Positions 1 through 64,000 of a stretch of DNA of 64,000 nucleotides are shown piece after piece (the first letter of the stretch is position 1; each line of letters starts with the position of its first letter). This DNA is from Micractinium sp. NFX-FRZ. Taxonomy: Eukaryota > Chlorophyta > Trebouxiophyceae > Chlorellales > Chlorellaceae. A model generated the notes under the pieces. The model had not been told where the DNA came from. It did no database searches and saw only the letters and a list, made by a program, of their open reading frames with translations. Location: assembly GCA_029339195.1 (NCBI GenBank), contig JAPTJF010000191.1:1-64000 (forward strand). The letters run 5' to 3'. Both the position numbers and the translations under genes were made by a program.

Positions 1-75
<75 letters not shown>
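1..75. repeat. Poly-G run at window edge
   Basis: Seventy-five uninterrupted G residues open the window, followed directly by unique sequence. It is most likely a sequencing or assembly artefact at a contig or gap edge. A true G homopolymer of this length cannot be excluded from sequence alone. Confidence 0.9.
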
Positions 76-76
<1 letters not shown>

Positions 77-430
77 CAGCAGAGCAGGGACTTGATGAGG
101 GGAAAGGGTGGGGGAAGGGGAAGAAAGCAGTACAATTCAGGGAAGCCATGGGGAAGTCAGCAAAGCGCTATCACGTGGGGGGCCACACTGGGAGCCAAAA
201 CACAAAACAAACAAACAGGGTACAGAATGCTGGTGCGTGCAAGGCAGGTCAGGTCAGGGGAGCGGCAAAGAGACAGGCGGTAGGCGGTCTACGTGGGGAG
301 GAGGGAGGTGGATGTTGTACAGGTTGTGAACTGCAGCCAAGCAGTGATCGCTGAATGCCCATGGCCCAGTGCCGGGGAGCACGGCTGCAGAGGCGGCGGC
401 GGTGAGGCTCCCGGAGCATTGTGCGAGGTG
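76..430. other. Intergenic, downstream of the 431-1571 gene
   Basis: No reading frame here has recognisable protein features or paired splice sites. The stretch lies 3' of the minus-strand gene that ends at 431 and may hold its 3' untranslated region. Confidence 0.4.
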
Positions 431-1571
431 CTAGTGCGCCACTGCGGTCTGGACTGCAGCATCGACGCCACGCATGCTTCCAAGCCTTGAGAGCGCCAGG
501 CAGTCATCCTGCGGGGGCGGCACATATGCTGCCAGCGTGTGCCACCAGACGTCCGACGCCAGGCACTCAGCGCTGCAGCAGGCGGAGAGCAGGGGCCAAG
601 GGGGGAGGCGTAAGGGTGTGGGGTGCTGGCTGGGTTCGGGCCCAGGCTGGCTGGCTGGCACAAGCCAAGATGGCGCAGGTAGATCACACGGTAGCTGTTG
701 CAGTCAGGGCCAGGCAGCATGCATGGGCAGAGGCCGCTGTGGGCACCGCGTGGGCCTGCTTACGGTGCAGGTGCGGGGCGCGGCGGTGCGGCACTTGAGG
801 GGCGCGCAGCATGGTGCGGCGGCAGAGCAGGGCTGGCCCAGCGGCTTGCACTGCAGGGAGAGGCCCAGGGGGTGAGCGATGGGTGTGTGTGGTTGGCGGC
901 CTTGGAGTAGCAGCGGCGCCAGCAGCGGGGATCAAAAGGGCCGCCCTGGTACTTCAAGCAGGATCAACAGCAGCCCTTGTGAGGAATGTAGTAGTACCGG
1001 TGGCGTTCATGTGGCATGCTAGCAAGGAGGGTGGAAGCAGCAGCGGTACTGGTGTACTCGTATGCATGCTTGCAGGGAGGGTTATGAGCAGCAGCGGCAG
1101 CTAGCACCCGGTATCCGGCAAACGGGCGACTCACTACTGGCCGGCGCACAGGGGGCGGCGGGCGCCTGCCGCCACTGCCGGTGCGGCGGGGGGGCGGCGG
1201 GCGGGAGGCATTGGGCCGCCGCTGCAGCGGTGCGGGGGGATGCCGAAGGGGCCTGCAGGCAGCAGAGCAGCACGGCAGCAGGAGCAGAGCGGGCGTGAGC
1301 TCAGCGGCGAGGCAGGCCAGTCAAGGTCCCAACGCGGCGTGACGAGAGCAACACCTGCAAGAGCCTGCATGGGGGCGCAGAGCAGGGCAGAGCGGAGGGC
1401 AGGGGGCGGCGCTGGTGTGGCAGGCGCAGTACCCGCATCAGCGACGGAGCGATGGGCGGCCTTGAAGACACGATGCAGGGGCAGCAGACCCCGAAAAGAG
1501 GCCGCGTTCAGCCAAACAATGCAAGTCAGAAGACACACAACCCAGCCTGCCCTATGGGCGAGCCACTCCAT
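431..1571 (-). CDS. Tentative secreted protein with cystine-knot-like Cys pattern
   Basis: Family not recognised. Proposed exons on the minus strand are about 1430-1571 (ATG at 1571), 1135-1221, 764-850 and 431-694 (stop TAG 431-433). The first exon encodes a hydrophobic leader (WVVCLLTCIVWLNAASF) that could be a signal peptide or anchor. The second would be a Pro/Arg-rich linker. The exon at 764-850 has consensus splice sites (ctgcag before, GTAAGC after), is 29 codons in phase 0, and encodes Cys spaced C-x6-C-x5-CC-x4-C-x7-C, the order typical of knottin folds. The 264-base last exon stays in the same phase. The junction between the first two exons is not settled, because the phases do not match cleanly, so an exon may be missing around 900-1100. 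A knottin-like secreted role is an inference from Cys spacing only. Confidence 0.4.
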
Positions 1572-2251
1572 GGCAACCGACAGTTGCGTGCAGGGTGGGG
1601 CTGAGCGATGCACGCGTGTATGATGAGATCAGGCTGCCACAGGAGGTGCCTGCCCACACAGCCTGCTCCCCTGCCACGCATGGCATTGAATGAAATCCGC
1701 AGCGCTGCCAGAAAGCGAGGCAAGGGGGTGTGCCTGACCTGGGAGGAGGCGACCTTGGGGGGCGCGGCAGCGGCGGCGGCGGCCGCCGCGGTGGCGGGGG
1801 CCGCCGCGGTGGCGGGGGCAGCGGCGGCGGCGCTAGGGGCCTGCGATTGGGGCAGGGTGGCGTGGGTGGGCAGGCAGCGGGGAAGCAAGGGTATTCTGGG
1901 TGGGGATGGACCGGTAAAATCCCTGACTGCGCTCACAGCAGTCCTCCTTCGCGCCGCCTCACCCAATGCTTACACCCTCGCTGCATCGCGCCCCCAGCGC
2001 TCTCCTCTCTCCGGCCCTCACGGCACGCCCCAGGAGACGAGCGGGCACTGCACCACCCGTGACAGCTGTCACGGCAGACAGCCCCATAGCTCCAGGGCTG
2101 GATGCCGGTCCTTTGAGAGGTCCCGAACCATGGCACACCCGCTGGCAGGCAGCCAACCACGCAGCGGCATCCGTCACAGCGGCGGTGCGGCACCTAGGTA
2201 CCCCCCTGGGCCGGCACCCCTCCAGCCCCCCTCCCCTGCACACAGCCCCGC
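1572..2251. other. Intergenic with GC-rich direct repeats and a TGTAA site
   Basis: No supported gene. Positions 1760-1832 hold GGC/GCC-rich repeats, including two copies of an 18-base unit built on ggccgccgcggtggcggg. On the minus strand TGTAA (plus-strand ttaca at 1970-1974) lies about 280 bases after the stop of the NHL gene and is a plausible polyadenylation signal. Confidence 0.5.
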
Positions 2252-5083
2252 TCACTTGGCAAACACCTTGAACGTCTGCACCCGCGAGTTGCCCGTGTCT
2301 GCCACCCACACTAGCCCGCCGTCGTCGGCCGCGATGCCAAACGAGCTCTTCAGCTGCCCGTCGCCCGACCCCCGCTCGCCAAAAGAGAGCTGGTAGGCGC
2401 CCGTGGCGGCGTCAAAGGCCTGCACCCGGACGAGCGGGGTGGAGGACTCCAGCAGGAGCAGGGAGGAGCCGGAGATGGCGATGCCGCGGGGGCGGTTGAT
2501 CTGCGGGGCGGGGCGGGGCGGGGCGGGGCGGGGCGGGCAGGCGGGCGGGAGAGGGGTCAGCTCTCTCATCCCAACAGGTGACCGCTTTCCGGCCAGAGAT
2601 GGGTGACGGCTAGGGGGAAAGGTGAGGTGGGTCCCACGGGCGGTTTGCGTAGCTCGCGGGCGGCGGCGCAGAAAAGCCTCCCTTCCCTCCCAGCCCGACC
2701 AACCCCGGCACGACCCCTGCCCGCCCGCTGCCCGTCCGCCTGACCCCCCACCTGACCCCCCGCCGCCCCCCCCGCTGCTCACAACCCCGCCGCACCTGCC
2801 CCGGCCCCGTGCCGGCGCTGCCCCACTGCCGCAGGAAGCCGCCGGTGCTGTTGAACTGCTGTATCCGGCTGTTGCCGTCGTCCAGCACGTACACATCCCC
2901 AGTCCCTGGGTGGGTGGCGATGGCCGATGGGTCACGGAAGCTGCCGGGGGAGCTGGTGTCTGCCACGGGTGCCTCGGGGTCGATATTCGAAAGGAGGGTG
3001 CCCCAGTGGAAGAGGTAGCTGCAGGGCAGGCAGGCAGGCAGGCGGCACGGACACGAGGCCAGGGTGAGGTGCAGGCAGGTTGGCGGGCCGGCAGGCAGGC
3101 AGACCTGGAGGGGGGCGCAGGAGGAGGGTCAGCGGCGGGGGGGACCAGGCGGCGGCGCTGGCAGCTGGCAGGAGGGGCAGCCACAGAAGCAGGTTGGGGT
3201 CGGTGCTCCTGGGGCAAGATGCCTCAGCAGCAGAAGAGGCAGGGGCACAGGGGCCGGATGCGGCAGGGCAGGCAACTGGTGGGGCGGGGCAAGCAAGCCG
3301 TGCAGCAAGTGGTCCTGCTGCACGGAGCGATGGCTGGTGGGTCGGCGGCGATGTGTGAGCGGCGCAGCGCGAGAGAAGATGGGCGGGCGCTGGGCAGCGG
3401 AGGGGCAGGTGGTGGGCAGGTGGGCAGGCTCGCCCACCCCGCCCTCCCAGGCGCCTCACCTGCCCTCGTGGTCGAACGCAGTGACCCGCATGTTGCCAGT
3501 GTCCACCACGTACAGCATATCGGGCGTGACGGCCACGCCTGCCGGCTGCGCCAGCTGCCCCGGCCCGGGGCCCGAGCTGCCAAGGGTGGCGAGAAGCTCC
3601 CCGGTAGCTGCGTCCAGCTTCGTGATGCGGGAGGCCTCGGGCGAGCTGTCTGCCACGTACAGCCAGCCAGCTGGGTGCACAGCCAGACCCCTGGGCAGCG
3701 TGAACTGCGGGCAGGGGCAGATGGGGGGGCAAGGATGTGTGGGATGGGGTGGGGTGGAGTGAGCTGGACAGCCAGGCAGCAGGGTGTGCAGCCAGCGCCT
3801 GTGGACAGCATGCAGGGGTGGCAGGGAGGAGGGAATGTGTGGGATGGGGTGGGGTGGGGTGGGGTGAGGTGATCCGTACCGCCAGGCAGCAGGGTGCACT
3901 GTGCAGTACGGTGTGTTGAGCTGTTGTGTGAGCGAGGATGCAAATGCCCCGGCTCCACCTGCGCCGCGCTGCGCTGCTTTGTGCCCGCCGCGTGCCGCTG
4001 CCGCCTCCCTGCCCCACCCGCCTCCCCTCGCCTCGCCCCTGCCCCCCGCCCGCTGCCCCCGCCCACCTGGCCGGGCTCGGTGCCGGTGCCGCCGACCTGC
4101 CACACAAACGTGCCGTTCCTCTCATACTTCTTCACCATGTTTGTGGTTTGGTCAATCAGGTAGACGCCGCCTCCCAGGAAGGAGGGCGCCACCGCCACCG
4201 ACACAACAAGCTGCAGCTGCTCCGGCCCCTCCCCTGCGCTGCCCCACTTTCCGACAAACTGCGGGGGGCAGGGGGGAAGGGTGGGGTGGCAGTGCGGGCA
4301 GGCGGCAGTGCGGGGTGAGGGAGGGCGGGGCCGGCGGGCAGCGGGGCAGGGCGGGACGGGCAGGGCAGGATGAGCCGCAGCTGAAGTGCGGGGGCAGCAG
4401 GGCGGGGCGCCGGCAGGGCAGGGCAGGGCGGGTGCGGGCAGCACAGGGCCGGGCCGGGTTGGGCGGGGCAAGGCAGGAGGCAGGGTTTGAGGGGCGACAG
4501 GGGTCGGCAGTTTGGATGGCCAGGTTGGGGGATGGAGGTGGGGATGGAGGCAAGGGTGCGGCCAGCGGGTGCCGGTCAGGACCGAGAGGCCACACACGGG
4601 GGGAAGCTGCGCTGGGTGTAGGCAGGTGCAAACTGCATGCTTAGCGCGGCACAGGCCTGGTGGGCGTGAACCACATGTTGCTGCCCCACACTCACTTTAT
4701 ACTCTACGCCGGCATCCTGCTGCAGCCGGCGGCGGGCGGAGCCGGCGACGCCGCAGGGGTCTGCAGCGCACAACGGGCAGGAGTTTTCTGTCTTTGGCGA
4801 CGTTTCCCCAATGGTCGGCCGCCTGGACACGCGAAAAAGCTGTTACTGCATGCCACTGCGCCCTGCCAGGCCTGACACAGCTGCGGGTGAGCTCAAGAAG
4901 TCGGCCCAGCAGCTGGCACCGCCTTTGGCGGCGCCGCCCACAGGGGCGGTCACTCCGCCGGTCGGGCCCGAACCGGCGTGCCGGACATCCGCAATTACCA
5001 TGCCCCGTGCACGGCAAACCTTTGCAAGCCGCAACGCGCAGGAATAGTAGCAACAGGACAGCGCCGGCTGCTGGCGCCTTCAT
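2252..5083 (-). CDS. Secreted NHL-repeat beta-propeller protein
   Basis: Predicted 361-residue extracellular or lumenal NHL-repeat protein, probably a six-bladed propeller used for binding. Exons (minus strand) are 4999-5083, 4696-4787, 4067-4258, 3460-3704, 2796-3018 and 2252-2500; phases match at all five junctions and the total is divisible by three. The ATG at 5083 starts a clear signal peptide (MKAPAAGAVLLLLFLRVAAC). A short Cys segment (ENSCPLCAADPCG) follows, then successive NHL blades: FVGKWGSAGEG, LPRGLAVHPAGWLYVADSS, GVAVTPDMLYVVDTGNMRV, AIATHPGTGDVYVLDDGNSR and FGIAADDGGLVWVADTGNSR. The repeated pattern 'P.GiAv...g.lyVaDtgN.rv...f' defines the family. There is no RING, B-box or kinase domain, so it is not a TRIM-type NHL protein. 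The second exon's donor could alternatively lie a few codons earlier. Ligand unknown. Confidence 0.85.
3733..3896. repeat. Tandem ~100-bp duplication in an NHL-gene intron
   Basis: Two related blocks (about 3733-3790 and 3834-3896) share gtgtgggatggggtgggg and gccaggcagcagggtg. They sit in the intron directly upstream, in gene orientation, of the exon at 3460-3704, and their ends resemble the exon edge near 3661-3735. This fits the exon-edge echo pattern seen elsewhere in the window. Confidence 0.55.
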
Positions 5084-5914
5084 GCGGGGCTCCCCGTGGG
5101 TGCAAGGCGTTGACAACGAGATCGAAGTGCCATGGTAGGCGGCCGCAGTTCGAGCGGCGCTTCTTACAGAGAGGCGCATCCGGGGACGGCACGCGGGCAG
5201 GTCACCACTTGGGCTAGCTGCCGAGAAGCGGCCTAATATCGTTGTACATGCATGTTCGTTCAGTTGATGCCGGTCCCAGGTCTAAACGGGGCGCTCTGGG
5301 GACAGGCAGCGATACCGCCGGACACACCACAGGGCGCTGGGCCGGTGTCATAAATTTGCTCATCCAGCCATTCCCCCCACACCAGACAGCCTGTCCCATG
5401 ACGTCATGGCTAGGCACGAGAGGTTGATTGACAGGCATGGACGTTTACACAGCACTAAAAACGGATCGGGAGCTCAGGGGATGACAGGCTCGTCCAAAGG
5501 CGCAGGACGCAAAATTCAGAGTTGGGCGGGGAGGGAGAGCAGTGAGGGAGGGTACAATCATAATATCACAGGGCAGAGGGGATGGCGGAAGGGGGGCACC
5601 AGGCATCAGGGAGGGGTGCACGCTGCTGTGCTGGCGGTGCCCCGCTGGCGGCGCAGAGCAGCACCCACCCCTCACCAGCAAATCCAACGCATCGCCGCCT
5701 GGCACAGCCGCAGGCCCGCCACTCGGTGGTCCATCCAAGCCGTGCACATCTCCGTGCCAGCCGCTACTGTTCGCGCGTCGTTCGTTGTGAGTCCGTTCAT
5801 TGCACGGCCCGCAGGCCGCTCTTACTTAGAAGGGGAGCTCGCCCGGCGCCGGGCTCCGCCAGCTGGCTGTACTGGCGGGAATGCTTCCCACGCCTCCGGC
5901 CCCACGTTGCCGGC
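5084..5914. other. Intergenic between thioredoxin (3' end) and NHL gene (5' end)
   Basis: Both flanking genes read on the minus strand, so this holds the NHL promoter and the thioredoxin 3' untranslated region. A minus-strand TGTAA (plus-strand ttaca near 5448) lies about 460 bases after the thioredoxin stop. No other gene is supported. Confidence 0.5.
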
Positions 5915-8243
5915 TCACTTGGCCTCCTCCCCGCCCGCCACCAGGTCGCGTTCCACAATCTCCTGGATGACCTGCAGCATACAAACAGCATCAGGGGAGC
6001 AGGAAGCAAGGATGAAGGAGAGCAAAGAGGAAGCACAGAGGAAGCAGCAGGGGAGCAGGAGGGAAGCAGGCGGGAAGCAGGATGGGAGCAGGATGGGAGC
6101 AGGAGGGAGGCAAAAAGGAAACAGGATGGGAGCAGGAGGGAAGCAGGGGCGAGGAGGAAGGAGGGGTTGGAGGCGGGGGGACAGGGGGTGGTAGCGAGGC
6201 GGAGGCATGTGTGCACGGCATGATGTCGTCTGCAAGCCCTTCTCCCGGACACTGCTGAACGCACGCCGCCCAACCCCACCTGCCCGCCCCTCCACTCCTA
6301 CCTGCGCGGGCAGCAGGCCCTCCGTGCGCAGCGCCGGCTTGGAGGCATCCATGCCCACAAATATCAACGTGGGCAGGCCGTGAATCTGCGGGGCGGGCGG
6401 GTAGTAGGAAGGGAGGCGGCAAGCACGTGGTGGGCGGGGCCGGCGAGGGGCTGGAGCAAGGCGGGACGGCGCTTCGCCGGCTACCTGCCGTCCGTGCACA
6501 GCCCCCCGCCCGCCGCCCGCCCTGGCCACCACTTGTAGCATAACCCCCTGTGGACCAGCCAACCCAGGTGGCAGCTCCCGCCGCATGCCGATGTTTGAGC
6601 TGTGGCTCTGCTGCCCCAGGGGGACCCCGCTGCCTGACCGCCCAAGCCAGCTGCGTTGGCGGTGCCAGCCAGCTGCACGCAAAGGCCGGCCAAGCAGACC
6701 AGCGCGCACCTGCAGCTGCGTGCTGATGTCTGGGTTCTGGTCGGTGTCGATCTTCAGGATGCGCACCGCGTCGCCCATCTTCTCGGCCACCTGAGGGCCA
6801 CAAAAACAGGAAACAGAGAATAAGAAGAAGGGGGCATGCACTTGATCCTGCTGCACTCAGCCACCTGAGGGCCAGAAACAGGAAGCGGGGCTCATGCACG
6901 TAATTCTGGCCCCAAGTGGGAAGCCAGCAGCGCAGCTGGAACCACCAGCACGCGTGCCGCGTCGTGCACCCGAGGCACAGCGAGTCGGAGTATGCCATCA
7001 GGGGCTTCTAGATAAAACAAGACGTGGCCAGCAGCCAAGTGCCCACCGACTGAAGGCACCCAGCCTGCCATCCCACCCCACTGCCCACCCCCAGTGCCTC
7101 ACCGTCTCCAGCTCCTTGGCCAGCAGCACGCAAGGGCCGCACCTGCACACACACACACACACATGGTTGGGTGGGGGAAAGGAGGCACGCCAGCGTCCAT
7201 GTGGGTGCTGTGGTGGGTGCACAGCACAGCATGCCTGCCGCTCTGGCCGCCGGCGCGGCGCATTATGGCCGGGCAACGTGCAACTGTTGCGCTCCGCCCT
7301 GAGTAACGGTCATGTGGGTGCTGCATGGATGGGTGCTGCACTGGTGGGTGCTGACGCCAAACTCACCAGATGGCGTGCAAGCACAGGGCGGATAGCCGAG
7401 TGTGTGGGCTCCACCTGGGGGCAGTGAGGCTGACTAATCAAGAGGCTGCCAGCGACAGGCAGGCTCACCAGGTGGCGTAAAAGTCTATGATGAGGGGGCG
7501 GTCGCGCCCCAGGATCTCAGCCTCCAGCCCCTCGGCGTCCACCTGTCAGGCGGGATTGAACATACATGGAGGTGTGGGCAAAGGGAGGGGTGACGGGCGC
7601 GCGGCGGCGACGAGCGGCAGGGCGGTGGCGGCAGCGGCAGTGCGTGCAGTAGCACCGCCAACAGCACCGCCAACAGCACCGCCAACAGCGGTGCAGCAGT
7701 GGCAAACGAAGCAGCCTCCATCCAGGATGTCCCAACTCCTGCGCTCCCCCTCCTTCCTTCCTCCCTCCAACCTGCACGATCTGTACGAGCGAGAGCGGGC
7801 GGGGCACGGGGGTGGGGCAAGCGCAGGCGGGTGAGGTGCATGAGACAGGGGCAGGCATTGCGGCTGCCGTCAGGGCAGCACATGCAGGGAGGCGAACACC
7901 AGCAATGTGGTTTGCACTTGCCACAAGGTCTGGCACAGCAGCGGTGGCCTGCGAGGCGGCGGAGCACAGCAGCCAGCCAGCCGCTGCCGCACCCGTCGCC
8001 GCCCCGGCCTTTGCGGCAGCTTCTGCAACGCCTCCTCCAACACCACCCTTGCCCATCCGTCCACCCGCTCCTCACGTTGGCGTGTTTGCTAGCCTCAGCC
8101 CGTGCCGCTCGAGAGGAGCCCCGCCGCTGCTGCTGTGGCGTGATCAACGGCAGGCGGGTGAGCGGATGTTGCCGGGCAAGCGCTGGCTGCATGCGGGAGC
8201 CCACGGCACACCGCCTGAGGGTCCACGCAGCCTGAGGCTGCAT
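5915..8243 (-). CDS. CITRX: Plastid thioredoxin, CITRX/TRX-p type
   Basis: Thiol-disulfide oxidoreductase of the plastid, 167 residues. Exons (minus) are 8076-8243, 7469-7542, 7103-7142, 6710-6790, 6302-6385 and 5915-5971; lengths sum to 504 and all phases match. The ATG at 8243 starts a transit-peptide-like leader rich in Arg, Ser, Gln and Ala (MQPQAAWTLRRCAVGS). The mature domain runs PLIIDFYATW, CGPC (active site, with the Trp codon split by an intron), LLAKELETV, ILKIDTDQNPDISTQLQ, then HGLPTLIF with the conserved cis-Pro, and SKPALRTEGLLPAQ. The last motif and 'VLLAKELE' are characteristic of CITRX, distinguishing it from TRX m or f. In land plants CITRX (TRX p) supports plastid transcription via PEP-associated kinases; that role here is inference. 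It shares a short upstream region with the divergent WDR6 gene. Confidence 0.93.
6003..6180. repeat. Purine-rich minisatellite in thioredoxin intron
   Basis: The intron between the last two thioredoxin exons carries many imperfect copies of a 10-15-base unit (gggagcaggagggaagcagg and variants). The plus strand is almost entirely purine, and the sense transcript therefore pyrimidine-rich. Confidence 0.85.
6850..6890 (-). repeat. Exon-junction echo in thioredoxin intron
   Basis: The sequence cagccacctgagggccagaaacagg near 6858 repeats the acceptor junction of the exon ending at 6790 (cggccacctgagggccacaaaaacagg at 6784). The copy keeps the CAG acceptor and a few exon bases. It lies upstream of the true exon in gene orientation. 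Confidence 0.7.
7361..7386 (-). repeat. Echo of thioredoxin exon 2 donor
   Basis: The sequence ctcaccagatggcgtgcaag resembles the true exon 2 end and donor at 7463-7485 (gctcaccaggtggcgtaaaa). The match spans coding bases for the residues before the active site plus the GTGAG donor. Confidence 0.65.
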
Positions 8244-8481
8244 TGTGGCTGCGACCAGTAGCTGGGCCATGTCGGTCCGATTGTGGGACAACACACAGGG
8301 ATCCGAAACGGCGATCGGAGTTCTCCGCAAGTTCTCCGCAAGCGCCGATATGCGAGCTCGATATGCGGTGCATGCTTTGCCGAAGACTTGCGCACTGCCC
8401 ACCCCTAAACCTAGTCCTACAGTCTTATACAATCGGCACAGTGTCGGAAACACCGGGACAGGGCAGCAGCGCCCGTCAGGC
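8244..8481. promoter_or_regulatory. Divergent promoter region, thioredoxin / WDR6
   Basis: Only 238 bases separate the two proposed start codons, on opposite strands, so both promoters must overlap here. No TATA box is obvious. In-frame ATGs for WDR6 also occur at 8269 and 8350. If either is used, the shared region is even shorter. Confidence 0.55.
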
Positions 8482-11006
8482 ATGCAGCCCATTTTGCCGC
8501 TCGCAGCGACTGGGCCCTCTGCCCGCAATCGGGAGGAACAAGTCCACTCGGTGGCTGCCAGCTCCGATGTCACGGCGCTGTGCCTGGCCACCTTGCAGCC
8601 TGATGGCGGCGCTGCCGCCACTGCCGCCGCCGCCACCCCTCCCACCTGTCTGCTGCTGGCAGGCATGGGCAGCCAGCTGCACGCCTACCTGCTGCCTTCT
8701 GGAGAGCGCTGTTGCTGCGCAACAGTGCTGCCGGACGCAGTGCGACTGCATGGCATCAGCTGGGTTCAGCAGCTAGAGCAGCCTGGCGGCACCTGCGGCG
8801 GAGGCAGCAGCAGCCGGCCACAGCTGCTGCTCGCCGTGCACGGCGGGCGGCACGCGGCGCTGCTGCGCCTGCTGGGGCCGCCCGCTGGCGGCCAAGGCGG
8901 CTGGCAGGTGCAGCGGCTGGTGCATCTGCCACGCTTCGAGCACTGGACCATGGATGCGCAGCTGAGCTGGAGCAGCAGCGTCGTGGATGGCAGCAGCAGC
9001 GGCAGCAGCAGCAGCAGCAGCAGCAGTCTGTTGCTGGCTGTCGGCCTCAGCAACAACTCAGTCCAAGCTTTCACCATCCAGCTGCCCATCACCGAGCCCA
9101 GCACGCACAGCACGCACCCCAGCAGCAGCACAGCGCAGCACGGCAGCGCTGGCGAGCGTGCCCTGCGCCCCGGGGGCCCCCGGGTGCGTCGGGTGCTTCT
9201 GGCAGAGAGCTCCGACCGCTGCCTGCTCTACTCAATGGCGCTCCTGCTGCAGCCGTGCGGCAGTGCACCGCACGGCTCCGCACGTGACGGAGGCAGCGGC
9301 AGCAGCGGCAGCAGCAGCGGCAGCAGCAAGGGGGGAGGAGGCAGCAGCGGTTACTACCTAGTGGCGGCGGGCACTGTGTTTCTAGATGTCGTCGTGTGGG
9401 CCACCCCTGCTGCCGATCCCACCTCCACCTCCGCTGCCGCCCACACCATGACCCGCTGGGCGGGTGGTGCTGCCGGTGGGGCGCGGCTGTCGCCCGGCGA
9501 GGCGCCTGCGCCAGCTTGGCCGCCGCTGTTTCGGCTGAAGGGGCACGAGGGCTCCATCCACAGGTGAGTGGCCCTCTCCTGCACTGTCCTGCCCCGCTGC
9601 TGCCCGTAAGGCTGGTGTGCATGGGGGACACAAGTGGCTCAGCACCCAGCACTCCACCTCCCTGCTCAACAGCTGGCTGCAAAGCCATGAACTGCGTGCA
9701 TGCTTGCCTGCCACCCTGCGTTGCCTGCAGAGTGCGCTGGTCCCCCTGCGGCCGCTTACTGGCCTCTGCCAGTGATGATCGCTCGCTGCGCCTGTGGGCC
9801 ATCCCACCCGCCCCACCACCCAACACGCCCCCAGCAGCTGCCCACGGCAGTGGCAGCCTTGGTGGGGGCCGCGATGCAGCGGAGCTGCTGCAGCCGCGGC
9901 AAGTGCTGTGGGGGCACGTGGCTCGGCTCTGGGACTGCTGCTTTGGCGGTGCTACCCCCGCCGGTACCCCGGGCAGCTTCCTGGTGACTGCCTCAGAGGA
10001 CTGCAGTACCAGGTTGTGGTGCCTGGCCACCGGCCAGCTCCTGGCAACTGTGCCGGTGCGTTTTGTGTCTGTGTCTTGTCTTGCGCTCTTGCGTCTGCCC
10101 ATGCCCGTCTGCCTGGCTGCCGACTCCCCTGCGTGGCCCCCTGGCTGCCTGCCTGCACCGAGGGCCTGCACTTGCTGGCAACCTGCTTTTGTTGTGCTTC
10201 AATAATGTGCGGCTGTGCATTAAACCCATGCTGCCGCTGCGCCTGGGTTGTCCTGTTACTCCTCTCCTCCACATGCCGCGTGCTGCAGGGCCATCGTGGC
10301 AGGGGCATCTGGCATTGCATCCTCTGGGACAAACAGGGGCGGCAACAGCAGGAGCATGCGGGGCAGAGTCAAGGCCAGCCGAACCTGCCCACTGGCGCAG
10401 CAGCAGTGGAAGCGGCGGTGGCGGCAGCAGCTGCAGCAGCAGGGAGGTGCGCCCTGTTCACCAGCGGTGCGGATGGAAGCATCAAGAGCTGGCGCCTGGC
10501 CGACTGGCTGCCGCCGCCTGCCTCCGGCCCAGGCACTGCATGCCCCAGCAGCAGCAGCAGCAGCAGCAGCAGTGCCGGAAGGGTGGGCTTGCTGCCGGCA
10601 CAGGCAGCGGCGGCAGCGGCGCCAGCAGAGCTGTTTCAGCTGCACGGCGTGCCTCCCGACCCTTCCGCCACTTGTGTGGGGAGCAGCAGCAGCCACGGGT
10701 GGGCCCACCAGCTGGCAGGGGCGGAGGGGCAGGGAGACCCTGGCGCCGACGGCAAGGCTGAGCCACGAGACAGCAAGGCAGAGTGGGTGCGATGCCTCGC
10801 TCTGGCAAGCCTGCCGGAAGCATTGGAAGGCAACGGCAGGGAAGGCAGCAGCAGCGGCAGCGGCGGCGGCGGGGGCGGCGGAGTGGCGGCGGCTCCCCCA
10901 AAGGGCCGGCAGCGCTGGCTGTATGTCGCCACCAACCGGGGCCTGCTGCACAGGGTGCACCTGCCGGGTAAGCGCGCAGGGCAGCCTCTGTTTCCCAAGT
11001 GCTGCT

Positions 11007-11042
<36 letters not shown>

Positions 11043-14000
11043 TGTCGGCTGTACCTGCGCTGCAAGGCCTCGCCTCCAGGCTGCACCCGGCCACTGATGG
11101 GGGCTTTTTCCTATCCCCGACACCTAACCACCCGCCTCCTCATGTCCTTGGCTGCCTGCAGACGCTGCTGCCCAGTGGGAGGAGCGGTGGGTGTGCCTGG
11201 CAAAGAGCGCCGCCGCTCGGCCCGTCCTGGCGATTGCACTGCTGCCGGTAGCACCTGGGGAAGAGGGTTTCAGCAGCAGCAGCACCAGTGGAAGCTCCAG
11301 CGCCAGCAGCAGCAACGGCGGCGCCAGCGGCAGCGGCTCCAGCAGCAGTGACGCGTGTGTGTGGGTTGCCATGTCACACCTGGGTGGCACGGTGAGTGTG
11401 CTGAGGGACCTCCCCACCGCAACCGGGGCAGCTGCAGGCGAGGCCGGCAGCTGTGCAGTGCCGGATCGCTTCTGGAGCTGGCAGCCATACAGTGGCAGCA
11501 GCAGCAGCGGGATCGATTGCGGCAGTGGCGGCGGCAGGCGAGGGCCCAACCAGGTTGGCGTGTGGTGGGGCAGCAGCAGCGGGGCGGGCGCCGAGGGGCT
11601 CGGCAGCCGCTGCTGCTTCACTGCGGGAGGGGAGGGGCAGCTGACAGCCTGGCTGCTGCCACCTCAGCAGGCAGCAGGAAGCCCGGGACTGGAGCAGCAG
11701 CGGCGGCAGCAGCAGCAGCAGCAGCAGCAGCTGCCGGTGCGGTTGGCTGAAGTGCAGCAGCTGCCCTTCGGCTCGCAGGTCGCAGTGCTTTCAGCTGCAC
11801 TGCTGCCACAACAGCCACAGCAGCCACAGCAGCAGCAGCGGGCAGCCCTGGTAGCAGTTGGGGACTTGTCAGGCGGCGTAGCGGTGCTGCTCCTGCTCCT
11901 GCCCCAGGAGTTGCTGCTGCAGCAGCAACCGAGCAGCCAGCTGGGCAGCACAAGCACCAGCTCAGCCGTAGAGGCAAATGGCATAGCTGCAGCGGTCGAC
12001 ACAGCAGCAGCAGCAGCAGCAGCAGCAGCTGGGGTGGGAGCCACAGCGCGTGGCGCGGGCGGCGCCCGCTTGCTGCTGCTGGCAGCGGCTCGGCGCGTGC
12101 ACGAGCTCACCCCGGTGCGCATGATACAAGTGTCGGTGCCTGCTGGACCTCGGCACACGGCCGGCGGCAGTTATGGGGCGGGTGCGGCTGAGCTGGCAGA
12201 GGCTGAGCTGGCGTGCCAGCTGGCAGAGGCTGAGGTCGTGACAGCTGGCGGGGACAACATTGTCCGCACGCTGCGCCTGCCGGCAGCTGCCGTCGAAGCA
12301 GCCGTGCAGGCGGCTCTGTCCCCAGGTACAAGTGGATGCGCAGCCGGAGCTGACTTCGCGTCAGGTGCCACTTTAGACCCCGCACCCGTGGCGGCGGCAG
12401 CAGCAGCTGCAGCAGAGGACGGTGGCAGCAGAGGCGGTTCTGCTGCTGCTGCTGCAGTTGTGCCTCCGCGCCTGCTGGGCACGAGGCAGCGGCACTATGA
12501 CGCCGTCACTCATATCGACGGCGTGTGCCCCGTGGCTAGCAGCAGCAGCAGCACTGGCGGCGCTGGCAGCAGCGGCAGCATTGTGTATGGACACTTCTCG
12601 ACCCACTTTGCTGTGTGGGATGGCGCGGCCGAGGCGGAGGTGGCGCGGGTGAGGTGGGACGGGGGTGGGGGTGGGGTGGGGGTGGGAGGTGACACGTGGC
12701 CGCTAGTTAGTGGGTGCAGTTGTTAGAGGGGGCTATAGGGGGTAAGAGGTGATCCAAACAAGGTGAGCCGGGCTGCAGTTTTGACGTCCTCTCCTTTCGG
12801 GTCGTGGCAGAGGGCGGGGCTGCACCTGGCGGCCGAAGCGGGGGTGCACCCAGGCACCTGTGCAGGCAGGGGGGCCTGCTGCCTCCTCTCACGCTGCCCT
12901 GCACGCTCTGCACGGCTTGCTTCCGATGGGGCTGCAAGGCTGTCGGTCATGTTCCACCTGTCCCTAAAGAACTATCAGGCTGCTGGCCGATCCCAACCGA
13001 GCTTGGCTGCATGAAACCTCCGCCTTGGTCCCCGCCCCCACCCCACCCCCGCTCCCCCTGCGCAGGTGGCGACCGGGGGGTGGCGGCGGCCGTCGGCTGC
13101 TGACGTGGCGGGGGGAGATGACCTGGCGCTCTGCTTTGTGCAAGATGCACGCCTGTGGCTGTACCGGTGAGCTGCCGCTGCTTCCGCACCCAGACGCACA
13201 GCACGGCACCCGAAGCTTTTGCGCCGCTGCTAGGCCCTCGAGGCTTGGCCCGGCTGGCAAGCGCGCCGTGTTGCACCAGGTCTCTGCTGTGGCGCCGCCC
13301 TCCACACTGCCTGCCCACCGCCCCTGCTGCTGCCCCATGCCGCATGCTTCTGGCACCAATGCAGGCGCCGCCCCGACCCACTGGCCCCGCCCCGCTCCAT
13401 CCACCCTCCGCTGCACGGCAAGGAGCAGTGCTGCCTGCGGCTACTGGAGCTCCCTGCCTGCAGCCAACCCTCTGACCCACCAACTTCAGCACCGAGCGAG
13501 GCCAGGCAGCTCAGAAATGGTGCTGGGCACGGCACCTGTGGTGGCGGCGTCAGCACTGGCGGCGCTGGCGTGGTGGCATCCGCCCCCGCTGCAGCTGTGT
13601 GCTGCCTGACGGGGTCGGAGGACGCGCTGCTGCGGCAGCAGCTGCTGCCGCTGCCCCTGCCGCCGCCTGGCAACAGCGCCGGGTTTGCCTGCTCGGCGCT
13701 ACTGGCAGAGCATGCACAGGGCACGGCGGTGAAAGCCCTGGCGCTGCTGCGGCTGCCCTCCTCCTGCGGGCCTGGCAACAGCAGCAGCAGCAGTGGCAGC
13801 GGCAGCCAGCAGCCAGAGTGGCTGCTGCTGTCGGCAGGTGCCAGGCAGGTGTTGATGGCGTGCCGCCTGCGCCAGCCGTCCCTCCAGCAGAGGGATGCAC
13901 AGCATGGGCAGCAGTCACGTCAGGGACAGCAGGGGTGCCTGCTGCCCCTGCTGTGCGATGAGCTGGCGGTGAAGGAGCCCGCTGCTCTCCCACGCAAGCC

Positions 14001-16536
14001 CAAGGCGGGGGTGAGGCTGGCTGCCTGCTGCTGATGCCGCTGATGCCGTGGCTCCCGCTGCTGCTGCTGTTGCCGCCACTGCCGCCGCTGCTGCCGCTGT
14101 TGCCGCCGCTGCCGCCGCTGCTGCCGCTGTCCTGTGCATTGCACGTGGCTGCACTATTTGCATGCACCTGCCCCTGGCCTGGCCCTGTTTCTGCTTTTGC
14201 CCATGCTGGCACCCGCCAAGGCCTGCATCAGCTGCATGTATGACTTGCCCTACTGTAAGTGTACCTGTCCACCTGACCAGCACCTCCCATGCCTTCCCAC
14301 CCCATCCAAACAATCGAGGTCTCACAACACACCAGCACCTCCCCTGCATTGCTGCTCCAAAGCTTAGTTAGTTGGTGCAGCGCAGAAGGCTGTGGAATAA
14401 CCTGCAGGATCTGCCAAAGCAATGCCACTCTGCGATGTTCACTGGCAGTTGGCTGTTTCTTCCTTCCCTTGCATGCAGCACACCAAGCTGGAGAGCGACC
14501 AGCGCTACCTGTCCATCTCAGCATTCCTGTGGCAGCAGGCACAGCAGGCACAGCAGGCACAGCAGCCGCAGGCGCAGCAGGAGGAGCGACCACAGCATGC
14601 GCAGCAGGCGGAGCAGCAACAGGCACAGCAGACGCAGCAGGAGGCGCAGCAGCAGGAGGCACAGCGGTCCCAGCAGGCAGCACACGGCCCGGGGGTTGCT
14701 TCTGAGTGGGCCCCAGCGGGGCGGCTCCCCCTGGTGTTTGTCCTGGCTGCTGCCTCAGATGCCAGCCTTGAGCTGCTGTGTGCTGACCTGGCGTCCCGCC
14801 AGCGCCAGCTGGGCACCGGCCGGCGCCAGCAGCAGTGGCAGACTGCGGCAGCGCTGCGCCGCCACGCCTGCCCCGTGCTTTGCACCGCGCACTGCGCCCT
14901 GCAGCCGGCGCGCGCGGGGCACATGCAGCGTGAAGCATCGCAGCCAGCCGGAAGCTTGGTTGGTGCCAACGTGGCGGGTGCCAGCTGGCAGCAGCGTCAC
15001 ATCGTATGTAGCGGCGCCACTGACGGCGCGGTGGCGGTGTGGGATGTGACACCCGCTGCAGCTGCCGCTGCCGCCGCGCTCCGCCCGCCGCCAGATGCTG
15101 AGCTGGCGCCTGCTGATGAGCTGGCGCCTGCTGAGCTGGCGCCCCTGCTGGTGCTGGAGGGGGTGCATCAGTCGGGAGTGAACGGCATGGCAGCCGTCCC
15201 CTGCGGTGCGTGTGCTGTGCTGTGTGCCTCTCCCTCTCCCTGCCTGCCCTCCTTGCTTGCCTCCCGCCTGCCATCCCTGGTGGCCCTCCCCTGCCGTGAG
15301 GGCACACCATGCTGCTGCCGCCCCCACCCCTGCCTGCTCCCACTCCCACCCACCCTCCCTGCTAGCCAGCTGCGTGCCTCCTCAACTCCCTCCTGCCCAG
15401 CCCCCATGTCCTCTTCCCTGCCTGTCTGCCCCCTCTGCTTGCATCAACACCCCTGGCCTGGCCTCCCGGCCTTCCATCCTTCCGGCAGCCAGGGGAGCAG
15501 TTGCCTCATGCCCCGCCCCGCACCAGCGGTGCCCACCCCACCGCCGGCTGTGCATCTGACAACCCTCTGCCCGCGCCCTGGCCTCCCCGCCTGGCATGCA
15601 GGTGGCGGCCGCCTGCTGCTGGTGACAGGGGGAGACGACCAGGCACTCTGCCTCACGCTGCTGCAACTCAAAACACATGCCGCGTGTGGAGCCGACGGCG
15701 GCAGCAGCGGCGCTGGAGGCAGCACTGGTGCAACCTGCAGCGTGGTGCTGCAGCTCACAGTTCCCACAGCCCACTCTTCTGCGGTGCGAGCGGTCTGGGC
15801 TGAGCCGCCGGCTGCTCTGCCTGGCGGTGCGGCCGCAGGAGTTGGGGAACCGGCAGCCTCAGATGCGGCAGTCTCAGAAGCAACCGCAGCAGCAGCTGGG
15901 GTGGGCAACAGTGGGGCAGACACAGCGGCAGCAGCAGCAGCGGCAACAGTAGCGGCAGCAGGGGCAGGCAAAGCAGCAGGAGCAGCGGAAGCGGCAGTGT
16001 TCTCGGTTGGCCTGGACCAACAGGTGCGCTGCTGGCGGGTGCAGCTGGCAGAGCTCGCACCACAGCGTGCCCAGCAGCAACAGCAGCAGCAGCAGCAGAC
16101 GGCAGTGGCAGGCGGCGTCTGCCCACCCTGGGACGCAGCGGCGTCAGAGTGTGACGTGGCAGCAGAGGTGGCCGCTGGTCTCCCCTGGCCTGAGCTGGAC
16201 GCTGCCCTGTACCGAGCAGAGGCCAGCACCAGCACGGGGCAGCTGCTGAGATTGAGCGTTGAGGAGGCAGGCTGTGTGTTCACTCAAGTTGTAGAGCCGG
16301 CGGCACTCGATGTGCTGGTACCACCGCTGCTGCATCCTGCGCTGTCGGGGGTGCCCGGTGACACAGACCCGGCTGGCACGGCCGTGGAGGGCATGACCAC
16401 GGCGGCAGGCGCGGCGGCAGGCGTGGCGGCAGCAGCAGCGGCAGCTCCGGCGGGGGGGCGTCTGTATCGTGTTGGAGTGGCGGGCCGAGGCACCGAGCTG
16501 CTGACGTGGCGCCTGCTGTGCTCGCGCCGTGAATGA
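8482..16536 (+). CDS. WDR6: WDR6-like WD40 protein, tRNA ribose methylation partner
   Basis: Large WD40 scaffold, about 1960 residues, related to WDR6 (yeast Rtt10/Trm734), which partners the FTSJ1/Trm7 2'-O-methyltransferase for position 34 of tRNA anticodons. Exons are 8482-9563, 9731-10055, 10289-10967, 11162-12648, 13066-13166, 13464-14010, 14479-15205 and 15602-16536; all seven phases match and the sum is divisible by three. Diagnostic stretches are LKGHEGSIHRVRWSPCGRLL, SASDDRSLRLW, LWGHVARLWDCCF, LVTASEDCSTRLW, GHRGRGIWHC, LFTSGADGSIKSWRL, LYVATNRGLLHRV, QRHYDAVTHIDGV and IVCSGATDGAVAVWDV. It is far longer than the roughly 1000-1100 residues usual in WDR6, because low-complexity Gln, Ala, Ser and Gly runs from CAG/GCA/AGC repeats are inserted between blades. 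The start is uncertain: in-frame ATGs at 8269 and 8350 would add up to 71 residues. Confidence 0.92.
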
Positions 16537-17402
16537 CGTGTGCGTTTGCCGCAAGGGGCCGTGCCCAACCAGGCCCGTGCTTTACTGCTGTATGCTCATG
16601 GAATAACATCTGACAGACGGGTTACACTGAGGATTGAAAGGGCAAGAGGGTACGTTGAGTATGCAGTAGTAGAGGCATGCCTTGCCAGGCGAGGAATCAA
16701 CGGTAAGGGCGGCATGAGTGCCAGGGGATCAGGGAATCGAGTTTCGTGCGTTTAGCAGCGCCCATTGGCTGGCGAAGTGCGGCGAATCAGCAGAGGCCAA
16801 TCGGCCGAGTAAGCACGAATCCAGCAGGTTAAGGGAGGGGAGGGGAGCAGCTACATGACGGCGGAGCCAGGCAGGGTGCGGTGCCAGGCTGGCAGGCTGG
16901 CAGGCAGGGTTCCGTGACCAGCTGGCAGCAGGGCGCGCCAGGAGCGGAAGTTGAGACAGTTGGCAGCAGGACAAGCGACGGGCACAACTTCAAGGCATGT
17001 GAGAGCATGCCACAAGTGAGAGGCATGTGCAGCGTCGGCGGCGGCCGGGGGCAGGGTGAGCGTGTGGGCAGGCAGGTACAGCAGGGAGGGTGCGCCAGTT
17101 ATGATTGACGGAGGGGGGTCTTGAATAAGGTGAGTAGGAAGGGTGCGAGGCCGGCTAGGGTGGAAGGCTGGCTCGGCAGCCCAAGTCGCCGGGGGGTGGG
17201 GCACGAGGGTGCGGTTCGGCGTGGCGAGGGCCGTCCTGTAAGGTGAGGGCGCTCGCCTGCAGTCTGCCTGTGAATGACTGTCATAAGCGACCTGGCGCCT
17301 GTACAATTAGCGGCTGGTCGCACACACCCACATCTTGGTTGGCTGGACAGATCTGGGTTGACTGAAGTATGAGCAGCATGGGGGAGCAGCGCAACAGTCA
17401 GC
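16537..17402. other. Convergent intergenic region, WDR6 / hydrolase
   Basis: Both flanking genes end here. I see no gene, no tRNA-like fold and no strong repeat; simple G/A-rich tracts occur at 16820-17110. Confidence 0.5.
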
Positions 17403-20400
17403 CTACCCCTGCACGGCTGCCGGCGCCGCGCGTGCGGCAGTCGCGTTGGCGATTGCGTTGACGGCGGCGGACAGCTGCGGGGCGGGGCGGGCAGCAGGCG
17501 GCGGGCTGCCAGCGGATGTTTCCGTAGCGGTGGCGTTGGTGGGGGGCAGAGGGGGCGAGATCCAAGGGGTGACAGGCGGGGCGCCGGCGGTGGCGGGCTT
17601 CTCGCCAGGCTGCAGGCGCTCCGCCGACAGCAGCGCGGGCTGGCGGATGATGTATTCCTGGCGAGGACGGGCAAGGGGGAGGGGATGTATTATGTTTATT
17701 TCAGTCGAGTCAGTGTAGGCGCTTGGCTTGGAGCAGCACGGGCTGGCAGGCAACGTGATGCCGCGGCGGAAGCTCTTGGGGTGGAGCACGTCAACCATAG
17801 CAGGGTGGACACGCAGGCAGTGGCGGGTGTGCAGCCGGCCGGCAGGCCGGGATCCACAGCCGGAACAACGAAACAACCACACCAGCAGGTGTACAAATGA
17901 ATGCATGAGATGAGGGCTAATTAGGGTGGTTTACTGTAACAGCGCCAGAACAGCAGCAGCGCCAGCAGCAAGCGGGGCAGGGCGGCAGCCAGCCTGCCCT
18001 CACCTTTGCCAATTTGTTCAGGTCGCCGCTGGCTCCTCCCTCAAACCAGGCGAGGGTGGCGGCAGCATACTCCCCGATGATTTCGTGGTCTGCCCACGCC
18101 AAGTTGAGGAGCTCTGCAGGCGGGGGGCGAGGCGAGGCGAGGCGGGGCGTGGTGTGGGTTGGGATGGGCACGCGTATGACAGCGGTGGAGGGTCTGGGGG
18201 AGAGTGCGTGGGACAGGGGACGGGTTCGCCAGCACGGCGCAGGGTGCTTGCAGGGGTGGACAAGTGAGAGACTGATGCTGCCCTGTAGCTGGCGTGTGGC
18301 GGCACACGGCGGTGGGGTGCGCGAATGCGGTGCCGGGGGCCCGCACCCACTCCACGCCACCAAACCCCACCCCACCGCACACGGAACGTGCAAGAGGCAC
18401 CAGCACTCCACAACACCGCTGCCCTGAATGCAACTCAATGCAGTTCAACAACGACTGGTTGCCCGCCGACGTGAGATGTATGGAAGGGGGGCCGTCAGCA
18501 TAGCAACACCACTCCATGAATCCAGCTTCGTGTAAAAACAACAGCAACTAGTTGCCCACCCACCTGAGACGTGGGAGGCGTCAGGGTTCACGCTGCTGGC
18601 GGTGTCGTTGCCGCCCAGCTCCGGCACCCGCTTCTCCAGATCCGACTGCATCCACAGGACGGCATCGTGGAACGGAAAAGCGCGCGCTCAGCATGGACGT
18701 GCTCAGCATGGCGCGCTCAGCATGGACGTGCCAAATTCGCTCGCCAACTCATGTGCTGTGGTCATGCTGCGCCCATCCAACTGACACTGCCAACCAGCTC
18801 TGCCCGGCCCCGTTGCCGCCCTTCTTTCTACCACTCACCCGCCAGCTGATGCCAGGGAAGCCGTGGCGAGGGTCATCAGTCACATAGCCTAATGGGCCCA
18901 AGACGCCAATCTGCAAGGAGGGCGGTGAGGGGACATGCACATGTTGAAGCACACACACCTTTTGAAGCAGGGTTTGGGTCATGAGCCACGCGCCCGTGCC
19001 CGCCCGGAGCGTCGACCTGCAAGGGGGGCGGTGAGACAGTGACGCCAAGGCACAGCGACGCACGAATGGGGCCAGCAGTCGCATTAGCCCAGTAGGCCCA
19101 GGACGCCAATCTGCAGGGAGGGGGTGATGGGACATGCAACTCTTGGCGCACAGGCACAAAGGCGCACGGCGTTGGGCTAGCAGTCACAGGCGCGTGGTCC
19201 GCCAGAGAGGGCAACTTGCATGGAGGGTCACGAGTCACGCATACATGTGTGTGTTGACGTATGTTGAAGTATGATGAAGTATGTTGAAGTATGTATATTG
19301 AAGCGCACAGCTGTATGTTGAGGCGCACAGCTGTGGACGCAGGGTTTGGGTTGCCAGCCCTTTGACCTCGCATTTTCGCCCACGTTCAAGAGCTGCTGCC
19401 CCACGGCTCATTTCACAGCCTGCCAGTGCACCAACCGCCTTGCCCACCTGCCCCAGCGCTCGCCACGGCCCTGGCAGGCACGGCCAGCCCCACCAACACA
19501 CACGCTGCACCGGCCGCAAGCACTCGCACCGACCCACCCACCCACACCCACCAACCCAACCGCCCCTCGCGCACCTCCACCAATGCCGAAGTGATTTTGG
19601 CAGACAGCTGGGGGCTGATCTCTGCCGAGTGGTCCGAAAAGAAGGTGGGCCAGTAGACGACGCGGGGCACCACCTGAATTTGAGCAGCAGGGGAAGATGC
19701 GGGGGCGGGAGGGGGGATGCTAGGGATGACGTGGACACAGTATGCACAGGAAGGAGCGTCGGCTCTGGCGCTCCGGCCCGAGTGGGGCCCGGCCTGCTGG
19801 CCACTGCCCCGCCGCGGCACCGGCGCCGGCGCCGTGGGCCCGCTGAAGCAGCCGCTGGCGTGGTGGTTTGAGCGGGCACTTCCTACCTCGTGCCGCCACG
19901 CCTGGCTGCCACCATGCGCCCTCCCACCATCCCCTGCTCTACCTCCAGAGGCACCCACCCACCCACCCACCCACCCACCGTGATGGTCTGTGCGGGCACC
20001 CCAGCGTCCAGCAGCGCCGCCTGGTTCCGGGCAATGCGCTCGTTGGTGGGCGTGTCACGCTCCATTGAGATGAAGGCCACCGGCGGCCAGACGGACCACT
20101 GCAAGGGAAGGAAGGCAGCGCATGGGAAAGAGGGTAGATCAAGGCAGGGCGGGTTGGGTTGGGGGGGCACACATTGCTTGCTTCGACACGCCCATCCCAA
20201 CGCGCAGCGCGGCATGGCACAGGCATGCCATGGCACGGGCGGCTTTATGACCCCGACCCACCCCTTGCCCCGGTTTTCAGCCAGCCCCAAGCCCCTGCAT
20301 CACCACACACAACTACAACACGCTCCCATCCGCGTGCAGCCATCGTCCATCTCCGGATCCCACCCCACCACCACAGGCCTTGCCTCTAAGTGGCAGCCAC

Positions 20401-22843
20401 CCAAAGCACTCACATCGCAGTCTGATCTTTTGAATCCACTCCACCCCACCAACACAGGCCTTGCACAGTTGAGCAGCAATCCATCAGCACAGCGCCCCGC
20501 TCACATCATAATCGTCCTTCAAGGGGTCCACCGCCAGCACCTCGCTCGTGATCCCCGACACCGCCCCCTCGGGCAGCTCGTTGGGCAGCTTGAGCGCAAA
20601 GGCGGCGCCCGAGGAGACGCCGGCAAAGTAGAGGGGGGCATCCTGCGGGGGTGGCGAAACAGAGGAGGCACGAGGAATGAGGCACCAAGCAGGGCACGGC
20701 AAGGCAGCTCATCCGAGTCATGGGCCTGCTGGCAGCTGGCAGCCTGCAATGCGCAGGGGCGCGCAATAGTGGCGGCGAGGAGACGCAGGCAAGAGGGGAG
20801 AGCGGTGCAGGGGGTGGAGCTAGGGAGGCAGGTGGTGGCGTGGTGCAGGGTGGCGTGGGGTGCAACAGGGGCAGGGTGCGGAAGGGGCCGGGGTGGAGGT
20901 GGTGGGCCAGGGGTGAGGCGTGCAGGCAGATGGGCACTCGCAACGGACACACACAAATTCGTCCCAGGGCGGCACAGCACTTAGCACGGGTAGGGCGCAG
21001 CCCCTTGCCTCAGGCCCCCCGCCTCATCTCAGCGTGCAAATCATCACACCAACGCTTGCGGCCTGTGAGCAGGGCAGCCGCAAGCAAGACCGCGAGCAAA
21101 ACCGCAAGCAAGACTGCGAGCAGGACCGCATGCTCCAGGGGCCTGCCTGCCTCGCTACCAAACCCAGCATGCTTTCATGTGCTCCCGAATGTACAATGTA
21201 CATGTACAATGGGTTTAGGGTTTAAGGGTTTAGGGCTCTCTAATGTACAATGTACAATGTGCTCTCTAATGTACATGTCATGTGTGCTTCTGACTGCCCG
21301 CCTCACCTCCAGCCCCAGCTCAGAACGTAGCGACTGCAGCGCCTCCACCGCTGAATCCTTGTCCTCGCTATAGCTGCACACAAGAGACAGCGGGGAGTAG
21401 AGGAACAACGGGTGCACACACAAAGTGAATCGAAAAGGTGTATCACGCTTCACCGCTCGTCAAGCCAGTCCCCTCTGGCTCTGCCCACACGCAGGAGCAA
21501 CACCATGCGGGTGCGAGGCAGAAGCGAGGTCCACAGCGCAGCAATAATAGGTGCCGTGCTTCCACTCGTGCCATAGCTGCAGGGGCACACGTGGATGCAC
21601 GCTGTGCCACGCTCAGCGTGGCGCCACACCCAGCCCAGCCACGCCCAGCCCAGCCACACCCAGCCCAGCCACGCATTCGCTTTCAAAAGCCCGCCCGCCC
21701 CTCAAGCCCGCATCCAAGCCTCTCTACAGCAGTAGTCGTTCCCCGCGCACCCAACTGAGGCAGCGGTACGCCTCCTCGCCCCTTTCACAACAACCACACA
21801 TCCTGCCCGCCCCTTGAGCACGCATCCATGTTCCTCGCGCGCCCTCACCTGAAGCAGCGGTACGTCTCCTCGCTCGTGTCGTCGCTGCGGTCCAGAGAGT
21901 TGATGGCCACAAAGGCATAGCCCATGGAGAGGGCAACCTTGGTGTGTGCCACCTCGCCGGGCAGGCCTGGGGGACGGGCGGCAGTGGCAAGAAGGAAGGA
22001 GCAAATTTGTGATCGTGGGCTAGGGGGCGGGCAGCAGTGGCAAGAAGGAAGGAACAATGTGGAATATTGCTGCCCTGCCTTGCTGGCCCCCCAACCTGCG
22101 GCCGCCCAGTGCTGTGGCCTCCGCCTGCTCACCCACCCAGCCACCGGCACAGCCAACAGCATCGCCCACACAGCAGAATACCCTCTACATCACAACACAT
22201 GCCTGGCAGCGCGCCAGCAGACCCACCCACATGGCTACCAGCACACCGGCACGCCCATCAGCCACCCTGGCACCCCGTCCCCGCCCAGTGGAGCCCCTCA
22301 GCGCCTCCGCCAACCCCCGCCCCCACCTCGGCACTCCTCGCAGCCCGGCTGCTGCGGCCAGTGGTCGTACGCGTTGTGGGCGCAGCCGTGCCAGAACACA
22401 TACCTGCAGGGGGCCCAGCGGGGTGAGGGGCATGATGGACAAGTAGCAGTCAACGATTGGAAGCTGGGGGTTTGAACGCATGGGAAACGCCTCCGCCTAG
22501 GGGAAAGCAGGAGCAAGAACGATGAATGATGAACTCACATGCCCACTGGGTTCTGCGGCAACTCGTAGTACACTTCTCTTCCTGCAATGTCTTTCTTGGT
22601 GGGAGTCAGGAGCGGCTGGCCATCGGCATTCAGCCCTGGGGCCAGAGGGCCATCGCCGCCGCTGCTGCCGCCATCGCCGCCCTCGCCGCCGTCGGGAGAC
22701 GGCGAGGGTGAGGGCGACGGCGACTCTCCCTCCCCGTCAGCAGCTGCCGCACGTGGCAGCGTGTGGCACGCAGCAGCCACTAGTAGCAGTGCGAGCAGCA
22801 AACCGGCTGCGGGGCGGCCGCGGTGGGAGCTCGCCAGCGGCAT
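17403..22843 (-). CDS. Secreted alpha/beta-hydrolase (esterase/depolymerase-like)
   Basis: Predicted 480-residue secreted serine hydrolase. Exons (minus) are 22539-22843, 22327-22403, 21849-21966, 21307-21373, 20505-20642, 19979-20098, 19575-19673, 18839-18910, 18564-18645, 18004-18113 and 17403-17657; phases match throughout. The ATG at 22843 starts a signal peptide (GLLLALLLVAAACHTLP), followed by a Ser-Pro and Gly-Asp linker. The fold is shown by the oxyanion strand YVFWHGCAHNAYDHW, a nucleophile elbow GVSSGAA (GxSxG) in LYFAGVSSGAAFALKLP, a later strand VAFISMERD, and a candidate His in NPDASHVS or WADHEI. The HGCxHxxxDxW signature resembles plant and oomycete proteins annotated as alpha/beta-hydrolase or feruloyl/PHB-depolymerase-like. 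The substrate is not evident. The last exon encodes an Ala/Pro/Thr-rich tail. The long introns hold echoes of exons and telomere-like repeats. Confidence 0.88.
18881..19215 (-). repeat. Echo array of a hydrolase exon
   Basis: The acceptor edge of the exon ending at 18910 (gggcccaagacgccaatctg) recurs at about 19097-19113 as gcccaggacgccaatctgca, in the same orientation and with the CAG acceptor kept. Shorter pieces (acctgcaaggggggcggtga near 19016; gcaacttgcatggagggtca near 19208) suggest a ~100-200-bp unit duplicated more than once. Confidence 0.75.
21189..21282. repeat. Telomere-like TTTAGGG repeats flanked by AATGTACA words
   Basis: Positions 21211-21235 read as about three units of TTTAGGG, one with an extra A. 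Around them aatgtaca or its near-palindrome tgtacatgtaca occurs several times, including two copies of ctctctaatgtaca. The block lies inside a hydrolase intron, far from any visible chromosome end. Confidence 0.8.
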
Positions 22844-23935
22844 GTCGGCGGGTGCGGCGGGAGCTCGCCCCTCTACAGCCCCACGGGTGCCTCGCTCGAC
22901 CACGATGAGATCAATATGCGCTTCGACTTCTGAAGAGCTGTGGCTCTGCAGGGGACGCGGTTGTAGGAGGGGCCTGAGCGTGTCCGTGTCAGGCAGACGC
23001 GGTGCGCCGGCGCCAGACGGCGAGGCCACCGCCGATCCATGCATTCTCTGAGCATCACGGACCGTCAATTCGTGCTCAGCACGGACCTGCAAGCGGGGCT
23101 GGCTCACCCTGGTCCCTCGCGCCGCGGGCTCTGCTTCAGAGGCGAGAACAGGGCCGAAGAGCAGATGGGCAGGAGCAATTGGACGCCTTGTTGACATGAG
23201 CAATGCAAACGCAGGCCCACACGGCGCCTGGCCACCCTTGCCGGCGGCATCAAGCTGCGCCACCCGGCGCCGCTCGCGTGCGCTGTACGCCCGGTATCTG
23301 CCTCAACCTGGTGGTGGCCTTGCACCCACCTTTAGCCGGAAGGAAAAAAACAGCAAACATATGAGGGTTTGAGATCATGCCTGGATTGCCTGCAATTAAA
23401 GCTTTGTCTGCAGCCCCCTGTCAAACCTCCACCTCGCCCCAGCAGTGCAGCATGCCCCGTTTGGAGAGCCGGTTGGTCGCCATTGGACGCTGGCATCAAT
23501 GGAATATAACGGTGCATTCAATATTCCTGTCCTTGGTCCTGCACGGTCACCCAGTGGTGCGTTGTCTAAAGGGCCATTGAACGAGGACGGCAACAGAACG
23601 GTTCCAATGCCACCGCGGCGGCCCCTAGTGCAACGCAGAAACCCGTTTTGGGCAGGCGAATTGGGGCAGGAGCCCAGCAAACACGACGTGTTGGCACCCC
23701 CAATCAATATCATCGGCCGTGCAGGTCAGGCGGAGATGGATGCATGCGCCAACCAAGCCCGCCCTTGGATGCTGCCGCCGTTGCAGCCGCTGCGCCATGT
23801 TGGCGGCGGGCGTCCTCGTGAACCTGCTCAGGGCAGCACCCACCCTACACGAACGCCGCATTGGCAGTGGGGCCAGTGGTGGCTGAGGAAGGGGCTCGCA
23901 AACCGCCTGGAGCAGCCACCGCAGTGCTAAGCGCC
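22844..23935. promoter_or_regulatory. Divergent promoter region, hydrolase / prolyl hydroxylase
   Basis: About 1.1 kb separate the divergent starts at 22843 (-) and 23936 (+). The sequence near 23340-23420 and 23490-23720 is visibly less GC-rich than the coding surroundings, as expected for a promoter. No gene with supporting features was found. Confidence 0.5.
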
Positions 23936-26900
23936 ATGTCGCCCAAAGCCAAGCAGGCGCCCTCTGGCGTTTCACCGGTTCTGTGCTTGGTGCTTGTGAT
24001 CACCGCCTTCTTCGCAGGGCGATTCGTGACGCTGCCTGGGGAGTTGCCGCAGACCGGCAACGGGGTGAGCGTTCGCTGGGGAGAGATCGGGGGACTTGCC
24101 ATGCACCCATTGCACGTCCATCACGAATTATCGGTGACTGCCGCGGTGGCAGCGTGCGGGAGCCCGGTGGGTGCTGGCCACCACCGCCGCCACCGCCAAA
24201 GGCCCCCAAGCGGGCACACCTGCCTTGCTTGCCGGCTCACTCGCTGTGGCAACTTGCTGCCCCTCCCATGCAGCCGACTGTGGTGGGCGAGGGGACAGCC
24301 TCTGCGCCAGTAGAGCGCCGGGCCACATTGGAGACGGTGATGGACGGTACTGTAAATGACGATGGCGGGGCAGCGCAGGCAGAGACCGTGCCGCCACTGC
24401 TCTCACAGGTGCTTGCTTGCTTGCTTGCTTGCTGGATGTAGGAGGAGGGATTTGTTTGCTGTTGCGTCATGCTTCCGCTGCCGCCTTGGGTGCGGGTGCT
24501 GTGCCTGCATTTCTGACTGGGGGTGCAAGCAGTGTATCAATCAATCAATCAATCAACCCCCGGCCCAGTTGTCGCGCCTGCCGACGCCTGGCTCCGTGCA
24601 CATCCGCCCACCTCCTCGTGCCAGTACTGACCTGCTGCGCCTGCTACGCTGTGCGTTTTCACCTCAGCTGGACAGCAGGACCTGTCAATGCAGGAGGGCG
24701 CTGGCTGCCCGCTCAGCCCGCTGGCCCTGCTGGGCCTGCTGCGCTGCCACCCCAGCAGCAGATGAGGTGTGACTGTGTCGAGGAGCTGCTCGAGCCGCCC
24801 CGCCTCCCTGATTGACCACCCACCCTACCGTGCCTGCTGGGCCTGCTGTGCTGCCGCCCCAGCAGATGAAGTTTGAGTCTGCGGAGGAGGTGCTGGAGGC
24901 GGCGGGCTTCCTGGACGACCGGCCGCCGCAGCCGCACGGCGAGACGGGGCACTCGTTCTATACGGTGCAGCCCATGCAGGTCGGTGCAGGTGCAGGGGGA
25001 GTGCTGCTGCCCTGCTACTGCTTGCAGGACATCAATGCCAGAAGCGCTGAGCTAATTGCGCAGTCGGCGGCCGTGTACCGCACCCGCCATCCTGCCCGCC
25101 CATCTCCTCCCCTGCCTCCGCTTCCTGCAACCAACCACCCTTCTCTGCGCTTGTTCCCTGCCCCACCTCCCGCCCGCGCTTGCCTGACCCCCGCTCTGCA
25201 GCTGCTCAGCCTCTACCCCCGCGCCTACCTCATGCCCCGCTTCCTCTCCAAAGAAAAGTGCGACCACGTGATTGCGATGGCCACTGCCAGGCTGGCGCCC
25301 TCGGGTGGGTGGGGTGCGACGTGGCAGGTGGCGGGCAGTTCGGCGGGACGCCCAGTGCGCGGGGTGTGCAGCTGGGCGGAGTGCATGTAACTGCCAGCGT
25401 CGCCACGTTGCAGACCCAAACTCCACACATTGCACCGCCACCCCGCAGGCCTGGCTTTCAAGTCGGTGGGCGGCACCATAAGCAGTGCGCGACACATCCG
25501 CGCCAGCGGCAGCTCCTGCATGCCCTTCAACGCGCGCTCTAAAATGTGGTGTTGCTGCCCCCAGCGCAGGCCTGGCGTTCAAGTCTGGCGACACCGCTGA
25601 GAACACGCGTGACATCCGCACCAGCAGCGGCACGTTCATGACTCGGGGGGAGGACCCGGAGGGGGTGCTGGCATACATTGAGGACAAGATTGCGGCTGTC
25701 ACCATGATCCCCGTGGGGTGAGCGGTGCATTGAGATGGAAGTGCCGGAGCCGGCCTTAGCGTGATGGGCGGCGCCGGCAGTGGTCCGCTCGCCACCGCAC
25801 GTGCATTGCTTGCATTGCGGCCATGGCGGGGGCCCTGCAACGTGGTGCCCCACAAGGCCTTCCAGCAGCATAGTCGTGCCGTCTCCTCCTCTGGCCCCTC
25901 ATTGGCGCTCTCGTGAAGGAACGGCGAGCCCCTCAATGTGCTGCGTAATAACCTCCCCTGCCCTCCTCCTGCCCCTCGTTGCCGCTCCCGTGCAGCCACG
26001 GCGAGCCCTTCAATGTGCTGCGCTACGAGCCCTCCCAGCACTACGACTCCCACTACGACTCGTTCAACGAGGAGGAGTACGGCCCCCAGTTCAGCCAGCG
26101 GGTGAGCTCGATATTGTTAACCTGAATCCTCTGTAAGGATGCGGGAAACATGTGCTGTGGCACGGCTCACGAACGAAGAGCATCAAGGCCCAGTTCAGCG
26201 CTGGGCGATGCAGGTGAGCTTAATTTTCTTACCCGAGGGATGAGCGAGGGGGGGAGTGCTGGTACATGACCTGCACTATAGCCGGTCCAATGAGGGCGTG
26301 CAAGGCCGCTTCTCGGTGAGTGCCAGCTCACCACGTGTGTGTTACATGCCCGGCGGGGCACCTTGTGAGTGAGCACCGCTCCCTGGCGCCCTCCCTCGCC
26401 ACGGCCCCCGACTGTCCCCAGCTGCCTCCCTCCCTCCCTCCCCCTTTGCAGATTGCCACCGTCCTGCTGTATCTTTCCGATGCCGAGGAGGGCGGGGAGA
26501 CTGTGTTCCTTCTGGAGGGCAAGGACGGGCTGGCACGGCTGGCAACAATTGACTACAAGGCATGCGACACGGGCATCAAGGTGGGTTGCTGGGGTGGTTA
26601 CCCACCGGGTGGTCTGCCGCTGCGCTGCTGACCAGGCGGTTGCGGGCGGGCTGGAAAGCGCGGCAGGGCATGCGGCACAGGCACCAAGGAAGGCAGGCAA
26701 CGGGGGTGAAGCGGAGACGGCATGGCTCAGTCTGTAGGGCAAGGACTGGCTGGCACGGCGCCGTTGCCCTGCATCTGCACACAGGCTGAGGCACGCCAGG
26801 GCGGCGCCCTGTCTTGAAGCAGTCAACGGCACATTGTCCAAGCACTCTTCGGGTTTCTGTGTGTGCGCCCTGCCCTTCCATGCCAGAATCTGCCACCTCC

Positions 26901-27253
26901 CTCCGTGGGCACATGTGCAGGTGAAGCCGCGCCAGGGCGACGCCCTCCTCTTCTACTCTGTGTCGGTCAACGGCACCGTGGACAAGCACTCCCTGCACGG
27001 CGGCTGCCCCGTGGTGTCGGGGATGAAGTGGGCCATGACGAAATGGTAAGGCTGAGAATACCAGGGGTAGTTGAAAGGGCTTTTAAGGGTTGAAGGGGCT
27101 GCTGGTGCCAGGCACCTGCCCAGCGGCGCGCACCGCCAGTCACCATCCACTGCCCTTCTTTGCCTGTTTATGTTGCTGGAGCAACCCTGTGTCCTTCATC
27201 CCCACCGCTTCCTCTGCAGGATCCGGAACAAGTGCTTTGGCCGCGATTGCTGA
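23936..27253 (+). CDS. Membrane-anchored prolyl 4-hydroxylase
   Basis: Fe(II)/2-oxoglutarate-dependent prolyl 4-hydroxylase of the secretory pathway, 340 residues, expected to hydroxylate Pro in cell-wall Hyp-rich glycoproteins. Exons are 23936-24064, 24274-24408, 24866-24979, 25202-25304, 25570-25717, 25996-26101, 26452-26580, 26921-27045 and 27220-27253; phases match and the total is 1023. An N-terminal type II anchor (VLCLVLVITAFFAGRFV, residues about 15-31) precedes a linker. The catalytic domain starts near residue 127 (LYPRAYLMPRFLSKEKCDHV). Iron ligands are the His and Asp of HYDSF (about residue 228) and the His of SLHGGCPV (about 314); the 2-oxoglutarate Lys is in GMKWAMTKW. IATVLLYLSDAEEGGETVF is also typical. 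Minus: no ShK Cys domain at the C terminus. A TGTAA signal lies at 27383-27387. Nearly every intron carries an echo of the next exon. Confidence 0.97.
24721..24818 (+). repeat. Echo of prolyl hydroxylase exon 3
   Basis: About 98 bases match the acceptor and start of the true exon 3 (24829-24930): tgctgggcctgctg then ccccagcag then gatga.gtgtgactgtgtcgaggag against gatgaagtttgagtctgcggaggag. The copy is frameshifted and degenerate but retains a CAG acceptor. Confidence 0.85.
25436..25530 (+). repeat. Echo of prolyl hydroxylase exon 5
   Basis: The stretch gcaggcctggctttcaagtc repeats the true exon start at 25566 (gcaggcctggcgttcaagtc). Similarity continues through a degenerate cgacacatccgcgccagcgg, matching cgtgacatccgcaccagcag. 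The acceptor is intact; the copy encodes GLAFKS then diverges. Confidence 0.85.
25885..25950 (+). repeat. Echo of prolyl hydroxylase exon 6 start
   Basis: The sequence acggcgagcccctcaatgtg then ctgcgtaataacctcccctg parallels the true exon 6 (acggcgagcccttcaatgtg then ctgcgctacgagccctccca). The upstream polypyrimidine tract is also duplicated. Here the acceptor AG is changed (gtgaag in place of gtgcag). Confidence 0.85.
26188..26225 (+). repeat. Echo of prolyl hydroxylase exon 6 end and donor
   Basis: The sequence ggcccagttcagcgctggg then gtgagctta resembles the true exon 6 end (cccccagttcagccagcggg then tgagctcg) at 26082-26110. The donor GTGAGCT is preserved. Confidence 0.7.
26640..26850 (+). 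repeat. Echoes of prolyl hydroxylase exons 7 and 8
   Basis: Three degenerate pieces lie in one intron. gggcatgcggcacaggcacc (26667) resembles the exon 7 end. agggcaaggactggctggca (26736) resembles its middle (agggcaaggacgggctggca). acgccagggcggcgccctgt (26792), followed by gtcaacggcacattgtccaa and gcactc, resembles exon 8 (cgccagggcgacgccctcct; gtcaacggcaccgtggacaa). A CAG occurs before the exon 8 copy. Confidence 0.8.
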
Positions 27254-27578
27254 GTCAGCCTTGCTGGGCGGGGCCACGGCTGCCGACCATGCCGCCACAG
27301 ATGCGAGCACCAGCCCCGTTGGCTCGCAAACCCTTCCCCTCCAAATGCCTTCACCATTTGGTGCAAATTTTTCAATCGTGATTGTAACTCGTGCAGCCCA
27401 TGTTTGCAACCAGGAGCACATCGGCAGCCGCAGGGGGTGGGCCGCCAGGCGGGGGCGGCGGCGTGGCGCTTCTGCATGCATGCGCTTACACTGCCGCATT
27501 GCATGTTACATTCAAGAAGTGCGTCTCAACATCATATCCACGTCAATTTGCGGCGCCTTCTCGCCCAGCAAGTGCGAC
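27254..27578. other. Intergenic, prolyl hydroxylase to TrmH-like gene
   Basis: 325 bases on the same strand as both genes. It holds TGTAA at 27383-27387, 130 bases after the upstream stop, a likely polyadenylation signal. The remaining ~190 bases must hold the TrmH-like promoter and leader. Confidence 0.55.
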
Positions 27579-30500
27579 ATGGCACTCCGCTGTCGGGTCG
27601 CGCTCGTTGCGGCCGGCAGGGCGCTGGCTGTGCCGTGCTCACCCAACGGCCACATCTGTTACCGGCAACTGAGCAGCCGCCGCGGCGCGGGCTTCAGCGG
27701 CGGGCAGCTAGCACGGCCCGGCAGCGGTCCGGGCAGTGGCGGCAGCGGCGGCAGCGAGCTCCACCGTCTCTTTGCCCTGCCTCACTACAAGATCGCCCGC
27801 AAAACTGAGGACGACCTGGCAGCAGCGGACGAAACTGAGGACGACCAGAGCGTCAGCGGTGGGCGGTTCCCCTTCAAGGTAGGCAGGCAGGCGGGCGGGG
27901 TGAGGCAGGCGGGCGGGCGGGTGGGGCGAGCTGGTGCAAGCACAGGCGGGGCACCGGCACCCACATGCCAGCCTGCTTGCAGCAGCGGCAACGCAGCTGT
28001 TCGTCCTCTCCTTGCAACAAAAAGATCACGCAGGGGCCGACACTGGGGCCTCTGTTGGCACAGAGTGGCCATCCACTTGCCTCTGCATGGCGGGCGTAGG
28101 ATTGGCTCAGTGCATTCCTTCCTGTGCATTTACTTCCTTCCTTCCTTCCTTCGCATCGTGTGTGCATGCATAGAGATGATGGTGGGCTTGGCTCAGTCTT
28201 CATTGCATGCAGGTGCTTGGCTCGGTTGAGGGCGCCCATGCTCAGCCACTGTGGTGCTGTTCCCGAATGCCTCACTTGCAAATCTCCCGCCCCACTCCCC
28301 CTTTCTCCCCCGGGGGCAGGACGAGTTTGAGATCAGGCGGGGCCTGAGCATCAGCGCTGCCCAGGTGGTGGAGACCCTCGCCCCGCTCATGACGCAGGAC
28401 CGCATCGACCGCATCGCCAAGGTGGGTGCTGCGCAGGGCCAGGGCTGCGGGTTGTACTGAAACAGGAGGTGGGTGCTGCGCAGGGCCAGGGTTGAGGTTT
28501 GTACTGAAATAGGAGGTGGGTGCTGCGCAGGGCCAGGGGCGAAGGACCATATCGCCCAGGTGGGTGCTGCGCAGGGCCAGGGTGAAGGTTGTGTTGCGGT
28601 GAGAGTTGGTGCCGCTGAGGACGCTCGGAGCAATGACCACAGCATCAGCTTGGGTGCTGCAGCTGCACGCGCGTGTTTCCTAATTCTGTGAACTGCCCGC
28701 CTGCCTCTGCAGGTGTGTGCCGCCCGCAGCTTCAACGTGCTGCCAATTGTGGAGCACGCGTATGACATGGGAAACCTGGCAGCGGTGTGCCGCTCTGCAG
28801 ACGGTGAGCGCAGATGCAGGCATGAGAGTTGCAGTTGGGGCCGTGCAGCTGGGGTGCAACCCGGCTGACGACTTCATTTCTCTCCGTATTACTCTCAGTC
28901 AATCAATTCACGCTCGTCGTTCTTGCCTCTCTGTATGCGCAGCCCTGGGGTTTGGAGCGGTCCACGTTGTGCGCAACCTGGCGGACGAGCGGTACAAGCA
29001 GAGCAAGCGCAGCTCTGCGGGCGCTGACAAGTGGCTGGACGTGCAAGTGTGGGACAGCACGCGGGTGGGTGTGCCACATGCGACCTTGGGCGGAAGGCAG
29101 GGGGCTTTGCTAAAGTGCGGGGCCGGGCGGGCTGGACGTGCAAGTGTGAAGCAGCACGCGGGTTGGGGGGAAGGGGACGCGGGCGGGGGGCGTTAATGCT
29201 CTGCCTCTACACCTGGTGTGGACCTGGTTTGGACAGCTCGCAAGCCCACGTGTGTAGCATGCAACCTGTAGTAGGCCGACAAGAAGTGGCTGGACGTGCA
29301 AGTGTGGGATGGGGGTATGTGGGCACACCGAAGCGTGTGCCACATGCAACCTTGGTCGCAGAGCAGGGGGATTGTTGGCGTGCGGGGCTGGCGGGCTGGG
29401 TGCACAAGTGTGGGGCAGCGTGCGGGTTGTTTGTGTGGGGTTGGGCAGGAGGGGGGCCTGATGGGGGCTCAGCAGGCCCGGGCGCGGCCTCTGCATCTGG
29501 TTAAGACGGTGCGCAGGCACACCACGTGTGCAGGTGTACAGGTGCAACCCTGGCTGGTTGCCCACCACTGAGGCAATATTACTCAACCCACACTAACAGC
29601 CCTGCGTTTGCTATTGCTGCTGCAGGAGTGCCTGCAGCATGCCAAGAAGCTGGGCTACCAAGTGGTGGTGACGCACCTCAGGTGGGAGCCTAGGGCAGGG
29701 CAGGGCAGGGCATTATAATGGCAGGGCAGGGCAAGGAAGGACAGGGGGCAGGACGGTGCAAGGGCAGGCTGACAGGGCTGCTGCTGGCTCCCTCCCCCAC
29801 CCCTCTCTGCAGCCCCGATGCCGTGGACATCAGCCAGATCGACTGGACCCGCCCCACCGCCTTTGTGATGGGCAACGAGGAGAGGGGTGAGCGGGCATGG
29901 CGGGGGGGTGGTAGGGTGGGTGGGTGGGCATGCATGGCCATGGCCACATGGCAGCGCCAGCACGAGGAGAGCGGCGGAGGGGGAGGGGTGAACACCGCGC
30001 CGCTCGCCCGCGCCTTTACCGCCCGCCCCTGCAACCAACAACCCTTTGTGTGCGTGCATTCAATGTCCACCACCCCTCCCCCGTGCCCTTGAATCTGCAG
30101 GTGTGAGCGAGGAGGCGGTGGCGATGGCAGATGCGTGTGCCGTGGTGCCCATGGTCGGCTTTGTGGAGTCGTTCAACATCTCGGGTGGGGGTGGGGGGCG
30201 AGGGGTGTGCCGGGCGGGCAGTGCACACCGTGTGTGCCGACGATATGCCCCCAATAGATTACAAGCTGCGCACAATGTGGCCCTCCCACAACCCTGGTGC
30301 ATGCCCCTCCCTCCTTGCAATGACCTAACACCCTGCAATCAAGTACGAGGCGCGGCTCGCTATGGCAGCCTAGAAAGAGCAAATGATACGTGCCACAACT
30401 TTCGTCTCAACACATGCCCCTCCCCCCCCCGGTGCAGTGGCGACGGCCCTCATCATGTACGAAGCGCGGCGGTGCCGAGAGCAGCAGCTGGGGTGAGTGG

Positions 30501-32790
30501 ACCACCCAGCGCACACGGCGGTGCCCCCTGCCTGCAGCCCTCCCCGGCCTCCTCCCCCTCTTCCCCTCTGCTAGCGCGCCCGGTGGCCCCCCTGCCTGCA
30601 TCCTTCTGCATCACACTCCCCTGTTGCGCTTCACCCTTCAGTACCATCCTGCAAATTTCTTCCCGTCACTCCCCTTGCACCTGCCGCCCTTGCAGCGCGC
30701 ACGGCGACCTGACTGAGCGGGAGCAGGAGCTGCTGCGGGCGGTGTTCTTCCTCAGAAACAAGGGGCAGGTGGGTGCGCAGCATGGGTGCAACTGCTGCTG
30801 TGGGCGAGCTGCGTGGTTGCTGCGGTGTGAAGGTGCGTGCTGGCATGTACGGGAGCATGGAGTGTGTGTGCGGGTGGCACAAGTGGCGCGGCGGCGGTGT
30901 CTTAGGAGGAGAAGCGCGGGGGGCAGATGGGTTGCCTGTCAATGTCGTTTGGCACGGAACGTCGTGCTCTGTGTGGCTGGTGCCAGATCAGGGTGGGTGC
31001 AGGGACACTCGGGTGTGGAGCCAGGGGAGTGTGGGCACAGGGGACACGCAGCAGCGGGGCGTCCCCGAAGAGCACACAGGGGGGGTTAGGGTTTAGGGTT
31101 TAGGGTGGCGGCAGTGGTTATTCCCTGCCTCAACCTGCCTGGCCCTGCCGCGTGCACGCGTGGTCCGGTGCCCTGGAGCAGCGGTGCATGCCGCCCCTCA
31201 CCGCTGCTGCCGCCATGAAGTGCATGCTGCCCCTCACCGCTGCTGGCCACCTGCACGCTTGTGTCACACGCTGAGCGCTTGCCCACCACCCCCTCTGATT
31301 GAACACCCGCTTGCCCCACCCCACCTGCCTGCCTGCCATCCCATTCACACCGCAGACGCGCGAGTACATCCAGCACATGCTCAGCCGCCCGCCGCCGCAG
31401 TGGCAGGTGGGTTGTATGTTGCAAGGTGTCGACATAGCTGAGGCTGTGCTGTGCTGGGGTTGTGGATGGAAGCGGGCTTCCGTTCTCTGCCAACCGGCCC
31501 CCTCTCGCGGCCACATGCAATGGCCACCTGCCCGCCATCCCGCCAGCTGCGCATCACGTACCGCCCTCATCCCGCACGCCCCCCTCCCGGGCCCCCTGCA
31601 GTCGTTCCGCGGCGGGGGCGACTGGGGAGGCAAAGCCTTTGCTTTTGGCCAGGGCGGCAGTGATGGCGAGGCAGGCGCTTCCTCTTCCTCATCAGCAGCA
31701 GCAGCCGGCGGCGGCGTGGGGCAGCAGCTGCCGCTGCTGCTCCAGCAACTGCAGACCACGCAGGTGGGTGCAAGCTCATGTCAAACATGTGTGTGTGCAC
31801 GTTTGTGTGTTTGTGTGTGTTCTACGGCAGTGAGTCTGCCCATGTTGTAACCACGCAGGTGGGTGTGCGGAAAGGTGGCGCAGGGGCGGTGCTGGTGCGC
31901 GTGTGGGGCAGGCAGGCAGGCGTTTGTGCGGCGACTGGGGATGGGCGGACGCCTGGGCGGCCTGTCTGGTCCCACACTGAGCCGCTTGAGTTCCTGCCCT
32001 TTCTGTGGCTCCTTCTCTCTGCATGCCCTCACCCCACATGGCCATGTCTCAGTGGCTGCGAGCACCGCTGAACACACCAGGATGGCTCACTGACAGGCCC
32101 ATAACCGATTGCCTGCTTGATTTGCACACGGTGCATTGCTTGCCTTCCTGCCTGCAGTGCCACTACTGGGACGGGCGGTGCTGCTGGGGGGAGCGCTTCC
32201 TGTGGCCCGGCAAGCCCTGCAGGTGGGGCAGCTGGGCGCCGGGCGGTGCAGGGTGGGGCGTGCTGGAGTGCAGTGCAGTGCATGGGCCTGCCTGGTGGCT
32301 CTTGGTCTGCCCGCCGGCACTGCCTGCTGTGGAATGCGGCACAAGGGGTGCCCTCATTTGCGGGTTGGAGCCAGAAATGCGCTAGCGGTTCAGGCCACGC
32401 TGGTGCCTCCTCTTTGCCCCCGTCCCTCGCCAGCAACACCCCTCCCACCCCCTCGACCTGCCCTGCCCTGGCAGATACATCGGCGCACACAACCAGGGGG
32501 TGAGCACCTTTAACAAGGAGAAGCTGAAGCAGATGTGCGAGAAAAAGGGGCTTGATTTCCCAGACCTGTCCCACCCGCCCCCGATGCCGCCAGCGTCCGC
32601 GGCAGCACAAGCCGCGGCGGCCGCGTCCGCGGCGCAGGCGGCGGCGGACGATGCGGTGGCGGCAGCAGAAGCGGAGCGGGTACGAGAGGCACATGAGGCG
32701 CTGCTTGCAGCGGCGGCGGCGGCAGTTGCTGACGGCGGTGCAAGCGGCAGCGGGGAGCACGCAGCAGCTGCGGCGGCGTCGGCGCCCTGA
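27579..32790 (+). CDS. TrmH/SpoU-family RNA 2'-O-methyltransferase
   Basis: SAM-dependent SPOUT-fold methyltransferase, 516 residues, most like TrmH (tRNA Gm18) among the SpoU group; rRNA targets are possible. Exons are 27579-27878, 28320-28421, 28713-28803, 28943-29064, 29626-29681, 29813-29886, 30101-30184, 30438-30492, 30696-30768, 31356-31406, 31602-31763, 32158-32222 and 32475-32790, with matching phases (two boundaries good to one base). The N terminus (MALRCRVALVAAGRALAV) looks like an organelle-targeting leader. SpoU motif 1 is EHAYDMGNLAAVCRSADALG with FGAVHVV, motif 2 TAFVMGNEERGVS and motif 3 VPMVGFVESFNISVATALIM, which together form the SAM-binding knot. The C terminus departs from TrmH: a Trp/Cys-rich segment (CHYWDGRCCWGERFLWPGKP) and an Ala/Glu-rich tail that may form a coiled coil. 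An AATAAA at 33082 is 290 bases past the stop. Confidence 0.94.
28435..28582 (+). repeat. Four-fold echo of TrmH exon 2 donor
   Basis: The junction aggtgggtgctgcgcagggc at the exon 2 end (28420) is repeated near 28469, 28513 and 28558. The last copy is preceded by ccatatcgcccag, a degenerate version of the coding gcatcgccaag. Spacing is about 45 bases. Confidence 0.85.
29125..29440 (+). repeat. Three echoes of TrmH exon 4 end and donor
   Basis: The coding end of exon 4 (aagtggctggacgtgcaagt then gtgggacagcacgcgggtggg) recurs at about 29130, 29286 and 29385 in decayed form. The 29286 copy reads aagtggctggacgtgcaagt and is followed by a copy of the intron start (tgtgccacatgcaaccttgg). Unit length is about 100-150 bases. 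Confidence 0.9.
31084..31106 (+). repeat. Telomere-like TTTAGGG repeats in TrmH intron
   Basis: About three consecutive units (gttagggtttagggtttagg) occur inside the intron before the exon at 31356. They match the Arabidopsis-type telomere repeat found in many green algae. The position is internal. Confidence 0.85.
31846..31868 (+). repeat. Echo of TrmH exon 11 donor
   Basis: The sequence aaccacgcaggtgggtgtgc repeats the end of the true exon at 31756-31770 (accacgcaggtgggtgcaag), keeping the donor. Confidence 0.7.
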
Positions 32791-33341
32791 GGCTGCCCTG
32801 CCGCCTCATCGACGCTCCCCTCAGTTTATATGGTGCACCTTTATCGAGCACTGTGGGCTTTCAATCCATCATCTGCCATGCCAGGCTGGCTCGCCCTCCT
32901 TGCTTGGCGCATGGTTCCCTTGCCCACTCTGTTCAGTCAACCGCCAGCCCGTGCACTCCTGGCAAGCGGTTTGGAACATGGGGTGCTTACACATCAGATT
33001 TACGTCGCACACAGCAGCAGGCTCGTTCTGACAACAACACGGCTGCTGCAAGGTCGGGGCAGGCGTGGGCATGCCGCGGCCGAATAAAGATACATGCATG
33101 CCCCCGTGCCAGGCAGGCCCACTCCCTCATCCCAAGAAAGAGAGGAAGGGAGAGAGCATTCGTGCACAGTGGGACGGAGGCGTTGCCACCTAACGCAGGG
33201 GGCTCAGAGCAGGCAGCCGGCCGCCGCCCCCGCTCAGCAGCCCTGTCTCTCTGGGCGGCTGGGCTCAACCCGTGCCGCCGGGCTGGCTGGGCGGGCGGGC
33301 GGCTGCCGGCTGCTCGTGCCTTGTGTGAGCTCGGGGTGGCC
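32791..33341. other. Convergent 3' region, TrmH-like / COX7a-like 1
   Basis: Two genes end here on opposite strands. A plus-strand AATAAA is at 33082 and a minus-strand TGTAA is at 32987-32991 (350 bases after the COX7a-like 1 stop). No other gene is supported. Confidence 0.55.
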
Positions 33342-34326
33342 TTAGGGCGCGTCGGGCAGCTTGTTCACTCCGAGGTACATGCTGAAGAGGCCGCGCACCA
33401 TGAGGGCTGCGGAGACGGTGGACAGGCCGACTGCCGGGCGTTGCACGGGTGGGGAGAGGGGCAGGGGCAAGGGGCGGGGTGGTTGGGTGCGGCATCCACG
33501 GAGCACATGCAAGCAGGCTGGGTGCCATCACGGGGCAGTGGGCACAACTGGCAGGGGCGGGTGCAGGTTGCAGCACAGGCAGGCAGGCGGTGTGGCGCGC
33601 GTGAGCAGGTGGCGGGCAGTGGGGATGCAGGGGCGGCAGCGACCATGTGGGGGGAGTGCTGCACACTCACTGCTGCACAGCCATGGGCTGCACACGTGAA
33701 ATGATGAGAGCGTGCGCCCCGCAAAGAGAGCACACGGATGAATCCACGCCGTAGGCCCTCCTTTCTATGCCCGCCCCCTAGCTCACAACCACACAAGCAC
33801 AAGCACCACGCTTGCTGACGTCAGCAGCGCGCAGCAGCGCACAGCAGAACACAGCAGCACACAGCAGCGCACAGCAGCACACAGCAGCACACAGCAGCGT
33901 GCAGCAGCACACAGCAGCACGCTTGTAAGCTCACCGGGGATGACGAAGCTGGTGACGTAGTCTCCCGAGAACTTGCGGTGGACGTAGGCGGGGTTGGACT
34001 GCAGGGCATGGCCGCGAGCAAGCAGCGAGGTCGACCGGCCGGGCAAGGCAGGGGGCGGCGGGCGGCCGGGCGCGGTGCACCGGCAGGCGGCGGTGAGTGG
34101 TGCAGCACAGCGGCATCGAGAGCGTTGCTGACCATGTTTCAGGGCTGCACCGCCTGTCATGGCTGATTTGGCTCTTCCCAAAGCTGTGCCCCTGCCCTGC
34201 CAGCCCTTGACTGGCAGCTGGGCGTGGAAAAGGCCACCTGAGCTGGAGCTGCCACAGCTCTCTACCCACCTGCACCGCCTTCTGCATCTGAGCCAGCTTG
34301 GGCCAGCCCTTGGCCCACTCCTGCAT
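33342..34326 (-). CDS. COX7a-like small inner-membrane protein, paralogue 1
   Basis: Predicted 69-residue single-span protein resembling the COX7a-like subunit family of mitochondrial cytochrome c oxidase. Exons (minus) are 34270-34326, 33935-33998 and 33342-33430; phases match, sum 210. The start reads MQEWAKGWPKLAQMQKAVQ, then NPAYVHRKFSGDYVTSFV, then a hydrophobic span LSTVSAALMVRGLFSMYLGV and a short NKLP tail. The pattern 'vh.k..gD...s..ip......a...vrGl..m..G.nK' matches plant COX7a-like proteins. It is the first of three tandem paralogues with the same three-exon layout and intron phases. Association with complex IV is inferred from family resemblance. Confidence 0.78.
33815..33925. repeat. 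CAGCA-rich minisatellite in COX7a-like 1 intron
   Basis: About eight tandem copies of a 10-15-base unit (cacagcagcacacagcagcg and variants) fill the intron just downstream of the exon at 33935-33998. The ending is spliced out, so it does not encode Gln in the protein. Confidence 0.9.
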
Positions 34327-35425
34327 GTTGATTACACGGGCAAATTTGTTAGAGCAAGCGGCAACAGAATCAATCCGTCTCTCTGACGGCGCGCCCACAG
34401 GCCCAGGCCCGCCAGCTGCAGCCACGCACAGGCACAGCCAGGCACGGCCAGTGAAGCCCCGAGGCCCCACGGCATCCCAACAGGCCGCGCGCAATCGCCG
34501 CGTTCAAAAAATGCGCCCAATCGTCGGCTGAACAGAGGGCGAGGCTGTTTGCCGGCTTTCGGGTGCCGTCATCGGGCTGCGTGTCACTGGGGGCTGTGCA
34601 GCTGCGGGGCTGGAGGCGAGCGCTCGGGCATATTTCGCTGCGAAAATCACCTGAGCGACAGCGCGCATGGACATTCTGCGTATGCTGGCTGGCCGGCAAT
34701 GGGACGTGCTGCTGAGCAGCAAAGACGGCGAAACCCCAACTCTGATAGGGGGAATGAGATGCTGGCAGGCCAAAACAGGCGCAGGGCAGCTGCTAGGAGG
34801 GTTGGATGCCAGGGGGCAGGGCGCGCAAGGCGGGTGGAAAGAAGCGGCGGCATAAACTGACCCTGCTTGCACCCTGCAGGCCTTGACAGGGCGCAGGACA
34901 CAGGCTGACACGCGTCTGAGCCACCACGGGTGCTAGGCAGCAGGCGCCGGGGCTGGAAGAGGGGGTTTACACAGCACCGCCGGCCTGCCGCAGCGGCATG
35001 GCTGCGCAGGCGGCGCCGCGCAGCGGCGACGGCGGCGGCTCAACAGCGCAAATAAATAGCACGCGCGCATGCACAAGGAGACAGCAGGGGAAAGTGAAGG
35101 GGCAGGGCGATCAGCGCAGGATGGAGTAGCAGGGGCACGGCCAGAGGGGCGCAAGGGCTTGCCTGGTAGGGTGACATGTGCGCCGCGCGGCCGGCAGCCT
35201 CAGCACGCAGCGGTGCGCAACACAGCGCACACGCTCCGGCGCCGCCTGCTGCTGCTGGCACTGCCGGCACACGGCAGCCTGCGTGCCGCGCGGGGCCAGC
35301 CGCCGTGCTGCCGCTGCTGTGCCTGCCTGCTGCAGCTGCTGCACCACTCCAGCGCGCGCCGCGTCACGCCCTCCTCTGCACCTCCAGCTCCCACCCAGCC
35401 ATCATCATCGTCTTCCTCCTCCTCT
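34327..35425. other. Intergenic between COX7a-like 2 (3') and 1 (5')
   Basis: Both neighbours are on the minus strand. Minus-strand TGTAA (plus-strand ttaca near 34966) lies about 460 bases after the paralogue 2 stop. The remainder should include the paralogue 1 promoter. No further gene is supported. Confidence 0.5.
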
Positions 35426-36391
35426 TCAGCTCTCGATCTTGTTGCGCCCCAGGATCATGTTGAACAGGCCGGGCACCAGCAGGGCGGCGGCAGTGGCGGA
35501 CAGCGCCAGGGGGATGATCTGGGAGGTCAGGCGGTCGCCCTTGCGGCGGTGGATGAAGCCAGCCGAGTTCTGTGATGAGGGTGGGGGCCCGGGGGAGGAG
35601 GAAGGGGGGGGGCGGCAGCAGGGGTCAGGGGGCTGGCAGAAGCACGGCAGGCAGGGTTGGCGGGAGGATAAGGAGAAGGGGAGGGGCGGTGGGTGGCGCC
35701 AGAGGAGGGTGCAGGGGTGTGTGGGGGGCGGTAGGGTGTTGCCATGAAGAGGAGGCAGGACGGCTCAGGAGTGGGGGTGAAGGCGGCGGCCGCAGGTGCA
35801 CCTCTGTGGGGTCAGTGGTGGGCGGTCGCAGTGGCAAGGAGAAGAAAGAGAGGAAGGATGCAGTGGCTGAGAGCAGCAGCCGCAGCAGTAGCGGGGAGAG
35901 GGTGGGAAGGGACAAGTGCACCGATGAGCGCCCTGGAGGTGGGGAGCAGGAGTGGCAGGTGTGCAGGAGCGTCGGCGAGGGGCGTGCTCGGCACTGCTGA
36001 TTGCAGCACAGAGGTTCTCTGGCGTGCGCCCATCAGATGCAAGAACATCAAATGAGGCAGCAGGCAGCAGCAGCCCCTGGCACACGCATCCGCCTTGCGC
36101 AGGCGACGACCGCCACTTCCGCCCGTCCCGCCGCCCCCTTGCAGGCATTCTGCCAACGCGCTAGGCGGGCGCCCGAGCCCCCCTTCCGGCCCACCTGGAT
36201 GACCTTCTGCTCCGCCACGATTTTGGGCCAGCCCTGCACACGTTGAGTCGCGGGTATTTGCGCGGCAGGTTGGGACCCCTACGCAGTCTCTGGGCCGGCG
36301 GCACCTTGCACATGGCCCTCCCGTGAGCCTGACTAACGACACGACTAACCCGCACCTGCGCCCACACAGCTGCGACTGCCTTGGCAGACAT
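35426..36391 (-). CDS. COX7a-like small inner-membrane protein, paralogue 2
   Basis: Predicted 72-residue paralogue of the gene at 33342-34326. Exons (minus) are 36356-36391 (MSAKAVAAVWAQ), 36195-36233 (GWPKIVAEQKVIQ) and 35426-35569; sum 219. The last exon gives NSAGFIHRRKGDRLTSQIIP, then a hydrophobic span ALSATAAALLVPGLFNMILG and RNKIES. The GxxNMxxGxNKIE ending is the closest of the three to land-plant COX7a-like proteins (typical ...GxYNMxxGxGK). The middle exon is in phase 0 on both sides, so skipping it would keep the frame but drop the GWPK segment. Confidence 0.82.
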
Positions 36392-37006
36392 GGCTAGTTA
36401 CGCTCCGCGGCGGTCTGTGAGTGGGAAATAGGGCGACTGACGAAGACTGGGCGGCAGGGGCGTTCGGGTTGAGTCTCCCGCGGCCTGCATGCAGCCGATA
36501 CTTTCCAGCCGGCCGCTCGCGCCGCCAGCTGCACCCCTGGCCCTTGAGCACTGTCTAATCAGTATCAATGACAATGGATATTTACACAAACTCGGTGTAG
36601 ACGATGCAACTCAGGCAAATCTCGTGCTGCACTGTGTGAGGTCCAGCCAGATACGAGCGCCGACGCACGCTCCAGGCCCTCGGCACGCTGCGCTTGCAGG
36701 CACCGAGCCCCCCTACACTGGGCGCCCGACGCCCTCACTCCATCTTGCCTGAACCGGGAGAGCAACAGAGTACAACAACAGCACCACATCTTAGGACCAC
36801 GCGCCGGCAGCAGGGCACAAGCGCTGCAGTATCAGGCAAGGTGCGGGGCCCGTGAGACGGGCCAAAACATGTGCCACCCAGCCATCCAAAAAGCCCAGCC
36901 ATCCAAAACATGTGCCACCCAGCCATCCGGCCCCCTGCGCTCCCAGGCAGGTCCAGAACTGGCGCATGGCAGATGCACAGGAGCCTAACACAAAACCCTC
37001 GCCGCG
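36392..37006. other. Intergenic between COX7a-like 3 (3') and 2 (5')
   Basis: Contains two close copies of catgtgccacccagccatcc (36868-36929), a short local duplication, and a minus-strand TGTAA (ttaca near 36582). No gene is supported. Confidence 0.5.
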
Positions 37007-38104
37007 CTATTGCATGCCGCAGCTCTCACAGATGCCGAAGATCATGTGATACACGCCACGCACCACCAGAACTGCACCCACCGCGGTCAGCCCCAGTGGG
37101 ACGACCCGGGACAGGATCGCATCATGCGCGCCTGCGGCAGCAGAGCAGCCAGGGCAGAGGGCAGGGGGGCGGGGACAGCGGTGCTGTGGGGTGCAACCTC
37201 AAGTCGAGGTGGTATAAGACAGTGGCGCATGACGCGCACTTGCGGCAGAAGAGTGACAAGACCCGCGGGCGGGGCGGGGGAACTGGCTGGCGGGGCAGGG
37301 TCGGGTGAAACCTCACAACACAGATGCACACTCCACGAGGTGCTTCCAGCGGTGGCTTTTAGAGAGCATCGACACAGCCAGATGTAAGATGACGGCAATC
37401 CAGCGCACCTTTCTGGTGGACAAAACCCTTGGCCTTGGCCAGCTCCCGCTGCCGCTGCACAATCTTGTCCCACCCCTGCCAGGAAGGGGAGGGTGGAAGT
37501 GGGGAAGGGAAGCAGCGGGCAGGGGTGTTTAGTGGGCTGTGTGCTCCGAGTACAACCACACACGCAACACACAGAGAACATGGGAGGGCGCTTCATGGAA
37601 TTCACTGCAGATGGCAGGCAAAGGGGGGAAGGGAGGGAGAGGAGATGCCTGCCCTATGGCGCCCACAGGGTGCCTTTTGGCAGGGTGTGCGTGCCACGCA
37701 CAACCCCGCCACAGTGTGCTCGACATGCCTCCCAGCTCCGGGATGGGGCTGGAGTGGCTGCCTGGTATGGAAGTGGCATGGCTCGTTGACCGACAGTTGG
37801 GGCTAACAGGGCGTGGCTGGGGGCTTGCAGGATGGGTCACCACACCAACAATGCGTCAACGAGTGGGCGGGTAGGCGCGGGCGGGGAGCGGGCGGCGGGT
37901 GCCGCCGCCAGCGTTGCGGCTGCCGCTGCCCACACCTTGCAGGCTTGGGTGCGTCAGGAACGCAAACACAGTGCTGATCATGTTTGCCCAGGCCAACAAC
38001 AATCAAGGGTGCGGGCCTCTGCTGCTGCCGAGGCCTTCGGCCCAGTCGCCCTGCACCCCACCCACCTTGCCCCAATCCTTCTGCCACTCGGCTACGCTCG
38101 ACAT
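37007..38104 (-). CDS. COX7a-like small inner-membrane protein, paralogue 3
   Basis: Predicted 76-residue third paralogue. Exons (minus) are 38066-38104 (MSSVAEWQKDWGK, least certain), 37409-37475 and 37007-37131; sum 231 with matching phases. The body reads GWDKIVQRQRELAKAKGFVH then HDAILSRVVPLGLTAVGAVL, VVRGVYHMIFG and a distinctive Cys tail ICESCGMQ. It has diverged most: the tail carries a CxxC that the other two lack. The first exon is about 590 bases upstream and was chosen because its phase fits and its EWQKDWGK resembles EWAKGWPK of paralogue 1. An alternative first exon cannot be excluded. Confidence 0.72.
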
Positions 38105-38308
38105 GGCTGCCTGGCGGGATGCTGGCAGGTGTCAGCTGCGAAACAACGGCTGAACAAGTTGGACTGCGAATCAGCCTGCTGAGGAAAGACAGCTTTCGGG
38201 AGATGAACCTTGGAGCCTCCTGCCGCCCCTCTCTGTGATGGTTTGTGAATCCCACATGCTTCAAGGCTGTTGTGCCTGCTAGGTTGTGGAGCAAGTGGAG
38301 GCCCCGAC
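38105..38308. promoter_or_regulatory. Divergent promoter, COX7a-like 3 / hypothetical gene
   Basis: 204 bases separate starts on opposite strands (38104 minus, 38309 plus), so both promoters must share it. The spacing holds only if the tentative first exon of COX7a-like 3 is right. Confidence 0.4.
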
Positions 38309-40493
38309 ATGCCCAGGCCCGCCTCGCCCGTCCCGTTTCCGGCCCCAGCGGCCGCCCTGCTGCTGGCCCCTGCCGCCGCGGCCGCAGCAGCCGCCCGCAG
38401 CCTGGCCGCGCTACACTCGCTGGCCTGGACGGCCGCCCTGTGGCTCTACCTGGCGCTGGGCGCCGCCGTCTGCCACCTGCGCATCGGGCGGCGGCGCTGC
38501 GGGGGGATGGTGTGCCTGTACACCAATTGTGTGGTGAGTGCGGGGTCGGGAGGTGCTGTGTTACGTGATCACGCCTGAGGCTGTGGGTGCCAGCGCTGGG
38601 TGGCGCTTCACGGGACGCCATCACCGTGAACGCTCAGCGAGGACGCCTCACATGGGCAGCCTTGCAGCCCACCGGCAGTCCCCCTCCCCCGTATAAAGTC
38701 GGCCCGTATCCCCTGCCCGGCTCCTCCGTTGCCCCACACCTGCCACCCTGTCACCCTGCTGCAGGGGGGCTACCACAACGACGTCCCCAAGGCCTGGCGC
38801 GCCCTGCACGCCACAGCGGCGGCCGCCGAGCCCGACATAAAGTGAGCATGGGCAGGGCAGGCTAACTGACTGACTGAATGCCCACAGACCAAGAGTGTGT
38901 TATTAACACGCAGCCGCAGGCTGCCCATGCACACACCATTGCTCGCCGCCAGCCCCGCCCTCCCAGGCGACTTATGACCGCCCCCCGACGGCAGTTTGTA
39001 TCGTGTGCAACCACCCCACCCCGGCCCATCCCACCAACCCCTGCCGCAGCTGGGGCCGCCTGCGCCGCGCCACGCTGTTCTTTGACGATCAGGTGAGACC
39101 ACGCTGGCTTCCCGCTGGTTTCCCGCTGGCTTCCTGCTCGCTTCCTGCTGGCTCATGCTGGAGCCACGTCCCTGCCTCAGCATGCTGCCCGCCCCTCGCA
39201 CAACCTTACAGGCTCCACCCGCCCTTGATCCCACCGACGTTCTTATCAGCACGCCCCTGCCCCATTTGCGCCCCACACCCCTTGTGTCTCAGATCAACTA
39301 CCCAGCCGAGTGCTGCCGCTCCTCCCTGGGCTTTGTGCTGGCCGCCGGCAGCGGCCCTGAGCACGGCACCGCTGGCGGCGACGAGGGTGAGCACAGGGCC
39401 TGCTGCCTGCGCCTTGCTACACAGGGTCTGCAAGTGCAGCTGAGGCACGGCCGACAGATGTTCAAATAAGGGAGGTTTTGGCGGCAGGAGTGCCAGCAGC
39501 TGCTGCTACCGTGCCCTGCTCCCTCTCTCCCGGCCATCAGCGCCATCATGCGGCAGCCCACCCTGCCGCCGCGCCACCTACTGCTCTGCTTTCCCACCGC
39601 AATTCCTATACGTTCAACGCCTCCAAGCGCCTGCCCCACACCCCCACCCCCTGCAGGCCTGCAGGCCGTGGCTGCCACCTGGCGCCGCCACCCGCTGGTG
39701 ACCTGCCACGGCCTGAGGGTGGGCCTCTTCCCTGCCGGCGACTGCCTAGCCGCCGACCTCTGCTACTGCCACGGTCAGTGCCTGCGGGCCGGTGTTTGCA
39801 CGTTGAGATGTTTTTGTTGCATGCACTGCCCAACTGTTTCTTGTGTAAATCAAGAGAGGAGTCTCTGAGTGGTGGGCAGCAAGCAGGCTCACGGCAGCGG
39901 TAAGAGCTGCAGTGCTGGCTGGCTGGTGCCCGCTCGCCTCCCTGGCCCACCCCTGGCCGCCCACACAGCTTCTCGCAACTCTTGCCAGCTTGTACCTTCT
40001 CTTCCTGCCCCGTGCTGCCGCCTCGTGCCACCCTGCACGTCCCTCTCTTTCCAAAACCAGCAATCTGTTTTGAACCCGTCACCACTGCTGCCTACTTCGC
40101 CGTGCCCTGCCCTGCCCGCAGGCCCGCTCTCCTACCTCATCTGCCTGCTGCGCGCGCTGCACTGCCTGCGCCAGCACGTGCGCGCCACCGGGCTGCACGC
40201 CAAGGTGAGCCGCTGCTCAGCAGCCTTCCCTTTGAGGCCGCCTGCCTGTGGGCTGCACTGTGCAGTGGGGCCGAACGCTTTTGGCACAGCACAATCGTGT
40301 TCAAGGGGCATTTGCCCCGTGCTGCAAGCACCTGAATCGGCCCGACCCCGATTAGCGAGCCTACTGGGCCGGTTTGTGTATGCCCCCCGCTGCCCTGCAG
40401 GTGCCGGGCCTGCTGCAGCTCCACTCCCCCGCCAACCGCCGCATCTCCTTCCTGCTGCCTCTGGAGGCGCGCGGGCAGCTGCTGCCCTTCTGA
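38309..40493 (+). CDS. Cys-rich membrane protein of unknown function
   Basis: Not recognised. Predicted 243 residues in seven exons: 38309-38533, 38765-38841, 39050-39092, 39293-39386, 39657-39773, 40122-40204 and 40401-40493; all phases match and the sum is 732, which is strong evidence that the gene is real. The N terminus is Ala/Pro-rich and strongly hydrophobic (LAWTAALWLYLALGAAVCHL), a signal anchor or membrane span, followed by RIGRRRCGGMVCLYTNCV. The rest holds many Cys (INYPAECCRSSLGFVLAAGS; GDCLAADLCYCHGPLSYLIC) and a basic C-terminal part (NRRISFLLPLEARG). No catalytic motif was recognised. It might be a metal-binding or disulfide-rich membrane protein; that is speculation. Confidence 0.75.
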
Positions 40494-41227
40494 GGCTGCA
40501 GAGGCTGGCTTGCCGGGGCGCTGCTGCCCGCCCTGCGCCCAAACACGACCCGTCCGGTATGAGGTGATACTCCTCTGTGAACACACGGACGGCGGTGGGG
40601 CTATCAGATTCTGCCTGGGGCGGTCTGCCAGGAGCTATCTCCCCGCCTTCCATGCCCTGCTTCCTTTCCTGCCCTGCCGCCCTCCCTGCCTGCCATGCGT
40701 TGTTGCAATGCTTGCCCGAAGCACGTGCCCGGCACACTGCTACTTGAAGCCAGTTGCCCTGCAGGCACCTATTCCATTCACTTGCCCGTGATGCCTTCAG
40801 CCTCTCAGCGTGGCTGCTCTGCCCGCTTCATGCTGCATGCACTATCCTCACAACCTGTTCCTTTGCCATTCGCCAGTTGGCCGTGCCGCCAATTTTCCTA
40901 CTGGCATTGCCAATTTTCCTTCTGCCATTCATGTTCAGACCGAACCTTCCCTCGACACGATGCGATGCAATGCTCCCTTTCGGGCCTGCTGCCTGGCCCC
41001 CTCGCCATTCTCCAGCTTGATATGATGTCTTGCCCGCGACGCCAGCCAGCCCTGCCTGCATGCCGGTTGTTTGCAAGCGTCTGCGCTTTTCCGTAGCTCG
41101 TTACACTTGATGGATTTCGCTGTGCCAAGAAGTTTGGCCAGCACATGCAACTGCTCAACTGCATCGCGAAAAGAGGGGAAAGCAACGCGGCAGGGAGACA
41201 CCAATACCGGGGGAAGGGGGAGGGCGC
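40494..41227. other. Convergent 3' region, hypothetical / OMA1-like
   Basis: Both flanking genes end here. Minus-strand TGTAA (ttaca 41101-41105) is 125 bases past the protease stop. The tandem words caattttcctactggcattg and caattttccttctgccattc (about 40890-40928) form a short repeat. No gene is supported. Confidence 0.55.
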
Positions 41228-44063
41228 TCAGACCTGTCCTGCGCGGCTGCTGCCCAACTGTGGCACCTCCTCACTCAAGGCAAGCCCCTGCTGCTGCTGC
41301 TGCCGCCGGTTCAAGCTGCCTTGATGCTGCTGCTGCGACGGAGGCTCCTGCCGGCAACCCAAGCTGCGCTGCTGCCCCTTTTTCTGTTCCGCCACTGCTG
41401 CCGCTTCTCGCGCAAGCTGCTGCACACGGGCCTCCCTGAGCTCTGCTGGCGGGTGTGAGTTGAGCAGCAACAGCACCGCCGCCGCCTGCACCGCTGGCGG
41501 CAGCCCTGCAAACCAGGCCACAGGCACGGCCCAGCCCAGCTGCTGCTGAAACGCTGCCTGCGGCGTCATTGCTGCCTGCTTCTGGCTTTGAGGTATATCG
41601 CTGCCAGGCTGGTGCAACTGGGGTTTTGAAGCTGCAAGCTGGAAAGCAGCTGGCTGGCTGCCAACGCTGCCTGAAGCAGACTGCATGGCGCTGCTGCCAC
41701 CACTGCTGCCTTCAAGATCGCCACTGCTGCTGCTGCCGCCATGAGCGCCGCCGCTGCTGCCACTCTTGCTGCTGAGGCTGCTGCTCCTGCCGCTGGCGCA
41801 GCCGCCGCCAGCCACCAGCGCCAAGTGCAGCAAGTGCAGCGTGTCTCGGGCATGCGCCAGGAAATCTGCTTCGCTTCCATCCCTGAGTTGCACCCGGATG
41901 TGCCATGCAGGAGTGGCGTCGTCCTGCAGGGCAAAGCGGTACCAGCGGAGGCATCTCTGATGTAGCGGCCCCCTTGCGCAGGCACGCGCCTGCCATGCTG
42001 GCGCCTCACTCGTGCACAGCCATGCGCATGCTTGACGTCCTTAATCTCGAGGAAAGAAAGAAATGGAAAGAGAACAACACAGGTTCTTGAAGGAATAAGG
42101 AGTGACCTTGCATGCGGCCCACCTGTGCAGGCCTAGAGTGCTCCAGGCGCCAGTGCGGTGCGCGCGCCTCCCCCGCCAGCAGCGCCAGCCCCTGCCCCCA
42201 CCTCTCAGGCGGCACCCCTGCATGCGCCAGCGCCCCGCAGGCGGCTGCATCCGCTTCATACTCCTGCTGCCTGCGCGCGATGCAGGGAAGCGGATGGCAG
42301 GTGCTTCAGCGTGGTCAACACCAGGAGCTGTGGCTGTGGACGGCGTCTGATGCCTCTACCCCTGCTGACTGCACCCAGAGCAAGTGCGCAAGGAGCGGCT
42401 GGGTCGCAAGGATCCCGGTGCCTGTATCCCGGCAGGCTGGGCTGCAGTCGCGCTGGAACACTTGGGGGGTTGTCGTTGTTGTTGCAGGCGGTCAGTGGGG
42501 CGCTCTCCCACCTGCTGCATGTGGTGTGGGCAGCGGGACACCTGTGGGCAGGAGGGTTGACTACACAGGGCAAGTACCACCCCGGCAGCGGCCCAACTCA
42601 CCAATCCAGCTGCTGCAGCGCGCGAGCCAGCCTCAGCCTTTCAGCCATCTCAGACTCGTGTCCTGCGGCCGCCAGATGCTCCCAGCTGGGCACCAGACCC
42701 CCCTGCCAGGCGGCGGCAGCGGCGCCTCGCAGCCAGGCGGCGTGTGTGCGCCAGAAGGAGTCGAGCCGCCAGGCTAGCAGCGCCAGCCGCTTCTCCTCCT
42801 GGGGTTGCATAGGGGCATGGAGAACGAGAGGCAAGTGAGGGACAGGGAGGTGGGCAGGCCACAAGTGTGTCCGGCGCCAGGCCAGCAGAGCCTGCCACTT
42901 CCGCTCCTGTGAAAGGGGTGGTGGGCAGTGGGTCGGTGAGAATGTTTGGGTGGGAGGCGGGCAGGCATGCGGTCGTGCGGTGTGCTTCTGGGGAGTTTGG
43001 ACATGGTGGGCCAACAGCTGGCAAGCATAAACAGGCGCTCCAAACAGGCTAATGAGAACCCCACTGCCTGGAGCAGGAGCCTCACATCCCCCCCTTGGCA
43101 GTCCCGCTACATACGGCACCCCTCTTCAGTATGGCAATCATGGCACCCGCTTGCCGCACGTGCATCCCCGCCTGACACACAAACTCACCACGTGCCGTGC
43201 CGCCAGGTGGCCCGCCTCATGAGCCAACAAGTACAGGAGAGCAACTTCGGGGGCGGCTGTCTGCTCCCAGCATGCCTGCACCGTACCGCTGCTCAGCAGC
43301 ACGGTGCTGGCGCCGGCGGCGCAGCAGAGGAAGCGGTCGGATGGGACGACATCAATAAAGAGGCCCAGGGCGGGGCCGCTTGTGTGCGCCGCCAGCGCCC
43401 CCACAGCCTGCTGTGCCGCCTCTAACACAGCTTGCTGGCGGGCGGGGGGCAGGAAGGTGGAATTTGGTGCAGGCTCGGGTGTCTGGGTGGGGCCCGGCTG
43501 CAGTGGGGTGGCTGAAGCAGCAGGAGAGAAGCTGACCTCTGCCTGGCCTGCTGGAGGCGTGGGCAGCCGCTGCTCGCCCCACTGCGCAGGGAGCGGATGC
43601 CAGGAAGTGGTGGCGAGGCAATGTGTGACGGGTTGCATGCGCGAGGTGCGCTGCGGCCCTTGGCAGACTTGCACACAGGCGTGGAGGTGGTGGGCAGGTG
43701 GACATCTGAGCAGGCAGGGGACACCAACCGGCGGCCTGTGGAGGGTGCATGCCAACATGCCCCCTAGCTTGCCCTGCAATGCAATACATGGCATGTCTCT
43801 AAATTGGTGCCCGGCAACTGAAGCATTACCTGCTGCACGAAATGTGAGGCATGGGCTGGGTGGGCGCGTGCCAGCTGCACGCCCGTTGGCTTCAGCGGCT
43901 CCGGCGCCAGCCAGGCGGGCGGGAGCGGCAGGCGGGAGCGCCGGCGGCCGCTAGCAGTGACGGCGCCGCACTCCTCCTGCCCATGAAAGCTCCAGAACAG
44001 TGCGGCGCTTGCTGCGCCAGCTGCACTCGCCAGCCAGCCGCTCGCAAGGGCGCCGCGCAGCAT
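41228..44063 (-). CDS. OMA1: OMA1-like M48 metalloprotease
   Basis: Zinc metallopeptidase of family M48, 528 residues, most like OMA1, the mitochondrial inner-membrane stress protease. Exons (minus) are 43830-44063, 43189-43434, 42602-42798, 42123-42270 and 41228-41989; phases match, sum 1587. The N terminus (GWLASAAGAASAALFWSFHG) is a targeting leader or membrane span. QAVGALAAHTSGPALGLFID then VPSDRFLCCAAGASTVLLSSG leads to the zinc motif HEAGH (about residue 150) in YLLAHEAGHLAARHV, and the third ligand is the Glu of QQEYEADAAACGALA (about 230). OMA1 family members read the same way (HE.aH...rH; then E.eAD). The 254-codon last exon adds a C-terminal Ser/Gly/Gln-rich extension of about 200 residues that usual OMA1 lacks. 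It shares an upstream region with the divergent CNNM gene. Confidence 0.88.
42860..42912 (-). repeat. Echo of protease exon 3
   Basis: On the minus strand this stretch would read ERKWQALLAWRR, a near copy of EEKRLALLAWRL at the start of the true exon 3 (42780-42798), and it keeps a CAG acceptor. It lies between exon 2 and exon 3. If spliced in, it would shift or duplicate the helix after the zinc motif. Confidence 0.85.
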
Positions 44064-45011
44064 GGCTCGGGACCCTCCGTGTCGCCAGCCGTCTCTTATG
44101 GCGGGTCCGTTGTTCCTCTGGCGAAAATGTGGAATGCGATGGCAAATACGTTAAAGGTGGTGATCTGTGCCAAACCCACTCATGTGTGTCACCATGTGCC
44201 AAGGCTGGCCTAGCGGGCGCCAAGTCCAGCACTCCCCCTTGTGCACTGCATGCCTCTCTTCATGTCACAACTCACCAGATTACCAACTAGGTGGTTACGA
44301 TCAGTATGTTTCAAAAGGTAGGAGTAAACCGACCTCAGACAGGTCACCTCCAGTGTAGCATGAACTGCGCCCCCCTCGACGCCACCGCCAGCATTGCTTG
44401 GTTAATGCAGCGCACAGCAGGGGGTCAACGATCGCACAGAGTCGATGGATTGTGAGGGAAGCCGTTGGGGTATAGGAAAGCTGGTGTGCACTGCCCGCGC
44501 GACGTGCTGGTGTCTCGTACTTCAATACGAGAGCCTGCTGAGCACTGCTGCCTACCCTGCACGCTGGGCGCTTGATGGCAACATACCTGACATGAGTCCA
44601 CATGTACCAGTTGCATCAGAATGCAGGCTGACTCCAGGACCAACAAAGATGGTTGGGAGTCAAAAGTGGCGCCCAGCATCCAGCCGGAATGTGCGCGCAA
44701 GTGGCGCACACCATGCGAGCGCGCCGACCCTTCAGCTCCCGCCGCCAACAGACCCACGTGATCACGCGTGAGCGCCGGCATGTTCGAATATTGAGCTTCC
44801 TCTTCCGTCCACACCGCTGCAAACGATTCCAAGCACAGTCCTCCCGCGTCGTCCGGCTGGTCACTCGCCAAGCCTCGGACTTTTGCTTGGCCGGCACACG
44901 TTTTCTGCGACCTTGTTCAGCGCACCAGCACGCATCGGCAGCCTCAACAAGGGTCTCACCGGTCCCGCCAGCGCAACTAAGCCGCCCAAGTCCCGCGCGC
45001 GGCCACTGGTG
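44064..45011. promoter_or_regulatory. Divergent promoter region, OMA1-like / CNNM
   Basis: About 950 bases lie between starts on opposite strands. The CNNM frame is open upstream of its ATG back to about 44883, but no earlier ATG supports an extension. No other gene is supported. Confidence 0.5.
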
Positions 45012-45692
45012 ATGGTCGCCGGCTCTCTGTTTCGTGCACTGGGTGTGATCGCACCCGCCCTCGAAGCTGCGGCAGTCGGCCTACATGACAATGCCAGCGG
45101 CGGCGACTGGGCGACGGGCGCCGGCGCCGCTGACGCCGCTGACGCAGCCACCCGCCGCCTTCTCATATCGGAGGGCGGCTCCGGGCTGAGCACCGGCACC
45201 AAGGTCCTTTACATCATCGTCAGCGTGGTGCTTGTCATCGTGTCAGGTCTCATGGTGAGCACCCACCTGCCGCTGGTTGAGCACGGCAGGGGTTGCGTTG
45301 CGTTGGCGACCTCGGGGCTTTCACGTGAAGTGGGTGCTGCCCGCTGGCAGCTGCGCAACTCCCGCCTGTGCACCCAGCCCAGTGGCGTGCTGGCAAAGCG
45401 GCACACTGAATACAACGGTGTGTTTGTGGACATGTGGGAGCCTGCGGTGTTCCCAACATGTCACACTCGCATGCCCACGCCCTGCCCCCCCGGTGCAGGC
45501 TGGTCTGGTTCTGGGCCTGCTGTCGCTGGACAAGTAAGCGCATGCTGTGTTGTTTTTCCAGTTTGTTTCTTGTGCTCTGCTACTCTGCAGCTGTTTTACT
45601 TTGCAGGCAGCAAGGGGAGGGGACAGGGAGCTCAAGGAAGGGAGGTTGGGGTGCAGGCTGTGGCCCGGAACTCGGCATGCCGGCATATGACT

Positions 45693-45723
<31 letters not shown>

Positions 45724-48700
45724 CTTGCCTCCCTGCTGGAAACCCAACCACCCGCCTGCCCCCCATGCCCTCCCTCCCTCCCTGTAGGGTTGACCTGGAG
45801 GTTGCCAAGCGCACGGGCAACGACAAGCAGCGCTGGCTGGTGGCGCGGGTGGAGCCTTTCACAAAAGACCCTCATTACGTGATGTGGGTGCAGTGACGCT
45901 CGCAGAGCATGGCCATTGGCTTGCCTGCCTGGGCATTGGCAGCCTCGTCTCTAGAGTGGTTCTGTCAATGTCAACAGTGCACCGGGCAGCGGCTGCATGT
46001 GCCTGCACTGGGTTGACATGCTCCCAAGCTGGGTGGATGCCCCTTTGCCGCTGCCTGTGGGGCAGCGCTGCCGGCGTGCGAGTGCACGCAGCAGGCGCCC
46101 GCTTGGCATTGCTCGCCTGACTGCTGTGCCTCCTGTCCCACTGCCGCACGTTCAGGTGTGCGCTGGTCGTGGTGAATGCAGCCTGCAACACAGCACTGCC
46201 GCTGTTCATTGACAGGTCGGTGTTGTGCTGCTGTCTGCCTGCTGTGTGTTGAGGGGCTGGGTGTGAAGAGTCCCATGGCGGATGCCGCACGCACACAAAA
46301 CCAGACATCTGTTCATGGACAGATGACAAGAGGGGGTGCATGTGACTGTGTTGGCGGGTGTGGTGCTGGTCCCGCCGCCTGCACTACTGCCTGCAGTTCG
46401 CTATGCAATTGCCCCTTGCCCTCGATCCACAGCCGGATGCTTGTGGCTGTGCGAATGCTCAACAGGACGGAGCGGGTGCCAGCATCAGCACTTGCCGCCC
46501 TCCTTGCTGCACTTCCGGTGCCTGTCTGTCTGCACACATGCCCTGCCCCCCGCCTCGTGCACCCTCCCGTGCCCTTTCTTACCCTTCGCCCTGCATGCCA
46601 CTGCCTCCCGCAGGCTGCTCAACCCGTTGGCCGCCATCCTCATTTCGGTCACCGCCGTCCTGCTGTTTGCTGAGATCGCGCCTCAGGTGGGGTGGGGTGG
46701 GTGGTGTGTGTGTGTGGGCGAGCAGATGGGGGTGGAGTTGAGGCAGGGGCAAGCATGTCACTTTCCCGTTGGCTTTGCAACCCCATGTCTTTGGGCTGCA
46801 ATTTTGTTGCTTGCTTTGTTTTCGTCTGTGGAGCATTCACACCTGGGAGGCAGGGACAGGTCGGGAATGGGGAGATGAGCGGGCCCGCTGTCCGCCCATG
46901 TCGGCGGGGCGCTGTGGCTGCTACCACCAGCATGGCTGCCACGCTGCTGTGCAGCTGTTGTGCACACACTGCTGCTGCTGCTGCGCCGCTGCCGTGCAGG
47001 CGGTGTGCAAGCGGTACGGCCTGGAGATTGGTGCGTACTGCTCCTGGCTGGTGCGCGCCCTCATGCTGCTCACCTTCCCCATATCCTGGCCCCTGGGCAA
47101 GCTGCTGGACTGGTGAGGCGGGCAGACACAGGGTTGTAGTTTCTCATCATGCCTGCATTCTTTCTTGCGGCCATCCGTGTGTGCTTAAGTGTGTGAGTGT
47201 GCAACATAGCCCCCAGCCAGCTGCTTGGCTGGTGCAGGGGCAGGTGGTGTGGGCCGAGGAGAGCGTGCCGCTCATTCCTGTGCCACGCCGTGACAACGCG
47301 CCTCATGCTGTGCCCTGCTGTGCTCTGCTGCTGCGCAGGCTGCTGGGCGAGGAGAGCGTGCTGTTCAGGCGGCAGGAGCTGTCGGCGCTAGTGGGCCTGC
47401 ATGCGGAGACGCAGCAGGACGGGTCAGGTGCGGGGGCGGGGCACCCAAGAGCCTGAGGCGGGGGCGGGGGCTGGGTGGATGGGCGCATGGTTGGGGTGTG
47501 TGTGTGTCACATTGTGCGCTAGCAACCTGTGCTGTGCAGTTCCCGATGGTGCAGGGCGCTGTGCTGCCCGCGGTGGCAGCTGCCGGGCCCGCCTACCATG
47601 CACTCCCGCTCTGCCACGACGTGCAACCAACCGCTCGCCGCCCACTTGCCACCCCGACGCATGTATCCGCTCTTCTGCTGTCTGCCCCTGCAGTGGGCGC
47701 GCTGACCAGCGACGAAGTGCAGGTGGGGCCCGGTGCAGAGGGAGGCTGGTTAGGAGGGCCACTCGTGCACCTCACATTGCCCCCCCCTGCGGCAGTGCCC
47801 AGCGCGCCAAGCGCAGCACGCTCCTTCTGCTCTAGATGCCTCGTGGGTCCAGCCGAGTGGTGGCCTGCAGTGCTGGGTTACACACCATTGCAAACCCCAA
47901 TAAATTCAACTGTGTGTCACGGTCTGCGTGCGTGTGTGTGTGTGCCCCCTGCTGCTGCATAGGCTGTGACAAACCAGACCAACACCAATTGGAACCGCGT
48001 GTTGCTCTGTGTGTGTGTGTGTGCCCCCTGCTGCCGCAGGTGATCCAGGGCGCCCTAGACATGGCCAGCAAGACGGCGGGCGGGGTGATGACTCCCCTGG
48101 GCAAGGTGGGTCCCATTGATTGGACTCATGTTTGTGTGTTTCTCTGTGGCTTTGCGGGCCGCACGGGTGGCGGGCGAAGCGGGGACCCTTTGTTGGGGCG
48201 GCATGCCGTCGTCCGATGCTGTGACGATGAAGCAGCTGCTGGCAGCCTCGCCCTGCCCCTCCCTCCTCCGTGCTGCCCAGCGTTCCCACGCTGCAGCTGG
48301 CCATGATGCAGGTCCCCACGCTGTGGTCATGACCTCCTGTGACGCCGTCATCACCCGACTTCCAGCCTCACGGCAATGCTTCCGCCCTGTCCCCACCTAC
48401 CCCCGCCTGCTGCACCGCAGGTGTTTATGATCTCCGGCGACGCCGTCATCAGCAAGCAGCTGCTGGCGGAGGTGATCCAGGCGGGGCACAGCCGCGTGCC
48501 GGTGTACGAGGGGGACAATCGACAGGTGGGGACAAACTCCTGCTAGTTTGCTTTTGCCTTTCCCCCGTCGAGCAGCCTGCTTGTCCCGAGGACAAGCGGA
48601 ACGTTTGTGTGTGTGGGTGTGTGTGGGTGTGGAAAAGGGTGCATGCATGGGCGGGTGTCCCGGCAGCTGGCAGCGAGGGTGTTTTGAGCCCACGCCCCAC

Positions 48701-51675
48701 CAGCGCAGGCAACCCCGGCGCCGCCGCGTGCTCTTGCTTGGCGTGGTGCCCAGCCCAGCCCTCTCCCCTGCTAACTTGTAACTTTCTAAACTTCCTAAGT
48801 CGCCTCCCCGCCCCCTGCAGGTCAGCGTGGCATCGCGTCCTGGTGTGTGCACAGGAGCCCGTCGCGAGCTCAGCCCTCTCCCCTGCTGATTAACATTGCC
48901 TTGCACGGAATGTCACCCCCCGCAGGCCATCCTTGGCCTGATCATGGTGAAGGAGCTGGTGTCCAGCCCAGCCCCCTCCCCTGCTAAAATTGCCTTTGCA
49001 TTACCTTTCCATTAAGACACGTGTAATTTCACCCCGCCCCCCTGCAGGCCATCCTGGGCCTGATCTTGGTGAAAGAGCTGGTGTCCAGCCCAGCCCCCTC
49101 CCCTGCTACCATTAACTTTGCAATACCTTTCCATTAAGACACGTGGAATGTCACCCCGCCCCCCTGCAGGCCATCCTGGGCCTGATCCTGGTGACCGAGC
49201 TGGTGCTGGTGTGCACAGGGTTTGCTGGCTTACCTTCAACTTACATATAAACATAACAATGTACCCCTCCCGCCCCCCGCAGGCCATCCTGGGCCTGGCC
49301 CTGGTGACGGAGCCGGTGTCCAGCCCAGCCCCCTCCCCTGCTAACATTGCCTTCGCATTACCTTTACATTCACACGTGTAACGTCCCCCTCCCCTTCTGC
49401 AGGCCATCCTGGGCCTGATCCTGGTAAAGGAGCTGGTGCTGGTGGACGAGACGGCTGGGGTGCGCGTTAGGGAGCTGCGCCTGCGGGAGATGCCCTTCCT
49501 GCGCGCTGACATCCCGCTGTATGACGTGCTCAAGGTGAGAAGTGGACGCCGGGCTGGGGAGCGGGAGGAGGGATGTCGGCCGGCCGGCAGCAGGCCGCAT
49601 CACACCCCGCCCCACCCTGGCCTTCTGCCCTGGCTTGTCCTGCCTTGCCCCAACCACATCCCACATCAACAGGCAGGCTCCCCACATTGCCCACGCCGTC
49701 CCACCCCCACCCGCCCACCCGTGCCCGCAGATCTTCCGCTTTGGCCGGCGCCACATGGCCTGCCTCACCCGCGTGGCGGCGCCCGACGCCTCCACCGGCG
49801 GCGGCAGCGTCGGCAAGGGGGCCTCCCCGCTGCGCCTGAACAACATCTTCAGGCGCCCCTCCCCCGCATTGCAAACCCTGGGAGACCGGCAGGTGGGTGC
49901 TGGGGTTGAGCGCCTCGCGCTGCCTGCCTCCGCCTGGCGGCGCCCTGCATACCTCGCCGTCAGAGCAGCCGGTGTATGTGCGCGCTAGTTTGGCGTGCAG
50001 GTGCAGGGGCGGAGGGTATCCTCCCATGCAGCCTGTCTTACTTGCCTGTGCTTGCTTCCCTTCAATCATAGTGAGTCATTCGCCCTCGACCTGGCCTGTG
50101 CAGGTGGAGGAGGTGGTGGGCATCATCACGATTGAGGACGTGCTGGAGGAGCTGCTGCAGGTGGGGGCGTGGCTGCCTGGTACTTCCTGGCGTTGCATTG
50201 GCGTTGCATTGCATTGCATTGCTGACATGTTCGTTGCTTATGGGAGGGCGGGGAAGGGTGAGGCGGGTAAGACGCGCTTGTGCAGCTGCTGCAGGTGGGG
50301 TGACCACAGCTGTGCTTCTGCAAAGCAAGTTAGTTTGCCATTTTTGTTGTGGCGGACGGTGTACGCACGAGGCAGATTGTGTTGACTGCGGCCAGTGCCG
50401 CCGTTTGACATGTTGCATGTCTGACCGTGCACCTACCCCCTGTACCGCAGGCGGAGATTGTTGACGAGACGGACCAGTGGGAGGACAATGAGCAGACGGT
50501 GCATGTAGCACCTCAGGTGCGTGTGACTCTGGGGCGGGAGCCTGGGGTGCGCTCCCAATCGCCGTGTACCACTACCGGAGCATGCCAGGGCATGAGGCTG
50601 AAGCAGCCGAACCTCCCCAGGCCAGGAAGGCAGTGCGGCATCGCTGCTGCGCAGAGCAATGCGCAGCGAGCCTGGGCAGGGCAGCGCTGGCTGGGGTTGC
50701 CTGCCTGCCTGCCTGCCTGCCTGCACGTCACCCTGGGGCCGCCACCCTTGCAACCTCCCTGCGCCTCCCCCGCAGGTGCCGCTCAAGGAGCTGCCCCCCA
50801 ACCTGCGCCGCTTCCTCTCCCCCCGCCGCTCCATGCACGGCCTGGCCCTGGATGCCAGCCTGGGCGCACACAGCGTTGTCGAGTTCACCCGACTGTCAGT
50901 CGATGGGGACGACGCGGCCGCCGACGCCGATGCCGCCGCTGCCGCTGGCGGGCAGGCTGTATCGATGGCGGCGGCTGGCCGGCAGCAGCAGCATCCACAA
51001 CAGCAGCAGCAGCAGCAGCCACAGAACGGGGCGGGGCAGCTGCAGCCCAACGGGCAGTTGATTGGCCAGCCGAATGGGCAGCTGAACGGCGTCGGGGGCG
51101 ACAGCGTGGGCAGCGGTGCGGGTGGTGCCGTGACCTCCCCTCCCCGCCGCGCCCCCTCACCCTCCATGGGAGCCGCTGCGGCTGCCAGCGCCCTCACCGT
51201 GGCAGGCGGCCCCTCCAGTGGAGACCCCACAGCCATGGCGGCAGCACTGGCTGCCGGGGTGCGGGCGGCCGAGCTCAATCGGTCTGGCAGCCCAGCAGGC
51301 ACAGCGGGGCCGGGCAGCCCCAGCCCGCGGCGCCCGCCGCTGCCGCGCGGCCCCTCGGGCGCCGCGATCGCCGCCGCCCCCGCGTCAAACAGCCGGCTGA
51401 GCGGGAATGGGGGCGGGAGCACAGGCGCACCCAGCCCCGCCCCCAACCCCGCTGCCCCTCCTTACCCCGCTGGTAGCGGCGGCGCCGTGGCCGGCTCCGG
51501 GCAGCAGGTGGCGCCAGCGCCAGCGCCAGCGCCAGGGGCAGTGCCTGATCAGTATGTTACTGTTGAGCTGGGGGAGATGGCCAGCTGGACGACCAGCGAG
51601 GATGGGGAGGCGGAGGCGGCGCACGCGCAGCGGCCTCTGGTGAGGCCGGGCAGCCGCAACTCGGGGGTGTCCTGA
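45012..51675 (+). CDS. CNNM-type DUF21-CBS metal transporter
   Basis: Membrane protein of the CNNM/CorC family (Mg2+ or other divalent cation transport), 741 residues. Exons are 45012-45254, 45499-45533, 45788-45883, 46156-46215, 46614-46686, 47000-47112, 47339-47427, 47694-47722, 48040-48105, 48421-48525, 49403-49534, 49731-49892, 50104-50160, 50451-50516 and 50776-51675; phases match, sum 2226. A leader ([20 protein letters not shown]) precedes the DUF21 domain with spans [56 protein letters not shown] and [37 protein letters not shown] is the conserved loop. The CBS pair follows: [46 protein letters not shown] and [18 protein letters not shown]. The last exon adds a disordered Gly/Ala/Pro tail. 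Closest known relatives are plant DUF21-CBS proteins. TGTAA is at 52128-52132. Confidence 0.95.
47251..47273 (+). repeat. Echo of CNNM exon 7 start
   Basis: The sequence gggccgaggagagcgtgccg resembles gggcgaggagagcgtgctgt at 47344 in the true exon. The preceding gcaggggcaggtggtgt may be the decayed acceptor region. Confidence 0.75.
48206..48362 (+). repeat. Two echoes of CNNM exon 10
   Basis: Positions 48215-48247 (gatgctgtgacgatgaagca then gctgctggcagcc) and 48327-48360 (tcatgacctcctgtgacgcc then gtcatcacccgact) each resemble a different part of the true exon at 48427-48470 (tatgatctccggcgacgccg; gtcatcagcaagcagctgct). Both are frame-disrupted. Confidence 0.85.
48766..49402 (+). repeat. Four-plus-copy ~120-bp array of CNNM exon 11 start
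   Basis: Copies of gcaggccatcctgggcctga begin at about 48923, 49045, 49167 and 49280, before the true exon at 49403; spacing is 122, 122, 113 and 120 bases. Each carries a pyrimidine tract, an intact CAG acceptor and codons for AILGLI-V-EL-V, then runs into intron-like sequence (ccagcccagccccctcccct) with an in-frame stop. A more decayed unit starts near 48766-48900. Only the last copy continues into [11 protein letters not shown] and the rest of the gene. Confidence 0.95.
50270..50302 (+). repeat. Echo of CNNM exon 13 end and donor
   Basis: The sequence gcagctgctgcaggtggggt repeats the exon 13 junction gagctgctgcaggtgggggc (50149-50168), keeping the donor. The copy is short. Confidence 0.6.
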
Positions 51676-53094
51676 TGACGGCCGACAGCTGGCGAGCTCG
51701 TCTGGGTCAGCCAGCCAGCGACAGCCAGCCAGTGAGAGGGGGCCCTGCTCCTGAGAAGACGAACATGATTTGACAACAGCCTGCCGCGGGCACTTTCCAA
51801 CAACAACAGCCTGTTCCCTTTCCTGCCGTTCTACCACTAATGCAAATTCGCACCGAGTTGACTGGGCGCAATCCCGTACGTCGCCCAACCACGCTGGATG
51901 GCTCATGAAGCGGCCTGCCCGCTTGTACTTCCCTCATCTCACCTCCCCTCTCTGCGCCGCTTTGGCGCATGCACCTTAGATTGGCACCCCCGCTCTGAGT
52001 CATGAAACTTGCCAGCCTCCACTTCACGAGTCAGTCACAGGGGGAAGTGTGGGTTAACCCTGGGGAGGTGGCAGGGCCATGAAGTGGTCCCCTCAGATAT
52101 CTCTTCAGAATGTGGCGCTGGCAATAGTGTAAGGTTATCAACAGCATGGCCAGCCGGGCCGTGGGCAGCCGGGCGCTGGCAGCGCTTTGCCGCCCGCGCC
52201 TTGCGGGCGTGGGTTGCTGCCGCTGGTTGCGTCGCTGTTTAGCAGCGTTACGGGCAGCAACACTCGAGGTTTGGACGATGTGGGCAAGGCGTTGCGGTGC
52301 GAGCACTGGCGCAAGGAGCTGATTGAGCCTCTACGAGCGGAGGCCTTTGCAGTGACGCGCGAGCATCTCCTGGAGCACGCGCAAGAGCAGAGCGGCGGCG
52401 GCAGCGGGGGGAGAAGGGGGAGGGTGAGGAGAGCCGCGGAGACGGGGAGGGGCGGTTGGAGCCGAGGGGACAGCAGCATGAGGAGCAGCAGGCAGAGCAG
52501 CAGCAGCAGTTTGAGCAACAGCAGCAGCAGGCAAAGCAGCACCAGCAGCAGCGGCGGTGGCGGCTCAACAGCAGCAGGCCACAGCTACAGGGGGGTGGCA
52601 GGTTGAAGGATGCTTGAGAGGCCTCACCAGCACCCTTGTGCCAAACACACGTGCTTTGCTGCACTGATTTCGCCTCCCTCACTTGTTTCGTGTTTCAACA
52701 TTGACACACGCTTCACAGGGCAATGGCTCGGTTGGACAGCGCATGACTCAGGTTGGGTTGCGATTGAGACTGATGGCAGTGTTCGGGTGCGGGTCTGGCA
52801 GACAGCATGGGGGTCACACCAGTGCTGCAGTCGCAGTCACAGTCACAGTCACCAATGATTATCAGGTGCGCCGGTCAGGCAGCGGCAGGCGGTACAGCGG
52901 ATGACAGCTTTGCACGCTGGCAGCTGCGCTACAGCATGCCCGGCAGTGGGGTGGGCTGGGTGGGCTGGCGGCTCATTCCGCTGCCAGCTCATTGCCGAGC
53001 ACCTTGCCTGCCCAGTGCCGGGACCCAGGTCTTGAGAAGGGATCTCAAGGGACTCGAGGGACGCCTGCAGCCAGGGATGATCGCCGCTTTTAAC
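51676..53094. other. Intergenic with an unresolved coding candidate
   Basis: The CNNM TGTAA signal lies at 52128-52132. At 52145 an ATG opens a targeting-like leader (MASRAVGSRALAALCRPRLA). A second frame from about 52187 to 52606 then looks more protein-like (GLDDVGKALRCEHWRKELIE, LRAEAFAVTREHLLEHAQEQ) and ends in a Ser/Arg/Gly run. Joining them needs a frameshift or a missed splice. Beyond 52610 nothing is convincing. Confidence 0.4.
52145..52606 (+). pseudogene. Possible small organelle protein, frames not reconciled
   Basis: A putative targeting leader in one frame and a better-looking body in another overlap between 52145 and 52250. The body includes EHWRKELIEPLRAEAFAVTR. The candidate may be a real small gene with a sequence error, a broken gene, or chance. 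No family is recognised. I list it as possibly broken because no single frame explains both parts. Confidence 0.22.
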
Positions 53095-53872
53095 TCACTT
53101 GGTCCAAGCCCGTTTTAACACGAATGCATGCGTGCGTGCATGCATTATGGCAGGTACCTCTCTGCCTGGAGCGTGGCCACAGCAAGCCCTGAAACGGGTG
53201 CATGCACGCACTCCGGCCCTGCTCCCACCTCTTGGCATGCTGGGGCCACGCCTGCCGCCCGCTTGCTCGCCCGCCCCAACAACAGTCCCAGCAGCCCCAC
53301 TCCAGCAGCAGCCCCCGCTGGCTTGCTCACTTGCGGGCTCGCAGCGGGCGGAGCAGGTGCAGGGGTCGTCCACGCACCGCTGCTCCATGGGGCACGTGGT
53401 GGCGGCACACGGCGAGATGCCGCACACGACTGGGATGTCACACACCGCAGCAGGCTCAGCGGCTGGGATGGGAGGAGGGACAGGGAGGGCCTCTGGCTCT
53501 GGCCCAGGATCAAGCGCGATCTCAGGGGAAGGAGTGGGTGGAGGGGGTGGAGGTGGAGGAGGAGGGAGGTACCGCCCCGGCCTGGGCAGCAGCACCGCTG
53601 GGCGGCGCCCGCCCACCAGCACGCCGCCGCCGCCGCCACGCCGGCCGCGGCGCTGCGCGTCGGCCACCCTGAGAGGGAGGGTGCGCGTGCATGCAGTCGT
53701 CGCCAGGCGTCCAGAAGCCGCTGTTTGAGGTGTTGTGGTGTGAATGGGTGCAACTCCTAAGGGAGCTCAGGAGGTTGTGCTGCCCAAGGCACAGGCAACA
53801 CCAAACTTGGCGCCCTCACCCGGCACTGCTGCTGAGGGCCAGGATGGCCAGGAGAAGCACGCCTGTCCTCAT
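53095..53872 (-). CDS. Secreted Pro- and Cys-rich protein
   Basis: Family not recognised. Two exons are supported (minus): 53820-53872 and 53095-53668, phase 2. The first encodes a clear signal peptide (MRTGVLLLAILALSSSAG). Next come Arg/Gly-rich residues, a run of about ten Pro, an acidic Pro-Glu stretch (IALDPGPEPEALPVPPPIP), and a dense Cys segment: CDIPVVCGISPCAATTC, then MEQRCVDDPCTCSARCEP. The Cys pattern suggests a compact disulfide domain on a Pro-rich (possibly Hyp-glycosylated) stalk, as in algal cell-wall or extracellular matrix proteins. A donor (A|GTGAGC) immediately after the Cys segment may end the second exon early, so the C terminus beyond CEPAS is unreliable. It is divergent from IND1. 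Confidence 0.6.
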
Positions 53873-54265
53873 TTATACGTCCCTGGCGGGTGTGACTTAA
53901 AGGTCAGAGGACCTCGGAAGGAAGCATAAGCGGGCCTGCAGCAGCCACTATGCACCTGCCGCCCCAATGGCCGGCTTCCTAGCGGCTGCCGCCCGGCAGC
54001 AGCAGCATGCATACGTGAATGCTGGGGTGAGAACGGCAGGGGTTGGAAATTTGCAGTGAACGTAAGAGGTCAAAACAACAAAGGTAGACAGTTTTAGTTC
54101 TGCCATCAACTTCTTCCACAGACGCCGGTGGTTCTTCTACAGGCGGCAGACAGGCGGCAGCAGCGGCACACAGCACGCCCGTCATGGGCGAACTCTGTTG
54201 CCTTCAAACCTCGCCTCGCGTCTTGAAGGTTGATCGCTCTCCGACCCGATTTGCAGCAAGTGGCA
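53873..54265. promoter_or_regulatory. Divergent promoter, Cys-rich protein / IND1
   Basis: 393 bases lie between starts on opposite strands. The part at 54050-54120 is less GC-rich. No gene is supported. Confidence 0.5.
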
Positions 54266-57200
54266 ATGGCGGTTGTGGCAGCGCTGCGGCCACTCGGGGA
54301 GGGCCTGCCTTCGCTTGTGCAGGGCCTGGCGCGCGCCTGCGCGGCATCCACAAGCACATGGCTACCTTCTGGAGGACTGCAGGGCAGCGCCACGCCGCAG
54401 GCGCGCACGTACGCCGCGGCTGCGGCGGCGGGCGGCAGGGGAGCAGCAGCAGCAGGCGGCGGCGGAGGGGCCGCCGGCTTGGCCATACCTGGCGTGAACC
54501 ACATCATTGCTGTTGCCTCTGGCAAGGGCGGCGTCGGCAAGAGCACCACCGCGGGTAAGGGACTGTCTCAACACATTGTTTAGGTTGGGGCACAGCAGAT
54601 GCTGGCTAGCAATCACCTCACCCCTTGAGACGCCGTCGGCGGACCTGCCTTTTGCGTTGGCAGCACCCAGTGCCTCCCTCCCTGCGCTCCTTGCGCTGCA
54701 ACAGCTCCCCCCCAACCTACCCCACCTCTATCACTCCTCACATCCCGTCCCTCTCCCCCTCCCCCTCCCCCCATCTCTCCCTCCACCACCCCCCTCCCCC
54801 CATCCTTCCCCAGTGAACCTTGCGGTGGCGCTGTCCCGCCGGCTGGGCCTGCGCGTGGGTCTGATGGATGCCGACGTGTACGGCCCCTCCATCCACAGGA
54901 TGATGAGCGTGTCGGGCAAGCCGCGGGTGGACGAGGGTGAGCCGGCGTGGCGTGGGCGCCTTGCTGGCGCAGGTGCCGTGCCCGCGGGGCTGGCGGGTGC
55001 TGGTGTCTTGCGTCTGCCAGGTGGCAGCGTGGTGCGAGCGTGCCGGGCACCCTGCGGGTGGGCCAAGCTGAGGAGCGCACATGCTTTGAGGCAGCAGGGG
55101 GGCAAGGACGGGAGGGCGCTCCTGGCTGTCCCCCCTGTGGCTGTGGCCCAGGCAGCTGCTGAGGATGTGTCGGTGGCGCCTGTGGGTGGGGTGAAGCCTG
55201 TGGGGACGGAAGGGTGAGGGCATGGGAGGGCAGGGGAGGGGAGGGGCCCAAGTCTGCCCCACCACCCTGCCTCTCTGGTCCTGACGCCACGCCGCTCCCC
55301 CCTGCGTGCGCCCCCTCACCCGCCCTGCCCTCATGCAGACGAGAAGATGATCCCGCCGGTCAGCTACGGTGTGTCTTGCATGTCCATGGGGCTGCTGATG
55401 GACGAAGACGTGGCTGCTGTGTGGCGGGGGCCCATGGTGGGTGTGTGTTCCCCCAAATGCAGCGTGCATGCGGCTGCGGTTGAGGGCGGGCTCTCGCGTG
55501 TTGCCGCATCTGTCATCCAGCCCATTGCTGTTGTGTTTGCTTGTGGGCCTGCCGATGAATGGGGACGTGGCGGCGGTGTGGCGGGGGCCCATGGTGAGCG
55601 CTCTGCATGCTGTGGTTGACTTGTGGGTTGGTTTGTTGGTAAGGTAAAGGTAAATTCAGGGGAGATTGGCCTCAGCTATCCCCCGTTGGCCTGCATGGTC
55701 GTGCTGTGCACGCTATGCCATCGTCTCACGCTGTGCCTGCTGCGCCTCTCCTCCACGCCACTCTCACTCACACAAACGGGTCACGCCTGCGCTGGAGGCC
55801 CTCATGCCGCGCATGCTGTGCCCCGTGTGTTTGACTGTATGGCCTGATGGCGCGTTACAAGTTGGGGGCACTGCCGCCCACTTCATGCTGTGCATGCTGT
55901 GCTTCCGCCAGGTCATGTCTGCACTGGAGACATTCATGCGCCGCGTGCGCTGGGCCCCGCTGGACGTGCTCGTCATCGACATGCCCCCCGGCACAGGCAA
56001 GGGGCGGGGCGTTGTAGCGGGGCGTTGTAGCGGGGCTGGTTGGTTTGCTGTTGAATGGGCGCCGCCAGCACCCCTGGGCCTCCGCTGGATGTGCCGGTCT
56101 TTGCCAGGCCGCCAGGCACCTGTGTGAGGCCTGGTGTGGGCACGGGGGCGGGCGGGAGACGGGCGGCGGGGGGAGGAGCCCGCGGCGCTTGCTGGCGGGC
56201 CCCGCCCTGCTGCTGACCGTTGTGCCTACCGCTGTCAGGCAAGCCACTCCGGCGGTCCGTGCGTACCGTCCCGCTTGCACCGCGCTACCTCGCTGCTGGG
56301 CCAACTGCCGGGCAACGACCAGTCCTGTGCGCCTGCCTGTGCTGCCCGGCCTGCAGGCGATGCCCAGCTGAGCATCAGCCAGCGGCTGAGCCTGTCGGGA
56401 GCCGTGATTGTGACCACGCCCCAGGTGTGTAACGATTTGCTGGCAAAGCAGCAGCCAACACGCCTGCCTCAGGGCCTGCGGGGCCACGGTGTGTGGTGAG
56501 CCTGTTCGGGGGCCGTGGTTGACTGGCTCCACCCCGGTACAGGTGCGCATATGGTTACCAATTCCCTGCTGTGAAACTGTGGCTGGAGAGGTTGTCTGGG
56601 TGCCTGTGGGGTAAGGGTGCGTGAAGAACCTGCCAGGGCGCCGCACTTGCGCCCACGTGCTGCAGCTGTGTGGAGCGTGCAGCACAGTGTGCTGGGCTGG
56701 CAGGGCGGAGTGCAGTGCAGGCAGCCCCTGCCATCCGCCTCCCCTTCCCTGCCATCACTGAACAAGAGGTACCCGCTCCCTGTTCCCCATTGGCAATATG
56801 TTCACACACGCACACACACACACACGCACACACACATAACAAAACAAGTGCTGCCTCCTGCCCCATGCGCTGTGCAGGACATTGCGCTGCTGGATGCGCG
56901 GCGCGGGTGCACCATGTTCCGGAAAGTGAACGTGCCCATCCTGGGTGGGTGGTTCAGTGCCAGCGTGCTTCCGTGTGGTTGGCGTTGGGTGTGTGTTGCC
57001 ACTCGGATCGCCAGGCGTTTGCGCCATGTCATGCTGCAGAGCGCACCTCCCCACACTGGGAGCGCGCATGTGGGTGTCTTGCGGTGGGTTACCACACCGT
57101 GCGCTTGCCAGCCTCGGCCGAGGGGGCGCCAGTGCACCGCGCCTGTGCTGCCGTGCCGATGCGCCTCCGGTCGGCCGTAGAAGAAACGAGCCTGGCACGC

Positions 57201-57502
57201 GGCAGACGAGCAGAGCAAGGGCTTTGGTCCCCTGAGCTCACTGCAGCGCACCTCCCAAGGTGGCAGGATCACAGGATCACAGGATCACATGTCGGCTGCA
57301 TTGAGTTCCATGGGTGCGTAGTCAGTAGTCGAATGCCTCTGACCTCCCCACCTTTGAATGCATCCCACCCGTCCCTGAGCTGAGCACACAAGCGAGCACA
57401 GTTGCCTCCTGGGCCATGCGCTGCAGGCATCTGTGAGAACATGAGCTGGTTTGTGTGCGGCAACTGCGGCCACGAGTCGCACATATTTGGGCAGGGTGCG
57501 CG

Positions 57503-57538
<36 letters not shown>

Positions 57539-58521
57539 CAACTCACCCTGGCCCCCTTTCTCACTTGCCTGCCTGCCCGCCTGCCTAATTTTCCCGCTTT
57601 TGCCTGTGCTGCTGAGAGCCTGCTTGCTGTCCTTGCCTGCTGTGCTCGTTGACGTATGCCTGGCCCGGCCTGTGCCGTTGCCGCCGTTGCCCTTGTGCCT
57701 GCGGGTGCCCTGCCCTGCTTTGGCGCCCACCCTGCCCGATGTGCCTGCTGCGCCCCGCTGTGCCCAGGTGGCGCTGAGAAGGCGGCTGCTGACATGGACA
57801 TGGAACTGTTGGGCAAGGTGAGCTGAGCTGACCTGGCAGGCTGTTGTCAAGGCCAATTGAGAACCAGGCATTGGTCGGAGAGAGGGAGCAACTTCGGACG
57901 GAGGGCAGGCTCCCCCTTGGCAGTAGCCATCCCGCCGCGCGCAGGCCATTTGCCGCGTTCATTCCGGGCCTCCCAGCAGCGCCTGCCAAAGCGTGTCTTG
58001 GCTGGAAGCCCTTGCTTTCGTCGTTCGCCCCACCGCCGCTGCCACTGCCTCGGCTGCCGCCAGCCACGCCACGCCCCAGGTGCCCGCTCTCCCTCCTCCC
58101 CACTGCCCCCCTGGCCCCTCAGATCCCGCTTAACATTGCCATCCGGGAGACAGCGGATGCGGGGGCTCCCATCGTGGCCACACAGCCAGACAGTGCGGCG
58201 GCGCAGGTGGGAGGGGCGCGCGAGCGGGGAGGAAGCTAAGCTTAAGGGGCGGAGGCGCGTGTGCTGTGCCGGGGGTGGGGACAAGCGGTGAGCCAGGGGT
58301 CACTTGCTCTGCTTACCCTGCCTGCCTGCCTGGCCTATTTTCTTTCGAAGACTTCCGTCCTCTCACCCGGCCCTGCTGGTAATCTGTTTCTGGTGCAGGC
58401 CTATGTGTCGGTGGCGGAACGGATTTGGGAGAAGCTGCAAGCAGGCGACGGCAGCGGCGGCGGCGGCGCAGAGCAGCGGCGGCAGCCCCGTGGCCCCCCA
58501 AAGATCGTATTTGAGAGCTGA
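54266..58521 (+). CDS. IND1: IND1/NUBPL, mitochondrial complex I Fe-S assembly ATPase
   Basis: P-loop NTPase of the Mrp/NBP35 family that delivers 4Fe-4S clusters to respiratory complex I, 351 residues. Exons are 54266-54554, 54814-54936, 55339-55436, 55912-55996, 56357-56424, 56878-56944, 57427-57495, 57768-57817, 58123-58206 and 58399-58521; sum 1056, phases match. The N terminus (MAVVAALRPLGEGLPSLVQG) is a mitochondrial leader. The deviant Walker A is GKGGVGKST (about residues 85-93), followed by MDADVYGPSIHRMM, CMSMGLLMDEDVAAVWRGPM, VLVIDMPPGTGD (Walker B/switch II), and the cluster-binding CxxC in NMSWFVCGNCGHESHIFG, whose wording is specific to IND1. The intron after exon 4 must use a GC donor (ACAG|GCAAGG). 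A partial copy of the gene's 3' end lies at 61490-61815. Confidence 0.97.
55543..55600 (+). repeat. Echo of IND1 exon 3 end
   Basis: The sequence ctgccgatgaatggggacgt then gtggcgggggcccatggtga parallels the exon 3 end (gctgatggacgaagacgtgg; gtggcgggggcccatggtgg) at 55392-55441. The donor GT is retained. Confidence 0.9.
55777..55830 (+). repeat. Echo of IND1 exon 4 start
   Basis: The sequence gggtcacgcctgcgctggag then ccctcatgccgcgcatgctg resembles the exon 4 start (aggtcatgtctgcactggag; cattcatgcgccgcgtgcgc) at 55911-55950. The acceptor AG is lost. Confidence 0.8.
55997..56356 (+). other. GC-AG intron of IND1
   Basis: The donor reads ACAG|GCAAGG and the acceptor ctgcag|GCGATG. The reading frame PPGTGDAQLS, conserved in the family, is produced only by this junction. 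No in-frame GT donor is available at the position. GC donors are a known minor class of U2 introns. Confidence 0.8.
56495..56547 (+). repeat. Echo of IND1 exon 5 end
   Basis: The sequence gtgagcctgttcgggggccg then tggttgactggctccacccc is a decayed copy of the exon 5 end (ctgagcctgtcgggagccgt; gattgtgaccacgccccagg) at 56385-56426. Confidence 0.75.
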
Positions 58522-58873
58522 CGGCGTTGTGCCTCACGGTTGTTTTTGTGACAACGGAGCGTGTTTGACCCGTTTCAAGCAGTCTAGAAAAAGCACGCCT
58601 GCAGCCTACAGCTTTGAGCCCGCTGATATCGCTGCAAACAAAGTCCAGAGACAGTTGAAACGCGCTACGCAGCGACGCTGGAAGGCTGGCGCGAATTGGC
58701 GACACAACAATCAAACCAGAGCAGGCACCGCATGCGCCGGGCTGCAGCAGGGCTGGCCTCGCGCATGAAACTGCAGCCCCTTTCGGGGTGCCCTTTTCGG
58801 TTCCCCACCAGGCCAACACACTTTAGAAGGCCAAGAGGGGGCCAGCCTGCAAGCCCCACGGCTCGCTGCCACC
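58522..58873. other. Intergenic, IND1 to the tandem unknown genes
   Basis: 352 bases holding the 3' region of IND1 and the promoter of the following gene. No gene is supported. Confidence 0.5.
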
Positions 58874-59646
58874 ATGCTCGCCGGTACCACAAGCGTTGGC
58901 CCAGCCTGGCCCCACAAACACGTGCATTGTCCTCGGCAAGCCTCAAGTGTGACGGTGCCTGGTCGCGGGCGCTGCCGGCTGCGGGTTGCGGCAGCGGCGG
59001 GGCCGCCAGGCTGCGGCGACGACGGCGCGTCGGCAGGCAGGCCGCCACCTTCGGTCCTCGGCCCCGATGATTTCCGACCCGCATACCAAGCGTACGTGGC
59101 CGAACAAGCAGCATACGGCAAAGCCAGCCATGCCACGCGGGAGGCGTGGCTGGCTGAAGTTGAGCAGCAGATCGCCGAGTCAAAGGCCAGGAGCCGGGCA
59201 TTTGATGACCTCATGGCCCATTACTTTAAGGTGCTCCTGCCAAGCATTGCGCAGTCACCAGCACCCGCCTCACCTTCCTCCCCAACGCCTGCACAGCTCC
59301 CTCCCCTGCCAGTTGAGTGGCCACCGCTGGCGGCGGGCACAACCCCGACAGCCGCACGCACAGCAGCGGCAGAGACTGCTGCGGCGGCGGCGGTCTCTTT
59401 CGCCACCGTGGCCGCAGGGCATGAGGCAGCGGCCGAAGCAGCGCAGGCAGCTGCGGCCAACCAGCCCATGGTAGCGCTGGCGCGGGCAGGTGAGGAGTTT
59501 GTGCGCGCGATGGTGGCGTGGCGCATGGCGTTTGATGTACTGGAGGCGGCGCGGCAGGCGCAGCCCGGCGCGCCAGCGGTGGTCGAGGCTGAGGCGGCAG
59601 TTGAGGCGGCGCGGCGCTTCAGGCACCAGCGGCAGTCCCTGCGCGA
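58874..59646 (+). CDS. Unknown Ala-rich protein, tandem copy A (3' end in gap)
   Basis: Not recognised. An intronless frame opens at an ATG in good context (gccaccATGc) and runs to the assembly gap. By alignment to copy B it lacks only the last codon and stop, so the protein is about 258 residues. The N terminus (to about residue 40) is Arg/Val/Ala-rich and transit-peptide-like (VTVPGRGRCRLRVAAAAG). The core DDFRPAYQAYVAEQAAYGKA then SHATREAWLAEVEQQIAESK looks helical. Pro-rich and Ala-rich segments follow, then EEFVRAMVAWRMAFDVLEAA and a final helical AVEAARRFRHQRQSLR. The opposite strand also holds long frames, but the aromatic and charged residue pattern favours this strand. Possible organelle or structural coiled-coil protein; function unknown. 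Confidence 0.62.
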
Positions 59647-59951
59647 NNNNNNNNNNNNNNNNNNNNNNNNNNNNNNNNNNNNNNNNNNNNNNNNNNNNNN
59701 NNNNNNNNNNNNNNNNNNNNNNNNNNNNNNNNNNNNNNNNNNNNNNNNNNNNNNNNNNNNNNNNNNNNNNNNNNNNNNNNNNNNNNNNNNNNNNNNNNNN
59801 NNNNNNNNNNNNNNNNNNNNNNNNNNNNNNNNNNNNNNNNNNNNNNNNNNNNNNNNNNNNNNNNNNNNNNNNNNNNNNNNNNNNNNNNNNNNNNNNNNNN
59901 NNNNNNNNNNNNNNNNNNNNNNNNNNNNNNNNNNNNNNNNNNNNNNNNNNN
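59647..59951. other. Assembly gap (305 N)
   Basis: A run of N lies exactly between the end of copy A and a point about 24 codons into copy B. The hidden sequence should contain the last codon and stop of copy A, an intergenic spacer and the start of copy B. A frame read across the gap has no meaning. Confidence 0.99.
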
Positions 59952-60673
59952 GTGTGACGGTGCCTGGTCGCGGGCGCTGCCGGCTGCGGGTTGCGGCAGC
60001 GGCTGGGGCGCCAGCAGGCGGCGACGACGGCGCGTCGGCAGGCAAGCCGCCACCTTCGGCCCCCGGCCTTGATGATTTCCGACCCGCATACCAAGCATAC
60101 GTGGCCGAAGAAGCAGCATACGGCAAAGCCAGCCATGCAGCGTGGGAGGCGTGGATGGATGAAGTTGAGCAGCAGTGCGCCGAGTCAGAGGCCAGTAGCC
60201 GGGCACGTGCGGCCACTAACCAGGCATTTGATGACCTCCTGGCCCATTACGTCAAGGTGCTCCTGCCAAAAATAGCGCAGTCACCAGCACCCGCCTTGCC
60301 CTCCTCCCTAGCGCCTGCACAGCTCCCTCCCCTGCCAGCCGAGTGGCCACCGCTGGCGGCGGGCGAGGCGCCGGCAGCACGCACAGCAGCGGCAGAGACT
60401 GCGGCGGCGGCGGCGGTCTCCTTCGCCAGCGTGGCCGCAGGGCATGAGGCAGCGGCCGAAGCAGCGCAGGCGGCTGCGGCCACCCAGCCGGCAGTAGCGC
60501 TGGTGCGGGCAGGTGAGGAGTTTGTGCGTGCGACGGCAGCGTGGCGCATGGCGTTTGATGCACTGGAGGCGGCGCGGCAGGCGCAGCCGGGGGCACCAGC
60601 GGTGGTTGAGGCTGAGGCGGCGGTTGAGGCGGCGCGGCGCTTCAGGCACCAGCGGCAGTCCCTGCGCGAGTGA
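59952..60673 (+). CDS. Unknown Ala-rich protein, tandem copy B (5' end in gap)
   Basis: Near-identical paralogue of copy A, open from the gap edge to TGA at 60671-60673 (ending QSLRE). The first visible residues VTVPGRGRCRLRVAAAAG align with copy A from about residue 26, so the start codon is hidden. Copy B differs by scattered substitutions and by a seven-residue insertion (SSRARAATNQAFDDLL against KARSRAFDDLM). Indels in multiples of three and conserved frame suggest both copies are, or recently were, under coding constraint. Same uncertain function as copy A. Confidence 0.62.
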
Positions 60674-61489
60674 TGGGCTGGAAAGAGCAGCCTTGGTGGG
60701 GCATGCCGGCTCTCCGGTGGCGGCAGCCTCGGCCCATCATGGTAGGCCCCATGCCGCCTCGCCTGCAACAAGGGCACATGTTGCTCTGCGCTCGCCAACT
60801 TTACTCCCTAGCTGAGGCAGCAAGCCACCACTCATGCCTGCCCCGCTGTTGCTGCTACTTGACCCACCATGGCTGAATCCACATGTTGCATCGTTGGTTG
60901 CACCTCTTGCACATGTGTTGCAATGCATTTCGTACAGCTCACTCTCCCCTCTGCCCTTGCATTCCCTCTCCCTGCGCTCCTCCTGATCCCCTGTAGCAAG
61001 TTGCTTCCACCCACTTTTTGCCTCTGCCTTGCAGTCCCTCTCCCCTTGCTCTCTCTTGTTACACCACCTATAGCATTGCGCTTCCGTCCAAGTTTCAGGG
61101 CAGAGAGGCTGAGCAGTCGAGAATGAGTACGGAGCCGCAGCAGTACAGCACAGCGCGCCAGCTGGGCAGCTCGCTTGGTCGCCCCTTCATCCCTCTGCTG
61201 TTGGGCACGCCTGTTGGGTTGCATTGCTATTCGAGGTGGCAGGTGAACGCACTGAAGCAATGCCTTTTGCATTCCAGGGGTGTGCATCGATGGGGCATCA
61301 ATCACATGCATGGCAGGGGTCGCGGCGGGGAAGCAAGATCGGCACCAGTGGAGGCATCATGGGCGGGGATCCTTGCCGCTGCTGGCAGCGCAGCACATGG
61401 GCAGCGCCAGCCTGCCCCATGGCTATCCAGTTAGGCGTGCATATGAAAGCTGCGGTACCTAAGAACAGCAGCAGCACAGCTGGAGGCGC
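60674..61489. other. Intergenic, nothing recognised
   Basis: About 0.8 kb after copy B. Pyrimidine-rich sequence at 60940-61060 looks like intron or untranslated DNA. An ATG at 61124 opens a frame of about 100 codons without recognisable features; I do not call it a gene. Confidence 0.45.
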
Positions 61490-61815
61490 ACGGCGGTGCA
61501 GGTGGGAGCGGCGGGCGAGCGGGGACGAAGCTCAAGGGTGGCGGTGCGCGTGCTGTGCGGGGGGCGGGGACAATCGGGGTGCCAGTGGGTCCACGGCCTC
61601 TGCTTGCCCTGCCTGCCTGCCCTGTCTTCTTTCGGAAGAATCCATCCACTCAACCCTGGTACTCTGTTTACCCAATGCGGGCCTGTCTGTGCCGGTGGCG
61701 GAGCGGATTTGGGACAAGCTGCAAGCAGGCGGCGGCGGCGCGGGGCAGCAGTGGCAACCCCACGGCCCCCCTCAGATCGTGTTTGAGAGCTGACTGAGTT
61801 GTGCCTCACACTTAT
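61490..61815 (+). pseudogene. Partial duplicate of the IND1 3' end
   Basis: This stretch aligns through intron and exon to 58195-58540 of IND1. It begins in the end of exon 9 (ggcggtgcaggtggga), continues through the last intron (cgagcggggacgaagct; gtgctgtg.cggggg; tgccctgcctgcctgcc) and reproduces the last exon: ggtggcggagcggatttggg, acaagctgcaagcaggcggc and atcgtgtttgagagctgact. The true acceptor gtgcaggcc has become atgcgggcc, so the copied exon could not be spliced normally. No upstream IND1 exons are present nearby, so it is a truncated, non-functional copy. Its stop is at 61793. Confidence 0.85.
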
Positions 61816-62025
61816 CCGTACCAACGGATCCCCATTTCAGCCAGGCTAGCAGTCAGAAGAGCACGGAGGCCACAGGGCATGGGGAGCCGGCGCCTTGAGC
61901 TCGGGCGTGCTGGCGCCTGCGCCGCCCATGCCCAGCATGCGCTCTCCACCACGCATGTGTCTCCTTCGCTAATCGCATCCTGTCACCCGAATCCTTGCAA
62001 GCAATCCAGCTTTCTGGAGCGCAGC

Positions 62026-63820
62026 ATGGACCCTCTTGTTCTTGGGCGGGACGCCTGCCTGCACGTCCTGCGCTCGCTTGACGCCCCCAGCGTGAGTGCA
62101 CGGAATTGGCGGTCGGTGCGTGTGATTTGGTATGGCGAACGCTCTGGATGCAAGGCTCGTGGCCCGCCGAGAGGTCCCGCCCTCAAACACGCAGGCTTGC
62201 TTGCCGCTGCGAGCCGCGAGGGCAGGGTGCAGCCTCTGTGTGCGTCTTCTGGAGGCGCCTGCGGAGGAAGGCGTGGCTTCGGCGCCCCGGCAGGCAGCCT
62301 ACTCCCCTGCTAGGGTTCTTTGCCACCCCTGTGCCCATTTCACCGTGCATTGTGAAGGCCACGCCTCTGAGTCTCCATTTGGTCTCCACAAGCTGTCCAA
62401 ACCACACATTAGAAGAGTCAGTGTAGATTGTGAGGGTTGGCCAGTCATGCAAGCGCGTTCACTAACCACTCCCCAAGTGGCCTCCCTGCCTGCCTGCCCG
62501 CCTGCCTGCTGCTGCGCAGGTGCTGGCGCTGGGCTCGTGCAGCCGGGAGTGGCGGCAGCTGACTTCCGACGAAGGCCTGTGGCGGCACCTGTGCCAACGG
62601 GACCTGCCCGTCCTTGCCCCCCAGTGGCGAGGCAGCCGCGCCGCGGGTGCCAGCTGGCAGGCTGCCTACGCGCATGCCTCCCAGCTGCAAGCCCTGAAGC
62701 GTGTGGCGTGGCAGCGGGAGGCGCGGGCCGAGGGGCGGCGGCCGCGGGAGCGCGAGGGGCACGCCGCCTGCGGCTGGGGCCAGCGCAGCATGCTGCTGCA
62801 CGGTGGCTTTGGGGGAGGCATACTGTCGGATTTACACATCCTCACCCCAGGTGCCACCGCCTCTACAGCAGGCCCCTCTGCCGGTGGCTCCTCTGCCGGG
62901 GCACCCGCCGCCGCCAGAGCACATGCTGCTGCCGGCGGCACGGCAGCCTGCCGCTGGTTGCAGCCGCGCATGGCGGCGGGGCGCCCGCCCCTGCCACGCT
63001 ACGGCCACACGCTCAGCCGGTGCCGGGGCAGCGACGGGCAGGAGGTGGCGGTGCTGTTTGGCGGGATGGCGGCTGGGGGGTACCAGGTGGGGTGGGGGGC
63101 GGGGGGCGGCACCCTGCCTCATGCTGCCGCTGCGGCTGCGCCCTGGTTGCGCCCCCTCTGCCGCTGCCCGCTGCTGCTGCGCCCACCCTGCCGCCGCTTC
63201 ACTTGTGTGAATGATGAAGGGCGGGAGCGGGGAGGTCTGTGGATGGCCGGGGATGGGAGCTGCGGTGCTCTTGACGCAAGGGTGCTGCCTCATGCTGGTG
63301 CTGCTGCTGCTGCTGCTGTGCCCGATATGTGCCCGCCTCACCCATCATCATCATGCCGCTCTGCCGCCAGAGCGCAGGCGCCGGCCCGCCCTGCTCCCCC
63401 CTTGCAAACCCTCCCCCGCCCTTTTCCCTTTTCACCCACCACCCCGCTCCCCTCCCTCTCACCCTGCTTGGCGCCAGGTGCCCCTGGACACCATTGCCGT
63501 TCTGCGCCGCCCTCCGCCCGCTGCCCCTGCCGGCACCGCCGCAACCCGGCGCCGTGAGGAGGAGACGTCGCTCGGGCTGAGGCAGCGGGAGCAGCAGCGG
63601 GGCGGCGGCGGGGGCGGCGGCGGGGGGGGAGACGGGGGGGCACCCGACCCCATGCTGATGTGGTTCCATCCCATGGCGGGCATGGACCTGGGGTTCAGCG
63701 ATGAATCGGAGGAGGATGAATCGGATGAGTATGGCTCGGATGGTGAATCGGATGACGCCGGAGATGACGAGGAGGAGGAGGACGGGGAGGGGGAGGAGGG
63801 CGAAGACCGCTTTGGTGCAG
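62026..63820 (+). CDS. F-box/Kelch protein, partial at 3' end of window
   Basis: Probable substrate-recognition subunit of an SCF ubiquitin ligase. Exons seen are 62026-62091, 62520-63086 and 63478-63820 (phase 1 donor GTACGA), so the gene continues past 63820. The F-box is split by the first intron: CLHVLRSLDAPS joined to VLALGSCSREWRQLTSDEGL and WRHLCQRDLP, a close match to the F-box consensus. Kelch-type segments follow: GHAACGWGQRSMLLHGGFGG with SDLHIL, then LPRYGHTLSRC and EVAVLFGGMAAGGYQ. The third exon carries VPLDTIAVLRRPP, a poly-Gly run, PMLMWFHPMAGMDLGFSD and a long acidic Glu/Asp/Ser tract (EEDESDEYGSDGESDDAGDD). A short alternative intron at about 62850 cannot be ruled out. Confidence 0.8.
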
Positions 63821-64000
63821 GTACGAAGGGGAGGGTGGACGGAGTCTGGGTTCGGCGGCGTGCCGACGTGCTTCTGTCCCTTGATGGGGCTGGGGTGAAC
63901 AATATTGGTCGAGGTGGAAAAGGGGAGGACGGGGGCGAGAAGGAGGGGTATACTGCGGTGCAGGCAGGCAGGTGCGGGGGCGGATTTGTCAGCCAGGGCG
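63821..64000. other. Intron of the F-box/Kelch gene
   Basis: Sequence after the phase 1 donor; no acceptor with a convincing exon is visible before the window ends. Confidence 0.45.

Follow-up and report, generated by a model that had tools for sequence, protein, structure and literature searches.

Intronic echoes of adjoining exon edges in Micractinium sp. NFX-FRZ probably derive from small tandem duplications across splice junctions

Introduction

A 64,000-nucleotide stretch of the Micractinium sp. NFX-FRZ genome (contig JAPTJF010000191.1, positions 1 to 64,000; hereafter the window) raises the question of how decayed copies of exon edges came to lie inside the introns that adjoin them. A sequence-only reading of the window had proposed that introns of several unrelated genes carry same-orientation copies, or echoes, of the neighbouring exon edge, and that these arise by repeated local tandem duplications spanning exon-intron junctions. 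We followed up this proposal in the window and in a sample of the genome outside it. In the open-access literature searched (titles and abstract starts), no report of exon-edge echoes at such density was found, and one described tandem duplication across a single intron-exon boundary was found, in potato (PMC4974935). Published systems are compared below on the basis of partial texts of the cited sources.

Materials and methods

The sample outside the window comprised 24 stretches of 10 kb (240 kb) from the 66.07-Mb, 838-contig genome, on contigs picked non-randomly, by number. Echoes were called on gene models from a self-trained HMM gene finder, trained on the window and sample sequences alone. 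The models gave a donor consensus near CAG/GTGRG and an acceptor consensus of TGCAG, with a median exon of 102 bp and a median intron of 250 bp; neighbouring genes were joined in places, and some echoes were called as exons. In one sample stretch (L010:2182-5144), a methyltransferase gene model contains a repeated peptide motif, probably an echo misread as an exon.

Seven window proteins were submitted to Pfam, and five had hits: thioredoxin/NHL; 2OG oxygenase (P4H) joined with SpoU/TrmH methylase; M48 peptidase; CNNM/CBS; and NUBPL/IND1. The other two of the seven, the hydrolase and its neighbour, had no Pfam hits. All seven sample proteins, picked from genes carrying echoes, had hits.

At score ≥18, 167 unique repeats were obtained, of which the 58 of the exon-intron class were counted as echoes. 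Repeats of the intron-intron (51), intergenic (3), exon-exon (28) and mixed-label (27) classes were left uncounted, and some of the mixed-label repeats resemble echoes. Four CNNM mini-exons were reassigned by hand to the intron prior to counting.

Results

Echoes of exon edges across the sampled genome

An annotation-free scan of the window at spacings of 20-1000 bp (score ≥18) returned 101 direct matches, against 8.5 expected from far diagonals, and 6 inverted ones. Under stricter low-complexity masking at the same spacings and cut-off, the window yielded 62 direct, 2 inverted and 1 locally shuffled match, and the 240-kb sample yielded 171, 1 and 1, respectively. The sequence-only reading had suggested comparing exon edges with their own introns against shuffled pairs; this comparison gave 49/1043 matches for true pairs and 12/10,430 for shuffled ones (score ≥18), an enrichment of about 40 fold. 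At the same score, no match was found for antisense exon edges (0/1043) or for wrong-side exon edges against the intron (0/498; testable exons ≥110 bp only). These results confirm that intron echoes of adjoining exon edges are real and are found across the sampled genome, with direct copies far exceeding inverted and shuffled ones in window and sample alike, as the initial description of same-orientation copies held.

That chance, low complexity or assembly error produced the echoes is scarcely credible. The genome, at about 65% GC and with many CAG-type runs, is of a kind that could favour spurious matches, but the masked, shuffled, antisense and far-diagonal controls all speak against such an origin. 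Copies made by an assembly error should be about 100% identical, whereas junction echoes spaced 60-200 bp from their source share 68-86% identity with it.

With the cut-off at score ≥16, an echo was present in 62/556 introns (~11%, one in nine) and in 29/67 genes. The window was somewhat richer in echo-bearing introns (17/111) than the stretches elsewhere (45/445), although not significantly so (P = 0.13).

Echoes in the genes of the window

Of the 92 unique echo events at score ≥16, 30 lay in the window: seven in the P4H gene, six in CNNM, five in the TrmH-like gene, four in IND1, three in thioredoxin/NHL (all of score 17), one each in the hydrolase and the protease, and three in a minus-strand model beside the hydrolase (Table 1). 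The earlier description of six or more echoes in P4H, and of echoes in the protease, hydrolase and thioredoxin genes, was borne out. Echoes were likewise present in IND1, where four were counted instead of the three described. For the TrmH-like gene, about eight had been proposed; the five at the cut-off came near this figure without quite reaching it, and the alignments show further copies. In CNNM, a four-copy array and at least four other echoes had been described, and we recovered the array and two others at the cut-off, again close to the description without quite reaching it, and one more at 50268, part of which was modelled by the HMM as a 9-bp exon. Each copy in the CNNM array aligns with the true junction over 36-42 bases of exon and 14-32 of intron, and two decayed stretches of the array unit lie near the array.

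Table 1. Positions of echoes and their sources in the window
Feature	Position	Strand	Details
CNNM intron array, four acceptor-bearing copies of the exon 5' edge	48926..49315	+	Copies start at 48926, 49048, 49170, 49283
True CNNM exon, source of the array	49403..49534	+	HMM model; segment single-copy in CNNM4 alignment
CNNM acceptor-edge echo	48322..48353	+	98 bp upstream of source 48420-48451
CNNM second, weaker echo of exon at 48420-48451	48214..48243	+	224 bp upstream; score 16
CNNM donor-edge echo	50268..50300	+	134 bp downstream of source 50134-50166
P4H acceptor-edge echo	24739..24807	+	Of exon starting 24866; spacing 104
P4H, two acceptor-edge echoes	25830..25945	+	Of exon starting 25996; 25830-25867, spacing 173; 25877-25945, spacing 77, 42 intron and 27 exon bases
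P4H intron with four echoes	26645..26847	+	Upstream exon at 26645, 26723; downstream exon at 26782, 26819
TrmH-like 47-bp array (2.5 copies) and a further copy	28420..28582	+	Carries donor after 28421
TrmH-like intron, several copies	29124..29429	+	Exon end before 29064, its donor or first intron bases; spacings 97, 255, 266, 361
IND1/NUBPL donor-edge echo	55034..55072	+	Spacing 131
IND1 donor-edge echo	55544..55596	+	Spacing 157; 85% over 53 bp
IND1 acceptor-edge echo	55776..55816	+	Spacing 132
IND1 echo of upstream exon's end	56076..56119	+	Spacing 125
M48-like protease acceptor-edge echo	42858..42909	-	Spacing 108
Hydrolase donor-edge echo	21741..21786	-	Spacing 94
Copies of the 18870-18958 exon edge with adjoining bases	18976..19157	-	Spacings 106, 199, 200; part of one modelled as exon 19084-19110 in hydrolase model
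Thioredoxin gene, weak donor-edge echo	6555..6605	-	Spacing 135; score 17
Thioredoxin/NHL acceptor-side echo	3763..3795	-	Spacing 109-110

Three other features of the window were observed. The contig begins with 75 G (positions 1-75), probably a contig-end artefact. A 305-base N run (59647-59951) lies between similar alanine-rich coding blocks (59297-59648 and 60339-60673), and a tandem duplication may lie concealed in this gap or may have caused it. On the minus strand, 33342-38104 contains three small, similar gene models (62, 73 and 73 aa) with a fourth, dissimilar one among them, perhaps a tandem gene family.

Side, spacing and intron-side extension of the echoes

The junction lay inside the match in 40/58 of the stricter events and outside it in the remaining 18. 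In those 40, acceptor-edge echoes lay upstream and donor-edge echoes downstream at 38/41 junctions (the side rule). As the wrong-side comparison (0/498) shows, an exon edge is echoed in the adjoining intron and is absent from the one across the exon. Spacing, taken as the unit, was 80-160 bp in 49/67 events and 40-200 bp in 58/67. The junction was reached by 44/67 echo events; among these, 26/44 (0.59) showed intron-side similarity of score ≥6, compared with 36/301 shifted controls, and 18/44 scored below 6 on the intron side. The statement that echoes normally include the acceptor or donor and some intron bases thus holds loosely, for the junction in 40/58 and for intron bases in 26/44.

We simulated both a tandem unit and an exon-edge-only insertion, with parameters set by hand (unit ~110 bp, indel share 0.15). 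When a tandem unit was aged to the exon identity seen in the echoes (0.83), the extension was 0.56, whereas exon-edge-only insertion gave 0.12. The tandem simulation was imperfect, with an overall score of 27.5 against 21.5 observed and the junction reached in 0.81 against 44/67, and slightly more decay lowered its intron-side extension to 0.34. The observed extension is nearer the tandem model, which it favours over exon-only insertion. Tandem arrays were also found at junctions, with periods of 122 bp (4.4 copies, CNNM) and 47 bp in the window and of 47, 52 and 60 bp in the sample. Exact abutting of copies was seen in these TRF arrays and is favoured by the simulated extension, most old echoes being too worn to read.

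Comparison with insertion and intron-gain models

Templated insertion, in which exon-edge pieces are copied into a nearby intron break by SDSA or a polymerase-theta type of repair, would give non-tandem copies. Nearby repair-mediated duplicates are known in vertebrates, and the partial text of that survey (PMC2671141) describes local duplications by which exons and splice sites can end up as copies in introns, as here. Some echoes, such as IND1 55544, end within a few bases of the junction, and the 18/44 without intron-side similarity would also suit such a route. However, the intron-side extension, the lack of wrong-flank echoes (0/498) and the rarity of inverted copies (3 in total vs 233 direct, score ≥18) all argue against it. 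The vertebrate survey, in the same partial text, excluded copies within 50 bp of each other, had a mean separation of 1.2 kb and included one exon copy that was inverted, unlike the copies here, which are direct and mostly 80-160 bp apart. Exon-edge-only templated insertion was dropped as the main route (extension 0.12 simulated vs 0.59 observed), and we consider templated insertion quite unlikely overall.

Intron gain by duplication of an exonic AGGT segment (the Rogers model), in which the echo would mark the intron's own origin, likewise yields introns resembling neighbouring exons (PMC3443670, partial text). In that review and in the Drosophila study PMC2891723, again from partial text, tandem duplication leaves exon-like sequence in introns, as here. 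The model predicts a spacing equal to intron length, which was found within 10 bp in 2/67 events, both with spacings exceeding the modelled intron. Unlike the introns of those reports, the echoes lie about one unit from the copied junction, and only 6/67 begin 6 bp or less from the far splice site. AGGT intron gain was dropped on the spacing result and appears highly improbable.

Among 556 introns (154,290 pairs, 304 kb examined), four short cross-locus matches were found (E<1e-4). An introner origin was dropped on this basis, in agreement with the earlier argument against introner insertion.

Coding status and decoy splice sites

Mismatch rates by codon position in the echoes were 0.146, 0.191 and 0.198, a slight difference (chi-square P = 0.012) with the first position lowest. 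The second codon position is the most constrained in coding DNA. Because second positions are unspared and spacing does not fall in threes (modulo 3, 21/19/18), the echoes look non-coding, and a coding function was dropped. No echo residues appeared in the printed PDB alignments of P4H (2jig), CNNM4 (9y9f) and the iron-sulfur carrier (8zkc), the CNNM query having been built without the echo mini-exons. Nothing points to a coding role.

If some echoes were functional alternative mini-exons, the CNNM array, with four copies open in frame, would be an example. The HMM called its copies (48926-49315) as in-frame exons of 33-39 bp, and among echoes with clear intron-side similarity, to which this count was confined, 9/12 acceptor and 4/6 donor decoys outscored the lowest tenth of modelled real sites. 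The codon-position and spacing results point the other way, as does the fact that structurally characterised CNNM proteins have the segment once, and we hold this explanation to be very unlikely.

The splice dinucleotides were kept in 19/24 acceptors (AG) and 15/21 donors (GT/GC), about as expected of two bases at 78% identity or slightly above. Decoy splice dinucleotides persist, in line with the earlier claim.

Junction excess, unit size and age

Among pairs at 70-170 bp, 41 crossed a junction and 18 were intron-internal, compared with a ratio of 0.87:1 in a neutral frozen-exon simulation (P = 0.0006), and intergenic DNA held 0 such pairs against about 5 expected (P = 0.02). In a matched query test, from which introns <90 bp were excluded, matches were obtained for 44/838 exon edges, 24/895 intron-internal and 4/435 intergenic queries; the gap between the first two, ~1.5-2 fold, is such as a conserved partner could give. 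Units of 40-80 bp numbered 5 against 30 at 80-120 bp, below a detection-corrected flat density (P = 0.003). The exon parts, measured with the same exclusion of introns <90 bp, were short, with a median of 45.5 (n = 34) against 57-62 under a random placement simulation; perhaps longer decoy exons get recognised.

The excess of junction-crossing pairs over the simulated ratio, the paucity of such pairs in intergenic DNA and the narrow unit size would suit a junction-targeted process, with breaks or nicks commoner at exon-intron boundaries, for example via chromatin or transcription. However, the like-for-like test gave roughly what a conserved partner alone could give, and intron-internal duplications of equal size exist (18 at 60-200 bp). 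We regard such targeting as unlikely, and extend the same doubt to duplications aimed by a junction- or exon-chromatin-linked process in ~105-bp units, as an older pulse since slowed.

Identity of ≥87% was seen in 0/45 junction echoes at 60-200 bp, where a steady process predicts 23%. Constant-rate duplication continuing to the present was rejected on this count, unless the assembly collapses young copies. Near-identical copies may indeed have been collapsed in assembly, and excluding divergence <5% removes most of the age conflict (P = 0.04). Younger copies occur outside the 60-200 bp junction class, namely a 90% pair within the CNNM array and the 47-60 bp junction arrays. In one sample stretch (L004:2803-2917), a 47-bp, 2.4-copy, 100% identical array overlaps an exon edge; this array arose recently, which means that duplication has not died out altogether for smaller units.

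Contribution of echoes to intron length

Local repeats (spacing 40-300 bp) cover at least 6222/171,715 intron bases (3.6%), a lower bound because decay hides older copies. In exons they cover 4169/95,063 bases (4.4%), with sources and coding repeats included. Introns with an echo were longer than those without (median 345 vs 238.5 bp, n = 62 vs 494, P = 7e-6), by about one unit. This extra length is suggestive of lengthening and is partly a target-size effect. That introns in this genome grow chiefly by echo duplication is not supported, recognisable repeats making up the above share of intron bases.

Discussion

We consider it highly probable that the echoes are small head-to-tail duplications, mostly of 80-160 bp, across one splice junction. 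Their orientation, the side rule, the unit-sized spacing, the arrays and the intron-side extension agree with the recurrent local tandem duplication across junctions put forward by the sequence-only reading. Such a duplication would probably begin with the repair of two nearby opposite-strand nicks, by patch repair with end joining if that pathway operates in this organism. Where the unit spans one junction, splicing would be expected to continue at the copy beside the intact exon, that is, at the 3'-most acceptor or the 5'-most donor, and the protein would be unchanged because the intact exon keeps its own splice site. The other copy, consisting of exon edge and splice site, would fall inside the intron, presumably at little cost, and would decay to a recognisable echo one unit from its source, while repeated rounds would give arrays such as that in CNNM. 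Most duplications confined to exons, or covering an entire exon, would be lost. This selective filter by itself yields the side rule. The echoes are thus well explained by a known mutational process and neutral survival; the process looks ordinary, and what is notable is how many echoes there are and that their size varies rather little around 100 bp.

Patch-repair tandem duplications have end-joining junctions with little end homology, and the original work on the patch-mediated, or adjacent-nick, small tandem duplications of rice is said to be that of Vaughn and Bennetzen in 2014. A later rice source (PMC7971508, partial text) gives an enrichment of small tandem duplications at 50-200 bp and a tandem share that drops beyond 125 bp. 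The echoes resemble the rice duplications in being head-to-tail and close together (80-160 bp in 49/67), and differ from those in the same text in being old, decayed and located in introns and at junctions, with units <80 bp depleted. The comparison is limited in that echo breakpoints here are too worn to place their ends or read end homology. In potato, one RdRp gene gained a new, spliced intron through a tandem duplication that spans an intron-exon boundary; the repeated segment takes in the 3' portion of an intron and the 5' portion of the exon that follows, together with the splice signals, as in the echoes (PMC4974935, partial text). Unlike that single case, the dozens of cases here seem to lengthen existing introns. 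An experimental route to small tandem duplications is offered by CST/Pol alpha-primase at breaks with 3' overhangs (PMC8355091, partial text); that system used Cas9 nickases in mouse embryonic stem cells. The earlier remark that no named mechanism predicts echoes at such density is not upheld, given that small tandem duplication by nearby-nick repair fits them (PMC7971508 and the potato case PMC4974935, as far as their partial texts go).

With echoes in about 11% of introns, the size, age and fate of junction duplications can be measured in this genome. Echoes mislead gene finders, several having been called as exons by the HMM. They leave decoy splice sites, and they are raw material for intron lengthening, mini-exons and new introns.
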